NCBI RefSeq assembly: GCF_014302995.1
Contig: NZ_CP060295.1
Coordinates: forward strand, 2,356,001-2,420,000
Source of the DNA: Variovorax sp. PAMC26660
GTDB lineage: Bacteria; Pseudomonadota; Gammaproteobacteria; Burkholderiales; Burkholderiaceae_C
Reading direction: 5' to 3'
DNA length: 64,000 nucleotides
Under the pieces are notes generated by a model. That model saw only the letters and a list, made by a program, of their open reading frames with translations, was not told where the DNA came from and ran no database searches. How positions within the stretch are numbered: position 1 is the first letter of the stretch; each line of letters begins with the position of its first letter. This document shows, piece by piece, positions 1 to 64,000 of this stretch. Made by a program: the position numbers and the translations under genes.

Positions 1-2
1 TG

Positions 3-416
3 TCCACCGCGGCCAGCGTGCCGCTCGCGCCCTTCGGCACGCTGTCGGACGAAGGGCTGGCGCAGGCGCTGCACGCCAAGCTCTTCGGACAGATCGCACT
101 GTTGCAACGCGCGGCGACACGCCTGCGTGAAGGCGGTTCGGTCACGCTGACCGGCGGCCGCTTCGACGGCGTGCTGCCGGGCGGCAGCGCGGGCGCACTC
201 GCGAACGCGGGCCTGGAAGCCTTTGTGGCGCAAGCCGCGCCGGAGTTGCCGCGCGGCTTGCGCGTGAATGTGGTGGCACCCGGCTGGGTGCAGGAGACGC
301 TGGACGCGCTCGGCCTGCAAGGGCCGAGGGGCACGCCGGTGCACGAGGTGGCGCGGCTTTATGTAGCGGCGGTGGAAGGCGCGATGAGCGGGCAGGCCCT
401 GCGCATCATCACGTGA
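3..416 (+). CDS. Short-chain dehydrogenase/reductase, 3' part only
   Basis: The reading frame is open from the left edge, so the N-terminal Rossmann motif and probably the catalytic part lie outside the window. What remains resembles the C-terminal half of a short-chain dehydrogenase: a stretch ending VTLTGG, a small-residue helix region (GALANAGLEAFV) and RVNVVAPGWV, the conserved strand and Pro-Gly turn that follow the active-site helix in this family. The protein ends GQALRIIT, like the usual SDR C-terminus. Substrate cannot be told. The GTG at 18 is internal, because codons continue upstream of it. The stop lies 3 bp from the convergent DUF3325 gene. Confidence 0.75.
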   Translation, partial: STAASVPLAPFGTLSDEGLAQALHAKLFGQIALLQRAATRLREGGSVTLTGGRFDGVLPGGSAGALANAGLEAFVAQAAPELPRGLRVNVVAPGWVQETLDALGLQGPRGTPVHEVARLYVAAVEGAMSGQALRIIT

Positions 417-418
417 CG

Positions 419-784
419 TCAGGTGAGCAAGGCCGCGAGCAACAGATAGAGCAGCAGGCCGAACAGCGCGATGGCCGCTGCCGCGAATCCGATCCAGTGA
501 AAGCGGCGCGGCGCCCAACTCAGCAGGCCGACCGTGGCCGCGGCCGCCGCCGTGAGCGAGCCAAGCCACAGCACCCAACCGATCGTGCGGCCGGAGGCCT
601 GCAGGCTGGCGCCGAGCGACAGGCACAACAGCACGGTGCCGCCCAACTGCAGCCAGCGACGCCACGGCCCCGGCGTGCTGCCGCGTCCGAAGACGTCTTC
701 GCTGTGACGGTCCATAGCGAGGCTCAATGCGCAGAAGCCGGCAAGCGATGCGGCGAAAACCAGTCCGAAAAGCAGCGAGTTCAT
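419..784 (-). CDS. DUF3325-like small membrane protein
   Basis: A 121-residue hydrophobic protein with about four predicted membrane segments, starting MNSLLFGLVFAASLAGF. The open frame extends upstream to 907, but that part is Arg-rich and overlaps the PepSY gene, so the ATG at 784 is preferred. It is the last gene of a three-gene set with a PepSY membrane protein and a DUF3649 protein. In proteobacteria this trio is commonly found beside TonB-dependent siderophore receptors. Exact function is unknown; a role in ferrisiderophore handling at the inner membrane is inferred from context. Regulation is probably through the Fur box at the head of the set. Confidence 0.75.
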   Translation of the reverse strand: MNSLLFGLVFAASLAGFCALSLAMDRHSEDVFGRGSTPGPWRRWLQLGGTVLLCLSLGASLQASGRTIGWVLWLGSLTAAAAATVGLLSWAPRRFHWIGFAAAAIALFGLLLYLLLAALLT

Positions 785-791
785 CGCGACC

Positions 792-2438
792 TCACGAGCC
801 CTGGCTCGAAGTAGCGAGCCCCGGCGGCGCTTGTTTTTTGGCCGCCTGTGCTGCGGCGGTCTTGCGGCGCTTGCGCTCCACGAGCCAGACCGCACCCGCA
901 AGGCCAAGGCCCAGCGCCATCACGACCAGGTCGAAACCCGCCACCGCGCTCGGACCCGCGCGCAGGCTCACCGTCAGCGGCGCCGGACCGGTGAACGCAT
1001 TGAGCACAGGCAGCAGCGCGAACAGCAGCGCGCCGAGCGCCAACTGTGCCTGCCACATGCGCAGCGTCGGCCGCAGCAGGCCCAGCACGGCCGTCGCGCC
1101 CCAGACGATGAAGAACCAGCGGATCTCGGCCTCGCCGCGATCGGCCACATCGAGCGGCAACAAGCGGTTGGCCCAGAAGAACGAAGCCATCGCCACGGGC
1201 AGGCCGGCCACGGCGCCGAGGTTGAGCCCGTCGACCAGTCGCAACCCGAAGCCGATGCGCCCGCCCTGCTTGAGCGTCTTGGCGAACTTCTGGCGCTCCT
1301 TCACGGCCCACAGCAAAAGTCCGGTCGCCACCATCAGGCAGCCCGCGAGACCCGAGAGGAAGAACAGCGCACGCAGCAGCGGATCGGCGAAGCGCCCGAT
1401 GTGCAGCCCGTAGAGCACGCCGCGCGTTTCGGCGGCCGGCCTGGTCGCGTCACCGAACGCGCCGATCAGCGCGCCGGTGGCGCCGTTGAACTGCATCGAC
1501 GGTTGTTCGTACGAAAGTTGCGGCCCTTCCGCGCGCGTGATCGACACCACGGAATTCGCGTCGTTCGGCAGGTGCACGGTGATGCGGCCCACGGCCGCGC
1601 CGTTCCAATGCGCGGAGGCCTGCGCGACCATCGGTGTGATGGAGGCGAGCGGCACCTTGTTGCCCGAGGCCTTGAACTGGTCGCGACCGCCGCCCGGGAA
1701 GGCTTCGGAGAAGAACGCCTGTTCGCCGCCGCGGTCCTTGTAGGCCACCTGCGGGCCCCACGGCATGTACATGAACATCAGCGTGACGAGGCCGGTGTAC
1801 GTGATCATCAGGTGATAGGGCAGTGCCAGCACCGCCGTCACGTTGTGCGCGTCGAGCCACGAGCGCTGGCCCTTCTTGGGGCGGAAGGTGAAGAAGTCCT
1901 TGAAGATGCGCTTGTGCGTGACGATGCCGCTGAAGATCGCGACCAGCATGAACATCGCGCAGAAGCCCACGATCCAGCGCGCCCACAGCGCAGGCATGTA
2001 GTGCAGGTCGAAGTGCAGGCGGTAGAAGAACTCGCCACCGCGCGTCTCGCGCGCAGCGGTCATCGCCTGGCCCGTGGCCGGATCGAGCATCGCGCGATCG
2101 AAGCGACGGCGTCGCTCGACCGGCGCCGAGCCAGGCGGCGGCGGGGGCTTGAGCCACAGCACGCTGGTCGACGGCTCGCGCTCGGTCGGCAGCGTGATGA
2201 ACCAGCGGGGGGCATCCGCGCCGCGCTGCTGCAGGAAAGCCACCGCGGCTTCGGCCGTCTTCGCCTGAGACACCGGGGTCTGCGTGATGGCATGCAGCTC
2301 GGGCTTCATCCAGAGCGTGATCTCGTCCTTGAAATACGAAGCGGTGCCGGCCGCGAACACCATGAACAGCACCCAGCCGACCAGCAGGCCCGACCAGGTG
2401 TGCAACCAGGCCATCGACTGGCGAAAGCCTTCCTTCAT
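792..2438 (-). CDS. PepSY-associated TM domain protein (iron uptake linked)
   Basis: A 548-residue inner-membrane protein of the PepSY/PiuB-like family. It begins MKEGFRQSMAWLHTWSGL with the usual Trp/His-rich first membrane helix, followed by a large periplasmic part, further helices (for example WARWIVGFCAMFMLVAIF and LPYHLMITYTGLVTLMFMY) and a C-terminal helix bundle. Members with histidine-bearing helices of this kind have been linked to reduction of ferric siderophores in the periplasm; that function is inferred here. The start at 2438 was chosen over the longer frame because it overlaps the DUF3649 stop by 4 bp (ATGA) and gives the family N-terminus. Confidence 0.85.
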   Translation of the reverse strand: MKEGFRQSMAWLHTWSGLLVGWVLFMVFAAGTASYFKDEITLWMKPELHAITQTPVSQAKTAEAAVAFLQQRGADAPRWFITLPTEREPSTSVLWLKPPPPPGSAPVERRRRFDRAMLDPATGQAMTAARETRGGEFFYRLHFDLHYMPALWARWIVGFCAMFMLVAIFSGIVTHKRIFKDFFTFRPKKGQRSWLDAHNVTAVLALPYHLMITYTGLVTLMFMYMPWGPQVAYKDRGGEQAFFSEAFPGGGRDQFKASGNKVPLASITPMVAQASAHWNGAAVGRITVHLPNDANSVVSITRAEGPQLSYEQPSMQFNGATGALIGAFGDATRPAAETRGVLYGLHIGRFADPLLRALFFLSGLAGCLMVATGLLLWAVKERQKFAKTLKQGGRIGFGLRLVDGLNLGAVAGLPVAMASFFWANRLLPLDVADRGEAEIRWFFIVWGATAVLGLLRPTLRMWQAQLALGALLFALLPVLNAFTGPAPLTVSLRAGPSAVAGFDLVVMALGLGLAGAVWLVERKRRKTAAAQAAKKQAPPGLATSSQGS

Positions 2439-2764
2439 GCGCGGCTCCCGGTGATTCGGATGAGCAGCAGCAACAGCAGGCCCAGCGGCACTGCGGCAAT
2501 GGCCAGACCAGACCACGCGCGCCATGCGGTGCGCGCGGCAAAGACCCACATCACTGCGAGCGCGAACACGATGAAGGAGGCCAGCGTGCCGGTCATCGCG
2601 GCTTCGCTGCGGGCCATGCCGAAGGCAGCGGGCAGGCACAGCGCGAGCACGGCGGAAGAGAGTGCCGCAACGCCGTAGCCGCCAGCGATGGCGGCGATTG
2701 CGCGCGAAGCCACGCTGAGGCGATAGCGAACGCCGGTAGTCACGACGCGCGCCGGACGGCGCAC
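2435..2764 (-). CDS. DUF3649-like membrane protein
   Basis: A small protein with a core YRLSVASRAIAAIAGGYG and several hydrophobic helices, matching DUF3649, the usual partner of PepSY/DUF3325 in iron-uptake operons. An ATG-initiated frame runs back to 2839, but its first 20 or so codons coincide with a strong Fur-box match (2810-2828). The promoter therefore probably lies there, and translation should begin downstream of it. In-frame GTG codons at 2764 and 2743 are the candidates; 2764 is given. Neither has a strong Shine-Dalgarno sequence, so the start is uncertain although the gene is not. Confidence 0.65.
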   Translation of the reverse strand: MRRPARVVTTGVRYRLSVASRAIAAIAGGYGVAALSSAVLALCLPAAFGMARSEAAMTGTLASFIVFALAVMWVFAARTAWRAWSGLAIAAVPLGLLLLLLIRITGSRA

Positions 2765-2809
2765 GAGGTCGTTCGGGAATTCATGGAAAGGGAAAAAGAT
2801 CAACAAAAT

Positions 2810-2828
2810 GAGAATGATACTCATCTTT
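2810..2828 (-). promoter_or_regulatory. Fur box
   Basis: The 19 bases GAGAATGATACTCATCTTT match the Fur consensus GATAATGATAATCATTATC at 14 of 19 positions, including the central GATA-TCAT dyad. It sits immediately upstream of the DUF3649/PepSY/DUF3325 set and is correctly placed to cover its promoter, implying iron-dependent repression. Confidence 0.75.
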
Positions 2829-3014
2829 GTTCTGATCATTTTCGAGCAACCAGCAAGCGACGCAAGGGTTTGCGGAAGCTCACCATCTATGGCTTGCCAC
2901 GCTTGCTTGGAGTGGCCGCGTCTTCGGTTGATGCCGTGCTTTACTCACGGGTGAAGCGGGTGAAAACAGATGTTTCCGCACCCAAATCACTTGCCCTGTC
3001 TTTTTTGCCGCCCT

Positions 3015-3428
3015 TCAAGCCGGTCCGGCTGGTCTCCATTTCCCGAGGGTCCGCTCCCACCGATAGACACGCCGTCCGATCTTCATCACACGCCCCTGTT
3101 CTGGTGACTGCGATGGAAAGTTGACCTGTGCAGCCCATGCTGCAGCAGAGGTCCGCATGCCGGCCGCGCCCACAGCCCCCAGGAGGGATGTAGCGGAGGA
3201 ACGTGCAGCGATGCGCCAGGTGGAAGCACCGGAGGCCAGGATGATCCGACTCCCGACAGCTTCAGCCCGCGCCACAGCAGCGGCGGCGCCGGTTCCGCTA
3301 GCGTACGCAGCTCCTGCGCCCGCCGCATACAGCGCGAGACGAGCGGCACCAGACGCATCGTTGTAGCGCCGATGCGGGGGTAACAGGGCTGCGAATGGGC
3401 CTGTGCCAAGGGGGTTAGCTGCAAACAT
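3015..3428 (-). CDS. Small hypothetical protein at end of tail operon
   Basis: A 137-residue Ala/Gly-rich protein starting MFAANPLGTGPF and ending with a basic, aromatic tail (RRVYRWERTLGKW). I do not recognise a family. It is probably real: its ATG follows the stop of the DUF4376-like chaperone by 2 bp, it runs in the same direction as the tail operon, and the C-terminal segment looks like a compact conserved end. It is the last gene of the element. Possible roles are a fibre accessory or a superinfection or immunity factor, but there is no direct evidence for either. Confidence 0.5.
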   Translation of the reverse strand: MFAANPLGTGPFAALLPPHRRYNDASGAARLALYAAGAGAAYASGTGAAAAVARAEAVGSRIILASGASTWRIAARSSATSLLGAVGAAGMRTSAAAWAAQVNFPSQSPEQGRVMKIGRRVYRWERTLGKWRPAGPA

Positions 3429-3430
3429 AC

Positions 3431-3919
3431 CTACCCCGGCCAGCCCGTCGTGACGTCATAGGTGTCTAGGTCGGCTGCGGTCAAGGTGTCGATGGCGGCG
3501 TGATGCCCGCGCTCGGCCGTGAAGCACGCCTGCACATGCCGGGCGACCGCGCTGGCCACCTCGGTGATCTGCTCGATGGACAGGGTGACCCACCCGCTGT
3601 CGGCCTTGAAATCGACGCTCTGGATGCCGCTGGTCTGGGCATTCACGATGACCGAGGCGATTCGGTCCTGATCGGACTTGCCGGTGAGAACGCGGATGCC
3701 GGTCAGCGTGATGCCGCCCGTTTCGCACTGCCAGCGCTTCGCTGTCGCGGCATCCTTCAGCGCCGCCCGGCGCTGCTCAAGTGTCGGCCCAGGAGGCTTC
3801 TGCGGAACGTTGCCCGGAATGGCGCACCAGTCGAGAAAGCGCTGGTATGCAGGGCAGTCTTCGACGATGGGAATCCAAGTTCCGTCGAGGTCGATATGGG
3901 TGTCATGCTTGATGTACAT
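3431..3919 (-). CDS. Tail fibre assembly protein, DUF4376-like
   Basis: A 162-residue protein with a C-terminal half typical of DUF4376: EQRRAALKDAATAKRW, then GIRVLTGKSDQDRI, a central VDFKADSGWVTLS and a helix VARHVQACFTAE. DUF4376 proteins sit next to phage tail fibres and are thought to help them fold or trimerise. The start at 3919 overlaps the stop of the upstream fibre gene (ATGA), which indicates translational coupling and a 1:1 fibre-chaperone pairing. Confidence 0.75.
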   Translation of the reverse strand: MYIKHDTHIDLDGTWIPIVEDCPAYQRFLDWCAIPGNVPQKPPGPTLEQRRAALKDAATAKRWQCETGGITLTGIRVLTGKSDQDRIASVIVNAQTSGIQSVDFKADSGWVTLSIEQITEVASAVARHVQACFTAERGHHAAIDTLTAADLDTYDVTTGWPG

Positions 3920-5052
3920 CAGAGCCTCGCGTCTGCGGTGTAGTGGAGCGTCATGCAACTGGCCACTGGCGGGGACGTGGCGACTTGAATCGAAACAAAG
4001 TTCGGAGCGATGTACGGGGTTCCAAAGCCGATAGCCGCGAAACTCCCGCCCACCGATTCGTCATAGATTGATCCTACGGCGCCGGTGGCGGGGTTGTAGA
4101 CCGTGAACGCCGGCGTCGTCCACATCGCCGGAGTGAAGTCGATGGAGAACACCGCGTAGTTGCCGCCCGGCGTATATGCCGCTGGGGTGATTTCTCGCCC
4201 GATCTGCGTCACAGTGCCCGGCGCCGCGCCTTGGTAGCTAGTGCGGAAATACTCCCGGCACTCCCACCAGTCTTCGAGGGGCAGCTTGTTCTCGTAGATC
4301 GTTGGGATCGTGCCGGGCTCGAACTGCACGTTGGTCAGCGTGCCGGTGCTGAACTCGACCGTTAGGTTGGCCGCAGCAGCGACGCTGGCCGCCGCCACCA
4401 TGTTGGAGGCATATGCGCCAGTGCTGATACGCCCCTTTGCAGTCCCTGTCCAGCTCATGATGTAGTTGCCGCCGTCGATCTTGCGGCCGTGGACCACCTG
4501 CTGCAACGTGCCTGCGGTGATCGTGATCGTGGTGAGGTTGCCGACCTTGGCGAAGGTATAGGTACAGCCGCCGGCACCGGCCTTCCATCCGTCGTGTCCA
4601 TACTTCCCGGCCGCAAGCACGACGACGCCCGTCTTCGCCTCCTGGTTGACCACGAATCGACCGTTGATCAGCAGGTTGCGATAGTTGATCGTTCCGATCG
4701 CCAGGGCGTTGCGCCAGTCCTGCTGCAACTGATCGTTGTTGGGTGCGAGCACCGTCAGCGAAACCTGTTTGAAGCCGGCCGCGAAATCGACCAGCGCGTC
4801 GGCGTTGCTGGAGCCAATCACCGTTGTGCGCGTCAGCGTATTGATGGCGCTGTAGGTGGCGCGCCCATATTCGTACTGCCCACTGGGGCGCCCCAACGGG
4901 TCCACCGACTGGATCAGGTAGTGGCAGGTCGAGCCGATGGCAAGCGCTGCGGCGAAACGGCGATAGCTCGCCACCGCGCCGTCGAGCGCCATCGAGCCCA
5001 CCCCCGTGGAGACGGACGTCTCCAGAATCCGGTTCTCGAAGATGTTTGCCAT
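3919..5052 (-). CDS. Tail fibre / receptor-binding protein
   Basis: A 377-residue protein. Residues 1-110 form a conserved phage adaptor region (ENRILETSVSTGVGSMALDG, then GRATYSAINTLTRTTVIGSSNA). The middle carries the fibre motif NLLINGRFVVNQEA followed by a beta-rich stretch typical of trimeric receptor-binding heads. The C-terminus is beta-rich, with no chaperone-release motif visible. ATG at 5052 is preferred over an upstream TTG. This is the likely target-recognition subunit of the particle. In tailocins this is the most variable gene and sets the killing spectrum. Confidence 0.75.
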   Translation of the reverse strand: MANIFENRILETSVSTGVGSMALDGAVASYRRFAAALAIGSTCHYLIQSVDPLGRPSGQYEYGRATYSAINTLTRTTVIGSSNADALVDFAAGFKQVSLTVLAPNNDQLQQDWRNALAIGTINYRNLLINGRFVVNQEAKTGVVVLAAGKYGHDGWKAGAGGCTYTFAKVGNLTTITITAGTLQQVVHGRKIDGGNYIMSWTGTAKGRISTGAYASNMVAAASVAAAANLTVEFSTGTLTNVQFEPGTIPTIYENKLPLEDWWECREYFRTSYQGAAPGTVTQIGREITPAAYTPGGNYAVFSIDFTPAMWTTPAFTVYNPATGAVGSIYDESVGGSFAAIGFGTPYIAPNFVSIQVATSPPVASCMTLHYTADARL

Positions 5053-5054
5053 GC

Positions 5055-5507
5055 TCAAACCCCGTCGTCGTCGGTCACGAGCGTCAGCGTGGTGGAGTTC
5101 AGAAGGCGCGGCGTGTCGCCCCAGCCCACATTGAGATTCGGCGTCACCGTGCCGCGCATGTAGACCATGCCGGCGCCGGCCGCCAGTTCGCCCACGGTGA
5201 AGTGCGTCACGTTGCCGCCACCCACATTCGTGACCATGCCGGGAAACTCAACAGGAGCCACGGGCCGCACCACGTTGCCCACGATGCTCCAGCCACCCGC
5301 TGTGCGCATCACCTCGACGCGCGCGTACTCGGGGTATGCCAGCTCGGACACGGACTGCTTGCCTGCTGCGCCGGGGTTTCCGGTGTGCAGCGCCATGTAC
5401 AGGCGATCTTTAGGCGCGGCCGTCGCGTTGCTCGCGATGCCGGCGATGGCTGTCCCTTGAAAAATCAGCTTGGCCAGGGCGGCCGCGAAATCATTGCTCA
5501 TTGCCAT
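5055..5507 (-). CDS. Phage tail fibre-associated protein
   Basis: A 150-residue protein of a common siphophage family: KLIFQGTAIAGIA, then RLYMALHTGNPG, YARVEVMRT, VTHFTVGELAAGAGMVYMRG and a C-terminal LTLVTDDDGV. Homologues lie between the tip protein and the fibre in many transposable and lambdoid siphophages and are usually annotated as tail fibre or hypothetical proteins. A good Shine-Dalgarno (AAGGA) precedes ATG 5507. A structural role at the tip-fibre junction is inferred from position. Confidence 0.65.
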   Translation of the reverse strand: MAMSNDFAAALAKLIFQGTAIAGIASNATAAPKDRLYMALHTGNPGAAGKQSVSELAYPEYARVEVMRTAGGWSIVGNVVRPVAPVEFPGMVTNVGGGNVTHFTVGELAAGAGMVYMRGTVTPNLNVGWGDTPRLLNSTTLTLVTDDDGV

Positions 5508-5540
5508 CTCAGTTCCTTTTCGTCGATGCTTGGTTGTTGA

Positions 5541-6143
5541 TTAGTTGGGCCACACCACTGCGGCGATCTGCTCAGGCGTCTCGGCCGCCCACACCGCGTC
5601 CCGTAGCCGCTGGCGCATGCCTATGAGTTGCTGCGAAGCCGCCATGAAGACATTGACCGCTTCCAGAGTCTTCTCGCGCATCAGGGCTGGGTCGATGCCG
5701 CGTGATCGAGCCAATCCGTCGAGGAATGGCGTAGCCGAGGCCTGGTCGGTGCCCCATGCCAGCGCTTCCGATTGCTGGACGCTCCAAGTCAGACGCTCTT
5801 CCTCGGGGTAGCCGGCTGTCAGCGCTGCGGCCCCGCGTCGGAACGACTGGTCGATGGCCGCGATCTGGTCGGCTCGCAGCACGTCAAGCGTTCGGTGGTC
5901 GACCCATTGCTTGGTTGACCAGTCAAAGATATGGAAGGGGCTGGGCTGCACCGGCATTGGCACCCATGCATTGCCAATGCGATAAGCATTCAGCGGCGCT
6001 CGCTCGCGCAGGCACGTGCAGCCTTCGGGCACCAGGCCCTCGACATGCATGGTCAGGCCGCTTTGCAGGACCTGCCCATGCACATCGATCACTGTGAACG
6101 GAAATGGCGACCGTGGCGCCTCTTCGTTGAATGCGTCGCTCAT
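5541..6143 (-). CDS. Tail tip accessory or fibre assembly protein
   Basis: A 200-residue protein starting MSDAFNEEAPRSPFPF. The N-terminal 75 residues are beta-rich and end FDWSTKQWVDHRTLD, a Trp-containing linker like that of phage tail-assembly chaperones. The rest is helical and ends EQIAAVVWPN. The start overlaps the stop of the tip protein (ATGA). It may assist folding of the tip or first fibre; the assignment rests on position and on resemblance to DUF4376/tail fibre assembly proteins. Confidence 0.55.
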   Translation of the reverse strand: MSDAFNEEAPRSPFPFTVIDVHGQVLQSGLTMHVEGLVPEGCTCLRERAPLNAYRIGNAWVPMPVQPSPFHIFDWSTKQWVDHRTLDVLRADQIAAIDQSFRRGAAALTAGYPEEERLTWSVQQSEALAWGTDQASATPFLDGLARSRGIDPALMREKTLEAVNVFMAASQQLIGMRQRLRDAVWAAETPEQIAAVVWPN

Positions 6144-9100
6144 GGTCGTTTCTGTATGGAGAGCGACAAGACAACCCGCGCGTTCTTGTCGTTGGATGCC
6201 GAGATCGTGTGGTTGCCCGGACCTCTGTCGAAAGTCGAAATCATCGTGAGCGCTGGCGTGGTCGACGCAGGCATCGAGGCCATGCTGTTTTCGACCGCAA
6301 GAGATGCCTCCGGCACAGCATCTGTGAGGTAGCAAACCATGTTGGACACGCCTATGCGATAGCCGCCCGTGTGAAATGCCGTGGCAACGATCCGATGCAC
6401 CTGGCCGGTCGGGACGCTCACACCCAACGTCGCCGACCCGTTGCCCGATGCGACGAGTGAGGTGGAGACGGCACCACCTTGCACCTGGAGCGTGTCGATC
6501 ACGTCGATCTGGCTGATGGTCAACTTGTTGTTGTTGAGCCGAAAGCCCGGCCCCCACAGATCAAACGCGGCCTGGCCACCGGGCACGTAGTCCATAACCA
6601 GACCGCAGCCGTTCAGGGAGAAGTCCACGAACATCGCGCCGCTGGGATGCTGCGCAAGTGCCCAGCCCCAATTGGCATCGCGCCACTTACCAGCGCTGCG
6701 CATGTATCCCCAATTGCCCCCGCTTCCTCCGTTGATCGTGATGCGGCCGGCCGTGATGTCGCCGAGGTCCGCACTGAGCGCGGAAATGCTCGGCGTCCTG
6801 ATGCCGTAGGGCGTAATCTGAGTGCCGATGCCGCTGGGCGCGTAGTTGGAGAACACCGTCTGATAGACGCTCGCCTCGGCCGCCATTGGCGCGACCAGGA
6901 AGGCATGGCTGTCCGCATCCGTGGCGTACTTGATCAGGCGCATCAAGCCCTTAGCGGCATCGGGGGGCGCAGTGCCGAAGCAGCCGATGCGCTTGAACTG
7001 AGACAGCGTGCGCCCGCCCGCTCGGTCATTGTTGTTTTCGATGGCAAGGTCCGATGAGGAGCCCAGTGCAACGCCAATGCCATCGAACCACAGGATCTCG
7101 GCAACGATGCGAGAGCGCACTGCCCCCGAGTAGACGGAGCATTCGTAGCGCTTGGCAGCTTCAGCCGGGAACTCGGCCTGGATGAGCATGAAGCCCGGCT
7201 CCCAGGCACCGCCCGGATGATGCATGTCCAAGCCCTGCAGGCCGGTCGGGGTGTACTCGGGGAAGTACTCGGGCATCGCCAGGAACTCGTAAGAGTCGCC
7301 ATTGAGGTTGATGTCGCCGACCCAACCGGTGGGAATCTTGACCGTGCCCGACGCGACAACGCGATCCACGAAGGTCGAGTTGACCAGCAGGTTGCTTCCC
7401 AGTCCAACGTTGATCTCGCGCGCGGAAATGGTCCCGGCCCTGATCTTCTCGCCCGTGATCTCGTCGCCCCTGATGTGCGTGCCGTAGATCTGCTCGGCGT
7501 CGATCATGCGGGCCTTCAGTGTGCCGTCCAGGAACATGTTCCCCGCAAAGCCGAACGAGGCGACGCCGTCGATGCTGCCGAAGACCACCGGGTACTTGAC
7601 CTTGCCGTCAGCGCCCTCCGTCGCCCAGGCGAACTTATCGGCCAGCACGACAAAGTCGCTCTGTTGGCCGTCGTTGTTCATGATGAAGCCGCTGGCCTTG
7701 CCGTTCGCCGTGAGGCGCACGCCATAGCGCAGCTTCAGCGCGCCGGTCTCTTCCGCTCGGACGTTCGCTTCAGTAGCGATGGCCCCCTCGACGCCGTTCA
7801 CCCGCACAGCAAGGGTCTGCCGTGCGGTCGCTTCCGCTTCGACGGCGGTGATCCGTGCCGTGGTCTCGGTCTGCACGGCCGCCACGGTGCCGACGTCCGA
7901 GGACTCTGCGGTGTAGCCGGTGGCAGGCAGGCGTCCCGCCTCGGCCTTCACATAGCGCACGGAAATCACGCCGGGCGCGACAAAACCCGCCCATTCGAAG
8001 AACGCCCGTGCAGTCGCGGTGCCGGCGGGCGCCTGCGATTCAAGGGCGTTTTGTATCCGGCGCGCCGCGTCATTGGAAAACTCGTGTTGCGCAAACTGCG
8101 GGCCAAGGTCCACACGCAGAACGGTATCGACGGCATCGCGATACTCGATGCCGAAGCGGCAAGCGCCCGACGCGGAGGTGAAACGCGAGTCGCCCGTGAC
8201 GGCATACCAGGCGTTCACGCCAGCCTTGAAGGCCTTGCTCGTGATGCGACCGGCTAAGTTTGGAGGTGCTGCCAGCACGGCCACACGGCCGAACTCGGAA
8301 TCCGCCGTGACCCAGCCGGCGACGTTGCCGGTCCAGTCCTTTAGATCGAACTCGAAGCCGCCGTTGAAAAGGAGGTTGGCACGGGTGTAGCCGACCGCGC
8401 GGGCAACGACCAGCTCGATCTCCTGGGCGAGTTGCTCATCTCCTTCCGTGATCAGCCTTTCGACACGCGAGATGGACGTGCCACGCTGCATCGCCTCGAT
8501 CAACAACGCGTCGGTCTGGCGGCTCCCGATGTCCATCAGATTGGCAATGGCCTCGTCCAGGCCTTCTGTCAGCTCGTCAATGGCTTCGTCAATGCCCGGC
8601 AGCGTGGTCAGTACCTTGTAGCCAGGCGCCCCTCGGTTGCCTGCGGTATCGATGGCACTGATCCAGTAGAGATAGTTGCCTGGCGTGGCCTGCGTGTGAG
8701 CGTAGCCCAGCGCATTGACCACGGTCAGAACAACCGCCTCCGAGAAGATGTTCCCGACGCGCACTTCATAACCATGCAGCGGCTGCGTCGTGCGGCACTC
8801 AGGCCACTGCAGCTCGACCTGATCTCGCCGGGCTTCGCCTGTCACCACGGGCTGTGCGGGTGGCAGGATCTGGATGGCGGTTGAGATCGGCGCCGACCAT
8901 CGACCCGTGGTGTCGTTGTGCGAGGCCCACACCTTCACGATGCCAGCTTGCAGCCAACCGATGTTGGCCACGGTAGTTCGCCCCGAGAACACGTCTGCGG
9001 CGGTTTCCCATTCGGCGCCAATGCGCAATTCCGTCACGTTCAAGTCGAGCAGATCCAGGCCAGTCGGCTCCTGCCAGCGCGCAAACACCCCGGTGAGTTC

Positions 9101-11062
9101 GACCGTGAGCTGCAGGCCCGTGACGCTGCCGGGCGGCTGGGCCTTGCCCACGACCACGTGTTCGACCATCGTCCAGCTGCTGACGGCGTAGGCCGTCATG
9201 AAGCGCGCGCGAACCTGGTAGATACCACCGACCGAAAGGCCCAAGAGGTAGGTGTCGACGCTTTCGCCCGGCAGATCGATGGTCTGCCAGGGCTCATTGG
9301 TCTGCACTAGGCGCCATTGCAGACGGACGGCACCACCACGCAGCACCGATGCCTCGGTCGACTTCGCCCAACTCACCTTCGCACGAATAACCATCGAGCC
9401 GTCCTGCTGCACCATGTGCTCGGGGCCGGAGTTCACCGAGAGATCATTGGGTTGCTGTGGCGCAATGAACGGGCTCGGCAGATTCGTGTTCGGCGCCGCA
9501 TCGGCCTGCACCTCATCGGCCAGGTCGTAGTAGGCCGGCACATCCTCGATCACCAGCAGCGACAGTGGCGCGTTGCGGGCATAGGTCCAGTCCTGTACGC
9601 GGAAGGTCTTGTTGGCGAAGCCGTACAAGGCGCTCGTGAGCACGATGCGGTCGCCGGGCTGCAGGTGCCACGCCAGCATCTTGGGATGGATGCGCAGCAC
9701 GAAGCCGCCGCGGCTCTGCTCGACCACCACGCGGGCGATCTGGTGGCAGCGCACGTGCGAGGTCGTGAACGACAGTGCCATGTCGGTGAACTTGTCCTTC
9801 GCATCGAGCGCGCGGAAGGTCGGGTTCTGGTAGGGCGTGAAGTCTTCGCTGACGCCGTTGCGCGCCGCGTTGACGTAGGTGCCGCGCATGCCATTGAAGC
9901 GGCTCGCGCCGGGGTTGGCGGTTTGCGCCACGGCCGTGGGCGCCAGCATGTCGTCGTCGGTGAGGTTGAGCACCGGCGTGGACCAGGCACCGGCCTGGAT
10001 GCGCCAGACACCGCCCGATTCGAGACTGAAGCCCGCCATCGAATCTTCGAGCTGCTGCCGCGTCGACTCGCGATCCTGGTCCGAACGGAACATGCCGTCG
10101 CAGACATACAGCGCCCGAGAGTTGCCGTAGTTGACGGCATCGACCGCGCCGTAGACCTCCTGGTCGCAAGCGTTGGCTGCAGCGATCAGCGCGTTCTCAT
10201 CGATCTGGTCCTGCGCAGCGAGGTAGCCGGTTTCCGAGCGCAGGAAGTCGGCCAGGCACAGCGCGGGATTGCGCGAGTAGGCGGTCTGGCCGGTGCGTGG
10301 GTCGTACACCTTCTTGCCGCGCAGCCTGGCCGTGATCTCGGGAATGCCGCCCTGGAAGCGCTCGAACAGCAGGTTGAGCGTGACCACTGCGTAGGTGCAG
10401 CCGCTCAGCTTGTGTTGCTCGGTCCAGAGATTGAAGCCCGGGAACGACTGGTCGACATTCCAGCGAATGAAAGCATCGGCCGTGTCCACGCCACTTGGCG
10501 AGGTGTGGAACTGCACGTTCACCGCCGGGCCTTCCGAAGGCCAGCCAGTGAACAGCGGTGGCATCTGGAATTCGGGGCCGTCGGTCCAGCCGAATCCGTT
10601 GGGCCGGCCCACCGAGGTGCCGTCGATGAAGATCTCGTCGATGGCCTCGCACTCGTGTGAAGCGAAGACCATCACGATGTGCTTGAACTGGGCCATCGGG
10701 CCGCTGTCGAGCACCGCGACGATGGCACCGCCGACGCGTGCGGGTGCACCGTAGACCGTGGCCCAAGGCGATTCGGAGCTGACCAGCGTGGCCGTGCGGT
10801 CGCGCAGGTTGGCCACGTCTTCGGCGAACTTGCGGGCTGCTGCTTGGCGTGCTTTTTTCTTGGCTTGTGAGGACGAGTAGGCGTTGCTGACCAGAGAGAG
10901 CGCAGCGCTAACGATCATGCCGCCTACCGCAGCGGCCGATGTAGTCGCTCCTACCGCCGTGCCAATCCAGGCGAGGAAACCGGAGACTGGTTCCGCCATT
11001 GCCGCGGTGCTGACACCAAAGAACGCCCCAAAGACGATTGCGAAACGAATCAGACGCGCCAT
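6140..11062 (-). CDS. Central tail tip (host specificity J-like) protein
   Basis: A 1640-residue tail tip protein, the largest gene of the element. Order of regions: a hydrophobic N-terminus (to about residue 60), an E/W-rich hub region with YGAPARVGG and RGKKVYDPRTGQ near residues 105-300, fibronectin-III-like repeats (about 560-860), a coiled section around EAIDELTEGLDEAIANLMD, a carbohydrate-binding-like region, and a DUF1983-like C-terminus (ITAVEAEATARQTLAVRV onward) ending in a beta-rich head. This is the organisation of lambda J and TipJ proteins, which close the tail tube and contact the receptor. The start at 11062 overlaps the NlpC-like gene by 13 bp. It is intact, with no stop or frameshift seen. 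Confidence 0.85.
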   Translation of the reverse strand: MARLIRFAIVFGAFFGVSTAAMAEPVSGFLAWIGTAVGATTSAAAVGGMIVSAALSLVSNAYSSSQAKKKARQAAARKFAEDVANLRDRTATLVSSESPWATVYGAPARVGGAIVAVLDSGPMAQFKHIVMVFASHECEAIDEIFIDGTSVGRPNGFGWTDGPEFQMPPLFTGWPSEGPAVNVQFHTSPSGVDTADAFIRWNVDQSFPGFNLWTEQHKLSGCTYAVVTLNLLFERFQGGIPEITARLRGKKVYDPRTGQTAYSRNPALCLADFLRSETGYLAAQDQIDENALIAAANACDQEVYGAVDAVNYGNSRALYVCDGMFRSDQDRESTRQQLEDSMAGFSLESGGVWRIQAGAWSTPVLNLTDDDMLAPTAVAQTANPGASRFNGMRGTYVNAARNGVSEDFTPYQNPTFRALDAKDKFTDMALSFTTSHVRCHQIARVVVEQSRGGFVLRIHPKMLAWHLQPGDRIVLTSALYGFANKTFRVQDWTYARNAPLSLLVIEDVPAYYDLADEVQADAAPNTNLPSPFIAPQQPNDLSVNSGPEHMVQQDGSMVIRAKVSWAKSTEASVLRGGAVRLQWRLVQTNEPWQTIDLPGESVDTYLLGLSVGGIYQVRARFMTAYAVSSWTMVEHVVVGKAQPPGSVTGLQLTVELTGVFARWQEPTGLDLLDLNVTELRIGAEWETAADVFSGRTTVANIGWLQAGIVKVWASHNDTTGRWSAPISTAIQILPPAQPVVTGEARRDQVELQWPECRTTQPLHGYEVRVGNIFSEAVVLTVVNALGYAHTQATPGNYLYWISAIDTAGNRGAPGYKVLTTLPGIDEAIDELTEGLDEAIANLMDIGSRQTDALLIEAMQRGTSISRVERLITEGDEQLAQEIELVVARAVGYTRANLLFNGGFEFDLKDWTGNVAGWVTADSEFGRVAVLAAPPNLAGRITSKAFKAGVNAWYAVTGDSRFTSASGACRFGIEYRDAVDTVLRVDLGPQFAQHEFSNDAARRIQNALESQAPAGTATARAFFEWAGFVAPGVISVRYVKAEAGRLPATGYTAESSDVGTVAAVQTETTARITAVEAEATARQTLAVRVNGVEGAIATEANVRAEETGALKLRYGVRLTANGKASGFIMNNDGQQSDFVVLADKFAWATEGADGKVKYPVVFGSIDGVASFGFAGNMFLDGTLKARMIDAEQIYGTHIRGDEITGEKIRAGTISAREINVGLGSNLLVNSTFVDRVVASGTVKIPTGWVGDINLNGDSYEFLAMPEYFPEYTPTGLQGLDMHHPGGAWEPGFMLIQAEFPAEAAKRYECSVYSGAVRSRIVAEILWFDGIGVALGSSSDLAIENNNDRAGGRTLSQFKRIGCFGTAPPDAAKGLMRLIKYATDADSHAFLVAPMAAEASVYQTVFSNYAPSGIGTQITPYGIRTPSISALSADLGDITAGRITINGGSGGNWGYMRSAGKWRDANWGWALAQHPSGAMFVDFSLNGCGLVMDYVPGGQAAFDLWGPGFRLNNNKLTISQIDVIDTLQVQGGAVSTSLVASGNGSATLGVSVPTGQVHRIVATAFHTGGYRIGVSNMVCYLTDAVPEASLAVENSMASMPASTTPALTMISTFDRGPGNHTISASNDKNARVVLSLSIQKRP

Positions 11063-11466
11063 GCTGCCACCCCCGTCGTCAAAGGCAAGAATTGCAGGCG
11101 GTCCTTGCCGGGCGCCACGATGTTCGAGCCCGTGCAAACGCCAAAGCTGTACCCCGAAACGCGCCCGATGCGCCCGCCACTGCGTGCCAGCACCACATCG
11201 CCACGTTGCGCCAATCGCCCAGGCAGGGACTGCCCCAGAAGAGCCGTGGCGATCGCCTCGAAGCCGCCAGCGGCACGCACATGGCGCAACGCCGTCAGCA
11301 ACCTTTTCGGCGCCAGCGCGCCACCCTGCGCACGCAGTGGCTCCAACGGATCGGTCCCGCGCCGTTCACGCACCCAATCCGCCGCGATGGTTGCGCAGTC
11401 GTGTTCGAAGTAAGCGAAGCCTGTGTGGCGTCGCGCGTCGATGAAAGTGTCGAGATCAATGTTCAT
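11050..11466 (-). CDS. DUF6950/NlpC-like tail tip protein
   Basis: A 138-residue protein beginning MNIDLDTFIDARRHTGFAYF. The segment FEHDCATIAADWVRERRG carries the His-Asp-Cys arrangement typical of the phage NlpC/P60-like DUF6950 family; the cysteine is a candidate nucleophile. The later RLAQRGDVVLAR and SYSFGVCTGSNI match the family's beta core. In siphophages this gene sits just before the tip protein, and its product is thought to process or plug the tip or cut peptidoglycan during entry. The ATGA overlap with the upstream tail gene supports the start. Confidence 0.7.
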   Translation of the reverse strand: MNIDLDTFIDARRHTGFAYFEHDCATIAADWVRERRGTDPLEPLRAQGGALAPKRLLTALRHVRAAGGFEAIATALLGQSLPGRLAQRGDVVLARSGGRIGRVSGYSFGVCTGSNIVAPGKDRLQFLPLTTGVAAWRV

Positions 11467-12086
11467 TTGTTGTGCACGCCGAGAACCTGCCGATACTGGA
11501 GATTGACCTGCAGCCACTTGCCGACCCAGACGGCCGGGTTGCCGATTAGGCTGGTGAGATAGACGAAACCCATCTCACCCGGATGCCGCGCCTGGTGCTG
11601 CGCGTTGTTCATGCGAAGGGCTGCGGGGTTGCTGCGCACGTCGTAGCTCGCGGTGCGACAGTCCATGCTGATCGAGGCGTTGTTGCCATCACGATCGATC
11701 TTCATCTGGTCCATCACGCCCACGAAGCGCAGCACCGGTGATCCGTTGATCTGCAGCGTGTTGGCATCGAGCATCGCGATCCACACGCGCACACGACGGT
11801 CCTGGTAGTCGGAGGGATCACCAAGCGCCAAAGCACGCGTGCCGATGTCCACCGGCGAGAGCGTCAGCGTGAGCTTCTCGGCCGCGCCGTCTTCGCTCTC
11901 GTGCAACTCGCCGATGGAGCCGAGGTTGCCCACGCCTTGCCAGGTCTCGCCCATCACCTGGACACTGAGTGGCCAGTTGGTGAAGCGTGCGGTGCCGGAA
12001 CGCAACTGCAATTCCACCAATGCCAGCTCGCCGTAGGCAGGTGCATTCGCACTGGCCTGAAAACCGCTGTTGACAGGTACCGTCAT
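11463..12086 (-). CDS. Distal tail / tip hub protein
   Basis: A 207-residue beta-rich protein starting MTVPVNSGF. It contains ALVELQLRSGTARFTNWPLS, a GVGNLGSIGELHESEDG motif and SPVLRFVGVMDQMKIDRD, followed by a C-terminal segment (NNAQHQARHPGEMGF) seen in small siphophage tail proteins between the tape measure and the NlpC-like protein. This suggests a hub or distal tail adaptor role. The family name is not certain to me. It is coupled at both ends by 4-bp overlaps. Confidence 0.6.
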   Translation of the reverse strand: MTVPVNSGFQASANAPAYGELALVELQLRSGTARFTNWPLSVQVMGETWQGVGNLGSIGELHESEDGAAEKLTLTLSPVDIGTRALALGDPSDYQDRRVRVWIAMLDANTLQINGSPVLRFVGVMDQMKIDRDGNNASISMDCRTASYDVRSNPAALRMNNAQHQARHPGEMGFVYLTSLIGNPAVWVGKWLQVNLQYRQVLGVHNK

Positions 12087-12706
12087 TCCCAGGACTCCAT
12101 CAAATCGAGGCTGAAACCGCCTTGCGTGCGCGACTCCGAAGACCAGTTGTTCTTTGCATCCGTCTTGCGCATGAGGCAGGTCGGACGGTCCCAGATCACC
12201 GCGCTGCCCGCGGCAACCGCCACGCGCAGCACCGGCTCGATCTGCACCACGATCAGCCCTGCGGCATTGGCCACCGCATCGGCCTGCACGTGCAGCAACT
12301 GCCGTTGAATCGATCCTTGGTTGACACCGATCCAGTCGCCTTGCAACAGCGTCTTGCCCGCCTGGGCCACGCCGAGCTGAATCGACAGCGAAGAGGCACC
12401 GGCCGCAGCCGCGAGTGCGGTCCACACACCGCGTGCCGTGCCGCGAGGCGCCGGCTGCAGCATGTCGCTGACCGCCAGCACATTGACCTGTCCGCGCAGC
12501 GCATGCACCAAGCTGCGCCACATGGCGGCCTCGCTCATCAGCGGAATGCGCTCTTCGCTCACGAGCGCACACGTGCGGCGCGGCGGTGCCAGCACAGCCA
12601 CCTGCGACGAACCGGTGTCGCCGCTGCTGAAGCTCAGGTCGAAGGTCTGGATACCGAAATCCTGGCGCTTGACCGGCAGGTTGGGGGGCAGGGTGACGAT
12701 GCTCAT
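12083..12706 (-). CDS. Distal tail protein
   Basis: A 207-residue protein beginning MSIVTLPPNLPVKRQDFGIQ and ending SLDLMESWE. It is mixed alpha/beta: RRTCALVSEERIPLMSEAA and LVHALRGQVNVLAVSDM resemble the B3/D3112-type tail proteins encoded directly after the tape measure. A ring at the tube-tip junction is the likely role, inferred from order. It shares 4 bp with the tape measure stop and 4 bp with the next gene. Confidence 0.55.
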   Translation of the reverse strand: MSIVTLPPNLPVKRQDFGIQTFDLSFSSGDTGSSQVAVLAPPRRTCALVSEERIPLMSEAAMWRSLVHALRGQVNVLAVSDMLQPAPRGTARGVWTALAAAAGASSLSIQLGVAQAGKTLLQGDWIGVNQGSIQRQLLHVQADAVANAAGLIVVQIEPVLRVAVAAGSAVIWDRPTCLMRKTDAKNNWSSESRTQGGFSLDLMESWE

Positions 12707-15438
12707 TGGGGCACCACCCGCAGACGCTTGAGTTGTTCCATTTGGCCCTTGTTGTTGGCTTGAAGCGCGCGGTCCAGATCGGCGAGCACAGCGCCGCGAT
12801 CGGACCTTGAATCGATGTTGAAGACGTTGGTCGGCGCGTAGTGCAGGCCACTGCCGCCACCGCCGTCCGAGCCTTGGGCACTGACGCCCAGGCGGCCGTC
12901 GGAGCCACGGCGCAGCGGCATGATGGCTTCGGGTCCGGCTTCGCCCATGAGGCCGATGCCGTTGGCGAACGGGAAGAACGTGGGGCTGCCGACCACGCTG
13001 TTGGCGTAGGCGTGCAGGCCGGAAGATGAGAAGACGTTGCCGTTGGCGTTGGCGCTCGGAGTCCAGCCCTTCAGGCCGATGAAGGTGCCCAGCGTGTCGC
13101 CGCCCAGAAGATTGGAAACACCTGCCGTCGCAGAAGTCCATGCCCCGCCGAGGAGGCCCGAAACCGCGCCGAAAAGTCCACCGAGTCCCGATGAAGAACC
13201 TTTCGAGTCGGATGCGCCACCGCCCGAGATCGATCCCTTGAGCGCACCAGTCAGCCAACCGGCGAACCCATCCACTGCGTCCTTCAACGTCGCGTCGTAG
13301 AACGCATCGGCCAGCGACTTGACGAGCTTCTTCTTGAGCCCTTCACCGATCTTGTCGATGGCATCCCGGCCGCCGCCTTCAAGCAGGTTGACGAAACCAT
13401 CGCGAAACACGCCGCCGATGTCGTCGGCCATCTTTTTCGACTTTTCCTCGTCCTTTGCCTTTTCCTTCTTCTGCTTCTCGTCGGTGGTTTTCAGGCTGTC
13501 GGATTTTTGAGTGGCTTGCAGCAAGTCCTGCTCTGCGCGCAAGCGATCACGCAAGGACTGGATGTACGCAGGGTCGACGTTTTCAGTGGCGTCGAGCTCT
13601 CTGACCTGCCGCTCCATCTGCGCGATGCTCAGCTTCTGGATCTCTTCCTTGGACAGGCCGTACACGGCGTTCTGTTCCTCCAAGGCGCGTGTCTGTTCGC
13701 GGATCTTGTCGGTAGCTTGCTGCGAAGTCTTGAGCACTGCGTTTCGGGGCGTCGCATCCAGCTCCGCATACGAGCGATCGGCTTCGTCGTTGACGAATTT
13801 GCGTTGCTGCTCGACAGTTTTCGAACGGACTTCCAGCTTCTGCCTATCGGCGGCCGATCCCTTCTTGGAGCCCAACAAACGCAGTTCTTCCTGGATGGCG
13901 TCTTCCTGGTCCTTCAGGTCTTGCAAGCGCAGATCGCGCTTGCGGCGAACGACGTCGTAATCGGTAAGCAGATCCTGCTTGCGCAGGCTGTCGATCTTCT
14001 TGAGACCTTCTGCCGTCTCCTTTGCTTTGGTGCTGTACGCCTCGCGTACGGCCTCCACGCCGGCACGGAGACCTTCGTCTTCGGCACGATTGATGCCGGA
14101 GGAGTCTCCCTTGGGAGTGAAGGATTTCTTCAGGGCCGCGACTTCTCTTGCCTGCTCAACCGCGGTCGGCACTGCAAGACTGGCGGCCTTGGCATCGGCA
14201 ATGCTCTTTCTATATAGCTCGACGGCCGCAGCTACTTCGTCTTTCTTGTTGAATCGACCGCGGAGCTCCGTCAACGTCTCGCCCGCCTTGATGCCTTTCT
14301 GATCGACGCGAGCGCGCTCCCCTTGAAGAGTTGCATCCTTACTCAGAAGCCGTTGATCGTTCTGCAGATACGACTGCTGCAGTGTCAGAGTCTCCAGGTT
14401 GTTTTTCTTGGGGAATCCGACAGCGGCCCCGCCCGCTGTTTCGGCGAACTTGCCGCTGTCGTTTCCATTGCGCTTGCGATAGCGTTCGATCTGCTCCGAG
14501 ACCTCATCGATCTTCTTTTGCATCGGTTCGGCTCGCCCGATGTTGCGAATGGCATCCCCCGCACGATTGATGGTGCCGATGATGCCCATCCAAGCACGAT
14601 CCATGGTGCCGAGATTGCCAACCACCTGCTGTGTCCGCTGATTCATGGCATCGGCGAAAGACTTCTGCGCCAGAGCCGCAGCGTCTTCGTGGCGACCTTG
14701 GTCTTCCAATGCCTTGATTCGCTCGTACGTGCTTGCGCTCAGGTAGTGGTACGTTTCGTTGAGCTTGGCCGACGCCTTGGACGGTTCATCGGCAAGCTTG
14801 ACGAAATTCTCCGTGGCCTCGCTGATCGAGGTTCCGAGCACGCGGTTCATTTCCGCAGTTGCGCCCGCCACTTCGCGCAGAACTTCACCGCCAACCTTGC
14901 CGGTCCCCACCGCTGCCGTCAGAGCTTCCGCTGCTCGCGCCTGTGTGCCCTTCGTTCCCGCGATCTCCACGGCTTGGGCCTGGAGCTGGTCGTTCGTTTG
15001 ACCCGCGTAGTTGCCGGACAGGATTCTCGCGTTGGCGTAGCCCGTCGCCTCCTTACTGCCTTGCACATAGGCGTCCGTGAGCGTGGTGACGGCTTGTGTC
15101 GCCAAACTGAGCGGCGACAGCAAGCCCTTGATGTAGCCCCCCACCGCACCGGCAGCCGAACCGACGCCACCAAAGGAGGAAATGAGCTTCGTGCCCTCTC
15201 CCACCAGCGAAGTCAGGGGCGACTGCCCGCCCTGGATACTGGAGAACAGGCTTTGAAAAGACGAGGCGACCTCCTTCGCAGAAGCTACAGCCTTGGCTTT
15301 GGCCTCCTCCGCCTGGCTCGCTCCGCTGGAGATCCGGTCGATGAATTTCGAGAATTCGTTGACGACCCGGGAGAGGTCCGCATTCATCGATGAAGCGTCC
15401 ACCGTCATCCGGATTGCCATTTGTTGTGTTGCAGCCAT
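12703..15438 (-). CDS. Tail length tape measure protein
   Basis: A 911-residue protein: an N-terminal helical region (MTVDASSMNADLSRVVNEF), hydrophobic Gly/Ala-rich stretches near residues 70-140, a long charged coiled coil (about 270-670, with KKEKAKDEEKSKKM) and a Gly/Ser-rich C-terminal part ending in the conserved phage segment GLMGEAGPEAIMPLRRG. That order is typical of siphophage tape measures. At roughly 0.15 nm per residue it would set a tail of about 135 nm (inference). ATG 15438 follows the hairpin repeat at 15473-15493. Confidence 0.85.
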   Translation of the reverse strand: MAATQQMAIRMTVDASSMNADLSRVVNEFSKFIDRISSGASQAEEAKAKAVASAKEVASSFQSLFSSIQGGQSPLTSLVGEGTKLISSFGGVGSAAGAVGGYIKGLLSPLSLATQAVTTLTDAYVQGSKEATGYANARILSGNYAGQTNDQLQAQAVEIAGTKGTQARAAEALTAAVGTGKVGGEVLREVAGATAEMNRVLGTSISEATENFVKLADEPSKASAKLNETYHYLSASTYERIKALEDQGRHEDAAALAQKSFADAMNQRTQQVVGNLGTMDRAWMGIIGTINRAGDAIRNIGRAEPMQKKIDEVSEQIERYRKRNGNDSGKFAETAGGAAVGFPKKNNLETLTLQQSYLQNDQRLLSKDATLQGERARVDQKGIKAGETLTELRGRFNKKDEVAAAVELYRKSIADAKAASLAVPTAVEQAREVAALKKSFTPKGDSSGINRAEDEGLRAGVEAVREAYSTKAKETAEGLKKIDSLRKQDLLTDYDVVRRKRDLRLQDLKDQEDAIQEELRLLGSKKGSAADRQKLEVRSKTVEQQRKFVNDEADRSYAELDATPRNAVLKTSQQATDKIREQTRALEEQNAVYGLSKEEIQKLSIAQMERQVRELDATENVDPAYIQSLRDRLRAEQDLLQATQKSDSLKTTDEKQKKEKAKDEEKSKKMADDIGGVFRDGFVNLLEGGGRDAIDKIGEGLKKKLVKSLADAFYDATLKDAVDGFAGWLTGALKGSISGGGASDSKGSSSGLGGLFGAVSGLLGGAWTSATAGVSNLLGGDTLGTFIGLKGWTPSANANGNVFSSSGLHAYANSVVGSPTFFPFANGIGLMGEAGPEAIMPLRRGSDGRLGVSAQGSDGGGGSGLHYAPTNVFNIDSRSDRGAVLADLDRALQANNKGQMEQLKRLRVVPQ

Positions 15439-15472
15439 GTCTGTATGGTCCGTTTGAGAGAAAGAAAAAATA

Positions 15473-15493
15473 AGGCCGACATCTGCCGGCCCC
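15473..15493 (-). terminator. Hairpin repeat copy 1, terminator-like, before tape measure
   Basis: A 21-bp element whose minus strand contains GGCCG, an 8-nt loop and CGGCC, followed directly by a T-rich run (TTATTTTTTCTTT), so it looks like an intrinsic terminator or attenuator. It separates the tail chaperone genes from the tape measure. An identical 21-mer lies at 17874-17894 and a variant at 19427-19447. Confidence 0.6.
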
Positions 15494-15527
15494 ATGCTTC
15501 TTCGATGGCCGTGGGCCCGCGCTGTCG

Positions 15528-15905
15528 CTAGACGTTCAGCACCGCGATGCCTTCGTCTTCCATCACCTGCAGCTGCAGGAAAACTTCACGCTGCCGCGCA
15601 CGCGGAATGCCCAGGCGCCGCATCGCCACGTCGACCGCGCCGAAGTCGAGCCCCTGGAACCACGCGCCCGCCGCCCCCGCGACGACCCGCCACTGCGTTC
15701 GGCAGGCATGGAACACCTCGAATGCTTCCTGGTGTTCCGGCCATAGCTCGAAAGGTGGCGGGCCGCCGCCGTTGGCTGTCGAAGAGACGAGCTTCTTCGG
15801 GTCGAGACCGAGCGACGCGCACTGGCTGCGGAGATCGTCGTCCAGCTCGTCGTGGACGCGATGCTCTGCTCCGAGCACAAGGCGCGCGGCGCCTCTCAGT
15901 TTTTT
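15528..15905 (-). CDS. DUF1799 tail chaperone part (GT), made by -1 frameshift
   Basis: The frame encodes a DUF1799-type product: PPPFELWPEHQEAFEVFHAC, TQWRVVAGAAGAW, then GLDFGAVDVAMRRLGIPR and LQLQVMEDEGIAVLNV. DUF1799 is the T partner of phage tail-assembly chaperones. I see no good independent start codon with a ribosome site. Instead the frame joins the upstream gene at a slippery A AAA AAC (15905-15899, minus strand) that overlaps its last codons, so it is probably made as a G-T fusion, as in phage lambda. The fusion product would span 16246 down to 15528 and recruit tube subunits to the tape measure. Confidence 0.75.
   Translation of the reverse strand, partial: KKLRGAARLVLGAEHRVHDELDDDLRSQCASLGLDPKKLVSSTANGGGPPPFELWPEHQEAFEVFHACRTQWRVVAGAAGAWFQGLDFGAVDVAMRRLGIPRARQREVFLQLQVMEDEGIAVLNV
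15880..15905 (-). promoter_or_regulatory. Programmed -1 ribosomal frameshift signal
   Basis: Reading the minus strand, the heptamer A AAA AAC (15905-15899) sits in the correct phase (GTA AAA AAC then TGA). After a 4-nt spacer comes a perfect 6-bp hairpin, AGGCGC-CGC-GCGCCT (15894-15880). Slipping back one base continues into KLRGAARLVLGAEH and the DUF1799 frame. Both canonical parts of a bacterial/phage -1 signal are present. Confidence 0.8.
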
Positions 15906-16246
15906 ACCGCGGCCGGGTAGGCATGCTCGAAGTAGCTGTAGGCAATGGCGGCTTCGAAGCCGGTCCATTCCTCCACCGCTGCGGCGCGGTTCTCGGCCGT
16001 GCAGATGTAGGGCGCACCGTCGTCGCCGTCCAGCTCCTTCCAGTCGGCCAGCACCATGTCGAGCAGGTCCTTGTCGGTCAGGGTGCGGGCTTCGAGGCGC
16101 GATTGCAGCGTGTCGTTCTCGCTCTTGGTCAGGCGCTTGAAGACGGCGCTGAAGCGCACCTCCTCGACCTGGCCGTCGCCGGGCACACGCATCAGCACCG
16201 GCGCGACGAAGGTCGGCTTGACGGCGATCTTGAGTTTCTGGGGCAT
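15896..16246 (-). CDS. Tail assembly chaperone (G-like)
   Basis: A 116-residue protein, MPQKLKIAVKPTFVAPVL, with RFSAVFKRLTKSENDTL and a helical TDKDLLDMVLADWKEL motif typical of siphophage tail-assembly chaperones located between the tube protein and tape measure. It wraps the tape measure during tail assembly and is absent from finished tails. Its end contains the -1 slippery site that extends a minority of chains into DUF1799. Translation stops normally at TGA 15896-15898. The upstream neighbour is the tube protein, 37 bp away. Confidence 0.8.
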   Translation of the reverse strand: MPQKLKIAVKPTFVAPVLMRVPGDGQVEEVRFSAVFKRLTKSENDTLQSRLEARTLTDKDLLDMVLADWKELDGDDGAPYICTAENRAAAVEEWTGFEAAIAYSYFEHAYPAAVKN

Positions 16247-16283
16247 CTCTGTCTGTTCCTGTGGATGTGTGTGGGAATGCGGC

Positions 16284-17213
16284 TCAGCGAACGACGATCG
16301 ACCACTCGTCGTTGCCCGCGCCGGTGGGCACGAACTCGAGCGGCACGGTGATCATCTGCACGCCGTCGACGTCGCTGAAGGTCGGCTTGCCGATCTGCGC
16401 GCGCGGCGACAGGAACTCGACGACGTTGCTCGCACCCTGGCCGTGCTTGAGCGCCAGGTTCACGCGCTGGCTGGCGCGTGCCATGCCGATCCAGTCCTTG
16501 GTGGCGATCGAGGTGTTCTCGAAGGTCACCGAGCCGGTCGACACGCGCGCGGTGATGTCGACGGCGTCCACGGTCATCAGGTCGCGCTTGACGACGGTGT
16601 TGCCGGCATCGAAGGCGAAGGCGTTTGCGGCCACGCCGAGGCCGTCGAGCGTGAGCGTGGTGTTGGCCTTGTTCACGCCCAGCGGGTCCATGAACTTGGT
16701 GTAGTCGGCCACGGGCAGCGGTGCGTCTTCGGCGGGCACGAACAGGCCGGTGAACTCGAACTGCCACTTCGGAATGCCCTTGGCATTGATGGTGGCCTTC
16801 ACGTTGCCGTGCGCGTCGGTCATCTTGTAGACGGTGCCGTCGACGTTGCCGTAGATGGTGAGCGACTCCAGCGCATCGGTGGCCGGCGCGAAGGTGGTGC
16901 TGACGCCGGCGGCCGTGGTGACGGCGATGGCGCAGCCGCGCATCAGCGCGCTGTAGCCGGGCACGTCCCCCGCTGCTGCAACGCCGGCGATCTCGACCGA
17001 GAAGGCGATCTTGCTGTACTGCGTGACCAGCACGGAGCCGCGCGAGCCGAAGTAGGGCCGCACGTTGTCGCGCTGGACGACGTCGCCTTCGATGGGGGTC
17101 AGCGTGACTTCGCTGACCAGGATCGCGTGGGCCGCGCCGGTGGGCAACGCGTCGGTACCGCGTACCGTTTCAGCCTTGGCCAGGATGGCCATCTTGCGCA
17201 TGAGTTTTGCCAT
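16284..17213 (-). CDS. Major tail tube protein
   Basis: A 309-residue protein starting MAKLMRKMAILAKAETVRG. It contains VTLTPIEGDVVQRDNVRP, a beta-rich core and the IPKWQFEFTGLFVPAED strand, in line with transposable-siphophage tube subunits of the gpV type. It forms the hexameric rings of a flexible tube. A GGAG ribosome site lies about 9 bp before ATG 17213; the longer upstream frame is rejected because it overlaps the terminator gene in another frame. No sheath gene accompanies it, so the tail is non-contractile. Confidence 0.8.
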   Translation of the reverse strand: MAKLMRKMAILAKAETVRGTDALPTGAAHAILVSEVTLTPIEGDVVQRDNVRPYFGSRGSVLVTQYSKIAFSVEIAGVAAAGDVPGYSALMRGCAIAVTTAAGVSTTFAPATDALESLTIYGNVDGTVYKMTDAHGNVKATINAKGIPKWQFEFTGLFVPAEDAPLPVADYTKFMDPLGVNKANTTLTLDGLGVAANAFAFDAGNTVVKRDLMTVDAVDITARVSTGSVTFENTSIATKDWIGMARASQRVNLALKHGQGASNVVEFLSPRAQIGKPTFSDVDGVQMITVPLEFVPTGAGNDEWSIVVR

Positions 17214-17283
17214 GTCGGCGTTCTCCGTTGGTGGTGGTTGGGTTGTCGAAAGAAAGAAAAAACGAAAGATCTGCTCGCGGCAG

Positions 17284-17763
17284 TCAGAGGTAGCGCCAGG
17301 TCCGCAACTGCAGTGCAACGCCGTGACAGCGCACACCGCAAAAAGTGACGAGGCCGGTGCCGTCGACCTGCACGCCGTCGGTGCGCTTGTCGTCGGTGAG
17401 CGGGCCGGAGGCACATGCGCCGCCGAAGGTGGGGTCGGCGCGCACGGCGTCGCGGATGTCTTCGACAAGGGCGTCGAACACGCGCTCCGAAGCGGCGGCG
17501 TCGTCGAGCGCGAGATAGCCTTGCACGGTCCAGGTGTCGACGCTCATCGTGCGGCCGCTGTTGACGCTGCGCTCTTCGGTGGCGGCGCGGCGCAGCCACC
17601 AGCCACGCAGTTGCTGGCCACCGGCCGGCAGGTCGTAGAGGTAGAGCGCGCGCAGCGCGACTTCGTCGACCAGGGAACGCTCGCGGTCGTGAACGCGGCC
17701 GATCTGCGGCACGGTGTTCAGCGTTTGCACGATGGCGCTGCGAAGGGTGTCGAGACGGCTCAT
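17284..17763 (-). CDS. Tail terminator / completion protein
   Basis: A 159-residue protein, MSRLDTLRSAIVQTLNTVP, with an alpha/beta layout (WTVQGYLALDDAAASERVFDA and VEDIRDAVRADPTFGG) and a C-terminal strand VALQLRTWRYL. Proteins of this size directly upstream of the tube protein are usually the tail terminator (gpU type), which caps the tube at the end where a head would attach. In a tailocin it would cap the free end. Function is inferred from position and fold pattern; there is no certain family match. Confidence 0.6.
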   Translation of the reverse strand: MSRLDTLRSAIVQTLNTVPQIGRVHDRERSLVDEVALRALYLYDLPAGGQQLRGWWLRRAATEERSVNSGRTMSVDTWTVQGYLALDDAAASERVFDALVEDIRDAVRADPTFGGACASGPLTDDKRTDGVQVDGTGLVTFCGVRCHGVALQLRTWRYL

Positions 17764-17873
17764 GCCTGGGCTCCGTTCAGTGTGTGTGAGGACCGGCGCT
17801 TGCTGTTGGAGAAGTACATCGATCGCTTCGTTGGTTGGTGTATGAACTGTCGCGGCGAGGGCCCGAATGGCTG

Positions 17874-17894
17874 AGGCCGACATCTGCCGGCCCC
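17874..17894 (-). repeat. Hairpin repeat copy 2, lysis/tail boundary
   Basis: Identical to the 21-mer at 15473-15493 and capable of the same GGCCG/CGGCC stem. It lies just after the holin-like gene and before the tail terminator gene. No T-run follows on the minus strand here. The 9-mer CCCGAATGG directly beside it (17862-17870) recurs at 19394-19402 near copy 3. Confidence 0.65.
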
Positions 17895-17899
17895 TCGCA

Positions 17900-18169
17900 T
17901 CAATTGACGCCGGGCCCGTTGCGAAACCACTGCTTGACGGCCTCGGCGAGCAGCGCCGTGCCGATGGCCATCGCGCCGCCCGATGCGGCGCCGAACACCG
18001 CGGCGCGCTGCTCGACCGAACGCAGCCGGCCGTCGAGTGCGTCGAAGCGGGTGTCGAAGCCGTCCATGCGGCGGTTCTGCCGGTCCTGTCCGTCCTTCAG
18101 GGCCTGCACCAGGCCGTGGATCTGGCCGAGCAGCAACAGCTCCTGCGTGCGTTCGTGGGGGTCGCTCAT
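17900..18169 (-). CDS. Holin-like protein with C-terminal TM segment
   Basis: An 89-residue protein starting MSDPHERTQELLLLGQIHGL. A helical, Gln/Asp/Arg-rich region with heptad character (residues 15-60, including MDGFDTRFDALDGRLRSVEQ) is followed by one hydrophobic segment, AVFGAASGGAMAIGTALLAE, and a short basic end. This is the topology of XhlA-like phage lysis proteins. Such a membrane protein would help release or activate the SAR endolysin. The start overlaps the Rz stop (ATGA). A structural or regulatory role cannot be excluded. Confidence 0.55.
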   Translation of the reverse strand: MSDPHERTQELLLLGQIHGLVQALKDGQDRQNRRMDGFDTRFDALDGRLRSVEQRAAVFGAASGGAMAIGTALLAEAVKQWFRNGPGVN

Positions 18170-18819
18170 GGGGCGGGTCTTTCTGTAAGGAACTCGATCA
18201 GCGCGCGGTGCCGGAGCCGGTCTGCGGCGCATGACCTGGCGTTGATGTCGTGGTTGGTCCAGGCGTCGTCGACCGTGAGGCCGGCATCAGCAGCACAGGC
18301 TTCGCTGGAGGTGTCAGCAAGTCCGCAGGCACCTGCGGGTGTGTCGGTGCCCGCAAGGGCGCTGTTCCACAGCCAGACAGCAGCAAGGCTGAGGCGATGA
18401 GGGCTGCCGACAGCGTCGCGCTGTGCGTCGCCAGGCGGCGCAGCATCCGCATGCGGTCCGGGCGCTGCAGCCCGCGCAGGACCGGCAGGCCGCTGAGCGC
18501 GGCGATCAGGAACAGCAGGAGGAAGGACAAGAGAAACGCGCTGACGTAGATCATGGGACGGGCCTTCGAGGGAGAGGTAGCTGGCTTGCAGGGCGCTCGC
18601 GCCGAGCTGGTACTGCGCCGATGCGGCGCGACCGCGCTCGTACTCGGCCTGCAGGTCTTGCGCGAACTGCGTTGCGCGCTGCGCTTCCTTCTGCTGCCAG
18701 TCGGCGCGCTCTTTCATGCGGCCGGCGTCGTGGATCGCGAGGCCGCAAACCGCGAGCAGCAACACCGTCAGGACGACGGCGATCAGGCCGGCCCAGGCCT
18801 TGCCCATGAGGAGGTTCAT
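18166..18819 (-). CDS. Rz-like inner-membrane spanin
   Basis: A 217-residue protein beginning MNLLMGKAWAGLIAVV with one N-terminal membrane anchor, a charged coiled coil (MKERADWQQKEAQRATQFAQ to about residue 75) and a periplasmic C-terminal domain with three Cys residues (SLAAVWLWNSALAGTDTPAG, then CAADRLRHRALIEFL). This is i-spanin topology; it bridges to the outer-membrane lipoprotein Rz1 and fuses the membranes at lysis. It is longer than many Rz proteins. The ATGA overlaps with the endolysin stop and the next start support both ends. Confidence 0.7.
   Translation of the reverse strand: MNLLMGKAWAGLIAVVLTVLLLAVCGLAIHDAGRMKERADWQQKEAQRATQFAQDLQAEYERGRAASAQYQLGASALQASYLSLEGPSHDLRQRVSLVLPPAVPDRRAQRPAGPARAAAPGPHADAAPPGDAQRDAVGSPHRLSLAAVWLWNSALAGTDTPAGACGLADTSSEACAADAGLTVDDAWTNHDINARSCAADRLRHRALIEFLTERPAP
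18198..18452 (-). CDS. Rz1-like outer-membrane spanin lipoprotein, embedded in Rz
   Basis: An alternate-frame gene lying entirely inside the Rz-like gene. It has a signal sequence with lipobox LLLSGC, followed by a Pro-rich mature part (HPQVPADLLTPPAKPVLLMP), the hallmark of Rz1. The open frame extends up to 18554 with an additional hydrophobic stretch; ATG 18452 (MRMLRRLATH) is chosen because it gives a normal lipoprotein signal. Overlapping Rz/Rz1 coding is a known phage arrangement. Confidence 0.7.
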   Translation of the reverse strand: MRMLRRLATHSATLSAALIASALLLSGCGTAPLRAPTHPQVPADLLTPPAKPVLLMPASRSTTPGPTTTSTPGHAPQTGSGTAR

Positions 18820-19391
18820 GGCGCGTTCCCCATGCACTGCGCGTGCAGCTTGAGGCGGTCTTTCCAGATGCCGGCACAGGTCTTGTTGCCAGGCGCCGAG
18901 CAGTCGGTCTTGCCCACGTACTTCCAGCCGAGAATGGCGTTGCACGCGCCCGCGTAGTCACCGGCGTTGAGCCGCTGCACCAGCACCGACGTGCGGCCCT
19001 TCTGGCCGCCGGTGCAGAAGTTGAACGCGCCGATGTTGTAGGCCAGGCTCACGTACGCGTCGTACTCGTGCTGGTGCAGCGGCACCTTCACGCATTGCTT
19101 GAGTTCGCTCTCGTAGGTCTGCACGTCGCGCAATGCGCGCTGCAACGCGGGCACGGGCGTGGTGGTGTCGCCCATGCGCACACCGCCGGTGGTGCCGAAG
19201 CCGATGGTCGGCACGGCCGTGCCATGCACCGGGTCGGGGTAGGCCTTGTCGCTGTAGCCCTCGCGCGCAACGATGCCGATCAGCCCCGCCGCGCTGAGTG
19301 CGAGCACGGCCAGCAATTGCCGCGGCGCCTGGCCCCGCTCACGCGTGCGCCGCCGGTTAAAAAGAACGGTTCGAAAAGTGTCTTTGCCCAT
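18816..19391 (-). CDS. SAR-type endolysin, glycoside hydrolase family 24
   Basis: A 191-residue lysozyme. A basic N-terminus is followed by a weakly hydrophobic segment (LLAVLALSAAGLIGIVA) directly before the catalytic glutamate, as in signal-arrest-release endolysins. The triad reads E44 (REGYSDKAYPD), D53 and T62 (VPTIGFGTT). The C-terminal half carries YDAYVSLAYNIGAF and two Cys pairs. It hydrolyses peptidoglycan to release particles from the producing cell. ATG 19391 has no clear ribosome site, so the true start could be a little downstream. It is the first gene of the lysis-tail transcription unit. Confidence 0.85.
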   Translation of the reverse strand: MGKDTFRTVLFNRRRTRERGQAPRQLLAVLALSAAGLIGIVAREGYSDKAYPDPVHGTAVPTIGFGTTGGVRMGDTTTPVPALQRALRDVQTYESELKQCVKVPLHQHEYDAYVSLAYNIGAFNFCTGGQKGRTSVLVQRLNAGDYAGACNAILGWKYVGKTDCSAPGNKTCAGIWKDRLKLHAQCMGNAP

Positions 19392-19393
19392 GA

Positions 19394-19407
19394 CCCGAAT
19401 GGTCGGG
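19394..19407 (-). promoter_or_regulatory. Dyad upstream of endolysin, candidate activator site
   Basis: CCCGA-ATGG-TCGGG is a short perfect-arm dyad just ahead of the first late gene. Late or middle promoters in Mu-like phages are activated by Mor/C proteins binding dyads near -36, so this is a candidate. I cannot fit a convincing -10 at the right distance with the start at 19391, so this is speculative. Confidence 0.3.
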
Positions 19408-19426
19408 CGAGGGGCTCAAAAGACTG

Positions 19427-19447
19427 AGGCCGACATGAGCCGGCCCC
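19427..19447 (-). repeat. Hairpin repeat copy 3, repressor/lysis boundary
   Basis: Matches copies 1 and 2 except in the loop, where ATGAG replaces ATCTG; the GGCCG/CGGCC stem is kept. It lies between the repressor stop and the endolysin start. Next to it are a perfect 8-bp-arm hairpin (19456-19474) behind the repressor and a CCCGA/TCGGG dyad (19394-19407). Confidence 0.55.
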
Positions 19448-19498
19448 CTTTGTTTCAGGGCGCGCTGCGCCCTGCATTGCGTCGCCTGTCGCGACGCC

Positions 19499-20221
19499 TC
19501 AGATTTCGCCGCCGTGCCAGACGACCCGGCCGCTGATGTGCAGCTCCGACGCCTGGTCGGCGCTCAGCACCTGCGGCTTGTACGCGGGGTTGTAGCTGAT
19601 GATCTGCAACCCGCCGGTGGAGAAGTCGCGCTGCAGCACCTTCACGTAGTCGTGGCCGTCGAGCTGGATGACGTACACGCCGTCCTGGTCGAGCGACTTG
19701 GTGGCGGTGTCGACCAGCAGGATGTCGCCGTTGTTGATCTTGTCGGCCATCGAGTCGCCGCGCGCGTGGACGATGCGCGCATGCGCCGGCTTCACACCCT
19801 TGCGCGCCATCCATGAACGGCTGAACGCGAAGCGGCCCATGTGTTCCTGCGAACCGTTGATGGCGCCGTTGCCGGCGCTGACGCGCACGTCGAGCAACTC
19901 GACCAGCACGAAGACCTCGTCGTCCAGCCCGCTCGACAACTGGCTCGGCGGGTTGGCGGACTGAAACGGGTTGAGCTCGGAAGGATCGACCCCCAGCGCC
20001 AGCGCCATCACGTACAGCTGCTCGAGGCTGGCATCGCTCACGCCGCGCTCGATGCGGCCCACCGTATTGAAGTGCAGGCCGCTGCGCTGGGCGAGGTCAT
20101 CGATGGTGAGCCCCTTCTGCTTGCGCAGATCGCGCACCCGCGCGCCTTGCGCGAGGGCCAGCTCGCCGACGCGAGCCTTCACTTGGGTGTCGTCGGGTGG
20201 AGTGTTGATTTGCGACGTCAC
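19499..20221 (-). CDS. Phage repressor, HTH plus S24 peptidase (CI/LexA-like)
   Basis: A 240-residue repressor. Residues about 20-78 form an XRE helix-turn-helix (VRDLRKQKGLTIDDLAQRSG, then NTVGRIERG). The C-terminal half is an S24 self-cleaving domain with Ser157 in RGDSMADKINNGDILL, Lys194 in DYVKVLQ and a candidate Ala116-Gly117 cleavage site. RecA-stimulated self-cleavage would switch on the element after DNA damage. An ATG at 20260 lies upstream of the deduced transcription start, so the GTG at 20221 is preferred. It is divergent from the early operon. Confidence 0.85.
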   Translation of the reverse strand: MTSQINTPPDDTQVKARVGELALAQGARVRDLRKQKGLTIDDLAQRSGLHFNTVGRIERGVSDASLEQLYVMALALGVDPSELNPFQSANPPSQLSSGLDDEVFVLVELLDVRVSAGNGAINGSQEHMGRFAFSRSWMARKGVKPAHARIVHARGDSMADKINNGDILLVDTATKSLDQDGVYVIQLDGHDYVKVLQRDFSTGGLQIISYNPAYKPQVLSADQASELHISGRVVWHGGEI

Positions 20222-20234
20222 GATAACTTTGATT

Positions 20235-20250
20235 TGTGCGAACGCGCACA
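20235..20250. promoter_or_regulatory. Candidate repressor operator palindrome
   Basis: TGTGCG-AACG-CGCACA has perfect 6-bp arms and overlaps the start region of the repressor's own promoter. The half-site TTTGTGYG (here 20233-20240) recurs at 20344-20351, and a related copy in reverse lies at 20369-20376, flanking the early promoter -10. Confidence 0.55.
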
Positions 20251-20278
20251 TCCTAGACATATAGAGGTCTTTTTACAA
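20250..20278 (-). promoter_or_regulatory. Repressor promoter
   Basis: On the minus strand TTGTAA (20278-20273), a 17-bp spacer and TAGGAT (20255-20250) form a plausible sigma70 promoter. Initiation near 20243 would place the GTG 20221 start about 20 nt into the transcript. Confidence 0.45.
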
Positions 20279-20329
20279 CCCGCTGTATGTCGAAGAACGT
20301 GTAAATGTTGGTTTTCATGTTTCTCTTGA

Positions 20330-20357
20330 TTGTGAAAACCTTATTTGTGTGCATAAT
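20330..20357 (+). promoter_or_regulatory. Early operon promoter
   Basis: TTGTGA (20330-20335), a 16-bp spacer and CATAAT (20352-20357) give a sigma70-like promoter reading into the Ner-like gene. Inverted half-sites (TTTGTGT at 20344-20350, ACACAAA at 20369-20375) flank the -10, as expected for repressor or Ner control. Confidence 0.5.
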
Positions 20358-20385
20358 CAGAGCCATCAACACAAAACAAGATATT

Positions 20386-20634
20386 TTGACGAATTGGCAC
20401 CCCACTCAGGTTAAAGAAGCACTGGAGATGAGTGGTACCAACCTGTCCAAGTTGGCAAAAGAACACAAATACGCGCATATCAACGAAGTTCTGAACCGTC
20501 CGCGGGTTGCAAAGGTTGCACCCCTCACCGGGCAAGCCAGTGAACCGAGCAGTGCCACAAGCGAGGAGAGATCTACCGTGAAAAAAGGCTCAGTCAAAAC
20601 CGAAGGCCCCGCGCGCCGGGCAGGAGGCGCGTGA
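20386..20634 (+). CDS. Ner-like DNA-binding protein
   Basis: An 82-residue protein. With the TTG start at 20386 it begins MTNWHPTQVKEALEMSGTNL, the diagnostic start of Mu Ner/Nlp proteins (Trp-His-Pro then two helices), and continues SKLAKEHKYAHINEVLNRP, the recognition helix region. A longer frame back to 20305 would add a hydrophobic leader overlapping the promoter and is rejected. In Mu, Ner turns down early and repressor transcription during lytic growth. Here it would fine-tune the switch. The tail (STVKKGSVKTEGPARRAGGA) is basic. Its stop overlaps the next start by one base. Confidence 0.75.
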   Translation: MTNWHPTQVKEALEMSGTNLSKLAKEHKYAHINEVLNRPRVAKVAPLTGQASEPSSATSEERSTVKKGSVKTEGPARRAGGA

Positions 20635-21035
20635 TGGAAAACACAACGACATCCGAATGGTTCGTCGCCAAGGCGCTGACGGCGCTGGCAGACCGCCGCG
20701 CCGAAGCGGCACAGGGCGAAACGACTGCGCCCACGGCCGCACCCGACGCGGTCGTGCGCACCGCGGACCCTTTCGCCACCCGCCTGTGGAACCTGCTGCG
20801 CATTCGCCGCGCGCTCACGGCCGACGAAGCCGCGGCCCTGCTGCTGGCCGATACCGACGACGACCTCGCGCTGGGCCGCCGCCAGGCCGGCGCGCTGATG
20901 CTGTCCTGGTCGCGGCAATGCCCGCAGGCCGTGCGTGTCGACGCCCGGCGCGTGGACGGCCTGAAGCGCTACGCGCTGTTGCGCGACATCGGCGCCACGC
21001 CGCCAGTGCCACTGACATCGCGTGGAGGTGTTTGA
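20634..21035 (+). CDS. Early-operon protein of unknown function (133 aa)
   Basis: A 133-residue soluble protein, MENTTTSEWFVAKALTALAD, not recognised. The middle (PFATRLWNLLRIRRALTADE to ALLLADTDDDLALGRRQAGA) reads like a winged-helix: helices, a short charged turn, then VDARRVDGLKRYALLRD resembling a wing and strand. A strong AGGAGG site sits 6 bp before ATG 20634. It occupies the position where Mu-like phages carry the transposase A gene but is far too short and unrelated. DNA binding is a guess. Confidence 0.65.
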   Translation: MENTTTSEWFVAKALTALADRRAEAAQGETTAPTAAPDAVVRTADPFATRLWNLLRIRRALTADEAAALLLADTDDDLALGRRQAGALMLSWSRQCPQAVRVDARRVDGLKRYALLRDIGATPPVPLTSRGGV

Positions 21036-21283
21036 TGACCAGCGCGCCTGCACCGTGCCCCTCTTATATGAGCGAGCCCTGGTTCGCCTTGCTCCGCAAC
21101 GCCTGCATCGAACGCCGGCGCTCCGAGGTCGCAGCGCAGTTGCACCTGAGCCCCGCCGCCGTGAGCCAGGTGCTCAACGGCAGCGGCAAGTACGGCGCCG
21201 GCAAGGCCCGCACCGACCGCATCGCTCGCCGGGTGCTCGACACCTTCGGCAGCCCCGCAACGAACGAGAAGGCCGACGCATGA
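21035..21283 (+). CDS. Small helix-turn-helix protein
   Basis: An 82-residue protein with an HTH: CIERRRSEVAAQLHLSPAAV followed by SQVLNGSGKYGAG, a typical second-helix, turn and recognition-helix pattern (AAVSQVLNG) as in XRE/CI and Mu-type early regulators. Its start overlaps the previous stop (TGATG) and its stop overlaps the next start (ATGA), so it is translated as part of the early operon. Likely a regulator; the target is unknown. Confidence 0.7.
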   Translation: MTSAPAPCPSYMSEPWFALLRNACIERRRSEVAAQLHLSPAAVSQVLNGSGKYGAGKARTDRIARRVLDTFGSPATNEKADA

Positions 21284-21687
21284 ACACGACATCCGATTCC
21301 CAACTGGCAGGCCAGGTGCAACGCGCCGTCGCCACGCATCTCGAAGCGCACGAGGCCGCATCCGCGAAGGAGCTCGAAGGCATGCTGGCCGCGTGCGTCG
21401 ATGGCTACCAGCCCGAGGCCGGTCGCGCTGCGCTGCGGCAGCAGTTGGCCAAACTGGCCGACTGCGGACACGTCCATCGCGTGACCGTCGGCGGCCAGCC
21501 GCGCTGGAAGCAGGGCCCCGGCCCGCTGCCCGCGCGCATCGCGGCGGCGCGCCAGGTGCTGCGACTCGATACCAGCGTCTACACGCCCGAAACCACCACG
21601 GTCGTGCGCCCCGGCGCGATGGACTTCGCCCGCATCCCGAGCCTGCTGCTCGGCCACCGCAGCGGCTACTGGGGCACTTCGCGATGA
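21280..21687 (+). CDS. Early-operon protein of unknown function (135 aa)
   Basis: A 135-residue protein starting MNTTSDSQLAGQVQRAVATH. Residues 20-75 look like a winged-helix (AASAKELEGMLAACVDGY, then AALRQQLAKLADCGHVHRVTVGG and QPRWKQGPG), the pattern of phage replication or regulatory wHTH proteins. The C-terminus SLLLGHRSGYWGTSR is short and aromatic. No family recognised with certainty. Coupled by ATGA at both ends. Confidence 0.6.
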   Translation: MNTTSDSQLAGQVQRAVATHLEAHEAASAKELEGMLAACVDGYQPEAGRAALRQQLAKLADCGHVHRVTVGGQPRWKQGPGPLPARIAAARQVLRLDTSVYTPETTTVVRPGAMDFARIPSLLLGHRSGYWGTSR

Positions 21688-22082
21688 GCAGCGGCACGCC
21701 CTCCATCACCGCCGCCCGGGTTCTGGCCGAACTGCAAACGCGCCTGGGCCGCGACAACGGCATCCACGTGCGCGACCTCGTCGCGCGCATCACAGGCCAG
21801 ACAACACCGGCTCCGGCGCTGGAGCGCCGCGTGCGCGAGTTCGTCTCGGCGCTGCGGCTGCAGGGCGAGCAGATCTGCGGCAAGCCCGACACCGGCTACT
21901 TCATGGCCGCCAGCGCCGCCGAGCTGGACGAGACCTGCCGCTACCTGCGCGGCCGCGCCGTCTCCGGCCTGCTGATCGAAAGCCGCATGCGCCAGGTCTC
22001 CATGCCCGCGCTGCTCGGGCAGCTCGCGCTTTCCGACAGCAGCAGCAGCAGCACCAACCCCACCGACACCGTCAACGCCTGA
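21684..22082 (+). CDS. Early-operon protein of unknown function (132 aa)
   Basis: A 132-residue protein, MSSGTPSITAARVLAELQTR. The segment RDNGIHVRDLVARITGQ followed by LERRVREFVSALRLQGEQIC and KPDTGYFMAAS looks like a winged-helix domain with a Gly-Tyr-Phe wing, as found in small phage regulators. A Ser-rich tail (SDSSSSSTNPTDT) follows. Unknown function; it ends 11 bp before the DUF3164 gene. Confidence 0.6.
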   Translation: MSSGTPSITAARVLAELQTRLGRDNGIHVRDLVARITGQTTPAPALERRVREFVSALRLQGEQICGKPDTGYFMAASAAELDETCRYLRGRAVSGLLIESRMRQVSMPALLGQLALSDSSSSSTNPTDTVNA

Positions 22083-22093
22083 GAGGACACACC

Positions 22094-22714
22094 ATGCAAG
22101 AAGCCATCGCACACCACCCCGGTTACTGGAAAGACGCCAACGACGCGCTGATCCCGGTGTCGAAGATCAAGCCGATCGACAAGGACCGCCACGCCGTCGT
22201 CAGCGAACTCTGCGAGCAGGCACGCAAGCAGAGCGCGGCGCTGATCGGCTTCAAGCTGGCGGCCATGAATGCGGTGCACGAGTTCATCGAGCGCAGCCTG
22301 GCGGCCTACGACGTGAAGAAGGGCGGCAAGAAGGGCAACGTCACGCTGCTGAGCTTCGACGGCAAACACAAGGTCGAGCGCCGCATGCAGGACACCGTGA
22401 CTTTCGACGAGCGACTGCAGGCCGCCAAGGCGCTGATCGACGAATGCATCCAGGGCTGGAGCAAAGGCAGCAACGCCAACATCAAGGTGCTGGTGAACGA
22501 CGCCTTCCAGGTCGACCAGCAAGGCAAGATCAGCACCGCCCGCGTGCTCGGCCTGCGCCGCCACGACATCGCCGACGAGAAGTGGCAGCAGGCCATGAAG
22601 GCGATCGGCGACAGCATGAAAGTCGCGAGCACCAAGCCGTACATCCGCTTCTACGAGCGCGACGACGCCACGGGCGAGTACGCGCCCATCAACCTCGACG
22701 TGGCGGCCGTATGA
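22094..22714 (+). CDS. DUF3164 protein (Mu-like phage early protein)
   Basis: A 206-residue protein starting MQEAIAHHPGYWKDANDALI and containing IKPIDKDRHAVVSELCEQA, a central LLSFDGKHKVERRMQDTVTF, and NIKVLVNDAFQVDQQGKIST with GLRRHDIADEKWQQAM. This matches DUF3164 (sulfate ABC transporter substrate-like misnomer in some annotations), a hallmark of transposable Mu-like phages. Its biochemical role is unknown. Presence without the transposase genes A and B shows the early operon descends from a Mu-like ancestor. The last four bases overlap the Mor start. Confidence 0.8.
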   Translation: MQEAIAHHPGYWKDANDALIPVSKIKPIDKDRHAVVSELCEQARKQSAALIGFKLAAMNAVHEFIERSLAAYDVKKGGKKGNVTLLSFDGKHKVERRMQDTVTFDERLQAAKALIDECIQGWSKGSNANIKVLVNDAFQVDQQGKISTARVLGLRRHDIADEKWQQAMKAIGDSMKVASTKPYIRFYERDDATGEYAPINLDVAAV

Positions 22715-23175
22715 ACACGCCGGAACTCATCGGCACGGCGCCGTTTTCGTCGCACGGCATTGCGCCGTCGCCCCCTCGAGGCAACGGCCTGCGGCAAGCC
22801 GTCACCGTGCTGGCCAACGAACTGCTGCCGCCCCGGCTGCGCGAGTTCGTGCGGCTGATCGGGCTGCCCGCCACCTTGCGCCTGATCGAGCGCTACGGCG
22901 GCCTGCGGATCTACATTCCGGCACACCCCGCGCCGGACCATCCGTTCGCGGGGCTGATCGGCTTCGACAAGCTGCGTGCGCTGAGCGCGGAGTACGCCAT
23001 CGACGGCACCGGCCTTCGCTTCGTGCTGCCGAAGGCGCAGCGTGCCTTCGACGCCATTCGCAACGAGCAGATCCGCACGGACTTCAGCTGCGGCAAGTCG
23101 GTGCGCGCGCTGGCGGCGGAGCACCACCTGGTCGAGAGGCAGGTGGCGCGCATCGTCGCGGACATCGCGTTCTGA
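22711..23175 (+). CDS. Mor-family transcription activator
   Basis: A 154-residue activator of the Mor/C family of Mu-like phages. The N-terminal dimer region has LPPRLREFVRLIGLPATLRL and IERYGGLRIYIP. The C-terminal HTH has RTDFSCGKSVRALAAEHHLV followed by ERQVARIVADI, the Mor pattern. In Mu it turns on the middle promoter, which leads to late gene expression. Here it is the last gene of the early operon and the obvious candidate activator of the lysis-tail unit. ATG 22711 overlaps the DUF3164 stop. Confidence 0.8.
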   Translation: MNTPELIGTAPFSSHGIAPSPPRGNGLRQAVTVLANELLPPRLREFVRLIGLPATLRLIERYGGLRIYIPAHPAPDHPFAGLIGFDKLRALSAEYAIDGTGLRFVLPKAQRAFDAIRNEQIRTDFSCGKSVRALAAEHHLVERQVARIVADIAF

Positions 23176-23179
23176 ATTG

Positions 23180-23215
23180 AAAAAGCCGGGCCCGCTCGGG
23201 CCCGGCTTTTTTTTT
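23180..23215. terminator. Bidirectional intrinsic terminator
   Basis: AGCCGGGCCC-GCTC-GGGCCCGGCT flanked by A5 on one side and T9 on the other: a strong hairpin with runs on both strands. It ends the early operon (plus) and the phytase-like gene (minus), and marks the right edge of the phage-derived element. Confidence 0.85.
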
Positions 23216-23227
23216 GCGGCTCGCCTC

Positions 23228-24580
23228 TTACTTGGCCTGCAGCAACGCACCCGCTTCGAGCAGCACCAGCTCGTTGTCGTCCGCCTTGTTCGGCTCGCGG
23301 CTGCTGGAGAAGGGCAGGTTGTTGTCGTTGCCGACCACGATGTGCGTGGCATCGACCACGTCGACGTTCTCGATGGTGAAGAACGGGAACTTGAGCACAC
23401 CGTCGTTCAGCGGCTTGCGCGCGAGCTTGTTCGGATCGGCGATGTTCAGCAGGTCGATGTAGCCGATCTTGCGCACCGGCCCGCCCACGTTCGCATCGGT
23501 CAGCTCGACCTTGTAGACGCGCTTGAACTTGGCGATGTCGTGGAAGCAGTCAGTGCGCTTCTGGCCTTCGGGGCAGGCCTTGTCGCTGGTGCCTTCGCCG
23601 TTGTCACGCTCGATGATCAAACCGGTGGTGTCGTCGATCATGTTGAAGTCGCCGATGGCGTTGCCGTTGGCTTCGAGCACGTATTTCCAATGGCGGCCGG
23701 TCCACTTCTCGGTGGCCACGTCGAACTCCAGCACGCGCAGGGCTTCCTTGCCTTCGACGCGTTCGTAGTCCTTGGCCTCGGCGTTCCACACCGGGCCTTC
23801 GAGCAGCGCATAGAGCTTGCTGCCGTCCTTCGACGCGGCCATGCCCTCGAAGCCCTTGGAGCGCTTGATCTGGAAATCGACAGCGCCGCCCGGTGCGCCC
23901 GGTGTGGTCACGGCCGGATGGTCGGGCGAGCGCACGGCCTTGCCGTCGACCAGCGTGTCGAACACCGCGAGCACCTTGCCCTTGAGGTCGGCCTTGATCA
24001 GGAAGGGTCCGAACTCTTCGCCGATCCACAGCGCGCCGCCGGCAAACTGGAAGCTCTCGGGGTCGAAGTCCGAGCCCGTCAGGTAGCGCTGCTTGGTGCC
24101 TTCGTGAACGATGCGAAAGGGCACCTTCTTGTCGGGGTCGTGCAGGAAGATGGTGTTCAGGCGATTGAACTTGCCGCTCTTGAAGTCCACCTTGTAGTGG
24201 TTCAGGTAGAGCATGAAGTCGGGCGAGTTGGCCTTGGTGCCCGCACCGTTGTCGGTGAGCACCCAGAAGCTGCCGTCGTCCATCTTCTTGATGCCCGAGT
24301 GGCCCTGCAGCGGCTGCCCCTTGAAAGGCACCGAGATGCCCGTGCCACGGCCGGCCGAGAGGCCTTCGACGCTGCCCAGCGCCTCGACGCGCCTGGCCGT
24401 CGTGAACTTGCCGCTGACCTGCAGGTCGGCGGGTGCGTCCTTCGGTGCAGCCACGAAGCTCTGCGCAGGCAGTACGGCGTGGCCGGCGAGCGTGGAGGGG
24501 AAGGCGGTCTGGGCCGTCACGCTGCCACATGCGAGCGCGGCGGCAAGGGCGATGAAAGAGAGGGAAGCAAGGCGCGTCAT
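23228..24580 (-). CDS. Esterase-like activity of phytase family protein, secreted
   Basis: A 450-residue protein with a signal peptide (MTRLASLSFIALAAALACGS, cleavage after about residue 24) and a beta-propeller-like body: GISVPFKGQPLQGHSGIKKM, DGSFWVLTDNGAGTKANS, DFDPESFQFAGGALWIGEEF, and repeated acidic loops. This corresponds to the phytase-like domain (PF13449 type), usually calcium-binding and periplasmic. True substrate is unknown; phosphate-ester or diester hydrolysis is suggested by the family name only. The upstream frame to 24646 is rejected because the signal peptide begins at 24580. It is the first chromosomal gene to the right of the element. Confidence 0.85.
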   Translation of the reverse strand: MTRLASLSFIALAAALACGSVTAQTAFPSTLAGHAVLPAQSFVAAPKDAPADLQVSGKFTTARRVEALGSVEGLSAGRGTGISVPFKGQPLQGHSGIKKMDDGSFWVLTDNGAGTKANSPDFMLYLNHYKVDFKSGKFNRLNTIFLHDPDKKVPFRIVHEGTKQRYLTGSDFDPESFQFAGGALWIGEEFGPFLIKADLKGKVLAVFDTLVDGKAVRSPDHPAVTTPGAPGGAVDFQIKRSKGFEGMAASKDGSKLYALLEGPVWNAEAKDYERVEGKEALRVLEFDVATEKWTGRHWKYVLEANGNAIGDFNMIDDTTGLIIERDNGEGTSDKACPEGQKRTDCFHDIAKFKRVYKVELTDANVGGPVRKIGYIDLLNIADPNKLARKPLNDGVLKFPFFTIENVDVVDATHIVVGNDNNLPFSSSREPNKADDNELVLLEAGALLQAK

Positions 24581-24655
24581 GAGCGAGAAAGTCTTCAAGT
24601 ACAAAACGCGTGACCATGCCGGGCAGGCATGACGCGTGCGTGACATCCTTTCAAG

Positions 24656-26974
24656 TCAAGGTGCGATGTCGACCGTCACTTCGCGTGACTCGGCACGCCC
24701 TTGGTCATCGACCGCGCGCAGCACATAGCGCCGGCCCGAGTCCGCAAGGTCGGGCATCCAGGTGATGCCTTCGCCCGGCGCGGCGCGGCCGATGAGTGCA
24801 TCGTCGGCGAACCAGTAGATCGTCTGCGTGCCCGCCGCGGCCTCGGCGCGCAACACCAGGGGCTCGGGCTTCTTCACGCGCAGCGTGTGCCGCACGCCGC
24901 GCAGCGGGGAAGTGATGAGCGGCGCGCTCTCGGGGGCACCGTCTTTCTCGCAGCCATCGGCCGGTGCGCTCGCGCGCGGCAGGCCGGCCTGGCGGAACAG
25001 GCGGCGCATGTCGCTGCCCCATTGCTCCACCACCTGCTGCCGCGCATTCGGCTGCGGACCGCAGACCACCTTGCCCGTCGTTTCATCGACCCACACCGCG
25101 CGGTGCAAATTGCTGACCTGGATCGGCGACTTGCCGGCGATGAACCAGGTGGTGGTGCGCACCGGACACAGCGCATCGGGCAGGCCACCGGTGGCGGCGC
25201 AGACCTCGACCTGCCGCAGGTCGGGTGGCTGCCGCGTCGCGACCTCGCCCGGGTCGAGCCGCTCGGCACGCAGCGCGTCGACCATGCGCAGGAACAGCGG
25301 CGCGGCCGCATCGACGCCCACCAGCGCGGGATTGCTGCTGCCATCGAAATTGCCGACCCACACCACCAGCACATGGCGACCGAACACGCCAGCAGTCCAC
25401 GCATCGCGAAAGCCCCATGAGGTGCCCGTCTTCCATGCGATGGCGGGGCGCGCGGGCAGCGTCGTGTCGGGGCGCGGCGTGTGGCGCAGCATGTCGAGCG
25501 TGATGAACGATGCCTCTTCGCTCAGCAGGCGCAGTGGCTGCACGGGCTGCTCGTCAGGCGCGGGCTGCGTGTAACGGATCGGCTGCGAGACGCCGCCATT
25601 GGCCAGCGTGGCGTAAAGGCCTGCAAGCTCTTCGGGCGTGACCTCGCCACCACCCAGCACCAGTGCCAGGCCGTAGTGCGATTCGCTCTGCAGCTTCTGC
25701 ACACCGGCGAGCCGCATGAAGTCGTAGAGCCCCGGCTTCGAGAGCTTCGCCGCCACGGACACAGCCGGAATGTTGCGGCTGCGGATCAACGCATCCTGCG
25801 CCGACAAGGGCCCCGCGAAGCGATGGTCGAAGTTCTCCGGCGTGTAGGGGCCGAAGGAAGTCGGCGCGTCCTTCAGCATGGTCTTCGGATGCAGCAGCCC
25901 CTGGTCGAGCGCGAGCGCATAGATGAAGGGCTTGAGCGTGGAGCCCGGCGAGCGCTTGGCCAGCACACCATTGACCTGTCCCGCGATGGCATCGTTGCGA
26001 AAGTCGGCCGAGCCGATCATCGCGCGCACCTGCATGGTCGAGGCATCGAGCAGCAGGGCACTCGCGTTGGTCATGCCCACGTCGGCATGCGTGCGCAGGT
26101 ACTGGCCCATCACGCGTTCGAGCGTGGCCTGCATGCGCAGGTCGAGGGTGGTGCGCACTTCCAGCACGCCGCGCTCCTGTGCGAGCAGCATGTCGGTGGC
26201 GTGCGGCGCGAGAAAGGGCAGGCTGCCGCGCGACTGCGCCGACAGCGCGAGCTGCGCATCGGGCGCATGCTGCTTCGCGGCCGGGTCGCGCTCGGCCCAC
26301 AGCGCCCACAGGCGTTCGCGCGCCGATTGCAGCTCGGCATTGCGGCCGCGCTCCGCGATGCGCTTGATGGGGTTCTGCGGAATCACCGCGAGCGTCAGCG
26401 CCTCGGGCAGGCTGAGCTTGGCGGCGTCCTTGCGAAAGTAGATCAGGCTCGCGGCCTGCACGCCTTCGATGTTGCCGCCATAGGGCGCGGTGTTGAGGTA
26501 CGCCTCCAATATCTGACGCTTGCCGAAGCGCGCTTCGAGCCACAGCGCCGCGCCGATCTGCGCGACCTTGCCGGTCGCCGTGCGGCTGTCGATGCCGTAG
26601 ACGCGGCGCGCGAGCTGCATGGTGAGCGTCGAGCCGCCCTGGCGGCGCTCGCCGCTGGCAATGCGCCAGGCGCTGCGCGCCAGCGCGGCGGGGTTGACGC
26701 CTGGGTGCGCGTAGAAGCGCCGGTCTTCATAGAGCAGCACCGCATCGACCAGCGTGGGCGAGATGCGATCGAGCGGCACCCACAGCCGATATTGCTCGTC
26801 GCCCGCGAGCGTGAGGCGCAGCAGTTCACCGCCTTGTGCGTACACGGCGCGCGAGCTGCCGACCGTCTCGCTCAGTGGCGCGTGCGGCCAGAAGCGCAGC
26901 AGCGCCAGCAGCACGGCCAGCGCGAGCAAGGCCCGGCCCGCGAGTGCTGCGATGCGCTTTGTTCTGGAGGCCAC
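24656..26974 (-). CDS. pbpC: Penicillin-binding protein 1C
   Basis: A 772-residue bifunctional-type PBP1C. An N-terminal membrane anchor (residues 8-28) is followed by the GT51 transglycosylase with catalytic E83-D84 (YEDRRFYAHPGVNP), the transpeptidase with S345-xx-K (GSTLKPF), SRN and KTG at 515-517, and a C-terminal BiPBP domain (about 680-772). The family binds peptidoglycan and is usually encoded with bacterial alpha-2-macroglobulin, proposed as a repair-and-defence pair. Start: GTG 26974, 17 bp after the preceding gene's stop; the longer frame runs into that gene. Active-site motifs are intact. Confidence 0.9.
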   Translation of the reverse strand: MASRTKRIAALAGRALLALAVLLALLRFWPHAPLSETVGSSRAVYAQGGELLRLTLAGDEQYRLWVPLDRISPTLVDAVLLYEDRRFYAHPGVNPAALARSAWRIASGERRQGGSTLTMQLARRVYGIDSRTATGKVAQIGAALWLEARFGKRQILEAYLNTAPYGGNIEGVQAASLIYFRKDAAKLSLPEALTLAVIPQNPIKRIAERGRNAELQSARERLWALWAERDPAAKQHAPDAQLALSAQSRGSLPFLAPHATDMLLAQERGVLEVRTTLDLRMQATLERVMGQYLRTHADVGMTNASALLLDASTMQVRAMIGSADFRNDAIAGQVNGVLAKRSPGSTLKPFIYALALDQGLLHPKTMLKDAPTSFGPYTPENFDHRFAGPLSAQDALIRSRNIPAVSVAAKLSKPGLYDFMRLAGVQKLQSESHYGLALVLGGGEVTPEELAGLYATLANGGVSQPIRYTQPAPDEQPVQPLRLLSEEASFITLDMLRHTPRPDTTLPARPAIAWKTGTSWGFRDAWTAGVFGRHVLVVWVGNFDGSSNPALVGVDAAAPLFLRMVDALRAERLDPGEVATRQPPDLRQVEVCAATGGLPDALCPVRTTTWFIAGKSPIQVSNLHRAVWVDETTGKVVCGPQPNARQQVVEQWGSDMRRLFRQAGLPRASAPADGCEKDGAPESAPLITSPLRGVRHTLRVKKPEPLVLRAEAAAGTQTIYWFADDALIGRAAPGEGITWMPDLADSGRRYVLRAVDDQGRAESREVTVDIAP

Positions 26975-26990
26975 GGCGCGCCCTGTGTGC

Positions 26991-28580
26991 TCAGCTCGCG
27001 GCCATCGGGCCGCAGGGGTGGGCGTCATCGCCCGTCTGTTCGTACATGTAGAAGCGCTTGCCCGTCGCCACTTCGACGACATGGCTGCGGTTCGGCGTGA
27101 CGCTGGGCTGCGAGCGATAGAACACATACCGGTACTTGTCGTTCGCCAGGACGATGAAGGGCTGGTCGCCCGTCCCGTCCCTCGGACCCACAACCTTCAG
27201 GCCGCTCGTCGACGACGGGCCTGCATACCGGCACAGCCTGGCACTCTGCGCGAGGGTGTAGTCGTAGATGTCCTGGCTGTCGGCCATCAGGTCGAACCAC
27301 CCGTATTCGCCGGGGATGGTGCCGACCACCGGGCCTTGCAGGGCTACCGTCGAGGGCTTCTCGTCGCGACGACTGAAGCGGTAGAAGGTATGGGCGTCGA
27401 TGGCGTAGGCCTTCGCGAAGCGGCCGTCCGCGTAGCGCGTGACTTCGAGAAACTGAAAGCTGGCGGCGTCCGCGCCTTGCACTTCCAGGTCCCTGAAAAA
27501 TGCCTTCGTGGCGGTGCGCCCGAATTCCAGCGAATCGTCTTCCCGGGACGGCACGCAGTTGAACTCCGGATGCGTTCCCAGGGGCCGGTCTTTCGCCTTG
27601 CAGGACGGCTTCAGCACGGTGAAGTCGCCGCCTTCCAGCATCGGCAAGGGCAGGGCGTAGAAAAGATTCCTGTCGTCCTTGAGCTTCCCGCGCCATTGCA
27701 CCCGGCTGTAGGGCACGCCGGCGGCGGAGGTGAAGTTCGAGCGGAAGTAGTCGCCGCCCAGTGCCTTCGGCGTGTTTGGCAAGACGAGCCCGATGTCGTC
27801 GAAAAAGACCTGCCAGGTGTGCTTCCTGTCTTGAACGAAGGTCCGAGAAGCAACCTTGAAGCTTTCAGGATCGGAGTCGTCCAGCACAACGCCGCGCCAG
27901 TAGACGCGCGCCTTGTCGCGCGCGAAGTCGTAGAAGACATAGGCGTCGCTGTCGGTCTGCATGCTCTTGCCGTTGCTCAGGAACAGGACCTTGAAGCTCT
28001 CCGCATCGGCCCCCTCGACGGGATGACCCTCGAAGAAGACATGCGCGCCGTAGGTCGCATACGACGAGGTGCGGAGGCCCTGACCCGCTTCGTCGTACGA
28101 CTGCATCACCGGTTGCACCGGCGTATTGGCAGGCAGTGCCTCGACACCCCGCACCGCGAACTGCTTGTAGTAGAGCTGCGCCTTGTCGACGCCGTATTCC
28201 TGCGAGACCGACTGGAACGACCGGGCATCAGGCGCGGGCTGCAGCGGAAACAGCTCGTTCATATCGGTGGTGTAGGTGGTGGTGCCCATCGGGCAGAAGC
28301 TGCGCCCCGCCGAGCTGTAGCTGCCGAAGTTCCCCACGCAGGTTCCGTTGACGGAGGAATGCTCCTCCCTGAAATAGACGGCGCCGTCGTGAACCACGTA
28401 AGCGTTGGAGTTGCCCTTCGCCGGGCGGTGGTCGCCGCAGCGCTTGGTCTCGCCGCGGCTGCCGCTCTTGTCGCGCTCGCCGTGCGCAGCATCGACATGG
28501 AAGGTGTCGGTGCACGAGTCCTGCCCGCAGCCGACGGTCAGCCACGACGCGAGCATCAGCGCCAGAAAGAGCCGTGTCAT
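26991..28580 (-). CDS. DKNYV repeat lipoprotein
   Basis: A 529-residue putative lipoprotein (MTRLFLALMLASWLTVGC, lipobox LTVGC) made of repeated short units of the DKNYV type: DKAQLYYKQFAVRGVEALPA, DKARVYWRGVVLDDSDPESF and several looser copies, each pairing an Asp-Lys-x-x-Val/Leu-Tyr strand with a following A/D-x-S/T-F. Such repeats probably form a beta structure exposed in the periplasm or outside. Enzymatic motifs are not seen. It lies between the alpha-2-macroglobulin (10 bp) and PBP1C (16 bp) genes in one operon, which suggests a role beside them. Confidence 0.75.
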   Translation of the reverse strand: MTRLFLALMLASWLTVGCGQDSCTDTFHVDAAHGERDKSGSRGETKRCGDHRPAKGNSNAYVVHDGAVYFREEHSSVNGTCVGNFGSYSSAGRSFCPMGTTTYTTDMNELFPLQPAPDARSFQSVSQEYGVDKAQLYYKQFAVRGVEALPANTPVQPVMQSYDEAGQGLRTSSYATYGAHVFFEGHPVEGADAESFKVLFLSNGKSMQTDSDAYVFYDFARDKARVYWRGVVLDDSDPESFKVASRTFVQDRKHTWQVFFDDIGLVLPNTPKALGGDYFRSNFTSAAGVPYSRVQWRGKLKDDRNLFYALPLPMLEGGDFTVLKPSCKAKDRPLGTHPEFNCVPSREDDSLEFGRTATKAFFRDLEVQGADAASFQFLEVTRYADGRFAKAYAIDAHTFYRFSRRDEKPSTVALQGPVVGTIPGEYGWFDLMADSQDIYDYTLAQSARLCRYAGPSSTSGLKVVGPRDGTGDQPFIVLANDKYRYVFYRSQPSVTPNRSHVVEVATGKRFYMYEQTGDDAHPCGPMAAS

Positions 28581-28590
28581 GCCATGCGCC

Positions 28591-31500
28591 TCAATTCGCC
28601 ACCACCTGGAAGCGCGCACCCGCCGAGCGCGAGAACACGCGCCGGTCGTACATCGCCTCGCCATACGCCGCCGGCACCACGAAGTCGCCCACGTTGGTGG
28701 CGCGCGCCTTGTAGGTCACTTCGAGCAGGTCCTTGTTGACGCTGCCGTAGAACACCACGCGGTCTTCGCGGATGTCGGCGTACTGCACCTTCCACGAGCC
28801 GCCGCCACCCAGGCGCTTTTTCCAGATCGGCGCATCGGCGTTGGCATCGTCGTCGTCGCCCACGGCCTGCAGCACCGGCTCCAGCCCACCGGGCAGTAGG
28901 TCGACCAGCGCCACGTCGTTGAGCTGCGCGCGTTCCAGGCTGCGCACGCGCACCCTCACCGTGACCTCTTCACCGAGCTTGACCTTGGTGACCGGGTTGC
29001 CCTTGGCATCGAGCACTTCATGGAAGATCTCGAGGCCCTTGTTCACCGGCGTGGCGGGCACGTTGCGCTCGAAGCCCTGTTCGGCCCAGCTGTAGTAGAG
29101 GTTGAAGTCGCTGTCGTTCGACAGCTTCAGCTTGGCGGTGCCGGTCGGCACCGCGGCGCGCGTGATCGGGTTGACCGCGCCCAATGCCAGCGCTGCCGCC
29201 TGGCCTTGCGCGTTGACGGTCTGCGCCGTGAGCTTGCCTTCGACGTTCTGCCCCACAGCCTCGAAGTACGAATCGACCGCCAGCAGCATCGAGGCCGACG
29301 ACAGGCTGTTGTACCAGCCGTCGCGCACCATCGCGCCCATGCGCTCCCACACTGCCGGATTGAGCGTCTTCAGACGCGAGGGGAAGTGCCGCGCCACCAG
29401 GTGCAGCATCATGCTGTCGTGCACCAGCGGGTCGTAGTAGGCGCCCCAGACGTTGCGGCGCGTGTTCTTCTCGGTGCGCGTGAGCAGGTCGGACCACACC
29501 GGGTTGAGCAGCTCGTTGGCCACCTGTTCCTGCTTCACGAGCTGGTAGCTCGCGGCGAGGTACACGGCGCCGAGGTCGTCGCTCCAGCCCTGCGTCTGCT
29601 TGTTGCGCCAGGCTTCGCGCAGGTTGGCCAGCGCGGCCGGCGCGATGATGCCCTGGCGCGTCAGCAGGTAGGCCGCCTGCGTGCGCTGGCGCCAGCCGTC
29701 GAGCGTGGTGTCGCCGCTGCCCAGCCAGCCCTGCAGGTAGGTGTTGGCCTTCTGCAGCAGGTCTTGCGGCACGGGCAGCTTGTGGTCCTTGGCCTCGACC
29801 AGCAGGTGCACCGCGTAGAGCGTGGCGAAGGGGTCGGTGCCGGCACCGGGCCACAGCGAGAAGCCGCCGTCGGCCGTCTGCCGTGCGCGCAGTTGCACGA
29901 GGTAGCGCTCGAAGGTCTTGCGCGCCTCGGGCATCGGGCCCTGCTCGGCCGTGCGGCCGCGTGCCATTTCCTTGACCAGCTCGGGGCGGCTGCTCAGCAG
30001 CACGGCCGGGAAGGTCTGGCTCGTGATCTGCTCGGTACAGCCATGCGGGTAGGCCTCCAGGTACTGCATGAGGCCGGTCGCGAAGGCCCACGGTGCGGCC
30101 GACACGGCCACATCGCTCTGGCGGAAGTTCGGGTACAGGTCGGCCTGGCTCGACAGCTCGCCCGCGCGCTGGAAGCTGCCGGCCTGCACCAGCGTGACGA
30201 AGGGCGATGCGGGCCGCACGCTCACTTCGGTCGACAGGCGCGCGCTGAAGCTCTTGTGCGTCGATGTGAACACCAGCGCGGAAGAACCCAGCACCGCCTG
30301 CTCGCCCGGCTTGGCGCGCACGTTGAACTTGGTGCTGGCTTCGCCGCGCTCGTTGACCTTGAGCGTCTGCGTGGCGTCGCCCACCACTTCGAGGCCGCCC
30401 GAGGCGGTGAGCGTGAGCGCGATGGGCGCCTCCTTGCCCGAGCCCGCGATGTTGTTGGCAAGGCCCACGCCCACTTCGACGGTGTCGCCGGGCGCCATCG
30501 CCAGCGGCGCGTTCGGCAATATCACCATGTCGCCGCGCACCACGGTGCGGGTGCTCTTGGCGGCGGTGGTTTCGTCGTTGATGGCCACGGCCATCACGCG
30601 CAGGCTGCCGTTGAAGCTCTCGGGCACGGTGTAGCTGAACTCGCGGCTGCCGTTCACGTCGACCAGCCCCGACCAGTAGGCCACCGGCTTGTCGCGCTTG
30701 CGCTTGAACGGGTTCAGGTGCTTGCCGAGTTCGCCTTCACCGTCACCGCCGGGCGCTGCGCCCTGCATGAGCTTCTTGAACTCCGGCAGGATCAGGTCGA
30801 GCGTCTGCAAGGTGCCGACTTCGAGCGCGCGCTTCTGGAAGAAGTGCTTGAGCGGATCGGGCGTCTTGTAGCGCGCCACCTGCAGGATGCCTTCGTCCAC
30901 CGCGAACAGCACGGCGCGCGTGGGCTTGTCGCTGGTGAGCTTCATCTTCACCGTCTGCCCCGGCTTCACCAGCTCGGTGCTGGTGAGCTGCAGGTTGGCG
31001 GTGCGCTTGGTCAGCGCGGTGGCAAAGGGCACGATGCCGTACGACAGCGGGCTCATGTAGACCTCGTCCGAAGCCGGGTCTCGCACGAAGTGCACGTTGA
31101 TGTAGCCGGTGCCCTCGAAGTCCTTGGGCAGCGTGATCTTCTGCACCGAGGCGGTCTTGTCGGTCTTGAACCACGCATGGGCGTAGACCTTGTCGCGCTC
31201 GATGGTGATGAGGCCGGCACCGACGTACGGCGCGCGGATGCTCACCTCGATCTCTTGCCCGGGCTCGTAGTCCTTGCGGTCGAGCGTGAGCTGCAGCTCG
31301 GCATTGCGGTCGAGCGAGCGCGAGACGTTGGCGTTGCCCGCCACGCTGTACTCGACGCGGTTCAGCTCCAGCCCGTCGGCGTTGCGCACCACGTAGGCAA
31401 AGTTGCCGGGCACGCCGGTGTTGAGCGCCACGGTGTTGCCGCCCGCCACGATGGCGAAGGGCTTCTCGTCGATCACGATTTCCTTCTTGCGCGACTCGTA

Positions 31501-34500
31501 GCGGTACAGCCCGTTGTCCTGCTTGATGAGCACCGACAGCACCTTGCGCTCGACGCGCTCGATCTTCAGGTCGGCCACCGCTGTCTTCTTCGCCTGCGCG
31601 TCGATGGCGATCACGGTGGCATTGCGTGCGGCGCCCTTGCTCACGTAGCTGGTGTCGCCGTCGACCTTCACGCCCACGAGGTAGGGCATGTCGCTCACCA
31701 GCGTCTGGGCCTCGGCAGAGACGCTGCGGCCGCCCTCGGGCTCGAAGGCCTTGGCCAGCACGTGCACCTGGTAGGTGGCGGCGTCGAAGCGTGAGAGGCG
31801 CAGATCGAACTCGGCCTTGCCGTCGGCGCTGGTCTGCACGCTGCCCAGGTCGTCGACCTGCTTCTCGGTGGCGCGTTGCGGATCGAAGAAGGCGTAGTCG
31901 GTGAAGGCGCGGAACACCGGGAAGCCAGGGCTCAGCGTGAGCGTGCCTTCGACCTTGCGGTCGGGCGCGGGCGTGCCGAAGAGGTTCTGCACATCGATCA
32001 GCGCCTTCAGGTCCTTGGGCTTGACCCAGCCTTCGGCGATCTCGCTGCTGAGCTTGGCAACGACCTTGGTGCGGTCGGGCAGGAACTCCTGCACCTTCAC
32101 GGTGGTGCTGCCGATCAGCAGGCCTTCGACCTCGGGCGTGCCGGGCGAGGATTCACGCGGCAGGTAGAGGTTGACGGTGTAGTTGCCGGTGGGCGAGGTG
32201 TCTTGCGTGGTGTGGGCGATTTCCGCCGCGCCGCCGGGGCCGAGCTTGAGCTTTTCGCGGCGCACGCTGAGGCCGCGCGCATCGATGATCTCGGCTTCGA
32301 GCGGCAGGTCGCGCAGCGAGGTGCCCCAGTTGCCAGCCTTCACCATCATGGCGATGTGCATGGTGTCGCCGGGGCGGTAGATGCCGCGGTCGCTGAACAC
32401 ATAGGCCGTCATCTGGTTCGGCACGCCGGCCGCGCGCAGGCCGCCGACATCGAAGCGCGAGATGTCGAGCGTGCGGTCGCTGCGGTTGAAGGGCAGGAAG
32501 CTCAGGTCACCGTCCTTGCGCACGACCAGCACCACGGGCGCCTTCTCGCGCTGGTAGCCGGCGAGGTTGGGCAGCTTCGCGGCACCCGTGGCATCGGTGG
32601 CCTGCGACGCGACGATCATGCCGTTGCGGCCCCACACCTCGACCAGCGCACCGGCCACGGGCTGGCCGTTGGCGATGCTCTGCACGAACACGTCGCGCGT
32701 GCCGTCGAGCGACTTCTTGGCGACGATGCCCAGGTCGGTGACGAGCACCAGGCGCTGGTCCTTCTGGTCTTCGGGGTTGCCGCTTTCGGGGTTGCCTTCT
32801 TCGTCGGAGGACTGTTGTTCTTCCTGCTGCTGCCCCTCTTCGGACTGGGCCTGCGTGGCATCGCCCTCGGGCTTCTTCTTGGCCTTGGGGTCGTAGCCCT
32901 GCACCTTGAGCAGGAAGACGCCGCGCCGGTCCGCCACATCGCTGCGCAGGTACTCGGCGAAGTCGACGGTTTCGTAGTGCGCCTTGCCAGCGGGGATGCT
33001 CAGCGGAATCTCTTTCTGGAAGCGGTCGACGAGGTCGTCCGACTGCAGGCCGCCGTTGAACTGCGGATGCGCGAAGTCGCCGTTGGTCTGCGTGACCAGG
33101 TGCTGCAACTGCTGCGGCAGCAGGCGGCCGATTTCAAGGCGGATGCCCGGCAGGTCGCGCACCAGGATCGGCAGCTTGCGCTCGCCCGACAGCGCGAGCA
33201 GCGAGCCCTGGCTCATGATGGTGAGTTCGGGCGCGAAGGTCTTGAGCAGCAGCACGTCTTGCCGCGCGTTGCCGAGCTGGTAGCCGCCCGGCGTCTTCAG
33301 GCCCTTGGCCACGCGCACCAGCAGGTAACGGCCGCCTTCGGCCTGGGGCATGCGGAAGCTGACCATCTCGGTCACTTCGCGCTCGCTGGCGATGGGCTGC
33401 AGGTTGATCTTTTTCGCACGGCGCAGCACGGCGTCGGTGATCTTGGCGGGAGCGGCGGACCAGTCGAACTTGTCTTCCGGGTCGCCCTTGGCTTCTTCCG
33501 TCACCGGCAGCAGCCAAGCTTGCACCACGCGCGCCATTTCGCGCTCATGCACCGGCATCGAGGCGGTGACGTGCATCACATGCTCGGGCTCGCCGTTCTC
33601 GCCGGTGACGATGGTGGGCTCGACGCTGGCGATGTCGAGGCTGAAGAGGCCGGGGATGTCGACCGCGCGCGAGAGGTCGCCGCGCTGGCCGGGGCCGCCC
33701 TTCTGCGCCACCGCGCCGGCCGCGAGGCTGAGCACGACCGGGCGCGTTTTCTCGGGAATGGGCAACGGCTCCGACTGGATGGTGGCGGCAAGGCGCAGCT
33801 TGTCGTAGCTCACGGTGAACTTCTCGCTGGCGCACTTGCCCACGCTGAAGATCGAGGAGCCGCAGGGCTGGTCATAGGTCAGCACCAGGCGCTTCTCGAA
33901 CTCGGCGGTGTTGACGGGGTGCGAGAAGCGCATCTGGAAGAGGGCACGGCGCACGTTGGCCTGCACGGGGTCTTGGTAGAACTCGGCGCCGCCGATGCGC
34001 GCGTTGAATTCGGGCGAGGTGAACTCGTACTTGCGCAGTTCCATCTCGATGTGCGGCGCGAGGGCGTTGCCGGCGAACTGCACCTTGTACGGCTGGCCGA
34101 TGGGCCAGTCCTGCGCGGGCAGGAATTCAAGACGGTTCTGCTTGGTCCAGGTCCAGCGGCCTGCCACGGCGGGCTCGATGGTGATGCCGGTTGCCTCTTG
34201 CCCGATGCGCGCGATGGGCGCCACGGAGGCCGTGAAGTTGATGACGACGGGGTTCGGTCCCTTGTCGTTCTCGATCTGCGTGCGCTGCGGTGGCTCCAGC
34301 TTCGCGGTGGCGACGATGGGCTCGACGCGGTCCGGCGTGAGGCCGTGCCACCACTTCAACAGATGCGGGCTCGCCGCCCAGCCGGCCAGTACCAGCAACG
34401 CGAGCAGCACCAGCCACGCGAGGCGTTGCTGCAGCCATTGCAGGCCGAAGAGGATGAAGGCGCCGATGATGCGCAGCCAGCCCGGGGGTCGCCAGGAGCC

Positions 34501-34605
34501 GATGAGTCCGCGGGCCAGCGGACGCAGAAAACCGAGCACACGGCCCAGGCCGGTGAAGAGCACGTCACTGAGGGACGCGAGTTTTCGATTGGCAACTTGA
34601 AGCAT
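28591..34605 (-). CDS. Bacterial alpha-2-macroglobulin family protein
   Basis: A 2004-residue protein. An N-terminal membrane anchor (about residues 62-80, LAWLVLLALLVLAGW) precedes macroglobulin-like domains (MG1-MG10), a Glu/Gln/Ser-rich low-complexity insert (about 590-625), the bait-region side, and a thioester domain with C1523-T-E-Q (AYPHGCTEQITSQTF). The cysteine-glutamine thioester, which covalently traps attacking proteases, is present. It is anchored by a TM helix rather than the lipobox found in E. coli ECAM. A clear GGGGGAG site precedes ATG 34605. First gene of an operon with the DKNYV lipoprotein and pbpC; it is thought to guard the periplasm after envelope damage. Confidence 0.9.
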   Translation of the reverse strand: MLQVANRKLASLSDVLFTGLGRVLGFLRPLARGLIGSWRPPGWLRIIGAFILFGLQWLQQRLAWLVLLALLVLAGWAASPHLLKWWHGLTPDRVEPIVATAKLEPPQRTQIENDKGPNPVVINFTASVAPIARIGQEATGITIEPAVAGRWTWTKQNRLEFLPAQDWPIGQPYKVQFAGNALAPHIEMELRKYEFTSPEFNARIGGAEFYQDPVQANVRRALFQMRFSHPVNTAEFEKRLVLTYDQPCGSSIFSVGKCASEKFTVSYDKLRLAATIQSEPLPIPEKTRPVVLSLAAGAVAQKGGPGQRGDLSRAVDIPGLFSLDIASVEPTIVTGENGEPEHVMHVTASMPVHEREMARVVQAWLLPVTEEAKGDPEDKFDWSAAPAKITDAVLRRAKKINLQPIASEREVTEMVSFRMPQAEGGRYLLVRVAKGLKTPGGYQLGNARQDVLLLKTFAPELTIMSQGSLLALSGERKLPILVRDLPGIRLEIGRLLPQQLQHLVTQTNGDFAHPQFNGGLQSDDLVDRFQKEIPLSIPAGKAHYETVDFAEYLRSDVADRRGVFLLKVQGYDPKAKKKPEGDATQAQSEEGQQQEEQQSSDEEGNPESGNPEDQKDQRLVLVTDLGIVAKKSLDGTRDVFVQSIANGQPVAGALVEVWGRNGMIVASQATDATGAAKLPNLAGYQREKAPVVLVVRKDGDLSFLPFNRSDRTLDISRFDVGGLRAAGVPNQMTAYVFSDRGIYRPGDTMHIAMMVKAGNWGTSLRDLPLEAEIIDARGLSVRREKLKLGPGGAAEIAHTTQDTSPTGNYTVNLYLPRESSPGTPEVEGLLIGSTTVKVQEFLPDRTKVVAKLSSEIAEGWVKPKDLKALIDVQNLFGTPAPDRKVEGTLTLSPGFPVFRAFTDYAFFDPQRATEKQVDDLGSVQTSADGKAEFDLRLSRFDAATYQVHVLAKAFEPEGGRSVSAEAQTLVSDMPYLVGVKVDGDTSYVSKGAARNATVIAIDAQAKKTAVADLKIERVERKVLSVLIKQDNGLYRYESRKKEIVIDEKPFAIVAGGNTVALNTGVPGNFAYVVRNADGLELNRVEYSVAGNANVSRSLDRNAELQLTLDRKDYEPGQEIEVSIRAPYVGAGLITIERDKVYAHAWFKTDKTASVQKITLPKDFEGTGYINVHFVRDPASDEVYMSPLSYGIVPFATALTKRTANLQLTSTELVKPGQTVKMKLTSDKPTRAVLFAVDEGILQVARYKTPDPLKHFFQKRALEVGTLQTLDLILPEFKKLMQGAAPGGDGEGELGKHLNPFKRKRDKPVAYWSGLVDVNGSREFSYTVPESFNGSLRVMAVAINDETTAAKSTRTVVRGDMVILPNAPLAMAPGDTVEVGVGLANNIAGSGKEAPIALTLTASGGLEVVGDATQTLKVNERGEASTKFNVRAKPGEQAVLGSSALVFTSTHKSFSARLSTEVSVRPASPFVTLVQAGSFQRAGELSSQADLYPNFRQSDVAVSAAPWAFATGLMQYLEAYPHGCTEQITSQTFPAVLLSSRPELVKEMARGRTAEQGPMPEARKTFERYLVQLRARQTADGGFSLWPGAGTDPFATLYAVHLLVEAKDHKLPVPQDLLQKANTYLQGWLGSGDTTLDGWRQRTQAAYLLTRQGIIAPAALANLREAWRNKQTQGWSDDLGAVYLAASYQLVKQEQVANELLNPVWSDLLTRTEKNTRRNVWGAYYDPLVHDSMMLHLVARHFPSRLKTLNPAVWERMGAMVRDGWYNSLSSASMLLAVDSYFEAVGQNVEGKLTAQTVNAQGQAAALALGAVNPITRAAVPTGTAKLKLSNDSDFNLYYSWAEQGFERNVPATPVNKGLEIFHEVLDAKGNPVTKVKLGEEVTVRVRVRSLERAQLNDVALVDLLPGGLEPVLQAVGDDDDANADAPIWKKRLGGGGSWKVQYADIREDRVVFYGSVNKDLLEVTYKARATNVGDFVVPAAYGEAMYDRRVFSRSAGARFQVVAN

Positions 34606-34761
34606 GGAAGCTCCCCCGATGTTTTTGTAGGCGCTTGCCAGTTTGCTGGCGGTCTGTGAAGCGATGGCGCTGCGTGTGAAGTCTGCGTGAAAACTGCACA
34701 GGCTGCATCTGGGCTGTCTCAGTGGTCCGGGGTGCGTTGTTTCGCTGAGCGTTCAGGGCGA

Positions 34762-34853
34762 GTGCGAATGACACCAGGTGCTCCCCTCCGCGAATGTCCC
34801 CCGCTTCGCTCCTCCTTTATTTCGCTGCGGGGAGCACCTGGCGTCATTCGCAC
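34762..34853. repeat. Stem-loop element 1 with 36-bp core
   Basis: Arms 34762-34786 and 34829-34853 are complementary at 24 of 25 positions. The loop carries a 36-bp core (34790-34825) that is perfectly repeated in reverse at 34926-34961. The core includes the block CGCTTCGCTCCTCCTTTATT. It looks like a family-specific intergenic repeat rather than a terminator. Confidence 0.75.
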
Positions 34854-34910
34854 ATGGGCAGGCTCTGCGTTTGCGGCCGATCAACGACCGCCCTGAGCGC
34901 TCACGTCGAT

Positions 34911-34976
34911 ACGGGGCTCTTTTTCGCGAAATAAAGGAGGAGCGAAGCGGGGGACATTCGCGAAAAAGAGCACCGT
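34911..34976. repeat. Stem-loop element 2 with inverted 36-bp core
   Basis: Arms 34911-34930 and 34957-34976 match at 19 of 20 positions (15 perfect around GCTCTTTTTCGCGAA). The core 34926-34961 is the exact reverse complement of the core in element 1, 100 bp away. The two elements have unrelated outer arms. Confidence 0.75.
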
Positions 34977-35035
34977 GTCGGCGTGAGCGACGCCCTGAAC
35001 AACAGCGCCCCCAACGAGAAGAACAAGACGCCATC

Positions 35036-35512
35036 TCAGAACGAGAGCTGAGGCTTGTTCACCATCAGCCAGAACACGACCGCCATCGCCACGAAGGCCG
35101 GATAACCGAGCAGTTCCCAATAGCGTTGGTAGCGCGCGTAGAGCGGTGGCAACGGTGTGGCGTCGCGGTGCGCCTGCGCCGCAATGGCCGCCATGCGAAT
35201 CTGCAGCCACACCACCGGCAACCAGCAGAGGCCCGCGATCACGAACAACATCAGCGAGAGCGCGAGCCAGGGTGTCGAGAGTGGCCAGCCCGCCATGTGC
35301 GCCAGAGCAAAGCCCGTGACCGGTTGGAGGATGACGGTAGGCGTCGTGAACCACCAGTCGGCCCGCACGACCAGCCGGCTCACCACAGCCTGCGCCGGCA
35401 CGCTGCCACTGCGGTTGGTGAAGAACATGTAGAAAGCCGAGCCCAGCCCCGTGCCGACCATCAGCACGCTGGAGACGATGTGCAGCCACTTGAGGAAGAG
35501 GTAGGTGTTCAC
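35036..35512 (-). CDS. DUF2269 membrane protein
   Basis: A 158-residue protein with four hydrophobic segments, starting VNTYLFLKWLHIVSSVLMVG, the usual DUF2269 opening with a membrane His. Other marks are TTPTVILQPVTGFALAH and WLPVVWLQIRMA. GTG 35512 is chosen because it overlaps the DoxX-like stop (GTGA) and gives the family N-terminus. Function unknown; last gene of the eight-gene minus-strand run starting at the SPFH gene. Confidence 0.8.
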   Translation of the reverse strand: MNTYLFLKWLHIVSSVLMVGTGLGSAFYMFFTNRSGSVPAQAVVSRLVVRADWWFTTPTVILQPVTGFALAHMAGWPLSTPWLALSLMLFVIAGLCWLPVVWLQIRMAAIAAQAHRDATPLPPLYARYQRYWELLGYPAFVAMAVVFWLMVNKPQLSF

Positions 35513-35886
35513 GGCGTCGCGCGTCGGTACAAATGCCAGAGCAGGGCGGCGATGGGCAGGTTCTTGAGCAGCGGGCCCAGCGGGTGCAGCCACAAGCTGG
35601 GCTGGAGCACGGTCGCCACGAGGGTCATGACGAGCATCAAGGCCAGGGCCGCTGCGTAGCTGGCACGGCCAGGCCGCAACCAGAGCGCAAGGCCGATGGC
35701 GAGGTCCGCTGCCGCACCGCCGACGATCAGCCACTGCACCAGCCACGGCGGCGATGCGATGCCGGCCTGGGCCAGCACCTGCCGGCTCTGGCCGTCGAGT
35801 TCCACGATGCTGACGATGGCGGTCACCAGCCACACCGCGACGAGGCTCAGGCGCAGCAGGCGGTCATCGTTTTCGGTGCGCGTCAT
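35509..35886 (-). CDS. DoxX-like membrane protein
   Basis: A 125-residue protein with four membrane segments (LLRLSLVAVWLVTAIVSIVE, WLIVGGAAADLAIGLALWL and others), ending NLPIAALLWHLYRRATP. The layout fits the DoxX-like family of small quinone- or redox-linked membrane proteins. Coupled to the saccharopine-dehydrogenase-like gene upstream and the DUF2269 gene downstream by 4-bp overlaps, so the three are made together. Confidence 0.75.
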   Translation of the reverse strand: MTRTENDDRLLRLSLVAVWLVTAIVSIVELDGQSRQVLAQAGIASPPWLVQWLIVGGAAADLAIGLALWLRPGRASYAAALALMLVMTLVATVLQPSLWLHPLGPLLKNLPIAALLWHLYRRATP

Positions 35887-36992
35887 GGGGCTTCGTCGAT
35901 GAGGTCGGTCACCATGCCCCAGCGGGCGAACTCGGGCTCGAACTCCGGCAGGGCGAGCAGGTCTGCACAAGCATGTGCGCCGATGGGCAATGCGTCGCCG
36001 CAGGCGAGACGGCGCGCCAGCAGGATCGCGGCCATGCAGGGGATCTCGGGGCCGTGGTTGTCGTCGGATGCGATGTGCCACGCGCGTCGCGCTGCGTTGC
36101 CTTGCGCATCGGCGCCCGTCACGCGCACCACCATGCCGCCCAATGCCGTGCCGAGCGCATCGAACACGCGGCCTGTCGAATGCAGCAGCGGCGCCAGCTT
36201 TTGCGGCGCGGGCAGCACGCCCACGCGATGCATGAAAGCCATGAAGGCAAAGGCCTGCTGGGCCAGACCGACTTCGAGCGCCGCGCGGAACATGACCGAC
36301 TGCACGCCGGCATAGCGCGCGGGAAAGAGTTCGAGATCGGGGATGTCACACAAGGCGCCACGGCGCGGCTTCATGCGTGCGAACTGCACTTTCACCGGGT
36401 CGGCCCAGCCGGGCTGTTCGGTCCATTGGCCGTGCTGCCAGACGCGGATTGGCGCGCCGCAGTAGGCGAGCACGCCGGCGAGGGTTGCTTCGCCTCGCGG
36501 CGCGCCCTGTGCCGGTGCGATGCAGATGTCGATGCTGTGGATGCCTTGCCAGCCCGCAGCGAGGTGGTCGACCACCGCCGATGACAGCGCGGGCACGGTG
36601 CTCGCGCCAGTCACTGCCGTGCGACCTGCGCCGCAGAAGGCGGTATCGAGTGCGGCGGGGAAGTCGCAGACAAAACGACGGCCATCGGCCAGGTCGATGT
36701 AGTGCGCGCCAGCCGCTGCGACGGCTTGCGGCACGCGGTAGTCCTGGTTCTGGAACGGGCCCGCCGTGTGGATGACGAGGTCGACGCCCAGGTCAGCCAG
36801 GCCTTGCGCGAGGTCGGGCGATTGGGCATCGACGCGAACGCCGCGTGTATGGCCGCCCAGCGTTTGCGCGAAGGCAGTCGCGCGTTCGAGATCGCGGCCA
36901 CCCACCATCAGTTCGATGCCGGGGCCCGGTGCCAGCGCGCGGCAGATGCGTGCGCCGAAGTTGCCGTAGCCGCCGAGCACCAGCGTCTTCAT
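35883..36992 (-). CDS. Saccharopine dehydrogenase-like oxidoreductase
   Basis: A 369-residue protein. The N-terminus MKTLVLGGYGNFGARICRAL is a Rossmann dinucleotide-binding motif, followed by VDLVIHTAGPFQNQDYRVPQ and HYIDLADGRRFVCDFPAALD, the typical saccharopine dehydrogenase NADP-binding domain. The C-terminal region is variable. Homologues include carboxynorspermidine and saccharopine reductases, but the substrate here is unknown. It overlaps the FAD protein upstream by 4 bp (ATGA), suggesting paired redox steps on one substrate. Confidence 0.8.
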   Translation of the reverse strand: MKTLVLGGYGNFGARICRALAPGPGIELMVGGRDLERATAFAQTLGGHTRGVRVDAQSPDLAQGLADLGVDLVIHTAGPFQNQDYRVPQAVAAAGAHYIDLADGRRFVCDFPAALDTAFCGAGRTAVTGASTVPALSSAVVDHLAAGWQGIHSIDICIAPAQGAPRGEATLAGVLAYCGAPIRVWQHGQWTEQPGWADPVKVQFARMKPRRGALCDIPDLELFPARYAGVQSVMFRAALEVGLAQQAFAFMAFMHRVGVLPAPQKLAPLLHSTGRVFDALGTALGGMVVRVTGADAQGNAARRAWHIASDDNHGPEIPCMAAILLARRLACGDALPIGAHACADLLALPEFEPEFARWGMVTDLIDEAP

Positions 36993-38626
36993 GCCGTTCG
37001 AGACCCCGCAACGTGTCCGCGCGTGAACGCTTCCTCGAAGATCGAATAGCCCGACCAGTCGGCATGCGCGAACGACAGCCGCCCGGCGACGACGCTGCCG
37101 CGATGCGCCGCATCCGGCGCGCTGCGCTGCGAACCGATCTGCGCCAGCAGCCCCGGCCGGGGAATCGACATGGCGTGGCCGTAGCGCGTGATGTCGATGC
37201 GCGTGGCCAGCGAAGGCAGGTCGGGATGCGGCACCGAGAGTTCGGCCAGCAGGTCGTCGCGCCAGCCGGTCCACGGGCGGTCGAGCAGCAGGCGGCGGCC
37301 GTCGGTGGTGTCGTAGCCGCTCGGGCCGAGCGGGCGGTACCAGCTCAGCACGGTGCCGCGCGGCGTGGGGTCGAGCGTCTGGTGGCGCGCATCGACATAG
37401 CCGAGGCCACGCGTGCCGTAGATCACGTTGTCCCAGCTCGGCGCGGCGCCAGGGCGGTCGACGAGCGGGCCGCGCAGATGCACATTGGCAACCAGCCACG
37501 GCGCGTAGCGCACGTGCGCGGCGGCGTTCGTCAGCACGGGCGGCGGGTTCTCGACCACGCGCGCGGCGATGAACACCGGCAACGCGACGATGCAGCGCTC
37601 GGCCTGCCAACGCACGAGAGATTTGGTGGCGGCGTCCCACGCATCGACCTCGACGCCGCCGCGCATGTCGGCGATGCGCGTGACGACCTGGCCGGTGTGC
37701 AGACGGTCGCCGAGCGGCGTGGCCAGTTGCTTCGTGAGCCAGCCGTTGCCTTCGGGCCAGGTGAGGATGCCGTCGCGCTCGGGGCTCGAATCGTTGACGC
37801 TGCCCGTGGGATCGCCGGGCGCGTGAAAGCCGTGCCGGCTCGCGAAGTAATGGATGCCGGCCCAGGCAGAGACGTGCTCGATGCCCGCGCCGTAGTCATC
37901 GCGGCAGCAGTAGTCGAGATACCAGCGCAGCTGCACATCGCCGAAGCCTTCGCTGTCGAGCCACTTGGCGAAAGGAATGGCGTCGAGCGCCAGCAACTCG
38001 GGCGTGACCGCGACCTTGAGCGTGGGAATGGCAAAGTGCGCCGCGTGCTGCAGCGCGTCGATGCGCTGCGCGAACTTGCGGTACTGCGCGAGCGTGGCCT
38101 CGCCCACGCCATGAACGGGCAGCAGGCCGTCTTGCCACTCGCCGTGGAGGAACAGCCGTTCCTGCGGGCTGTGGCAAAGGTTCAGCTCGTCGTATTCCCA
38201 ACGGCCCGCCACGCGGCGGCGCAGGCCGAGTTCTTCGAGCAGGTCCTGCACCTCGCGCGCATCGTCGCCGGGCACGGGCAGGTAATGCGCACCGAGCGGG
38301 CAGGCAATGCCGTTGACCATGCCGCCGCGCGCATTGCCGCCGGCGGTGTCTTCGAGTTCGAGCAAAGCGAAATCTTCGGTGCCTGACAGGCGCAACGCGC
38401 GCGCGGCCGCGAGGCCGGCGACGCCGCCGCCAGCGATGACCACACGCGTGCGCTTCACGACGGCGGGCGCCTGGCTCTTGAGCGCGCCATCGCGCATGGC
38501 ATGGCCGCGCGTGACGTCGATGCCGGTGAAGCCGCCTTCGATGGGCGGCGGTGGCGCTTCGCAGCCGGCCAGCGCCAAGGCGCCCGCCGCACCTGCGGCT
38601 GCGCCAAGGAAGCCACGGCGCTTCAT
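36989..38626 (-). CDS. FAD-dependent amine-oxidase-like protein, exported
   Basis: A 545-residue protein with a twin-arginine-like leader and lipobox (MKRRGFLGAAAGAAGALALA then GC), a dinucleotide-binding motif RVVIAGGGVAGLAAARALRL (residues 61-80) and the ELEDTAGGNARGG continuation typical of flavin amine oxidases. A C-terminal flavin segment HADWSGYSIFEEAF is present. Tat export of a folded flavoprotein to the periplasm is suggested. Substrate unknown; its place after a spermidine-synthase-like gene makes an amine or polyamine plausible. Confidence 0.8.
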   Translation of the reverse strand: MKRRGFLGAAAGAAGALALAGCEAPPPPIEGGFTGIDVTRGHAMRDGALKSQAPAVVKRTRVVIAGGGVAGLAAARALRLSGTEDFALLELEDTAGGNARGGMVNGIACPLGAHYLPVPGDDAREVQDLLEELGLRRRVAGRWEYDELNLCHSPQERLFLHGEWQDGLLPVHGVGEATLAQYRKFAQRIDALQHAAHFAIPTLKVAVTPELLALDAIPFAKWLDSEGFGDVQLRWYLDYCCRDDYGAGIEHVSAWAGIHYFASRHGFHAPGDPTGSVNDSSPERDGILTWPEGNGWLTKQLATPLGDRLHTGQVVTRIADMRGGVEVDAWDAATKSLVRWQAERCIVALPVFIAARVVENPPPVLTNAAAHVRYAPWLVANVHLRGPLVDRPGAAPSWDNVIYGTRGLGYVDARHQTLDPTPRGTVLSWYRPLGPSGYDTTDGRRLLLDRPWTGWRDDLLAELSVPHPDLPSLATRIDITRYGHAMSIPRPGLLAQIGSQRSAPDAAHRGSVVAGRLSFAHADWSGYSIFEEAFTRGHVAGSRTA

Positions 38627-38641
38627 CGGATCCGCTCCCTT

Positions 38642-38734
38642 CGGGGAACACCGCGGAACCGGCTTTGCCGGGCCGCTGGTGTTGCCCCCGGTAGGGGGTT
38701 GGAGAAGCGACACGAAGTGCGCGCAGCCTGGGGG
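38642..38734. repeat. Dispersed intergenic repeat, copy A
   Basis: About 93 bp containing GGAACCGGCTTTGCCGGGCC (a stem), a run of C and G that can pair (TTGCCCCC...GGGGG) and the block AGAAGCGACACGAAGTGCGC. Copy B with the same order of parts lies at 42100-42191. It sits between the FAD protein and the spermidine-synthase-like gene. Confidence 0.75.
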
Positions 38735-38743
38735 CGAGCCATA

Positions 38744-40303
38744 TCAGTGCGCCATCACCTTGCCCCACTCCTGTTCGTAAGTGGTGACGAGGATCTGGTT
38801 CGAGAGGCGGTTCACTTCCGTCGGCACGCGCGCCATGTCCAGCGGAAAGTCGAACATCAGCGGCAAGGTGGAAGGCGAGAGAAAGCGCAGCCCCGCAGGC
38901 AGCGCATCGGGCATGCGGTAGGGCCGGCGGCTCGCAATGATGTAGCCCCATTCGCCGAAGCTCGGCACATGCGCGTGGTACGGCGTTGCGGTCAGTCCGA
39001 CGGATTCGATGGTGGTCGCCACGGTCCAGAAGCTCTTGCGCGCAACCAGCGGCGAGGTGGTCTGGATCACCGCGTAGCCGCTGGCCGACAGGCGCTTTTC
39101 GAGCAGCGCGTAGAAGCTGTTGGTGTAGAGCTTGCCGATGGCGAAGTTGGTCGGATCAGGGAAGTCGACCACGATCACGTCGTACGTATCGCCCGGCTGT
39201 TGCAGCCACTGGAAAGCGTCGGTGTTGATGATCTTCACCTTCGGCGACGACAGCGAATGGCCGTTGAGCGCGGCCAGTGTTTCGTGCGTGGTGAAGAGCT
39301 GGGTCATGTTCGGATCGAGCTCCACCAGCGTGACCGACTCGACCGAGGGGTACTTGAGGATTTCGCGCACCGCCATGCCGTCGCCGCCGCCGAGCACCGC
39401 GACCTTCTTCGGCGCGCCCTGCGCGGCCATCACCGGATGCACCAGGGCTTCGTGATAGCGGTACTCGTCGCGCTCGGCGAACTGCAGGTTGCCGTTCAGG
39501 AAAAGCCGATGCCCGAGCAGCCCGCGCGTGACCACGATGCGCTGGTAGGGCGAGGTGGCGCTGAACACGATATGGTCCTGGTAGAACTTGTCTTCGGCCA
39601 GCGAGGTGATGTGGTCGGCACCGATGAAGGCGCCGAGCAGCGCGGCCAGCGCAAGAAAGCAGGCCAGCGCATGCGCGCCGACGCGGCGCAGTTCATGGCG
39701 GAACAGCCAGAGCGCCCACACCGCCACCGCGGCGTTCATGAAGCCGAACAGCAGGCCGGTGCGGATCATGCCGAGCTGCGGCACGAGGATCAGCGGGAAC
39801 GCCACCGACACGGCCAGCGCACCGAGGTAGTCGAAGGTCAGGACCTGCGACACCAGGTTCTTGAGCTGGATGTTGCGCCGCAGGATGCGCATCACCAGCG
39901 GAATTTCGAGGCCCACCAGCGTGCCGACGACCATCACGAGGCCGTAGAGCAGCAGCCGGAAGGCGCCCGGCGCGTAGGCGTTCGCCAGGAACAGGATCGC
40001 CGGCAGCGCGCCGCCGATCAGCGCCACCATCAGCTCGATGCGAAGGAAGTGGGCCGGCAGCTGGCGGTCGAAATAGCGCGAGAGCCAGGAGCCCACGCCC
40101 ATCGCGAACAGGTAGGTGCCGATGATGGTGCTGAACTGCAGCACCGAATCGCCGAGCAGGTAGGAGCTGAGTGCCGCCGCGCTCAGTTCGTAGACCAGCC
40201 CGCAGGCTGCGACCACGAACACGCTGGCGAGGAGCGCGACTTCGACGGGCTGCGGGCCGCGCGCGTCGGCAGGGCGCGCGGACAAGGCCGCCTTCTCGTT
40301 CAA
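38744..40303 (-). CDS. Spermidine synthase-like protein with membrane domain
   Basis: A 519-residue protein: the first 230 residues form about seven membrane helices (VALLASVFVVAACGLVYELS, FSTIIGTYLFAMGVGSWLSR and on), followed by a polyamine aminopropyltransferase-like domain with the SAM motif VAVLGGGDGMAVREI (G305 onward), VTLVELDPNM and VIVVDFPDPTN. The acidic DFPDP in place of the usual catalytic loop should be compared with true synthases. It starts at TTG 40303, overlapping the DUF350 stop as TTGA; ATG alternatives lie too far in. Probably modifies an amine at or in the membrane. Confidence 0.85.
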   Translation of the reverse strand: MNEKAALSARPADARGPQPVEVALLASVFVVAACGLVYELSAAALSSYLLGDSVLQFSTIIGTYLFAMGVGSWLSRYFDRQLPAHFLRIELMVALIGGALPAILFLANAYAPGAFRLLLYGLVMVVGTLVGLEIPLVMRILRRNIQLKNLVSQVLTFDYLGALAVSVAFPLILVPQLGMIRTGLLFGFMNAAVAVWALWLFRHELRRVGAHALACFLALAALLGAFIGADHITSLAEDKFYQDHIVFSATSPYQRIVVTRGLLGHRLFLNGNLQFAERDEYRYHEALVHPVMAAQGAPKKVAVLGGGDGMAVREILKYPSVESVTLVELDPNMTQLFTTHETLAALNGHSLSSPKVKIINTDAFQWLQQPGDTYDVIVVDFPDPTNFAIGKLYTNSFYALLEKRLSASGYAVIQTTSPLVARKSFWTVATTIESVGLTATPYHAHVPSFGEWGYIIASRRPYRMPDALPAGLRFLSPSTLPLMFDFPLDMARVPTEVNRLSNQILVTTYEQEWGKVMAH

Positions 40304-40518
40304 TGGATTGCTGCGGCGACGATGATGCAGATGCCCAGGCTCATGGCGGCCACGACCAGGCCCAATGCCACGTTCTGCTTCTCCACGATTTCCGCCCACA
40401 GGTCATAGGGCGTGATCTTGTCGATGATCAAAAAGCAGAGCCAGAAGATCACCACGCCGATCAGCGCGTACACGAGCGATCCGAGGACCACGCCCGGTTT
40501 CAGCCATTCAAATCCCAT
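40300..40518 (-). CDS. DUF350 membrane protein (YjfL-like)
   Basis: A 72-residue protein with two hydrophobic helices: VLGSLVYALIGVVIFWLCFL and LGLVVAAMSLGICIIVAAAI, with DKITPYDLW and EKQNVALG between. This is the DUF350/YjfL unit. GGAGG lies close ahead of ATG 40518. DUF350 genes occur with polyamine-synthase-like and PspA- or SPFH-type genes in envelope-stress clusters; the molecular function is unknown. Confidence 0.85.
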   Translation of the reverse strand: MGFEWLKPGVVLGSLVYALIGVVIFWLCFLIIDKITPYDLWAEIVEKQNVALGLVVAAMSLGICIIVAAAIH

Positions 40519-40566
40519 GGGGACCTCCAGTCGTAGTAATAACAAGTGCCATCGACATGATGTGCT

Positions 40567-42051
40567 TCATTTGTGCCCGCCGCCGCTCGAATAGCCGCCG
40601 TACGAGCCGCCCGAGCTGCGCGAACCGCTCGAGGAGCCACCGCTGCTGCAGGTGCTCAGGATGACCAGCAGGATGATGATCACCACGACGATGATGATGA
40701 TCGTGCCGCAGCCCAGGCCGGATGCGGCGCTCACGGGCAGCGCGTCGCCGCGCTTGAACATGTCCTTCTTGGCGTCGAGCTTGAAGGCCGTGGCCACGAC
40801 GCCGCTGTCGAGCTTGATGCCGGACGACCACGTCAGCTCGTTGGCCGAGCGCTCCATCGACAGCAGCGCGGGGCCGCTGGCGTAGTCGCGGTTGAAGGTC
40901 TTCTGCCCGCGCTCGACCTGCCAGTAGAACTCGCCCGCGACGTAGCTGGTTTCGGCGTTGTAGGCGTACTGCTGCTGGTAGCGCTTGTTGAGGTAGGTGG
41001 CGGTGCTGCCGTTCTCGGCCATCACCGGCGCACCGGTGGTGGGCTTGACGAGGCTCCAGCCGTCTTCGGCGTCGACCAGAAAGCTGAAGCCGCGCTTGTT
41101 GTTGTAGAGCAGGTATTCGTCCCAGCCGAACTGCTCGTCGTCGCCGGGCTCGGTGCCCATGCGGTGCTGGAAGCCGACCACCTGCCACTGCGCGCCCTGC
41201 AACTGGCCCATGGTGCCGAGCGCGATGAGCGGGCGCACGGGCTCGTCCTGCGTCGCATGCTTGAGCTCGCCGCCGATGCCTTGCGACAGGTCGATGATGC
41301 TGTTGCAGGAGCCGCAGGTGATGCTCTTGCTGTCGGCCAGGTTGACGGTGACGGGCGAGCCGCAATTGGGGCAATTGAAGCTGCGGCCCTTTTCGTCCTT
41401 GGCGGATTCGGCGCGCAGGCCGGTGAGCTGCAGGTCGTCAAGCTGCACCGAGCGGCCCAGGTACGCGGTGGGCGTTGCGGTGCCGTAGTCGATGCTGAGC
41501 ACCAGCCCCTGGTCGTTGCGCAGCTCGACCATCGCGAACGAACGGCCGAGTTCGGGCAGGTGCGGCAGCTCGCCCTGCGCGGAGGTCAGCGCCACCTGCT
41601 CGTTCGAGGTGACGGTGTAGCTCTGGCCGGCGAAGGCGCTGGTGGCGCTCACGCGCAGGTCGACCGGCGGCGGCGCGGCGCGCTGCAGGTCGAAGGGCAG
41701 GGCGAAGACGTAGGCGCCGTTGTCCTCGCTGAGCACGCCGGTGCGGCCGCCGTCGAGGGCGGCAATCCACTCGGTCCAGCGGCCGCCGGGGTAGGTGTAT
41801 TGCAGGCGGCCGATCAGCGTGAACGGCTTGTCCTGGATGCGGCCGGCGGCGAACAGCTGCAGTGGGCTGAAGTCGTCGAACAGCTCGGCCATCTTGCCGG
41901 TGCGCGCGAGCGTGTCGCCCTGGCGCACGACGGTGCTCTGGCAGTAGGGACAGACCGCGTGAGTCGATTGCGCCGAGCGGAATTCGACCGGCGCGCCGCA
42001 GCCGGGGCAGGGCGCGCGGTAGTAGCGTTGGTTGCCGGTTTCCTCAGCCAT
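40567..42051 (-). CDS. DUF4178 protein with zinc ribbons
   Basis: A 494-residue protein. Two zinc ribbons (C15-x2-C18 with C34-x2-C37, and CPNC...CGSC near residues 232-256) each precede a DUF4178 beta domain (GRLQYTYPGGRWTEWIAAL and GFQHRMGTEPGDDEQFGWDE). A strongly hydrophobic helix (IIIIVVVIIILLVIL, about 447-461) is followed by a Gly/Ser tail ending GGGHK. The beta domains are probably cytoplasmic and held at the membrane. DUF4178 proteins accompany DUF350 and spermidine-synthase-like genes in many bacteria; exact role unknown. Confidence 0.85.
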   Translation of the reverse strand: MAEETGNQRYYRAPCPGCGAPVEFRSAQSTHAVCPYCQSTVVRQGDTLARTGKMAELFDDFSPLQLFAAGRIQDKPFTLIGRLQYTYPGGRWTEWIAALDGGRTGVLSEDNGAYVFALPFDLQRAAPPPVDLRVSATSAFAGQSYTVTSNEQVALTSAQGELPHLPELGRSFAMVELRNDQGLVLSIDYGTATPTAYLGRSVQLDDLQLTGLRAESAKDEKGRSFNCPNCGSPVTVNLADSKSITCGSCNSIIDLSQGIGGELKHATQDEPVRPLIALGTMGQLQGAQWQVVGFQHRMGTEPGDDEQFGWDEYLLYNNKRGFSFLVDAEDGWSLVKPTTGAPVMAENGSTATYLNKRYQQQYAYNAETSYVAGEFYWQVERGQKTFNRDYASGPALLSMERSANELTWSSGIKLDSGVVATAFKLDAKKDMFKRGDALPVSAASGLGCGTIIIIVVVIIILLVILSTCSSGGSSSGSRSSGGSYGGYSSGGGHK

Positions 42052-42099
42052 GGCACCACACGGAAGCGATGGCTGGGGCTGCGGCTACGGATGCAGTTG

Positions 42100-42191
42100 C
42101 GGGGAACGCCATGGAACCGGCTGCGCCGGGCCACGGGCATCGCCCCCTGCAAGGGGGAAGGAGAAGCGACACGAAGTGCGCGAAGCCTGGG
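42100..42191. repeat. Dispersed intergenic repeat, copy B
   Basis: Same order of parts as copy A (38642-38734): GGGGAACGCC, GGAACCGGCTGCGCCGGGCC, CCCCCTGCAAGGGGG, then GAGAAGCGACACGAAGTGCG. It ends at the SPFH stop codon and fills the gap to the DUF4178 gene, so it may also influence read-through between them. Confidence 0.75.
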
Positions 42192-43259
42192 TTAGACCAG
42201 CTTTTTGAGAAGGTCGGCCTTCTTGGCGTCGAACTCTTCCTGCGTCAGGATGCCCTTGGTCTTGAGCTCGCCGAGCTTTTCGAGCGTGGTCATCACGTCG
42301 GCCGCACTCACCACCGCCACGGTGGGTTGCGCCGCTGCGGCGGCCCCGGCCGCTGCCGCAGCAGCCGCGTTGGCGTTGTTCGGGTTCAGGCCTTGCGCGA
42401 GGTTCTGCGCCATCACCTGGCCGAGCGCCACGCCGGCGCCCAGGCCCATCGCGTCGCCCGCGATGCCGCCACCGCCCGCCGCACCTTCGGCGAACTTGGG
42501 AATGGCCTGCGCCGTCTGGTACTGCATGAACTTGCCCATGTCGTTGCCGACCATGCCCATGCCGATCTTCTGGTCGAGGATCTTCTGCAGTTCTTCGGGC
42601 AGCGAGACGTTCTGGACCGTGAGGTTCTCGAGCTTGATGCCGATCTTCTCGAACTCGGGCACGAGCTGCACGGCGAGCGCCTGCGCAAACTGGATCTGGT
42701 TGGCCGCAAGGTCGAGGAAAGGCACGCCGCTGGAGGCGATGGCGTTGCTGATGTTCTGCAACACCAGCCCGCGCAATTGGCCGTCGAGGTCGGCCACGCT
42801 GTAGATGTCGCGCGTGCCGGAGATTTCGGTGTGGAAGATCTTGGCGTCGCCGATGCGGAACGAGTAGTTGCCGAAGGCGCGCAGGCGCACGGCGCCGAAG
42901 TCCTTGTCGCGGATCGTGATCGGCTGGGGCGTGCCCCACTTCTGGTCGATCTGCTGGCGCGTGCTGAAGAAATAGACGTCGCTCTTGAAGGGGGACTCGA
43001 ACAGCTTGTCCCAGTTCTTGAGGTACGTGAGCACGGGCAGCGTCTGCGTCGTGAGCTTGTACATGCCGGGGCCGAACACGTCGGCCACCTTGCCTTCGTT
43101 GACGAAGACGGCAACCTGCGATTCGCGAACGGTGAGCGAGCCGCCGTTCTGGATTTCCATGTCCGCCATCGGGAAGCGCCAGGCCAGCGTGCCATCGCCG
43201 GTCTCGGTCCACTGGATGATGTCGATGAACTGTTTCTTGATGAAATCCATCAGGGCCAT
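42192..43259 (-). CDS. SPFH domain protein with SHOCT tail
   Basis: A 355-residue protein starting MALMDFIKKQFIDIIQW. It has an SPFH/virion-core-like body (RESQVAVFVNEGKVADVFGP, VLTYLKNWDKLFESPFKSD, and a helix EKIGIKLENLTVQNVSLPEE), an Ala-rich helical linker (about 285-310) and a C-terminal SHOCT motif (LGELKTKGILTQEEFDAKKA). Such proteins scaffold membrane patches. First gene of the minus-strand run that includes DUF4178, DUF350 and polyamine-synthase-like genes. Promoter in the 165-bp gap shared with maeB. Confidence 0.85.
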   Translation of the reverse strand: MALMDFIKKQFIDIIQWTETGDGTLAWRFPMADMEIQNGGSLTVRESQVAVFVNEGKVADVFGPGMYKLTTQTLPVLTYLKNWDKLFESPFKSDVYFFSTRQQIDQKWGTPQPITIRDKDFGAVRLRAFGNYSFRIGDAKIFHTEISGTRDIYSVADLDGQLRGLVLQNISNAIASSGVPFLDLAANQIQFAQALAVQLVPEFEKIGIKLENLTVQNVSLPEELQKILDQKIGMGMVGNDMGKFMQYQTAQAIPKFAEGAAGGGGIAGDAMGLGAGVALGQVMAQNLAQGLNPNNANAAAAAAAGAAAAAQPTVAVVSAADVMTTLEKLGELKTKGILTQEEFDAKKADLLKKLV

Positions 43260-43424
43260 GGTTGCTCCTCTTCAGGTTTTTTCCGAACTGTGCATATTGC
43301 CACATCGTCTTGACGGCGCGCAGTGCGATTGGTCATGCCTTGCTCGGCCATGCGGCGTAGGCCGTCACGGGGCGAGGTCTACAATCGGCGCCCCCAGAAG
43401 AAGCGCCACCAGGAGCTACGGCAC

Positions 43425-45773
<2,349 letters not shown>

Positions 45774-45822
45774 GTCATTCGGCGAGAGTGGCCGCCAACT
45801 TAAATTGCCACTCGATAGCCCC

Positions 45823-45858
45823 GCGACTGCTCAAACTTTGAGCAGTCGCTTGCTATTT
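45823..45858 (+). terminator. Terminator after maeB
   Basis: A perfect 13-bp-arm hairpin (GCGACTGCTCAAA / TTTGAGCAGTCGC, one-base spacer) followed by TTGCTATTTT. It lies 50 bp after the maeB stop and fits an intrinsic terminator. Confidence 0.65.
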
Positions 45859-45955
45859 TCTCCAGCGTGGTGCACACTCGCGGGCTTGAATTTGCGGGTT
45901 AACCCCGAGGTTGATCGCTGATTCGGACCCCCCGCTCTTTTCTTGTGGTGCCCCC

Positions 45956-46369
45956 ATGGCGGCTTACGCCTCGATCACGTCCTCTGTCACAAAGTTTGCG
46001 CTCACCGGCCTGATGCTGGCAGCGTTGACGACCGGGGCCGAGGCCCGCGGATGGTTCGGCGCCGGAAAAACGTCCACCGAGGAATCGATTGCACTGACCG
46101 ACCTGCCAGTGCAGGGCCAGCGAACCTACCAGGCCATCCTCAACGGCGGCCCCTTCCGGTACGACAAGGACGGCACGGTATTTGGCAATCGCGAGCGTCT
46201 CCTGCCATCGGCACGACGCGGCCACTACCGCGAGTACACGGTGACAACACCGGGCTCGCGCAATCGTGGTGCACAACGAATAGTCTGCGGTGGTGAACAA
46301 CGCACGACGCCCGAGGCCTGCTGGTACACGGCAGACCACTATGCGAGTTTCAGACGGATTGCGCCATGA
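45956..46369 (+). CDS. Secreted guanyl-specific ribonuclease (T1/barnase type)
   Basis: A 137-residue protein with a signal peptide (residues 1 to about 30, FALTGLMLAALTTGAEA) and a microbial RNase N1/T1 fold: GPFRYDKDGTVFGNRE, HYREYTVTTPGSRNRGAQRI and YTADHYASFRRI. By comparison with barnase and RNase Sa, E93, R108 and H128 are the catalytic residues and all are present. It should cut RNA after guanosine. Its stop overlaps the start of a barstar-type inhibitor (ATGA), so a toxin and its inhibitor are made together. Secretion suggests a scavenging or competition role. Confidence 0.85.
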   Translation: MAAYASITSSVTKFALTGLMLAALTTGAEARGWFGAGKTSTEESIALTDLPVQGQRTYQAILNGGPFRYDKDGTVFGNRERLLPSARRGHYREYTVTTPGSRNRGAQRIVCGGEQRTTPEACWYTADHYASFRRIAP

Positions 46370-46845
46370 GCGATGACAACGACCTGAGCGGCGCCCCGAA
46401 GCGCCCCGAAGAAATGATGATGACTATGGAAAGACCAGCGGAGATGACTTTATCCCTTCGTGCCGTACGCCCGAACATCGTGCAATCGATCCGCGCCTTC
46501 CGCGTGAACGACCTGCAGGACGCTGCCAACGCGGCCGGCCAGCACTTCCTGTATGCCAATCTGGGCAACGCCCAGACCAAGCAGGACGTGCTCGACCTGA
46601 TCGCCCAGCAGTTCACCTTCCCGGCGCACTTCGGCAAGAACTTCGACGCGCTGTACGACTGCATGACCGATCCGTTGCATAAATCGGGCCCGCAGCCAGG
46701 TTTTGTCATCGTGCTCGAGCAGATCCCGGCCAACGCCAAGTTCGATAAGGAAGCACGCGAGCAACTGCTCGACATCTTCCGCGACGCCTCGGATTACTGG
46801 GGTGACCGCAAGGTCCCCTTCCGGTGCTTCTATTCTTTTCTGTAG
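46366..46845 (+). CDS. Barstar-type ribonuclease inhibitor
   Basis: A 159-residue cytoplasmic protein. Residues about 48-159 match barstar: HFLYANLGNAQTKQDVLDLI, FPAHFGKNFDALYDCMTDPL and the end strand GDRKVPFRCFYSF. The N-terminal 45 residues, with a Met-rich run (PEEMMMTMERPAEM), are longer than usual, so translation might begin at an internal Met. It is coupled to the ribonuclease gene and protects the producer from the enzyme before export. Confidence 0.85.
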   Translation: MSDDNDLSGAPKRPEEMMMTMERPAEMTLSLRAVRPNIVQSIRAFRVNDLQDAANAAGQHFLYANLGNAQTKQDVLDLIAQQFTFPAHFGKNFDALYDCMTDPLHKSGPQPGFVIVLEQIPANAKFDKEAREQLLDIFRDASDYWGDRKVPFRCFYSFL

Positions 46846-47063
46846 CCCGTTCTGCATCTACCAGCCAAGCAGAACGGGCGAACGAGGCTCAGCCAAATGC
46901 TGAAACCCTCGATGGCATCGAAGTCAACACCACCGCAACGGCCGCCGCCAGCACCGAGCCGGCGGGCGAAAAAATGCCGACCGACAAACTGGTCGACGTT
47001 TCGCCCCTCGCCTTGCGCATGAGCAGCCCGTTCAATGCGGGTTACTGGCTCGCAGCAGCGTAA
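46824..47063 (+). CDS. Possible small protein downstream of barstar
   Basis: A GTG-started frame of 79 codons overlapping the end of the barstar gene by 22 bp and ending LVDVSPLALRMSSPFNAGYW plus LAAA. Codon third positions after the first 20 codons are mostly G or C, in keeping with coding DNA here. No domain recognised. True start may lie downstream of the barstar stop. It could also be non-coding. Confidence 0.35.
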   Translation: MLLFFSVARSASTSQAERANEAQPNAETLDGIEVNTTATAAASTEPAGEKMPTDKLVDVSPLALRMSSPFNAGYWLAAA

Positions 47064-47093
47064 GTAAGCAACAATGGGCTTTTGCCCTTGTAG

Positions 47094-47120
47094 AAAAGCC
47101 CGTCGTCGACGGGCTTTTTT
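47094..47120. terminator. Bidirectional terminator
   Basis: AAAAGCCCGTCG-TCGACGGGCTTTTTT: a long symmetric hairpin with A and T runs. It separates the plus-strand ribonuclease/barstar genes from the minus-strand ksgA gene, whose stop codon starts at the end of the T-run. Confidence 0.8.
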
Positions 47121-47884
47121 CATGGGGGAACGGCCTGGGCCAATGCAACGTATTCGGCCACCGGCACCTCTTCGGCCCGACGCTGGGCATCGAACGTGCC
47201 TGCAAAGCCGTGCTCTTCCAGCCATCTGCCCAGCGTGTGCCGCATGATCTTGCGGCGCTGGCTGAAGGCGACCTGCACGATCTCGCCAAGCCGTGCCGCA
47301 TCGACCGCCGGCGGCTGCGCCAGCGGCACCATCCGCACCACGGCGCTGTCGACGCGCGGAGGCGGATCGAAACTCTCCGGTGGCACGAACAGCACGTTGG
47401 CCATGTCGTAGCGCCACTGCAGCATCACGCTCAGGCGGCTGTAGTCCGACGTGGCGGGCTTGGCCACCATGCGGTCGATCACTTCCTTTTGCAGCATGAA
47501 GTGCTGGTCGGCGACCAGATGGGCGCAGCCCAGCAGATGGAACAGGATGGGCGTGGAGATGTTGTAGGGCAGGTTGCCCACCACACGCAGCGGCTTCCCC
47601 GGGAACCGGCCGGCCAGCTCGGCGAAGTCCACCTTCAGCACATCGGATTCGATGACGTCGAGTTGCGGATGCTCGCGCAGGCGCTTGGCCAGGTCGCGGT
47701 CGAGTTCGATGACCGTGAGGCGGCCGAGCCGCTCGACCAGCGGCTGCGTCAGCGCCGCGAGCCCCGGGCCGATCTCGACCATCGCATCGCCGGGCTGCGG
47801 CGCAATCTCGTGCACGATCGCGTCGATGATCCCGCCGTCGGACAGGAAATGCTGACCGAATCGCTTTCTGGCGATGTGTGCCAT
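47120..47884 (-). CDS. rsmA: 16S rRNA dimethyladenosine transferase KsgA/RsmA
   Basis: A 254-residue enzyme that dimethylates A1518 and A1519 of 16S rRNA. It begins [20 protein letters not shown] and has the SAM motif [25 protein letters not shown] and the catalytic NLPYNIS. C-terminal helical domain normal ([14 protein letters not shown]). ATG 47884 is chosen over the longer frame because the family starts there; it is 4 bp after the surA stop. The lptD-surA-ksgA order is conserved in proteobacteria. Confidence 0.95.
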
Positions 47885-47888
47885 CGAA

Positions 47889-49295
47889 TCAGGACTGCGG
47901 CGGTTCGCGGTACTCGACGTAGGCGCGGGCACGCACTTCCTGCACCCAGGTGTTGAAGGCTTCGTCGACACGCTGTTCGCGCAGCGCCGCCCGCGCGGCT
48001 TCGCGCTGCTCCGACTGGCTCAGCTTGGAATCGCGACGGCCCACCACCTGAATCAGGTGCACGCCGAAGCGCGACACCACGGGGTCGCTGATTTGGCCCG
48101 GCGAGAGCCGGTCCATGGCTTCCTCGAACTCGGGCACGAACTGGCCTGGCTGCGACCAGCCGAGGTCACCACCATCCTTGGCGCTCCCATCCTGCGAGTT
48201 GTCGCGGGCAAGACCGGCAAAGTCAGCCCCGGCCTGCAGGCGGCGCTTGAATTCCGCGAGCTGCGCCACCGCCTGCGCCGTGGTGCGCTTGGGGTCGTTG
48301 AGCAGCAGGATGTGGCGCACTTGCGTCTGGGTGACCGTCGCGTCCGCCGCGCCGAGCTGGGCCTTGGCCAGGACCTTGAGCACATGAAAGCCGGCGCTCG
48401 AACGGACGGGTCCGGCAATGCCATTCACCGCCGTCGATTGCGTGGCCTCGACGAACAGCGGCGGATAGCGGTCGGCGCTGCGCATGCCGATCGCGCCGCC
48501 ATTGGCCCGGTCGGGCGAATCCGAGTTCTCGCGCACCAACTTGGCAAAGTCCTCGCCGGAGCGGGCGCGTTGCGTGAGGTCCTGTGCCTTTTTCTGCGCG
48601 GCGGCCACCTGTGCGTCGGTGGCGTTCTCGGGCACGGCAACGAGCACCTGGGCGAGGTTGAGGTTCTCCAGCGCCGCGTTCTTGACTGCGCTGTTGCGCT
48701 GGTCGCGCAGGTACTCGTCGGCCTCGACATCGCTGATCTTGACCTTCGATTCGACCTCGCGGTCGCGCAGACGCGTGAGCAGCAACTGGTCGCGCAGGTC
48801 GCGGCGGAAGTCCGCCAGTACGATGCCTTCGGCGGCCACGCGGCGGTGCAGCTCGGTCAGGCTGATCTCGTTCTGGCGGGCCACGGTCTGCTCGGCCTGG
48901 TCGACCGCCACTTCGTCGACCTTGATGCCGTTTTCCTTGGCCAGCTGCAGCTGGGCGCGCTCGGAAATCAGGCGCTCCAGCACGAGCCGCGTGAGCTCGC
49001 CGCGCGGCACGCGCGCGGCTTCGGCGTTTTCCTTGATCAGGCGATCCACCCGCGACTGCACGTCGGTGTTGGTGATCGGCTCGGAATTGACCAGCGCGAC
49101 GATGAACTCGGCGGAGCGCTGCACCGGCGGCGAAGCAGGTGCGTTGGCCGCGGGGCGAGCCGCGGGCGGGCCAAGGCGCGGGCCGGCGCGCATGATGTCC
49201 GTGATGCCGCTGCCAGAGCGAAAGCCCTGTGCACCCGACGTTGCAGCCATTGCTGCGAGGCAGCCCAGGGTGATGATGGAACGGATGTGTTTCAT
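47889..49295 (-). CDS. surA: Periplasmic chaperone and peptidyl-prolyl isomerase SurA
   Basis: A 468-residue protein with a signal peptide ([20 protein letters not shown]), an N-terminal SurA chaperone domain (about 60-200: [40 protein letters not shown]), and two parvulin domains (about 210-310 and 325-430, the second with VRHILLLND and [13 protein letters not shown]). It escorts outer-membrane proteins, including LptD, to the BAM complex. Encoded between lptD (19 bp) and ksgA (4 bp). Confidence 0.95.
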
Positions 49296-49314
49296 GGCTT
49301 AGCTCAGTCTGTCG

Positions 49315-51897
49315 TCAGTCGTAATTGGTGAAGCGGCTTGGTGCTTCGCCAGGTTGGCGCAAGGGTTGGTAGCGCTGGATGTTTTGCCGCAAGGCCTGCA
49401 TCGGGCTCGACCCGATACTGGAGAAACCGACAAATTCGAGCTGGAACATGAGTCGGGTGTTGGCCGTCACCTGGCCGGTCGTGATGCGTTGCAGCACCAC
49501 GCGGCCGATCCAGCAACAGCCGTCGTACTCGAAGCCGAGCACGCCGTCCGTGAGCTGCTTGGCTTGCAGGTCATAGTTCAGGCGGCCAACGGCGTACCAG
49601 CGCCCACCGCCCTGGCCCTTGCCCGGACCGAGGTTCTTGCCCTTGTCGCCCCACAGGTCGTTGATCGGCCATTGCCAGCCCACGTCGATCGACTTGCTGC
49701 CATCGGTCGCGGTCGGCGTGCTCGGCGCCTGGTAGCGGAAGGCGGCGCTGAGGTTGTGGTACGGCTCGGGGTTGTAGCGCGCGCTGATGGCCGAACGCGT
49801 CGACCTTCGCGTGTCGGGGTTGTACTGGACCAGGGTGTCCAGGCTCCACTTCGGTGTCCAGTTGATCTGGGCGCCGAGCAGCAGGTCGCTGGTGCGGTCG
49901 GTGACAGGCGCCACGCCAGGCAGCGTGACCTTCTGGTCGGAAAAACGGAACCGCTGGGCAATGCCGAAGCGCACGGCTTCGACACCGGTGCCGGGGTCGA
50001 TCAGGCGCGAGGTCACGCCGAGCGTGAGCGCGTTGGTGTCCGAGATGCGGTCGTTGCCCGAGAAGGCGTTCTCGGTGTAGATGGTTGCAAAGCTGAAGTC
50101 GTTGGCCGCCGTGTCGTAGTTCGGCAGCATGCTCTGGTCGCGGTACGGCGTGTAGACGTAGTACGCACGCGGCTCCAGCGTCTGGCGGAAGGCACGGCCG
50201 AAGAAGTTGGCATCGCGCTCGAAGATCAGGCCGCTGTCGAGGCTGAACGTCGGCACGGTGCTGGTGCTCGAGGTCCCGAAGAGCACGGGTGAATTCGCGT
50301 TGTAGGGTATGCCGTTGACGTACGTGATGCCGTTGACCGTCAACTTCGGCAGATTCGCCTGCGGCACGAAGTAGTTGTACGCGGCCGACTGCACCTGCAG
50401 CTTCGGGATCACGAACGAACTCGGCGTGATGAATGGCCGGCTGATCGAGCCCAGCACGTAGGCGCGGTCACCATCGGGCTGCGACTGCTGGTTGATGTCG
50501 AAGCCGTTCTGCCCGAACAGGATGCGCGGCGCGCTGAAGTGCGTGTAGTCCGCGGTAAACGCAACATCGAAACCGTGCCAGTCGTACTTCTTGTAGTTGG
50601 CGGTGACCTGCGGCAGCCGGTCGTACGAAGGCGTGATCGGTGACAGCGAATATTGCAGCGTCTGGTAGGCCAGCGTACGCACGCTGCCGGTCCAGTCGCC
50701 CTTGCCCCAGTTGAGCGAGGCATCGTTGGGCAACTGGCGCAGCGCGACCGACGGCGTGCGCGTGAAATCGCGCCAGTAGTCGTTGTCGCTGACCCGGTTG
50801 ATGTTGATGCTGGCCGACAGCGAGTCCAGGCCCAGCGCCTTCGCATCGAAATCCTGGTGATGGTTGAGCCAGAGGCCCCAGCGCTTGCTGCTGGGTGGGT
50901 TGAGATTCAGGCTGCTGGCCTGGATTTGCCCACTCGCCAGTTGCTGAAGCTGCGTGGTGCGCGCCTCGTTGAAGCGCTGGCCCACCAGGCGGTCGCTGCC
51001 CATCAGGTCCAGACGGATGGAACCGCTGTAGTCCTTCTCGAGGTAGCGGAACTCGTTGCTGAAATTGATGCCGCGCTTGGTCATCAGCGTCGGCGTGAAC
51101 GTGGCGTCGCGGTTGGGCGCGATGTTCCAGTAATACGGCTGCGCGATCTCGATGCCGTTGGTGTTGTCGATGCCGACCGTGGGCGGCAGCAGGCCGCTCT
51201 TGCGCTCGTTCGACAGCGGGAAGCTCACGCTCGGAAGCGCCGGCGTCGAGATGCCCATGAAGCTCAGCCTGGCATTCTTGGCCACGCCCTCGCTTTCCTG
51301 GGTGTCGGTCGTGATCGAGGTCGCGGTCAGCAGCCAGGCCGGCATCCAGCCGGGAAAATCTTCGCGGCGGCAGGTGGTGTAGGTGGCCTGCCGGGCTATC
51401 GACACATTGGAATCGACGAAGTCGATGCGTTGCGCTTCGCCGTGCGCGTCGTTCGCCAGGAAGTGATAGCGCACGTTGTTGAAGAAGCCCTCGAAGGTCT
51501 CGAGCTTGAGCTGCAGCTCCGGCCCTTCGTACACGTTGCCGCCCTGGTTGACCCGCACGTTGCCCGTGGCCTTGGCACGGTCGTCGGGCTGGTAGTACTC
51601 GAGGCGGTCCGCGGTGATGGCGAGGGTGCCGCGTCGCAGCGTGGCGTTGCCTTCGACCACGGTTTCCAGATCGGGCCGGCCGGACATGCGGTCGCCGCTG
51701 AGCAGGCTGGGCAATTGGCCGCGCTCTGCGGGGGGCACGATTTCCGTCAGCAGCGGTGTGCGCTTCAGCGTGAGCGGGCCGTCGAGGCTGCCAGCAGCAG
51801 ATTGGGCGAACGCCCCATGCGCATGCAGCAGCGCCAGCGACAACACGGCCAGTGGCAGCGGCGGGCTGGCGCGCCGCGAGACGACACGTCGGCTCAT
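49315..51897 (-). CDS. lptD: LPS assembly outer-membrane protein LptD
   Basis: An 860-residue protein with a signal peptide (SPPLPLAVLSLALLHAHGAF), an LptA-like N-terminal jellyroll (ETVVEGNATLRRGTLAITAD, NVRVNQGGNVYEGPELQL) and a large beta-barrel with the family motifs QPYYWNIAPNRDATFTPTLM and EFRYLEKDY, ending QPLRQPGEAPSRFTNYD. With LptE it inserts lipopolysaccharide into the outer leaflet. ATG 51897 gives the signal peptide; the upstream frame is rejected. Divergent from amgK. Confidence 0.95.
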   Translation of the reverse strand: MSRRVVSRRASPPLPLAVLSLALLHAHGAFAQSAAGSLDGPLTLKRTPLLTEIVPPAERGQLPSLLSGDRMSGRPDLETVVEGNATLRRGTLAITADRLEYYQPDDRAKATGNVRVNQGGNVYEGPELQLKLETFEGFFNNVRYHFLANDAHGEAQRIDFVDSNVSIARQATYTTCRREDFPGWMPAWLLTATSITTDTQESEGVAKNARLSFMGISTPALPSVSFPLSNERKSGLLPPTVGIDNTNGIEIAQPYYWNIAPNRDATFTPTLMTKRGINFSNEFRYLEKDYSGSIRLDLMGSDRLVGQRFNEARTTQLQQLASGQIQASSLNLNPPSSKRWGLWLNHHQDFDAKALGLDSLSASININRVSDNDYWRDFTRTPSVALRQLPNDASLNWGKGDWTGSVRTLAYQTLQYSLSPITPSYDRLPQVTANYKKYDWHGFDVAFTADYTHFSAPRILFGQNGFDINQQSQPDGDRAYVLGSISRPFITPSSFVIPKLQVQSAAYNYFVPQANLPKLTVNGITYVNGIPYNANSPVLFGTSSTSTVPTFSLDSGLIFERDANFFGRAFRQTLEPRAYYVYTPYRDQSMLPNYDTAANDFSFATIYTENAFSGNDRISDTNALTLGVTSRLIDPGTGVEAVRFGIAQRFRFSDQKVTLPGVAPVTDRTSDLLLGAQINWTPKWSLDTLVQYNPDTRRSTRSAISARYNPEPYHNLSAAFRYQAPSTPTATDGSKSIDVGWQWPINDLWGDKGKNLGPGKGQGGGRWYAVGRLNYDLQAKQLTDGVLGFEYDGCCWIGRVVLQRITTGQVTANTRLMFQLEFVGFSSIGSSPMQALRQNIQRYQPLRQPGEAPSRFTNYD

Positions 51898-52136
51898 CAA
51901 GCCCTCCGCCTCGCCGTTCCGGGGAAAGCCGGCGACTCTCCCGGGGAGAGCAGCGAGCGCACAAGGTGCCAAGCGTCAGGGCATTGGGTCGTAGGCATCG
52001 GTTCGGAACGAAGGGTATCGTCGGGGGAGACGGCGCGGCAGGCCGGCGGGTTGCAGGGGCCGGCAGCAACCCGGTTCAACCGGAAGCCGGCCCAAGGGGA
52101 TTGCCGCGCCAGGCGGATTTGTAGAATCGATTATCC

Positions 52137-53234
52137 ATGACAGCACCCCTGCCCCCGACCTCATTGCCCCCAGGGCCCGCCGAGACCATTCTCTGGACAG
52201 ATCCGCAGCGGGCCGAAGTCTTCCGGGGCTGGCTGACCGGCATCGCCGGCGCCCATCACCTGCTGCCGGACACCGTCCGGCTCGCCTCGGTCGACGCCAG
52301 CTTCCGCCGCTACTTCCGCCTCGACACCACCGATGCCGCAGCCCGCACGCGCATCGTGATGGACGCCCCGCCCGACAAGGAAAACAGCGACCCTTTCGTG
52401 CAGGTGGCCAAGCTCATGGCCGACGCCGGCGTGCTCGCTCCCACGGTGCTCGAATGGGACCGGGTCAACGGCTTCCTGCTGCTCGACGACCTGGGCCACC
52501 AGACCATGCTGGACGCACTCGATCCGGCCCGCCCGGACGCCAGCCGCCCCCTCTACGACCAGGCCATCGACGCGCTGATCCGCTGGCAACTGAGCTCCCA
52601 ACTCGGCGTGCTGCCCCCCTACGACAGGGCCCTGCTCGAGCGCGAACTGGCCCTCTTCCCCGAGTGGTACATCACACGCCATCGCGGCATCGCCGTCGAG
52701 GGCAAGCTCAAGGAGCGGCTCGAGCGCAGCTTCAAGCTGATCGTCGACAGCAACCTGGCTTCGCCCAGCGTCTACGTGCACCGCGACTTCATGCCGCGCA
52801 ACCTGATGACCGGCAACAGCACGGCGCTCGGCGTGCTCGACTTCCAGGACGCGGTCTACGGCCCGATCACCTACGACGTTGCCAGCCTGATGCGCGATGC
52901 GTTCCTGAGCTGGGACGAGGAGTTCGTGCTCGACATCACCATCCGCTACTGGGTGGCCGCGCGCAAGGCCGGCCTGCCGGTCGACGAGGATTTCGGCGCC
53001 TTCTACCGCGCGGTCGAGTGGATGGGCCTGCAGCGCCACCTGAAGGTCGCCGGCATCTTCGCCCGCCTCACGCTGCGCGACGGCAAGCCCCGCTACCTGG
53101 CCGACACGCCACGCTTCATCGCCTACATCCGCGCCACCGCGGGTCGCTACATGGAACTGACGCCGCTGGTGCGTGTGATCGACGAAATCGAGGGCACTTC
53201 GGCGCTCACCGGCTTCGCCTACGGCCGTGTCTGA
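52137..53234 (+). CDS. amgK: AmgK-like N-acetylmuramate/N-acetylglucosamine kinase
   Basis: A 365-residue aminoglycoside-phosphotransferase-fold kinase, divergent from lptD as in pseudomonads. Motifs: VDASFRRYFRLDT, the Brenner motif VYVHRDFMPRNLM (catalytic Asp, Asn) and LDFQDAVYGPITYDVASL (Mg-binding DFQD). AmgK phosphorylates the sugars at the anomeric position for peptidoglycan recycling that bypasses MurA. The partner uridylyltransferase murU, usually next, is not here: rsmE follows after 69 bp. Confidence 0.85.
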   Translation: MTAPLPPTSLPPGPAETILWTDPQRAEVFRGWLTGIAGAHHLLPDTVRLASVDASFRRYFRLDTTDAAARTRIVMDAPPDKENSDPFVQVAKLMADAGVLAPTVLEWDRVNGFLLLDDLGHQTMLDALDPARPDASRPLYDQAIDALIRWQLSSQLGVLPPYDRALLERELALFPEWYITRHRGIAVEGKLKERLERSFKLIVDSNLASPSVYVHRDFMPRNLMTGNSTALGVLDFQDAVYGPITYDVASLMRDAFLSWDEEFVLDITIRYWVAARKAGLPVDEDFGAFYRAVEWMGLQRHLKVAGIFARLTLRDGKPRYLADTPRFIAYIRATAGRYMELTPLVRVIDEIEGTSALTGFAYGRV

Positions 53235-53303
53235 AGGAAAGCTGAAAAGCGAAGGGCCTGTGACGCCCATGCAACGGTCGTTTTTCGCTCCTTATTTCAT
53301 AGC

Positions 53304-54035
53304 ATGCCCCGTTTTCACTGTTCCATCCCGCTGACCGCCGGCGCCAGCCTGGCGTTGCCCGCCGGTGCCGCACGCCACGTGCAGGTGCTGCGGATGCAGC
53401 CCGGCGACGCGCTCACCCTGTTCGATGGCGCGGGCGGCGAGTACGCGGCCACGGTCGAGCGCATGGGGCGCAGCGATGTCTCGGTGATGGTCGGCGCCCA
53501 CCTGCCGGTGGAGCGCGAGGCGCCGCGCGCCGTGCATCTCGCGGTCGGCATGCCGGCCAACGAGCGCATGGACTGGCTGGTCGAGAAAGCCACCGAACTG
53601 GGCGTGGCGAGCATCCAGCCGCTGGCCACCGCGCACGGCGTGCTGCGCCTGTCGGGCGAGCGCGCCGAGAAGAAGCGGGCGCACTGGGAAGCCATCGCGG
53701 TCGCGGCCTGCGAGCAGTGCGGCCGCAACCGCGTGCCGGTGATCCATCCGGTGCGCTCGTTCTCGGGTGCTTCGGGCTGGATCGACGCGCAAAGCGCCGA
53801 TGCCGAGGCCGTGCGCCTCATATTGAGCCTCGCCGAAGGCACGCGCCGGATCGCCGACATCGCGCCAGACAATGCCCGCGGCGTGCTCGTGCTGAGCGGC
53901 CCCGAAGGCGGCCTGAGCGGCACCGAGGAGCAGGAGGCCATCGCCCGTGGCTTTGCGCCGGTCACGCTCGGTTCGCGCGTGCTGCGTGCCGAAACCGCAG
54001 CACTGGCCGCGCTGGTGTCGCTCGCCGGACTCTAG
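53304..54035 (+). CDS. rsmE: 16S rRNA (uracil1498-N3)-methyltransferase
   Basis: A 243-residue SPOUT methyltransferase: N-terminal PUA-like domain (RHVQVLRMQPGDALTLFDG) and a C-terminal knot with VEKATELGVASIQPL, ACEQCGRNRVPVIHP, VLSGPEGGLSGTEEQEAIAR and LGSRVLRAETAALAAL. All RsmE marks are present. It methylates U1498 in 16S rRNA. Stands between amgK and an M20 peptidase gene, all on the plus strand. Confidence 0.93.
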   Translation: MPRFHCSIPLTAGASLALPAGAARHVQVLRMQPGDALTLFDGAGGEYAATVERMGRSDVSVMVGAHLPVEREAPRAVHLAVGMPANERMDWLVEKATELGVASIQPLATAHGVLRLSGERAEKKRAHWEAIAVAACEQCGRNRVPVIHPVRSFSGASGWIDAQSADAEAVRLILSLAEGTRRIADIAPDNARGVLVLSGPEGGLSGTEEQEAIARGFAPVTLGSRVLRAETAALAALVSLAGL

Positions 54036-54135
54036 ACAGAGCGAAGCGAAGGGGTGAGTGTTTTCCGCGACGCGCTCGCGGAGAGCTTGGGAAACAATCC
54101 TTACTCAACTAGTACAAAAGAAGGACTTTTGCCCC

Positions 54136-55491
54136 ATGCCCCGCTTGCCCAGCGCGCTGCGCCTCGCCCCTCTCGTTCTTGCCGCCCTGTGCGCGGCGCA
54201 GGGCGTCCACGCCCAGAACCCGGCCGTCGCCCCCACACCCGCGCAGGTCAGCCCCGAAGTCGACAAGGCTTTCGCCCAGTTGATGGCCTCGCCCACCATC
54301 CAGAAGCTGTTGGACGCGGTCAAGGCCGACCATGAGCGCTCGGTCGAAGACCTGAAGATGCTCACCGAGATCGAAGCACCGCCCTTCAAGGAGCACAAGC
54401 GCGCCGAAGCCTTTCTTGCGCGCATGAAGGCGCTCGGCCTGACCCACGCGAAGATCGACGCCGAAGGCAACGTGGTCGGCTTGCGCAAGGGCACTGGCAA
54501 CGGGCCCAAGCTGCTGATCTCGGCCCACCTCGACACCGTGTTCCCCGCCGGCACCGACGTGAAGGTGAAGGAGCGCGACGGCCGTCTGTATGCCCCCGGC
54601 ATTGCCGACGACACGCGCGGGCTCGCCGTGCTTCTTTCGTGGATCAAGGTGCTCAACGACCACAAGATCCAGACCGTGGGCGACCTGATGATCGTCGGCA
54701 ACGTCGGCGAGGAAGAGCTGGGCAACCTGCGTGGCATGAAGGCGATCTTTCGAGACCATCTCGACATCGACGGCATGGTCGGGCTGGAGCCGTCTGCGCC
54801 GGGCAGCGTGCTGATCCTCGGCACTGCGAGCCATCGCTACGAGGTCACGTTCCAGGGCCCCGGCGGCCACAGCTTCGGCGCCTTCGGGCAGGTGCCGAGC
54901 GCCATCCACGGCATGGGCCGCGCCATCGCCAAGATCGCCGACATCCGCACGCCGAGTTTTCCGAAGACCACCTTCACGGTCGGCACCGTGGGCGGCGGCA
55001 CTTCCGTCAACACCATCGCACCCGACGCCCGCATGGCCATCGACATCCGCTCGGACGACATGGCCTCGCTGCTGGACACCGAAAAGAAGATCCTCACGGC
55101 GATCGACGAAGCCGTGGTCGAAGAAAACAAGCGCTGGAACGTCACGACGCTGAGCGCCAGCAACAAGCTGATCGGCGACCGGCCCGGCGGCCGCACGCCG
55201 CCCGATTCGGTGATCGTGGAAGCCGCAACCCGCTCGAACGCCGCCTTCGGCCACAAGACCCTGCTGCGCGGCGGCAGCACCGACGCCAACGTGCCGATCT
55301 CGCTGGGCATCCCGGCCATCATCGTGGGCGGCGGCGGCAAGGCCTCCGGCTTTCACTCGCTGAGCGAATCGATCGACGTGACAGATGCATGGAAAGGCGC
55401 GCAGAATTCGCTCGTCACCGTGCTGGGCTTGGTGGGTGTGCAAGGGGTCAATCCTCCATTGCTTTCCAAACGGACTGCGCGCACCAAGTAA
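54136..55491 (+). CDS. M20 family metallopeptidase, exported
   Basis: A 451-residue protein with a signal peptide (MPRLPSALRLAPLVLAALCA) and the M20 dizinc core: LLISAHLDTVFPAGTDV (metal His, catalytic Asp), YAPGIADDTRGLAVLLS, VGNVGEEELGNLRG (Glu-Glu) and a dimerisation domain (HRYEVTFQGPGGHSFGAFG). Probably a periplasmic peptidase or carboxypeptidase; the substrate is unknown. AAGGA lies about 10 bp upstream of ATG 54136. Confidence 0.88.
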   Translation: MPRLPSALRLAPLVLAALCAAQGVHAQNPAVAPTPAQVSPEVDKAFAQLMASPTIQKLLDAVKADHERSVEDLKMLTEIEAPPFKEHKRAEAFLARMKALGLTHAKIDAEGNVVGLRKGTGNGPKLLISAHLDTVFPAGTDVKVKERDGRLYAPGIADDTRGLAVLLSWIKVLNDHKIQTVGDLMIVGNVGEEELGNLRGMKAIFRDHLDIDGMVGLEPSAPGSVLILGTASHRYEVTFQGPGGHSFGAFGQVPSAIHGMGRAIAKIADIRTPSFPKTTFTVGTVGGGTSVNTIAPDARMAIDIRSDDMASLLDTEKKILTAIDEAVVEENKRWNVTTLSASNKLIGDRPGGRTPPDSVIVEAATRSNAAFGHKTLLRGGSTDANVPISLGIPAIIVGGGGKASGFHSLSESIDVTDAWKGAQNSLVTVLGLVGVQGVNPPLLSKRTARTK

Positions 55492-55592
55492 TTTGTCACG
55501 ATGCAAGTTTGGAAGTGGATGCACCACTTTCTACTTATGGTCCGCGGCACCGCAAAATGCCAGCGGTTCTGTCACACACCAAGGAAACGGTC

Positions 55593-56054
55593 ATGGGATT
55601 GCTCGATTCGGTACTCGGTCAAGTGCTAGGGGGCGCTGCACAACAACAGCAGCCGCAAGGCGGAGGCCTCGGGGGGCTGGGCGATCTTGGCGGCCTGGCT
55701 GGCGCGCTGGGCGGCCTGCTCGCCAACAACGGCGGTCAGGGCGGCCTGGGAGGGCTGGTCTCGAAATTCGAGCAGGCCGGCCTGGGCAATGTCATCGGCT
55801 CGTGGATCGGCAAGGGAGACAACCAGCCGGTATCGGGCGACCAGCTGCAGAACGCGCTGGGCAGCGACACCATCGCCAACATCGCGTCCAAGCTCGGCGT
55901 CAATGCGCAAACGCTGCTGCCGATGCTCGCCACCATGCTGCCGTCGCTCATCGACCAGCTCACGCCGCATGGCAAGGTGCCCGATCAAGGCCTGGGCAAC
56001 CATGAAGACCTGCTGGGTTCGCTCAGCGGTTTGCTGCAAGGCAAGCAGCCCTGA
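55593..56054 (+). CDS. YidB/DUF937 family protein
   Basis: A 153-residue protein, MGLLDSVLGQVLGGAAQQQQ, Gly/Gln/Leu-rich with a helical second half (LGNVIGSWIGKGDNQPVSGD, QTLLPMLATMLPSLIDQLTP). This is the YidB type within DUF937. Function unknown, possibly a small membrane-associated or envelope protein. AAGGAAA precedes ATG 55593, and a terminator follows. Confidence 0.85.
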   Translation: MGLLDSVLGQVLGGAAQQQQPQGGGLGGLGDLGGLAGALGGLLANNGGQGGLGGLVSKFEQAGLGNVIGSWIGKGDNQPVSGDQLQNALGSDTIANIASKLGVNAQTLLPMLATMLPSLIDQLTPHGKVPDQGLGNHEDLLGSLSGLLQGKQP

Positions 56055-56083
56055 GACAGGGCTGCCTTTCGTCAGGAATTCCG

Positions 56084-56107
56084 GCGCCCGCGAGGGCGCT
56101 TTTTTTT
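56084..56107 (+). terminator. Terminator after YidB-like gene
   Basis: GCGCCC-GCGA-GGGCGC followed by T8 forms a clear intrinsic terminator. A second hairpin (AGCAGCCCTG-AGA-CAGGGCTGCC) lies immediately before it at the gene end. Confidence 0.85.
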
Positions 56108-56177
56108 GCCCGCTTTCGCCCGCTTCAAGGGCTCCCGTTGGCCGACAATCCCGCTCGCATCAATTCCGGAGGACGGC

Positions 56178-59099
56178 ATGGCAGGGAGTCGCAAGTCGAA
56201 GGGGGACGATGGTCTGCAGGCGCAGCCCGACAGCACGGTCCGATGGTCCAAGGCAATGCGCGAGGCGCTCGCACAGTTCAAGGACCATCCCTGCCGCAAC
56301 TGTGGCGGCACGCTCTCGGGCGAGCGCAGCCTGGCCGACAGCCTGGACTTCTTCCGGCGCCATCACCTCTCATCCTGGCAGCGACGCGAGGCGCGACTGC
56401 GCATGCTCGAGCTGCACGGGCTCGACGCGGTGGAACTGTTTCTCCTCGACCCCGCGCCGCGCAAGGAAGCCGCTGCCGACCTGCTCGCCATCCACGATGC
56501 CGCGGTCGTGCGCTTCCTCGTCACCCAGGTCAAGCACCTCGACTGCAAGAACGCCCTGATCAAGCAGGCGGCTCGCTGGCCGCTGTTCGTGCTGTGCGAA
56601 CTGCTGTCTGCCAACCCGGCGCGCCACCAGGCCGGTGCCGCGCTGGTGCTGGAACTGCTGGCCGCGAATCCTGAATGGCAGGCGCCGCTGGAGGCAGCCT
56701 GCGACGCCGCCCAGCGCAAGACGCTCGAACGCCTGCAGGAAGACAGCTCTGAAGGATTGGCCGATGCCGCGCCCGACGAATGGCCCGCCTTCCTGCGCCA
56801 TCCGCCCTGGAAGAACCGGCAGGCACTGCCGACCATTCCAACGCTGGCATTGCAACCCGTGTCCGAGCCGGCCGTGCTGCATTGGGACGACTTCGTCCCC
56901 GCGTCGCATGTCCAGGTGGAAGGGAACATTTCCGACTGGCTGAAGCAGGAGGCCTCGTCCCGGCGCAAAGACTCCGACAAGCTGATGGAAGATTTCGGGC
57001 GCACCCAGTCCGTGACGCCGATCCCGGCGCAGGTTCAGGGTTGGGACAACCCGCGCAAGGCCCTGTGGCTGGTTGGCGTGCGGCCCGAGTCCGTCGAGGC
57101 TGTCCTGAACGGCCGCCGCATCGAACCGGAAGACTTCGCCGAGCCGTCGGCCGGCACATGGGGGCACACCGACCTTCTCTGGCAACTGCCGGCCCCCGTG
57201 GCCATGGCGGCGTTCGAGCACATGCCGCAGGAGCGCCACTACCTGGGCGAGGCCACGCGCCTGCGCCCCGTCCTCTATCACTTCGGCCCCGCCGCGTTGC
57301 CGGGCCTGCTGCCCTACCTGAAGCAGGGGGCGCGCGCGATGTTCGAGCTGGTCTCGGTGATCGAATGGGACCAGCTCGCCAACTGGGTCGCGAAGGGCTT
57401 TCACACCAACCGCTGGGTCCGGCGCGAAGCGGGCGAATGGCTGAGCCGCTACCCCGACACCGCCGCGCGCGGACTCATCCCCGCCGCGCTGGGCGAGGCC
57501 GGCGCACCGCGCGACACCGCCCAGGCCGCGCTGCGTTGGCTGCAGACGGCCGGCCATGCCGACAAGGTCCGCGCGCAGGCGGTCGCCTACGGCCCGGAAG
57601 CCGTCGAGGCCATCACGCAGTTGCTGTCCATCGCCCCCGAAGACCTGCTGCCCGACAGCCTGCCCGCCGTGCCCAAGGCCTTGCCGCTGACGACGCTGCC
57701 GCGCCTGGTCCTGAAAGACAGCGGCCACGCACTGCCGCAAGCCGCGGTGCCGGACGTGCTGATGGCGATGATGCTGAGCAAATCCGACGCGCCGTACCCC
57801 GGCCTGACCTCGCTGCTGGCAGTGCTGACACCCGACTCCTTTGCGCGCTTCGGCCGCGCGCTGCTGGCCTGGTGGATCGGCAACGGCCGCCCGAGCAAGG
57901 AGCGCTGGGCCTTCGCGCTGCAAGGCCGCTTCGGCGACGACGAAACGGCGCGCCAGTTGTTCGGCCTGTTGCGCCAGTGGCGCGCCGCCCTCGACCGCGT
58001 GCGGGCCTATGACGCGCTCGCGATGCTGGGCGAGATCGGCAGCGACGCGGCCCTGATGCACCTGAGCGAGCTGGCCCGGCAAACGCGCTACGACGACCTG
58101 CGCAGCCGGGCCGATCGCATGCTGGTCGACGTGGCCGAGCAGCGCGGCCTCAGCCTGGAACAACTGGCCGACCGTACCGTGCCCGACCTCGGCCTCGACG
58201 CACGCGCCCGCCTGTCGCTGGACTTCGGCGCGCGCAGCTTCGAGGTGCGCATGGACGACAACTTCCAGCCCGTGCTGCGCGACAGCGCCGGCAAGCTGCT
58301 CAAGGCACTGCCCAAGCCGAACGCCAGCGACGACACGGGCAAGGCCGCTGCCGCGACCACACAGCTCAAGGAACTGCGCAAGCTCGCCAAGACCGTCGCC
58401 AGCGCGCAGCTCAAGCGGCTCGAAGCCGCCATGTGCGAACAGCGCCGCTGGGCGGTCGACGAGTTCGTCCCCTTCTTCGCCAACCATCCGGTGCTGCGCG
58501 TCTTCAGCCGGCCCTTGGTCTGGGGCTTGTTCGATGCGCAGGACCAACTGGCGGGCGCCTTCCGCGTCAGCGCGGAGGGCGAGCTGACCGACCTGCAGGA
58601 CGACGCTTTCGAGCTGCCCGAAGACGGGCGCGTAGGCATCCCGCACCCGCTGGAGATTGCGGCGCTCGATCCCGCGCTGGCGCGCGCGTGGGCGTCGGTG
58701 CTCGCCGACTACGAGCTGGTGCAACCCTTCGAGCAACTGATGCGCGAGACCTTCACGCTCGACGAAGCGCAGCGCTCGCGCCGGGCGCTCGACCACTGGG
58801 CCGGCCGGCCTGTGTCGAATGCCGGCCTGCTCGGCCTGGAAACGCGCGGCTGGCAGCGCGAGGTGGGCGACGGCGGCATGGTCAACAGCTTCAACAAGCC
58901 GCTGCCCGGTGGGCGCCGGATCTGCCTTCAGCTCGAAGAGGGCTGGTTCGTGCAGGACAGCCCGGACGCGAAGGTTCTTCAGACCGTGAGTGCCGTGGTG
59001 CTCGACAGCACCGACGCCACACTCGGCAAGCTCACCCCGATCGTGCTCAGCGAAATCGAGCGCGACCTGAACCGCGTGATCCGGGCGGCTGCGCCATGA
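56178..59099 (+). CDS. DUF4132 domain protein
   Basis: A 973-residue soluble protein. A Cys pair near residue 40 (HPCRNCGGTL) is followed by a long helical array with HEAT-like repeats and, in the C-terminal third, the DUF4132 region (CEQRRWAVDEFVPFFANHPV, LVWGLFDAQDQLAGAFRV and FEQLMRETFTLDEAQ). DUF4132 is shared with MolR/YehI-type proteins of unclear function. GGAGGA lies close ahead of ATG 56178. It is coupled to the MFS transporter by a 4-bp overlap. Confidence 0.85.
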   Translation: MAGSRKSKGDDGLQAQPDSTVRWSKAMREALAQFKDHPCRNCGGTLSGERSLADSLDFFRRHHLSSWQRREARLRMLELHGLDAVELFLLDPAPRKEAAADLLAIHDAAVVRFLVTQVKHLDCKNALIKQAARWPLFVLCELLSANPARHQAGAALVLELLAANPEWQAPLEAACDAAQRKTLERLQEDSSEGLADAAPDEWPAFLRHPPWKNRQALPTIPTLALQPVSEPAVLHWDDFVPASHVQVEGNISDWLKQEASSRRKDSDKLMEDFGRTQSVTPIPAQVQGWDNPRKALWLVGVRPESVEAVLNGRRIEPEDFAEPSAGTWGHTDLLWQLPAPVAMAAFEHMPQERHYLGEATRLRPVLYHFGPAALPGLLPYLKQGARAMFELVSVIEWDQLANWVAKGFHTNRWVRREAGEWLSRYPDTAARGLIPAALGEAGAPRDTAQAALRWLQTAGHADKVRAQAVAYGPEAVEAITQLLSIAPEDLLPDSLPAVPKALPLTTLPRLVLKDSGHALPQAAVPDVLMAMMLSKSDAPYPGLTSLLAVLTPDSFARFGRALLAWWIGNGRPSKERWAFALQGRFGDDETARQLFGLLRQWRAALDRVRAYDALAMLGEIGSDAALMHLSELARQTRYDDLRSRADRMLVDVAEQRGLSLEQLADRTVPDLGLDARARLSLDFGARSFEVRMDDNFQPVLRDSAGKLLKALPKPNASDDTGKAAAATTQLKELRKLAKTVASAQLKRLEAAMCEQRRWAVDEFVPFFANHPVLRVFSRPLVWGLFDAQDQLAGAFRVSAEGELTDLQDDAFELPEDGRVGIPHPLEIAALDPALARAWASVLADYELVQPFEQLMRETFTLDEAQRSRRALDHWAGRPVSNAGLLGLETRGWQREVGDGGMVNSFNKPLPGGRRICLQLEEGWFVQDSPDAKVLQTVSAVVLDSTDATLGKLTPIVLSEIERDLNRVIRAAAP

Positions 59100-60271
59100 A
59101 CCGCAACCTCTGGCTGCTGGCCATCTGCCAGGGCCTGCTGCTGACCAACAACGTCACCTTCATCGCGATCAACGGGCTGGTTGGCCTCGGCATCGCGCCG
59201 CACGGCTGGATGGCGACGCTGCCGGTGATGGGCTATGTGGTGGGCGGCGCGCTCAGCACCGGGCTGGTGGCGCGCACGCAGCAGCGCTTCGGGCGGCGTG
59301 GTTCGTTCCAGATCGGGCTGGCGGTGGCGGTGGCATCGGCACTGGTGTGCGCCTACGCCGCCGTCTCGAAGAACTTCTGGCTGCTCTGTTTTGCCACGGT
59401 GGTCGCGGGCTACTACAACGCCAACGCCGGGCTCTATCGCTTCGCCGCCGCCGAGCTTGCGGCGCCGGCGTGGCGCGAGAAGGCCGTCTCGATGGTGATG
59501 GCGGGCGGCCTCATCGGCGCGGTCGCGGGGCCCAACCTGGCGACCGTCACGCGCCAGGCCTTTTCGGTGCCGTTCGCGGGCGCGTACATCGCGCTGGCCG
59601 GGGTGGCGCTGCTGTCGATGGCGGTGATGCACTTCATCGAATTTCCCGCGGCGCTGACGCGCAAGGAAGCAGCGGCCGGCCGGCCGCTGCGCGAGATCAT
59701 GCGGCAGCCGGTGTTCATCGTGGCCGCAGCTTCGAGCGCATTGGGCTATGGCGTGATGAACCTGCTGATGGCGGCCACGCCCATCGCCATGCAGATCTGC
59801 AGCCTGCCTTTCTCAGATGCCGCGCTGGTGCTTGAATGGCATGTGATCGGCATGTTCGCGCCGGGCTTCTTCACCGGGCACCTGATCCGCCGTTTCGGCG
59901 CGTTGCCGGTGATGGGCGTGGGGCTGGCGCTCAACCTGGCTTGCATCGCGGTCGCGCTCTCTGGCGTCGAGCTGCATCACTTCATCGTGGCACTGTGCCT
60001 GCTGGGCGTGGGCTGGAATTTTCTGTTCACCGGCAGCACGACGCTGTCACTCACGGCCTATACGCCCGAAGAGCGTGACCGGACGCAGGGCGCGCTCAAC
60101 TTCTGCGTGTTCGCCACGCTGGCGCTGACCTCGTTCGCCTCGGGTGTGCTGGTCACGACCCAAGGCTGGCAGTTGCTGAACTTCGGTTCGCTGGTGCCGG
60201 TGGCGCTGACGGGCATTGCGCTGATCTGGCTGGAGCGCAAGCGGCGAATCGCCGCTGCGGCCGCGATCTGA
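59096..60271 (+). CDS. MFS transporter
   Basis: A 391-residue membrane protein with 12 predicted helices, starting MNRNLWLLAICQGLLLTNNV. The loop ARTQQRFGRRGSFQIG fits the MFS signature between helices 2 and 3, and ERKRR marks a cytoplasmic end. Substrate not predictable; the family resembles drug or small-molecule exporters. Overlaps the DUF4132 stop by ATGA. Confidence 0.88.
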   Translation: MNRNLWLLAICQGLLLTNNVTFIAINGLVGLGIAPHGWMATLPVMGYVVGGALSTGLVARTQQRFGRRGSFQIGLAVAVASALVCAYAAVSKNFWLLCFATVVAGYYNANAGLYRFAAAELAAPAWREKAVSMVMAGGLIGAVAGPNLATVTRQAFSVPFAGAYIALAGVALLSMAVMHFIEFPAALTRKEAAAGRPLREIMRQPVFIVAAASSALGYGVMNLLMAATPIAMQICSLPFSDAALVLEWHVIGMFAPGFFTGHLIRRFGALPVMGVGLALNLACIAVALSGVELHHFIVALCLLGVGWNFLFTGSTTLSLTAYTPEERDRTQGALNFCVFATLALTSFASGVLVTTQGWQLLNFGSLVPVALTGIALIWLERKRRIAAAAAI

Positions 60272-60281
60272 CAGTTGCTGT

Positions 60282-61129
60282 TCAGCCCGGCGGAAAGCGC
60301 CGGTCGAGCCAGTGCCGCAGGGCTGCGAACACGGGCGCTGCCTCCAGCTCGTTGAAGATCTCGTGGTACAGCAACGGGAAGCAGTGCGCCTCGACCATGC
60401 CGCTGGGCGCGGCGGCGGCGGCGAACGCGCGGCTTGCGGCGGGCACCACGAGGCGGTCGTCGCCCGCATAGAGAAGCAGGGTCGGCACAGGCCAGTTGGC
60501 GGCGTGCTGCTGCACCGACGCCCCTTCATGTGCGAGGAAGCGCGCAAGCCGGCTGCCGATGCGATCGTGCGTGAGCGGATCGTCGCGGTAGGCCTGCACC
60601 ACGGCCGGGTCGTGCGAGAGGTAGTTGTCGTCGAGCCCGTTGCCCACGCGCAGGTTCGGCGCAATGCGCGGCAGCACCGCGAGCAGCGCCTTCTGGAATC
60701 CGCTCAGGCCCGGGTCGAGCCCCGGCGACGACAGCACCAGCCCGTCGACCGGCCGCACGCCGCGCGCCACCAGACTCGCCGCGACCAGGCCGCCGAGGCT
60801 GTGGCCCAGCAGCACCAGCGGCAGCCCGGGGTTTTCGCGGCGCGCATCGTCGATCACCAATGCGAGGTCGTCGACCAGCCGCCGCTCGCTTGGCAGGCCG
60901 CCGCGCGCACCGGTCGATTCGCCGTGGCCGTGGTGGTCATGCGCCCAGACGGCAAAGCCCCATTCGTGCAGGTCTTCGGCGAGCGCGTGATAGCGGCCGG
61001 CATGCTCGCCAAGCCCATGCACGATCACCACCACCGCGCGCGGCTGGCCGGGCGCCGGCAGGCGGCGCAGCGCCAGCGTCTCGCCGTCCGGCGTGGACAG
61101 CGACACGCGATGCGGCAAGGGCAGGGCGC

Positions 61130-61133
<4 letters not shown>
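60282..61133 (-). CDS. Alpha/beta hydrolase, monoacylglycerol lipase-like
   Basis: A 283-residue hydrolase: AVVVIVHGLGEHAGRYHALA (oxyanion region), FAVWAHDHHGHGESTGARGG, nucleophile GHSLGG, then LLYAGDDRLV (Asp) and CFPLLYHEIFNE (His). This matches the lysophospholipase/monoacylglycerol lipase group. It starts at TTG 61133, whose bases overlap the stop of the M20 gene upstream (TTGA), and has no closer ATG in the right place. Acts on lipid esters by inference. Confidence 0.8.
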
Positions 61134-62638
<1,505 letters not shown>

Positions 62639-62730
62639 CGGGGGGTTCTCCGCAGGGTGACGAAAAAACGCATTTTGCGCCCTGGAACGAGCGCGCGTAG
62701 AGTGCGGGCGATCTCAACCGGGAGCGCAAT

Positions 62731-63522
62731 GTGAGCAAGGCAGCATCGACTCGGACCCAGGCGAACATCAAGGCAGGCATCGGCGGCTGGACCTACGAGC
62801 CCTGGCGCGACAACTTCTATCCCAAGGGCCTCGCGCACGCGAAGGAGTTGAACTATGCGAGCCGCAAGGTGAGCGCCATCGAGATCAACGGCACCTACTA
62901 CAGCACCTTCAAGCCCGAGCACTTCAGGAAGTGGCACGACGAGACGCCGGCGGACTTCATGTTCTCGCTCAAGGCCTCGCGCTTCGCCACCAACCGCAAG
63001 CTGTTGTCGGGCGCGGGCGATTCGATCAAGCGCTTCATCGACAGCGGCGTGGTCGAGCTGGGCGACAAGCTGGGGCCGATCGTGTGGCAGTTCATGCCGA
63101 CCAAGCAGTTCGATGCCGAAGACTTCGAGGCGTTTCTCGAACTGCTGCCGAAGAAGGAAGGCAGCCGCGCGCTGCGCCACGTGATGGACGTGCGGCACGA
63201 GAGCTTCATCGTGCCGGCCTACAAGGCACTCGCGAAGAAGCACAAGGTGTCGACGGTGTTCACCGACGCCGACAAGTTTCCGTCCTTCGAGGAGCCCGAG
63301 GGCGAGTTCGCCTATGCACGGCTCATGATGGCCGACGCGAAGCTCAAGACCGGCTATGGGCCGAAGGCGCTCGACACCTGGGCCGAACGCGCGCAGGGAT
63401 GGGCGGGATCGCCAACGAAGAAACGCGACGTGTTCGTCTACTTCATCAACGGCGCCAAGGAAAAGGCACCGGCCGCGGCCGGTGCCTTGCTGGAGCGCCT
63501 GGGATGGACGCCGCCGGCCTGA
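62731..63522 (+). CDS. DUF72 family protein
   Basis: A 263-residue TIM-barrel-like protein of the DUF72/YecE group: IKAGIGGWTYEPWRDNFYPK, VSAIEINGTYYSTFKPEHFR, LGPIVWQFMPTKQFDAEDFE and VMDVRHESF. Catalytic function unproven in the family. GTG 62731 follows a GGGAG site. It is divergent from the M20 dipeptidase gene, 92 bp away. Confidence 0.88.
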   Translation: MSKAASTRTQANIKAGIGGWTYEPWRDNFYPKGLAHAKELNYASRKVSAIEINGTYYSTFKPEHFRKWHDETPADFMFSLKASRFATNRKLLSGAGDSIKRFIDSGVVELGDKLGPIVWQFMPTKQFDAEDFEAFLELLPKKEGSRALRHVMDVRHESFIVPAYKALAKKHKVSTVFTDADKFPSFEEPEGEFAYARLMMADAKLKTGYGPKALDTWAERAQGWAGSPTKKRDVFVYFINGAKEKAPAAAGALLERLGWTPPA

Positions 63523-63552
63523 ACCCGGGCGGCGTGTAAACCGAAGACTGCG

Positions 63553-64000
63553 TTAAGCCTTGGCGCCGAAGCTGATTTCGCCCGACAGCTGGCCGCCTTC
63601 TTCGATCACGATCTTGCCGTAGCGGATCTTGCCGGTGACCTTGCCGGTCGAGTGAATGACCAGCTTCTCGCGCACCGTGAGGTTGCCGTCGAAGATGCCG
63701 CGGATTTCGGCGATGTCGATTTCGGCCGAGCCCTTGAACTCGCCCTGTTCGGCGATCTGCATCAGGCGCGAGTCCATGGTCGCTTCGACCAGGCCTTCGA
63801 CCACGAGCGTGTCGCAATCGGTGATCTCGACGCCCTTGAGCTTGATGTTCGGGCCGACGGTGAGCTTGCTGCCGCCTTCCTTGACGGCGGGTGCTGCTGC
63901 AGCAGCAGCACCGAGTCCGCCTTGTTGTGCGGTCAGCGATGAAGGATTGACGGGGGTACCGGAGAGATTGGTGCCCGAACCAACCAGCGGGGCGGGGCGG
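63553..64000 (-). CDS. Bactofilin, 5' end outside window
   Basis: The frame is open to the right edge. Visible part: an N-terminal region with Asn/Pro-rich linker and an Ala run, then the bactofilin beta-helix (GPNIKLKGVEITDCDTLVVE, GLVEATMDSRLMQIAEQGEF, GSAEIDIAEIRGIFDGNLTV, GKIRYGKIVIEEGGQLSGEI). Bactofilins self-assemble into filaments that position cell-wall and envelope factors. The C-terminus is short, ending SFGAKA. Confidence 0.88.
   Translation of the reverse strand, partial: RPAPLVGSGTNLSGTPVNPSSLTAQQGGLGAAAAAAPAVKEGGSKLTVGPNIKLKGVEITDCDTLVVEGLVEATMDSRLMQIAEQGEFKGSAEIDIAEIRGIFDGNLTVREKLVIHSTGKVTGKIRYGKIVIEEGGQLSGEISFGAKA

Follow-up and report, generated by a model that had tools for sequence, protein, structure and literature searches.

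A headless, non-contractile tail locus of Variovorax is probably an F-type tailocin domesticated from a transposable siphophage

Does a phage-like locus with genes for a tail and for lysis but none for a head encode a dedicated antibacterial particle, or is it what remains of a dying prophage? The question is raised by an element of about 20 kb at positions 3015-23175 of the window, i.e. the whole 64,000-nucleotide stretch of DNA analysed here, from Variovorax sp. PAMC26660, a member of a genus known from plant roots. It holds genes for a CI repressor of the self-cleaving type, a lysis cassette, a full set of non-contractile tail genes and a small operon of regulators, the last of which is a Mor-like activator (Table 1). 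In our best explanation, to which we give a probability of roughly 0.8, the locus is an F-type tailocin that arose when a transposable, Mu/B3-like siphophage of Comamonadaceae was domesticated. Given that the head and transposition genes are gone and that the tail and lysis genes are intact and inherited across species, we consider it very likely that the element produces tail particles without heads and that these kill rival bacteria.

Gene content of the element

ORFs of the element and its surroundings were scanned, 28 against PHROGs (E up to 0.01) and 20 against Pfam, and tail, lysis and regulator families were matched, confirming the modules that an earlier sequence-only reading had listed, namely lysis genes, a non-contractile tail, a repressor and an activator. 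Terminase, portal, capsid, integrase, transposase, sheath and cargo or effector families were all missing from the matches of these two scans, and no replication gene was found in the element either by them or by BLAST with the proteins of headed relatives. When 19 proteins with head or transposition roles in those relatives were compared directly by BLAST with 37 headless loci, none matched at 1e-3. The claimed lack of terminase, portal, capsid, connector, integrase and transposase genes held. The left end of the element is approximate, ORF 3015-3428 aligning to three relatives over only about 34 residues.

The non-contractile tail gene set is complete, with the tube assigned by position and relatives: the 309-aa protein itself matched no PHROGs or Pfam family and NCBIfam was blank for the tube alignment, in which 22 of the 36 sequences match phrog_290 ‘minor tail protein’. 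Solved-structure matches for the tube and baseplate yielded nothing useful, and the structure search with the tip gave a weak match to the baseplate hub pb3. The heptamer of the −1 frameshift between G and GT is conserved in 34 of 34 loci. The tape measure, formerly put at 911 residues, is 905 aa with the start chosen here and 930 aa at most, and ranges from 738 to 905 aa across 28 complete headless copies; by the rule of 0.15 nm per tape-measure residue, a flexible tail of about 135 nm is predicted. What had been called an NlpC-like gene matches DUF6950 in Pfam; an alignment of 14 sequences shows an invariant Cys41 but no invariant His, so peptidase activity is not supported. The distal fibre is variable, only its first ~120-140 aa aligning in relatives. 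The PHROGs label ‘head and packaging’ is attached to two fibre-region ORFs, 5055-5507 and, weakly, 3431-3919; the latter owes it to phrog_17968 ‘virion structural protein’ (2e-4), ranking under its tail-fibre matches, and the weak PHROGs match of the tail terminator is filed under ‘connector’.

The lysis cassette is the element's own, consisting of a PF00959 lysozyme, an Rz-like spanin and a protein that is labelled holin by position only. ORFs 18198-18554 and 18551-18961, which overlap the spanin ORF in other frames, matched no PHROGs family. Among 35 CI sequences, four of them from headed relatives, the Ala-Gly of the S24 motif is present in 34 and its Ser and Lys in all 35. The DUF3164 gene is gone or almost gone in G085 and several other loci.

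Table 1. Features of the element, with positions in the window
Feature	Position	Strand	Evidence or remark
Fibre-assembly/tail-fibre protein (DUF4376, tfa-like)	3431..3919	-	PF14301 1.7e-21; phrog_10508 tail fiber 1.7e-24
Tail fibre, distal	3919..5052	-	phrog_4492 4.7e-20
Fibre-linked protein (podophage GP4 fibre gp80 family)	5055..5507	-	PF23140 (Gp80) 8.8e-12; phrog_240 labelled ‘head protein’
Tail-fibre region protein, unknown role	5541..6143	-	phrog_2618 2.1e-23
Tail tip/central fibre J	6140..10918	-	phrog_31 ‘central tail fiber J’ 1.3e-48; phrog_5616 7.4e-53; PF09327 tail tip
DUF6950 protein, NlpC-like position	11050..11517	-	PF22262 1.3e-22
Distal tail/baseplate protein	11463..12086	-	phrog_2048 8e-32
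Distal tail protein	12083..12706	-	phrog_1302 distal tail protein 1.1e-20
Tape measure protein, 905 aa	12703..15420	-	TMP_2 3.4e-46; phrog_24 1.4e-96
Palindrome site 3	15473..15491	-	before tape-measure operon; exact match to GGCCGRCNNATGTCGGCCT; same place in headed G495
Tail chaperone T part (DUF1799), −1 frameshift from G	15528..15878	-	PF08809 7.8e-23; heptamer A AAA AAC TGA
Tail chaperone G	15896..16246	-	phrog_569 2.1e-9
Tail tube protein, 309 aa	16284..17213	-	position and relatives
Tail terminator	17284..17763	-	phrog_4204 tail terminator, weak, 0.0055; collinear with terminator of headed relatives
Scar of lost head module	17764..17899	-	136 bp separate the terminator from the holin position; partial alignment with the pre-capsid region of G495
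Palindrome site 2	17874..17892	-	in head scar; aligns to palindrome before capsid operon of headed G495
Small protein in holin position	17900..18169	-	phrog_1103 5.3e-6, family listed as of unknown function
Rz-like spanin ORF	18166..18945 (match spans 18187-18699)	-	41.5% over 183 aa to Rz-like spanin of headed G263, E 1e-27
Phage lysozyme (endolysin)	18816..19316	-	PF00959 1.5e-27
Palindrome site 1	19427..19445	-	before lysis operon
CI repressor, S24 autoprotease domain	19499..20251	-	PF00717 9.9e-21, HTH_3; Ala-Gly, Ser, Lys conserved
HTH regulator, early operon	20305..20634	+	phrog_769/925, weak
Early-operon small proteins	20634..22082 (20634-21035; 21068-21283 Cro-like; 21280-21687; 21684-22082)	+	several collinear in headed relatives
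DUF3164 protein (Mu-like phage early gene)	22094..22714	+	PF11363 1.9e-76; 66% to Curvibacter phage TJ1
Mor-like late transcription activator	22711..23175	+	phrog_836 1.2e-25; PF08765 3e-8

Headed relatives, the head scar and the palindromes

Four headed Mu-like relatives (G263, G233, G495 and G487) display what the element has lost. Between the holin position and the terminator they hold genes for a small terminase, TerL, a portal, Mu F, a capsid/protease and the neck, this gap measuring 9,110-12,096 bp. Of the 37 headless loci, 35 have a gap of 100-192 bp and the other two are fragments. MuA and MuB, which lie in the early gap of the headed relatives, are both missing at that place in the headless element; with the head module absent too, a functional Mu-like transposable phage is ruled out. 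The nearest headed relative, G495 (an IMG/VR record, L167-L169), is collinear with the element through the CI, lysis, terminator, tube, G, GT, tape measure, tip, fibre and DUF3164 genes, and its tube and CI are each 80% identical to those of the element, but the lysozymes are only 27% alike. In sum, the element has lost MuA/MuB and, to either side of a palindrome that it retains, the head and packaging genes, the neck gene among them, while the lysis genes, tail and regulators were kept.

In the tree, 26 headless rows are separated from the four headed rows with a support of 100. Rooted among the headed rows, the headless loci form one clade, a reading that follows from this placement of the root, and several independent head losses are then not needed. 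Among 20 more distant stretches with a tube match, which enter no headed or headless count, the BLAST set used here picked out clear head genes in L177 only, with a weak capsid match in L187.

A palindrome precedes each of the three late operons (lysis; terminator-tube-G/GT; tape measure-tip-fibres), and that found before the capsid operon of headed G495 persists at the head-deletion scar and now stands before the tail operon. Mor may possibly act through the three sites. Against this link, the G495 record, which does carry palindromes, has no Mor match, and 14 of the 22 distinct palindrome rows have a G-T apposition, which is easier to reconcile with an RNA hairpin (terminator or attenuator) than with a symmetric operator. 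The palindromes are disfavoured as CI operators because none lies at the CI/early-operon boundary.

Distribution, selection and rival explanations

The element is present in 6 of the 101 Variovorax genomes, carriers including the laboratory strains Variovorax sp. EL159 and OK212, and in 31 further loci of IMG/VR, and close CI, tube and Mor genes co-occur in the same six genomes and are absent from all others of the 101. As the sequence-only reading had anticipated for a tailocin, the headless gene order is kept at the same site, i.e. in five of the six carrier genomes (G027 has it at a different one) and in deepest-branch members as well, by one flank in L153 and by the other in the record of L150. 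The site is empty in 15 of the 30 genus loci examined, and a headed copy, named beforehand as the mark of a dying prophage, was seen there in none of the 30. Several Variovorax species keep the element at one chromosomal site.

Purifying selection, also anticipated, was borne out for the CI, lysis and structural core genes, with median dN/dS values of 0.12-0.25 (17-30 loci each; computed from pairs with dS between 0.05 and 1.5), but less so for the tape measure, whose value of 0.435 is weak evidence because its dS is near saturation. In four genomes the dS of CI and tube was 0.10-0.23, slightly under the 0.18-0.44 of flanking genes, and that of the tip, fibre and tape-measure genes was 0.42-1.7, apart from a single 0.29 and a value that was undefined; the core genes have thus diverged about as much as the flanks, and the tip and fibre modules more so. 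Scattered decay of the tail genes, the other expected mark of a dying prophage, was confined to two loci with short ORFs, namely G060 (a draft of 420 contigs; GT and tip) and L143 (GT).

These data bear on the view that the locus is a dying Mu-like prophage that lost its head and transposase first and whose tail genes are not under selection. Such decay would account for the missing genes of a complete phage, the loss of DUF3164 in several copies and the broken ORFs of G060 and L143, but it conflicts with the dN/dS medians, the frameshift site kept throughout and the all-or-none carriage, on which a decayed remnant is rejected, and also with a headless state at one site across the deepest split. 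We hold it to be very improbable and, in view of the selection and carriage data, to be largely refuted; the same comparisons support the earlier reading of the locus as an F-type tailocin. Even less credible is that the locus is a tail donor, supplying tails to heads from another prophage or a capsid-only satellite and so serving DNA transfer, not killing. Although the element retains a tail terminator and spanin, and its own genome has one phrog_38 TerL elsewhere (C1:4699112-4700533) and a Mu F protein at C1:1198993, three of the six carriers (G027, G044 and G089) gave no match to phrog_38, the sole terminase family sought. In the 40 kb around the G000 terminase, BLAST at 1e-3 found no match to the headed relative's head proteins and a single match, a Cro-like gene, to the element's genes. 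The element also lacks the neck gene that its headed relatives carry.

A headless tail particle with a role other than killing kin, e.g. action on eukaryotes, adhesion or signalling, is likewise unlikely, if less so than these two. Genomic data reveal the conservation of a particle, not its target, and the plant-root life of Variovorax would provide eukaryotic neighbours. However, the lysis cassette, the repressor control and the fast-changing fibres resemble known tailocins, whose specificity resides in the tail fibre (PMC12090994), and the element is devoid of matches to cargo or effector families.

Proposed mechanism and known tailocins

For the F-type tailocin proposed here, DNA damage would activate RecA and CI would cleave itself; upon CI loss the early operon would be transcribed and the Mor-like activator made, which would switch on the three late operons, possibly via the three palindromes. 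Headless flexible tails of the predicted length would then assemble, the lysozyme, spanin and holin-like proteins would burst the producer cell, and the released particles would bind related bacteria via their variable fibres and depolarise or perforate the envelope. We further lean, with less assurance, towards an F-type tailocin invented independently from a Mu/B3-like siphophage before several Variovorax species split. In this reading, deletions to either side of a regulatory site took out the head genes, so that the head promoter region would now drive the tail operon; the three palindromes would constitute an activator regulon firing the lysis, tube and tip operons together, and the surviving headed sister phage would complete a before-and-after pair. 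The headed sister and the 37 headless loci could show what is lost, kept and re-wired as a phage becomes a weapon, and also allow asking how receptor-binding modules swap while the remainder passes vertically.

Unlike the element, the B3/D3112-like and Curvibacter TJ1-like transposable phages and G495 carry MuA/MuB and the whole head/packaging module. F-type pyocins of Pseudomonas aeruginosa resemble the element in their non-contractile tail, lysis genes and lack of a head, and have other regulators; monocins belong to a Gram-positive host and a different phage lineage. BceTMilo of Burkholderia cenocepacia is a Mu-like tailocin that shares the origin proposed for the element but has a contractile (R-type) tail. 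A new F-type lineage from another phage type, in a genus known from plant roots, would widen the kind. It would do so because few F-type tailocins have been described, PMC10811719 naming F-pyocin, monocin and rhizoviticin. The Mu-derived tailocin of Pseudomonas syringae (PMC12090994) is also R-type, whereas no sheath family was matched in the Variovorax locus. F-type pyocins originated from a lambda-like phage (PMC12090994) and the monocins of Listeria are, like this element, headless siphophage-type tail loci (PMC10811719, PMC12090994).

The sequence-only reading, which held F-type particles to be little known outside Pseudomonas and Listeria, was nearly right and overlooked rhizoviticin of Allorhizobium vitis (PMC10811719), an F-type tailocin with flexible tails and demonstrated killing, whereas for the Variovorax locus, which is common to several species, killing is predicted. 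Both are headless, with tail and lysis genes, a LexA-family repressor and a history of head-gene loss, and they are of similar size (22.7 kb versus about 20 kb). Rhizoviticin is chimeric in origin and has genes for replication as well as the remnant of an integrase at a tRNA gene, whereas the Variovorax element, with its Mor and DUF3164 genes, points to a transposable-phage origin.

Gene content and carriers of the headless element

Read from the repressor, the minus strand of the element encodes a lysozyme (PF00959), an Rz-like spanin ORF, a small protein termed holin by position only, a tail terminator, a tube, the chaperones G and GT (DUF1799), a tape measure (TMP_2), two distal-tail proteins, a DUF6950 protein, a tip/J protein and four fibre-region genes. 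The plus strand carries an HTH regulator, four small proteins, a DUF3164 protein and a Mor-like activator. Scanning of 28 ORFs with PHROGs yielded no match to terminase, portal, capsid, integrase, transposase or sheath families; a 'head and packaging'-type label fell on two fibre-region ORFs (phrog_240 and phrog_17968), the former being a Gp80 fibre protein by Pfam, and the weak family match of the tail terminator is filed under 'connector'. Further, a tblastn search at 1e-3 with 19 proteins for head and transposition functions, taken from headed relatives (G263, G227 and G057), found nothing in any of the 37 headless loci, which comprise six genomes and 31 IMG/VR loci. Among these 37, some strains are probably represented twice (L127 with G085, L145 with G089), and L159 and L161 are probably pieces of one sample. 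Gene calls, family scans and the tblastn search bear out the sequence-only reading of a headless locus with lysis genes and a non-contractile tail, which was right in substance.

The spanin region comprises three overlapping ORFs in different frames, of which one is the Rz-like match and a second may encode an embedded Rz1-type partner. In the headless copies G085, L133, L136, L141, L142 and L160, all of which keep Mor, DUF3164 was either unmatched or matched over its first 16 residues only, and so it seems dispensable to the putative weapon.

Positions of features in the window
Feature	Position	Strand	Remark
Fur-box-like inverted repeat	~2800-2850		adjoins the element, before the PepSY operon
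Whole element	3015-23175		
Fibre-region ORF	3431-3919		phrog_17968, weak
Fibre-region ORF	5055-5507		phrog_240; Gp80 by Pfam
Tape measure	12703-15420	minus	
Palindrome	15473-15491		before tape-measure operon
Scar	17764-17899		between holin position and terminator
Palindrome	17874-17892		before terminator-tube operon
Holin (by position)	17900-18169	minus	
Spanin region	18166-18961		
Palindrome	19427-19445		before lysis operon

Among 101 genomes of the genus, the tube was found at 93-100% identity in six (G000, the window's own genome, G027, G044, G060, G085 and G089), and at 62% in a seventh (G057), there inside a headed prophage. Exactly the same six carry CI at 90-100% (next best at most 32% among the matches listed, by E-value) and Mor at 77-100% (sole other match 31%); therefore, the element is carried whole or is absent in this set. 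Among tube matches that bear an organism name, three at 94-98% identity are Variovorax sp. EL159, E3 and OK212, and the fourth, at 59%, is a Comamonas MAG. Elsewhere in G000, a terminase (phrog_38, C1:4699112-4700533) and a Mu F protein (1198993-1199310) were located, so that other phage-like regions exist in that genome.

The headless order expected at one site in relatives was indeed found in G000, G089, G085 and G044, where the element lies between the same two genes, which we take to be a PepSY-type operon and a beta-propeller-like gene, the latter usually followed by a presumed pbpC; G060 has both flanks on two contigs (PepSY side on C49; beta-propeller beside Mor on C73). The beta-propeller flank gene had a match in 71 genomes, and of its best 30 genus loci, four were occupied, 15 were empty with the PepSY-side gene adjoining, and 11 were neither within the 1.5 kb viewed. 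G027 has an empty main site and its own element 286 kb away, and the left flank of the metagenome locus L144 is that of this second site. Six IMG/VR contigs (L133, L142, L143, L153, L155 and L160) extend into the beta-propeller gene, and G498, the record of L150, into the PepSY operon. The Fur-box-like inverted repeat before the PepSY operon is present at empty sites too. In G227 (L079/L080; 34861-37249 of the joined slice), of another genus, PepSY-operon homologues stand near the end of a headed Mu-like prophage, reflecting either chance or a favoured insertion region.

Headed relatives, the head scar and regulatory sites

The IMG/VR scan returned 36 loci, namely 31 with 90-98% tubes, L154 (record G495) with 80%, and four weaker ones with 34-60%. 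The 42.4-kb record G495, a Mu-like phage, shares its gene order with the element (identities: CI 80%, tube 80%, terminator 67%, distal proteins 78-80%), and carries MuA, MuB, small terminase, TerL, portal, Mu F, capsid/protease and neck genes; the same plan was observed in G263, G233 and G487 from other genera of the family. Between holin and terminator lies a gap of 9,110-12,096 bp in these four headed relatives. In the headless loci it measures 100-192 bp in 35 of 37; L149 and L161 are fragments that lack the holin gene. As a control, ten loci with 50-67% tubes outside the headless clade were inspected, and nine had head genes, several in G263, G233, G487, G057, G227, G430 and G277, and protease and capsid only in G123 and G360; no head gene was matched on the tenth, contig C4 of G317.

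This G317 contig (L075/L076, another genus of the family) holds a second, smaller headless locus at about 7900-19350 of the joined slice. Collagen-like fibre genes and a tape measure of 1647 aa accompany CI, Mor, terminator, tube (67%), G and GT there, and a scan of ten ORFs recognised no lysis gene. G495 has a 758-aa ORF (L168:3744-6020) between Mu F and the capsid operon, with no match in the comparison set. Tape measures are 738-905 aa in 28 complete headless copies. Among headed relatives the length is 1178 aa in G495, or 839 if an inner start is used, and 1026-2046 aa in eight more, which could mean that tails became shorter.

The 136-bp scar matches G495 just before the capsid operon at 80% over 61 bp (E 6e-11), followed by a 57-bp match at 72% to the beginning of the terminator gene; therefore, relative to G495, head genes are gone on both sides of a retained site. 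The pre-capsid alignment was obtained in seven of eight headless junctions tried, the exception being L153. The retained site is the palindrome GGCCGRCNNATGTCGGCCT, which occurs in three mismatch-free copies in the window; shuffled sequence held a mean of 0.09 copies at two mismatches allowed and none of 100 shuffles reached three, a test of recurrence only, because the pattern was taken from these same copies. G495 has three sites, before lysozyme, capsid operon and tape measure, and G263 has near-copies before lysozyme and capsid gene, with none seen before the tape measure. On this comparison, a head site of the headed phage is re-used before the terminator-tube operon of the element.

These palindromes may serve as operators for an activator or form RNA hairpins (terminators). 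Across 28 copies chosen from 13 loci, several per locus and 22 distinct, the arms covary, with 97.7% of cells paired and five cells altered in both arms, values that none of 500 shuffles reached. Neither the number of pairs altered in both arms (2; 33 of 500 shuffles) nor that of further pair types (4; 224 of 500) was striking. One position is G-T in 14 rows, and the third palindrome is followed by a T-run. Mor had no match in the G495 record, which has the palindromes. Because one palindrome precedes each late operon, we infer that operators are the favoured reading.

The repressor CI carries an S24 domain, and among 35 aligned sequences, four from headed relatives, the presumed Ala-Gly cleavage pair is kept in 34 and the presumed catalytic Ser and Lys in all; RecA-dependent self-cleavage and induction by DNA damage would follow from knowledge of the family.

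Descent and selection

A maximum-likelihood tree was built from six concatenated proteins (CI, holin, terminator, tube, G and GT; 1137 columns) with 30 rows, 26 headless (including 20 of the 31 IMG/VR loci) and four headed, leaving out 11 IMG/VR loci (10 fragments and one probable repeat). All headless rows split from the headed ones with support 100, and, if rooted among the headed rows, L150, L152 and L153 form the deepest headless branch (support 98); since this branch has members at the main site, the headless state and the insertion appear, under that rooting, older than the split.

Median dN/dS, over pairs with dS 0.05-1.5 (others dropped; 13-30 loci per gene), was 0.12 for tube and GT, 0.13 for holin, 0.14 for DUF3164, 0.16 for CI, 0.18 for G and lysozyme, 0.20 for both distal genes, 0.23 for terminator, 0.24 for tip and Mor, 0.25 for DUF6950 and 0.27 for e1, and higher for e2 (0.43) and tape measure (0.435, at a median dS of 1.12). 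Of the genes for which purifying selection had been proposed as a check, tip and lysozyme conform and the tape measure lies higher. On these sequence comparisons, with the tree so rooted, the locus is judged to be of one origin and maintained under selection.

Between the four genomes at the like site (G000, G044, G085 and G089), dS of CI, tube and GT (0.09-0.23) tracked and lay slightly under that of flanking genes (0.18-0.44), and the closest pair was the same in both. Values were 0.14-0.45 for terminator, lysozyme, G and Mor, 0.20-1.65 for the two distal genes and DUF6950, and 0.42-1.7 for tape measure, tip and fibres (the fibres over their alignable part), except one undefined value and one fibre value of 0.29, from the pair G089-G044, which share fibres. 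Such a pattern would be expected if the core descended vertically and target-recognition modules were exchanged.

G ends in A AAA AAC TGA in all 34 headless loci with a complete end (three of 37 are without it), and also in G495, not in G487 or G233 (G263 was not scored). In 31 of the 34, the -1 frame continues without a stop for exactly 123 codons, the exceptions being G060 (92), L143 (69) and L141 (72, contig end). This is a classic programmed frameshift making the G-GT chaperone, as established for lambda-like tails. In the draft genome G060 (L031/L032, Variovorax sp. E3), the GT and tip ORFs are interrupted, by either assembly error or decay of a dying copy.

Comparison with known tailocins

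Tailocins are R- or F-type, F-type ones resembling siphophage tails; F-pyocin derives from a lambda-like phage, and R-type tailocins arose more than once, including from Mu in P. syringae, according to passages of one paper (PMC12090994); a passage on rhizoviticin names F-pyocin and monocin as other F-type cases (PMC10811719). In the non-subscription literature on F-type tailocins, on tailocins of Variovorax, Comamonadaceae or Mu-like phages, and on phage tail-like particles of Variovorax, this element was not found in the titles and opening lines of abstracts listed. The kind is already known; as far as the literature searched shows, novelty lies in the phage source, the host genus and the regulatory site that the head scar retains.
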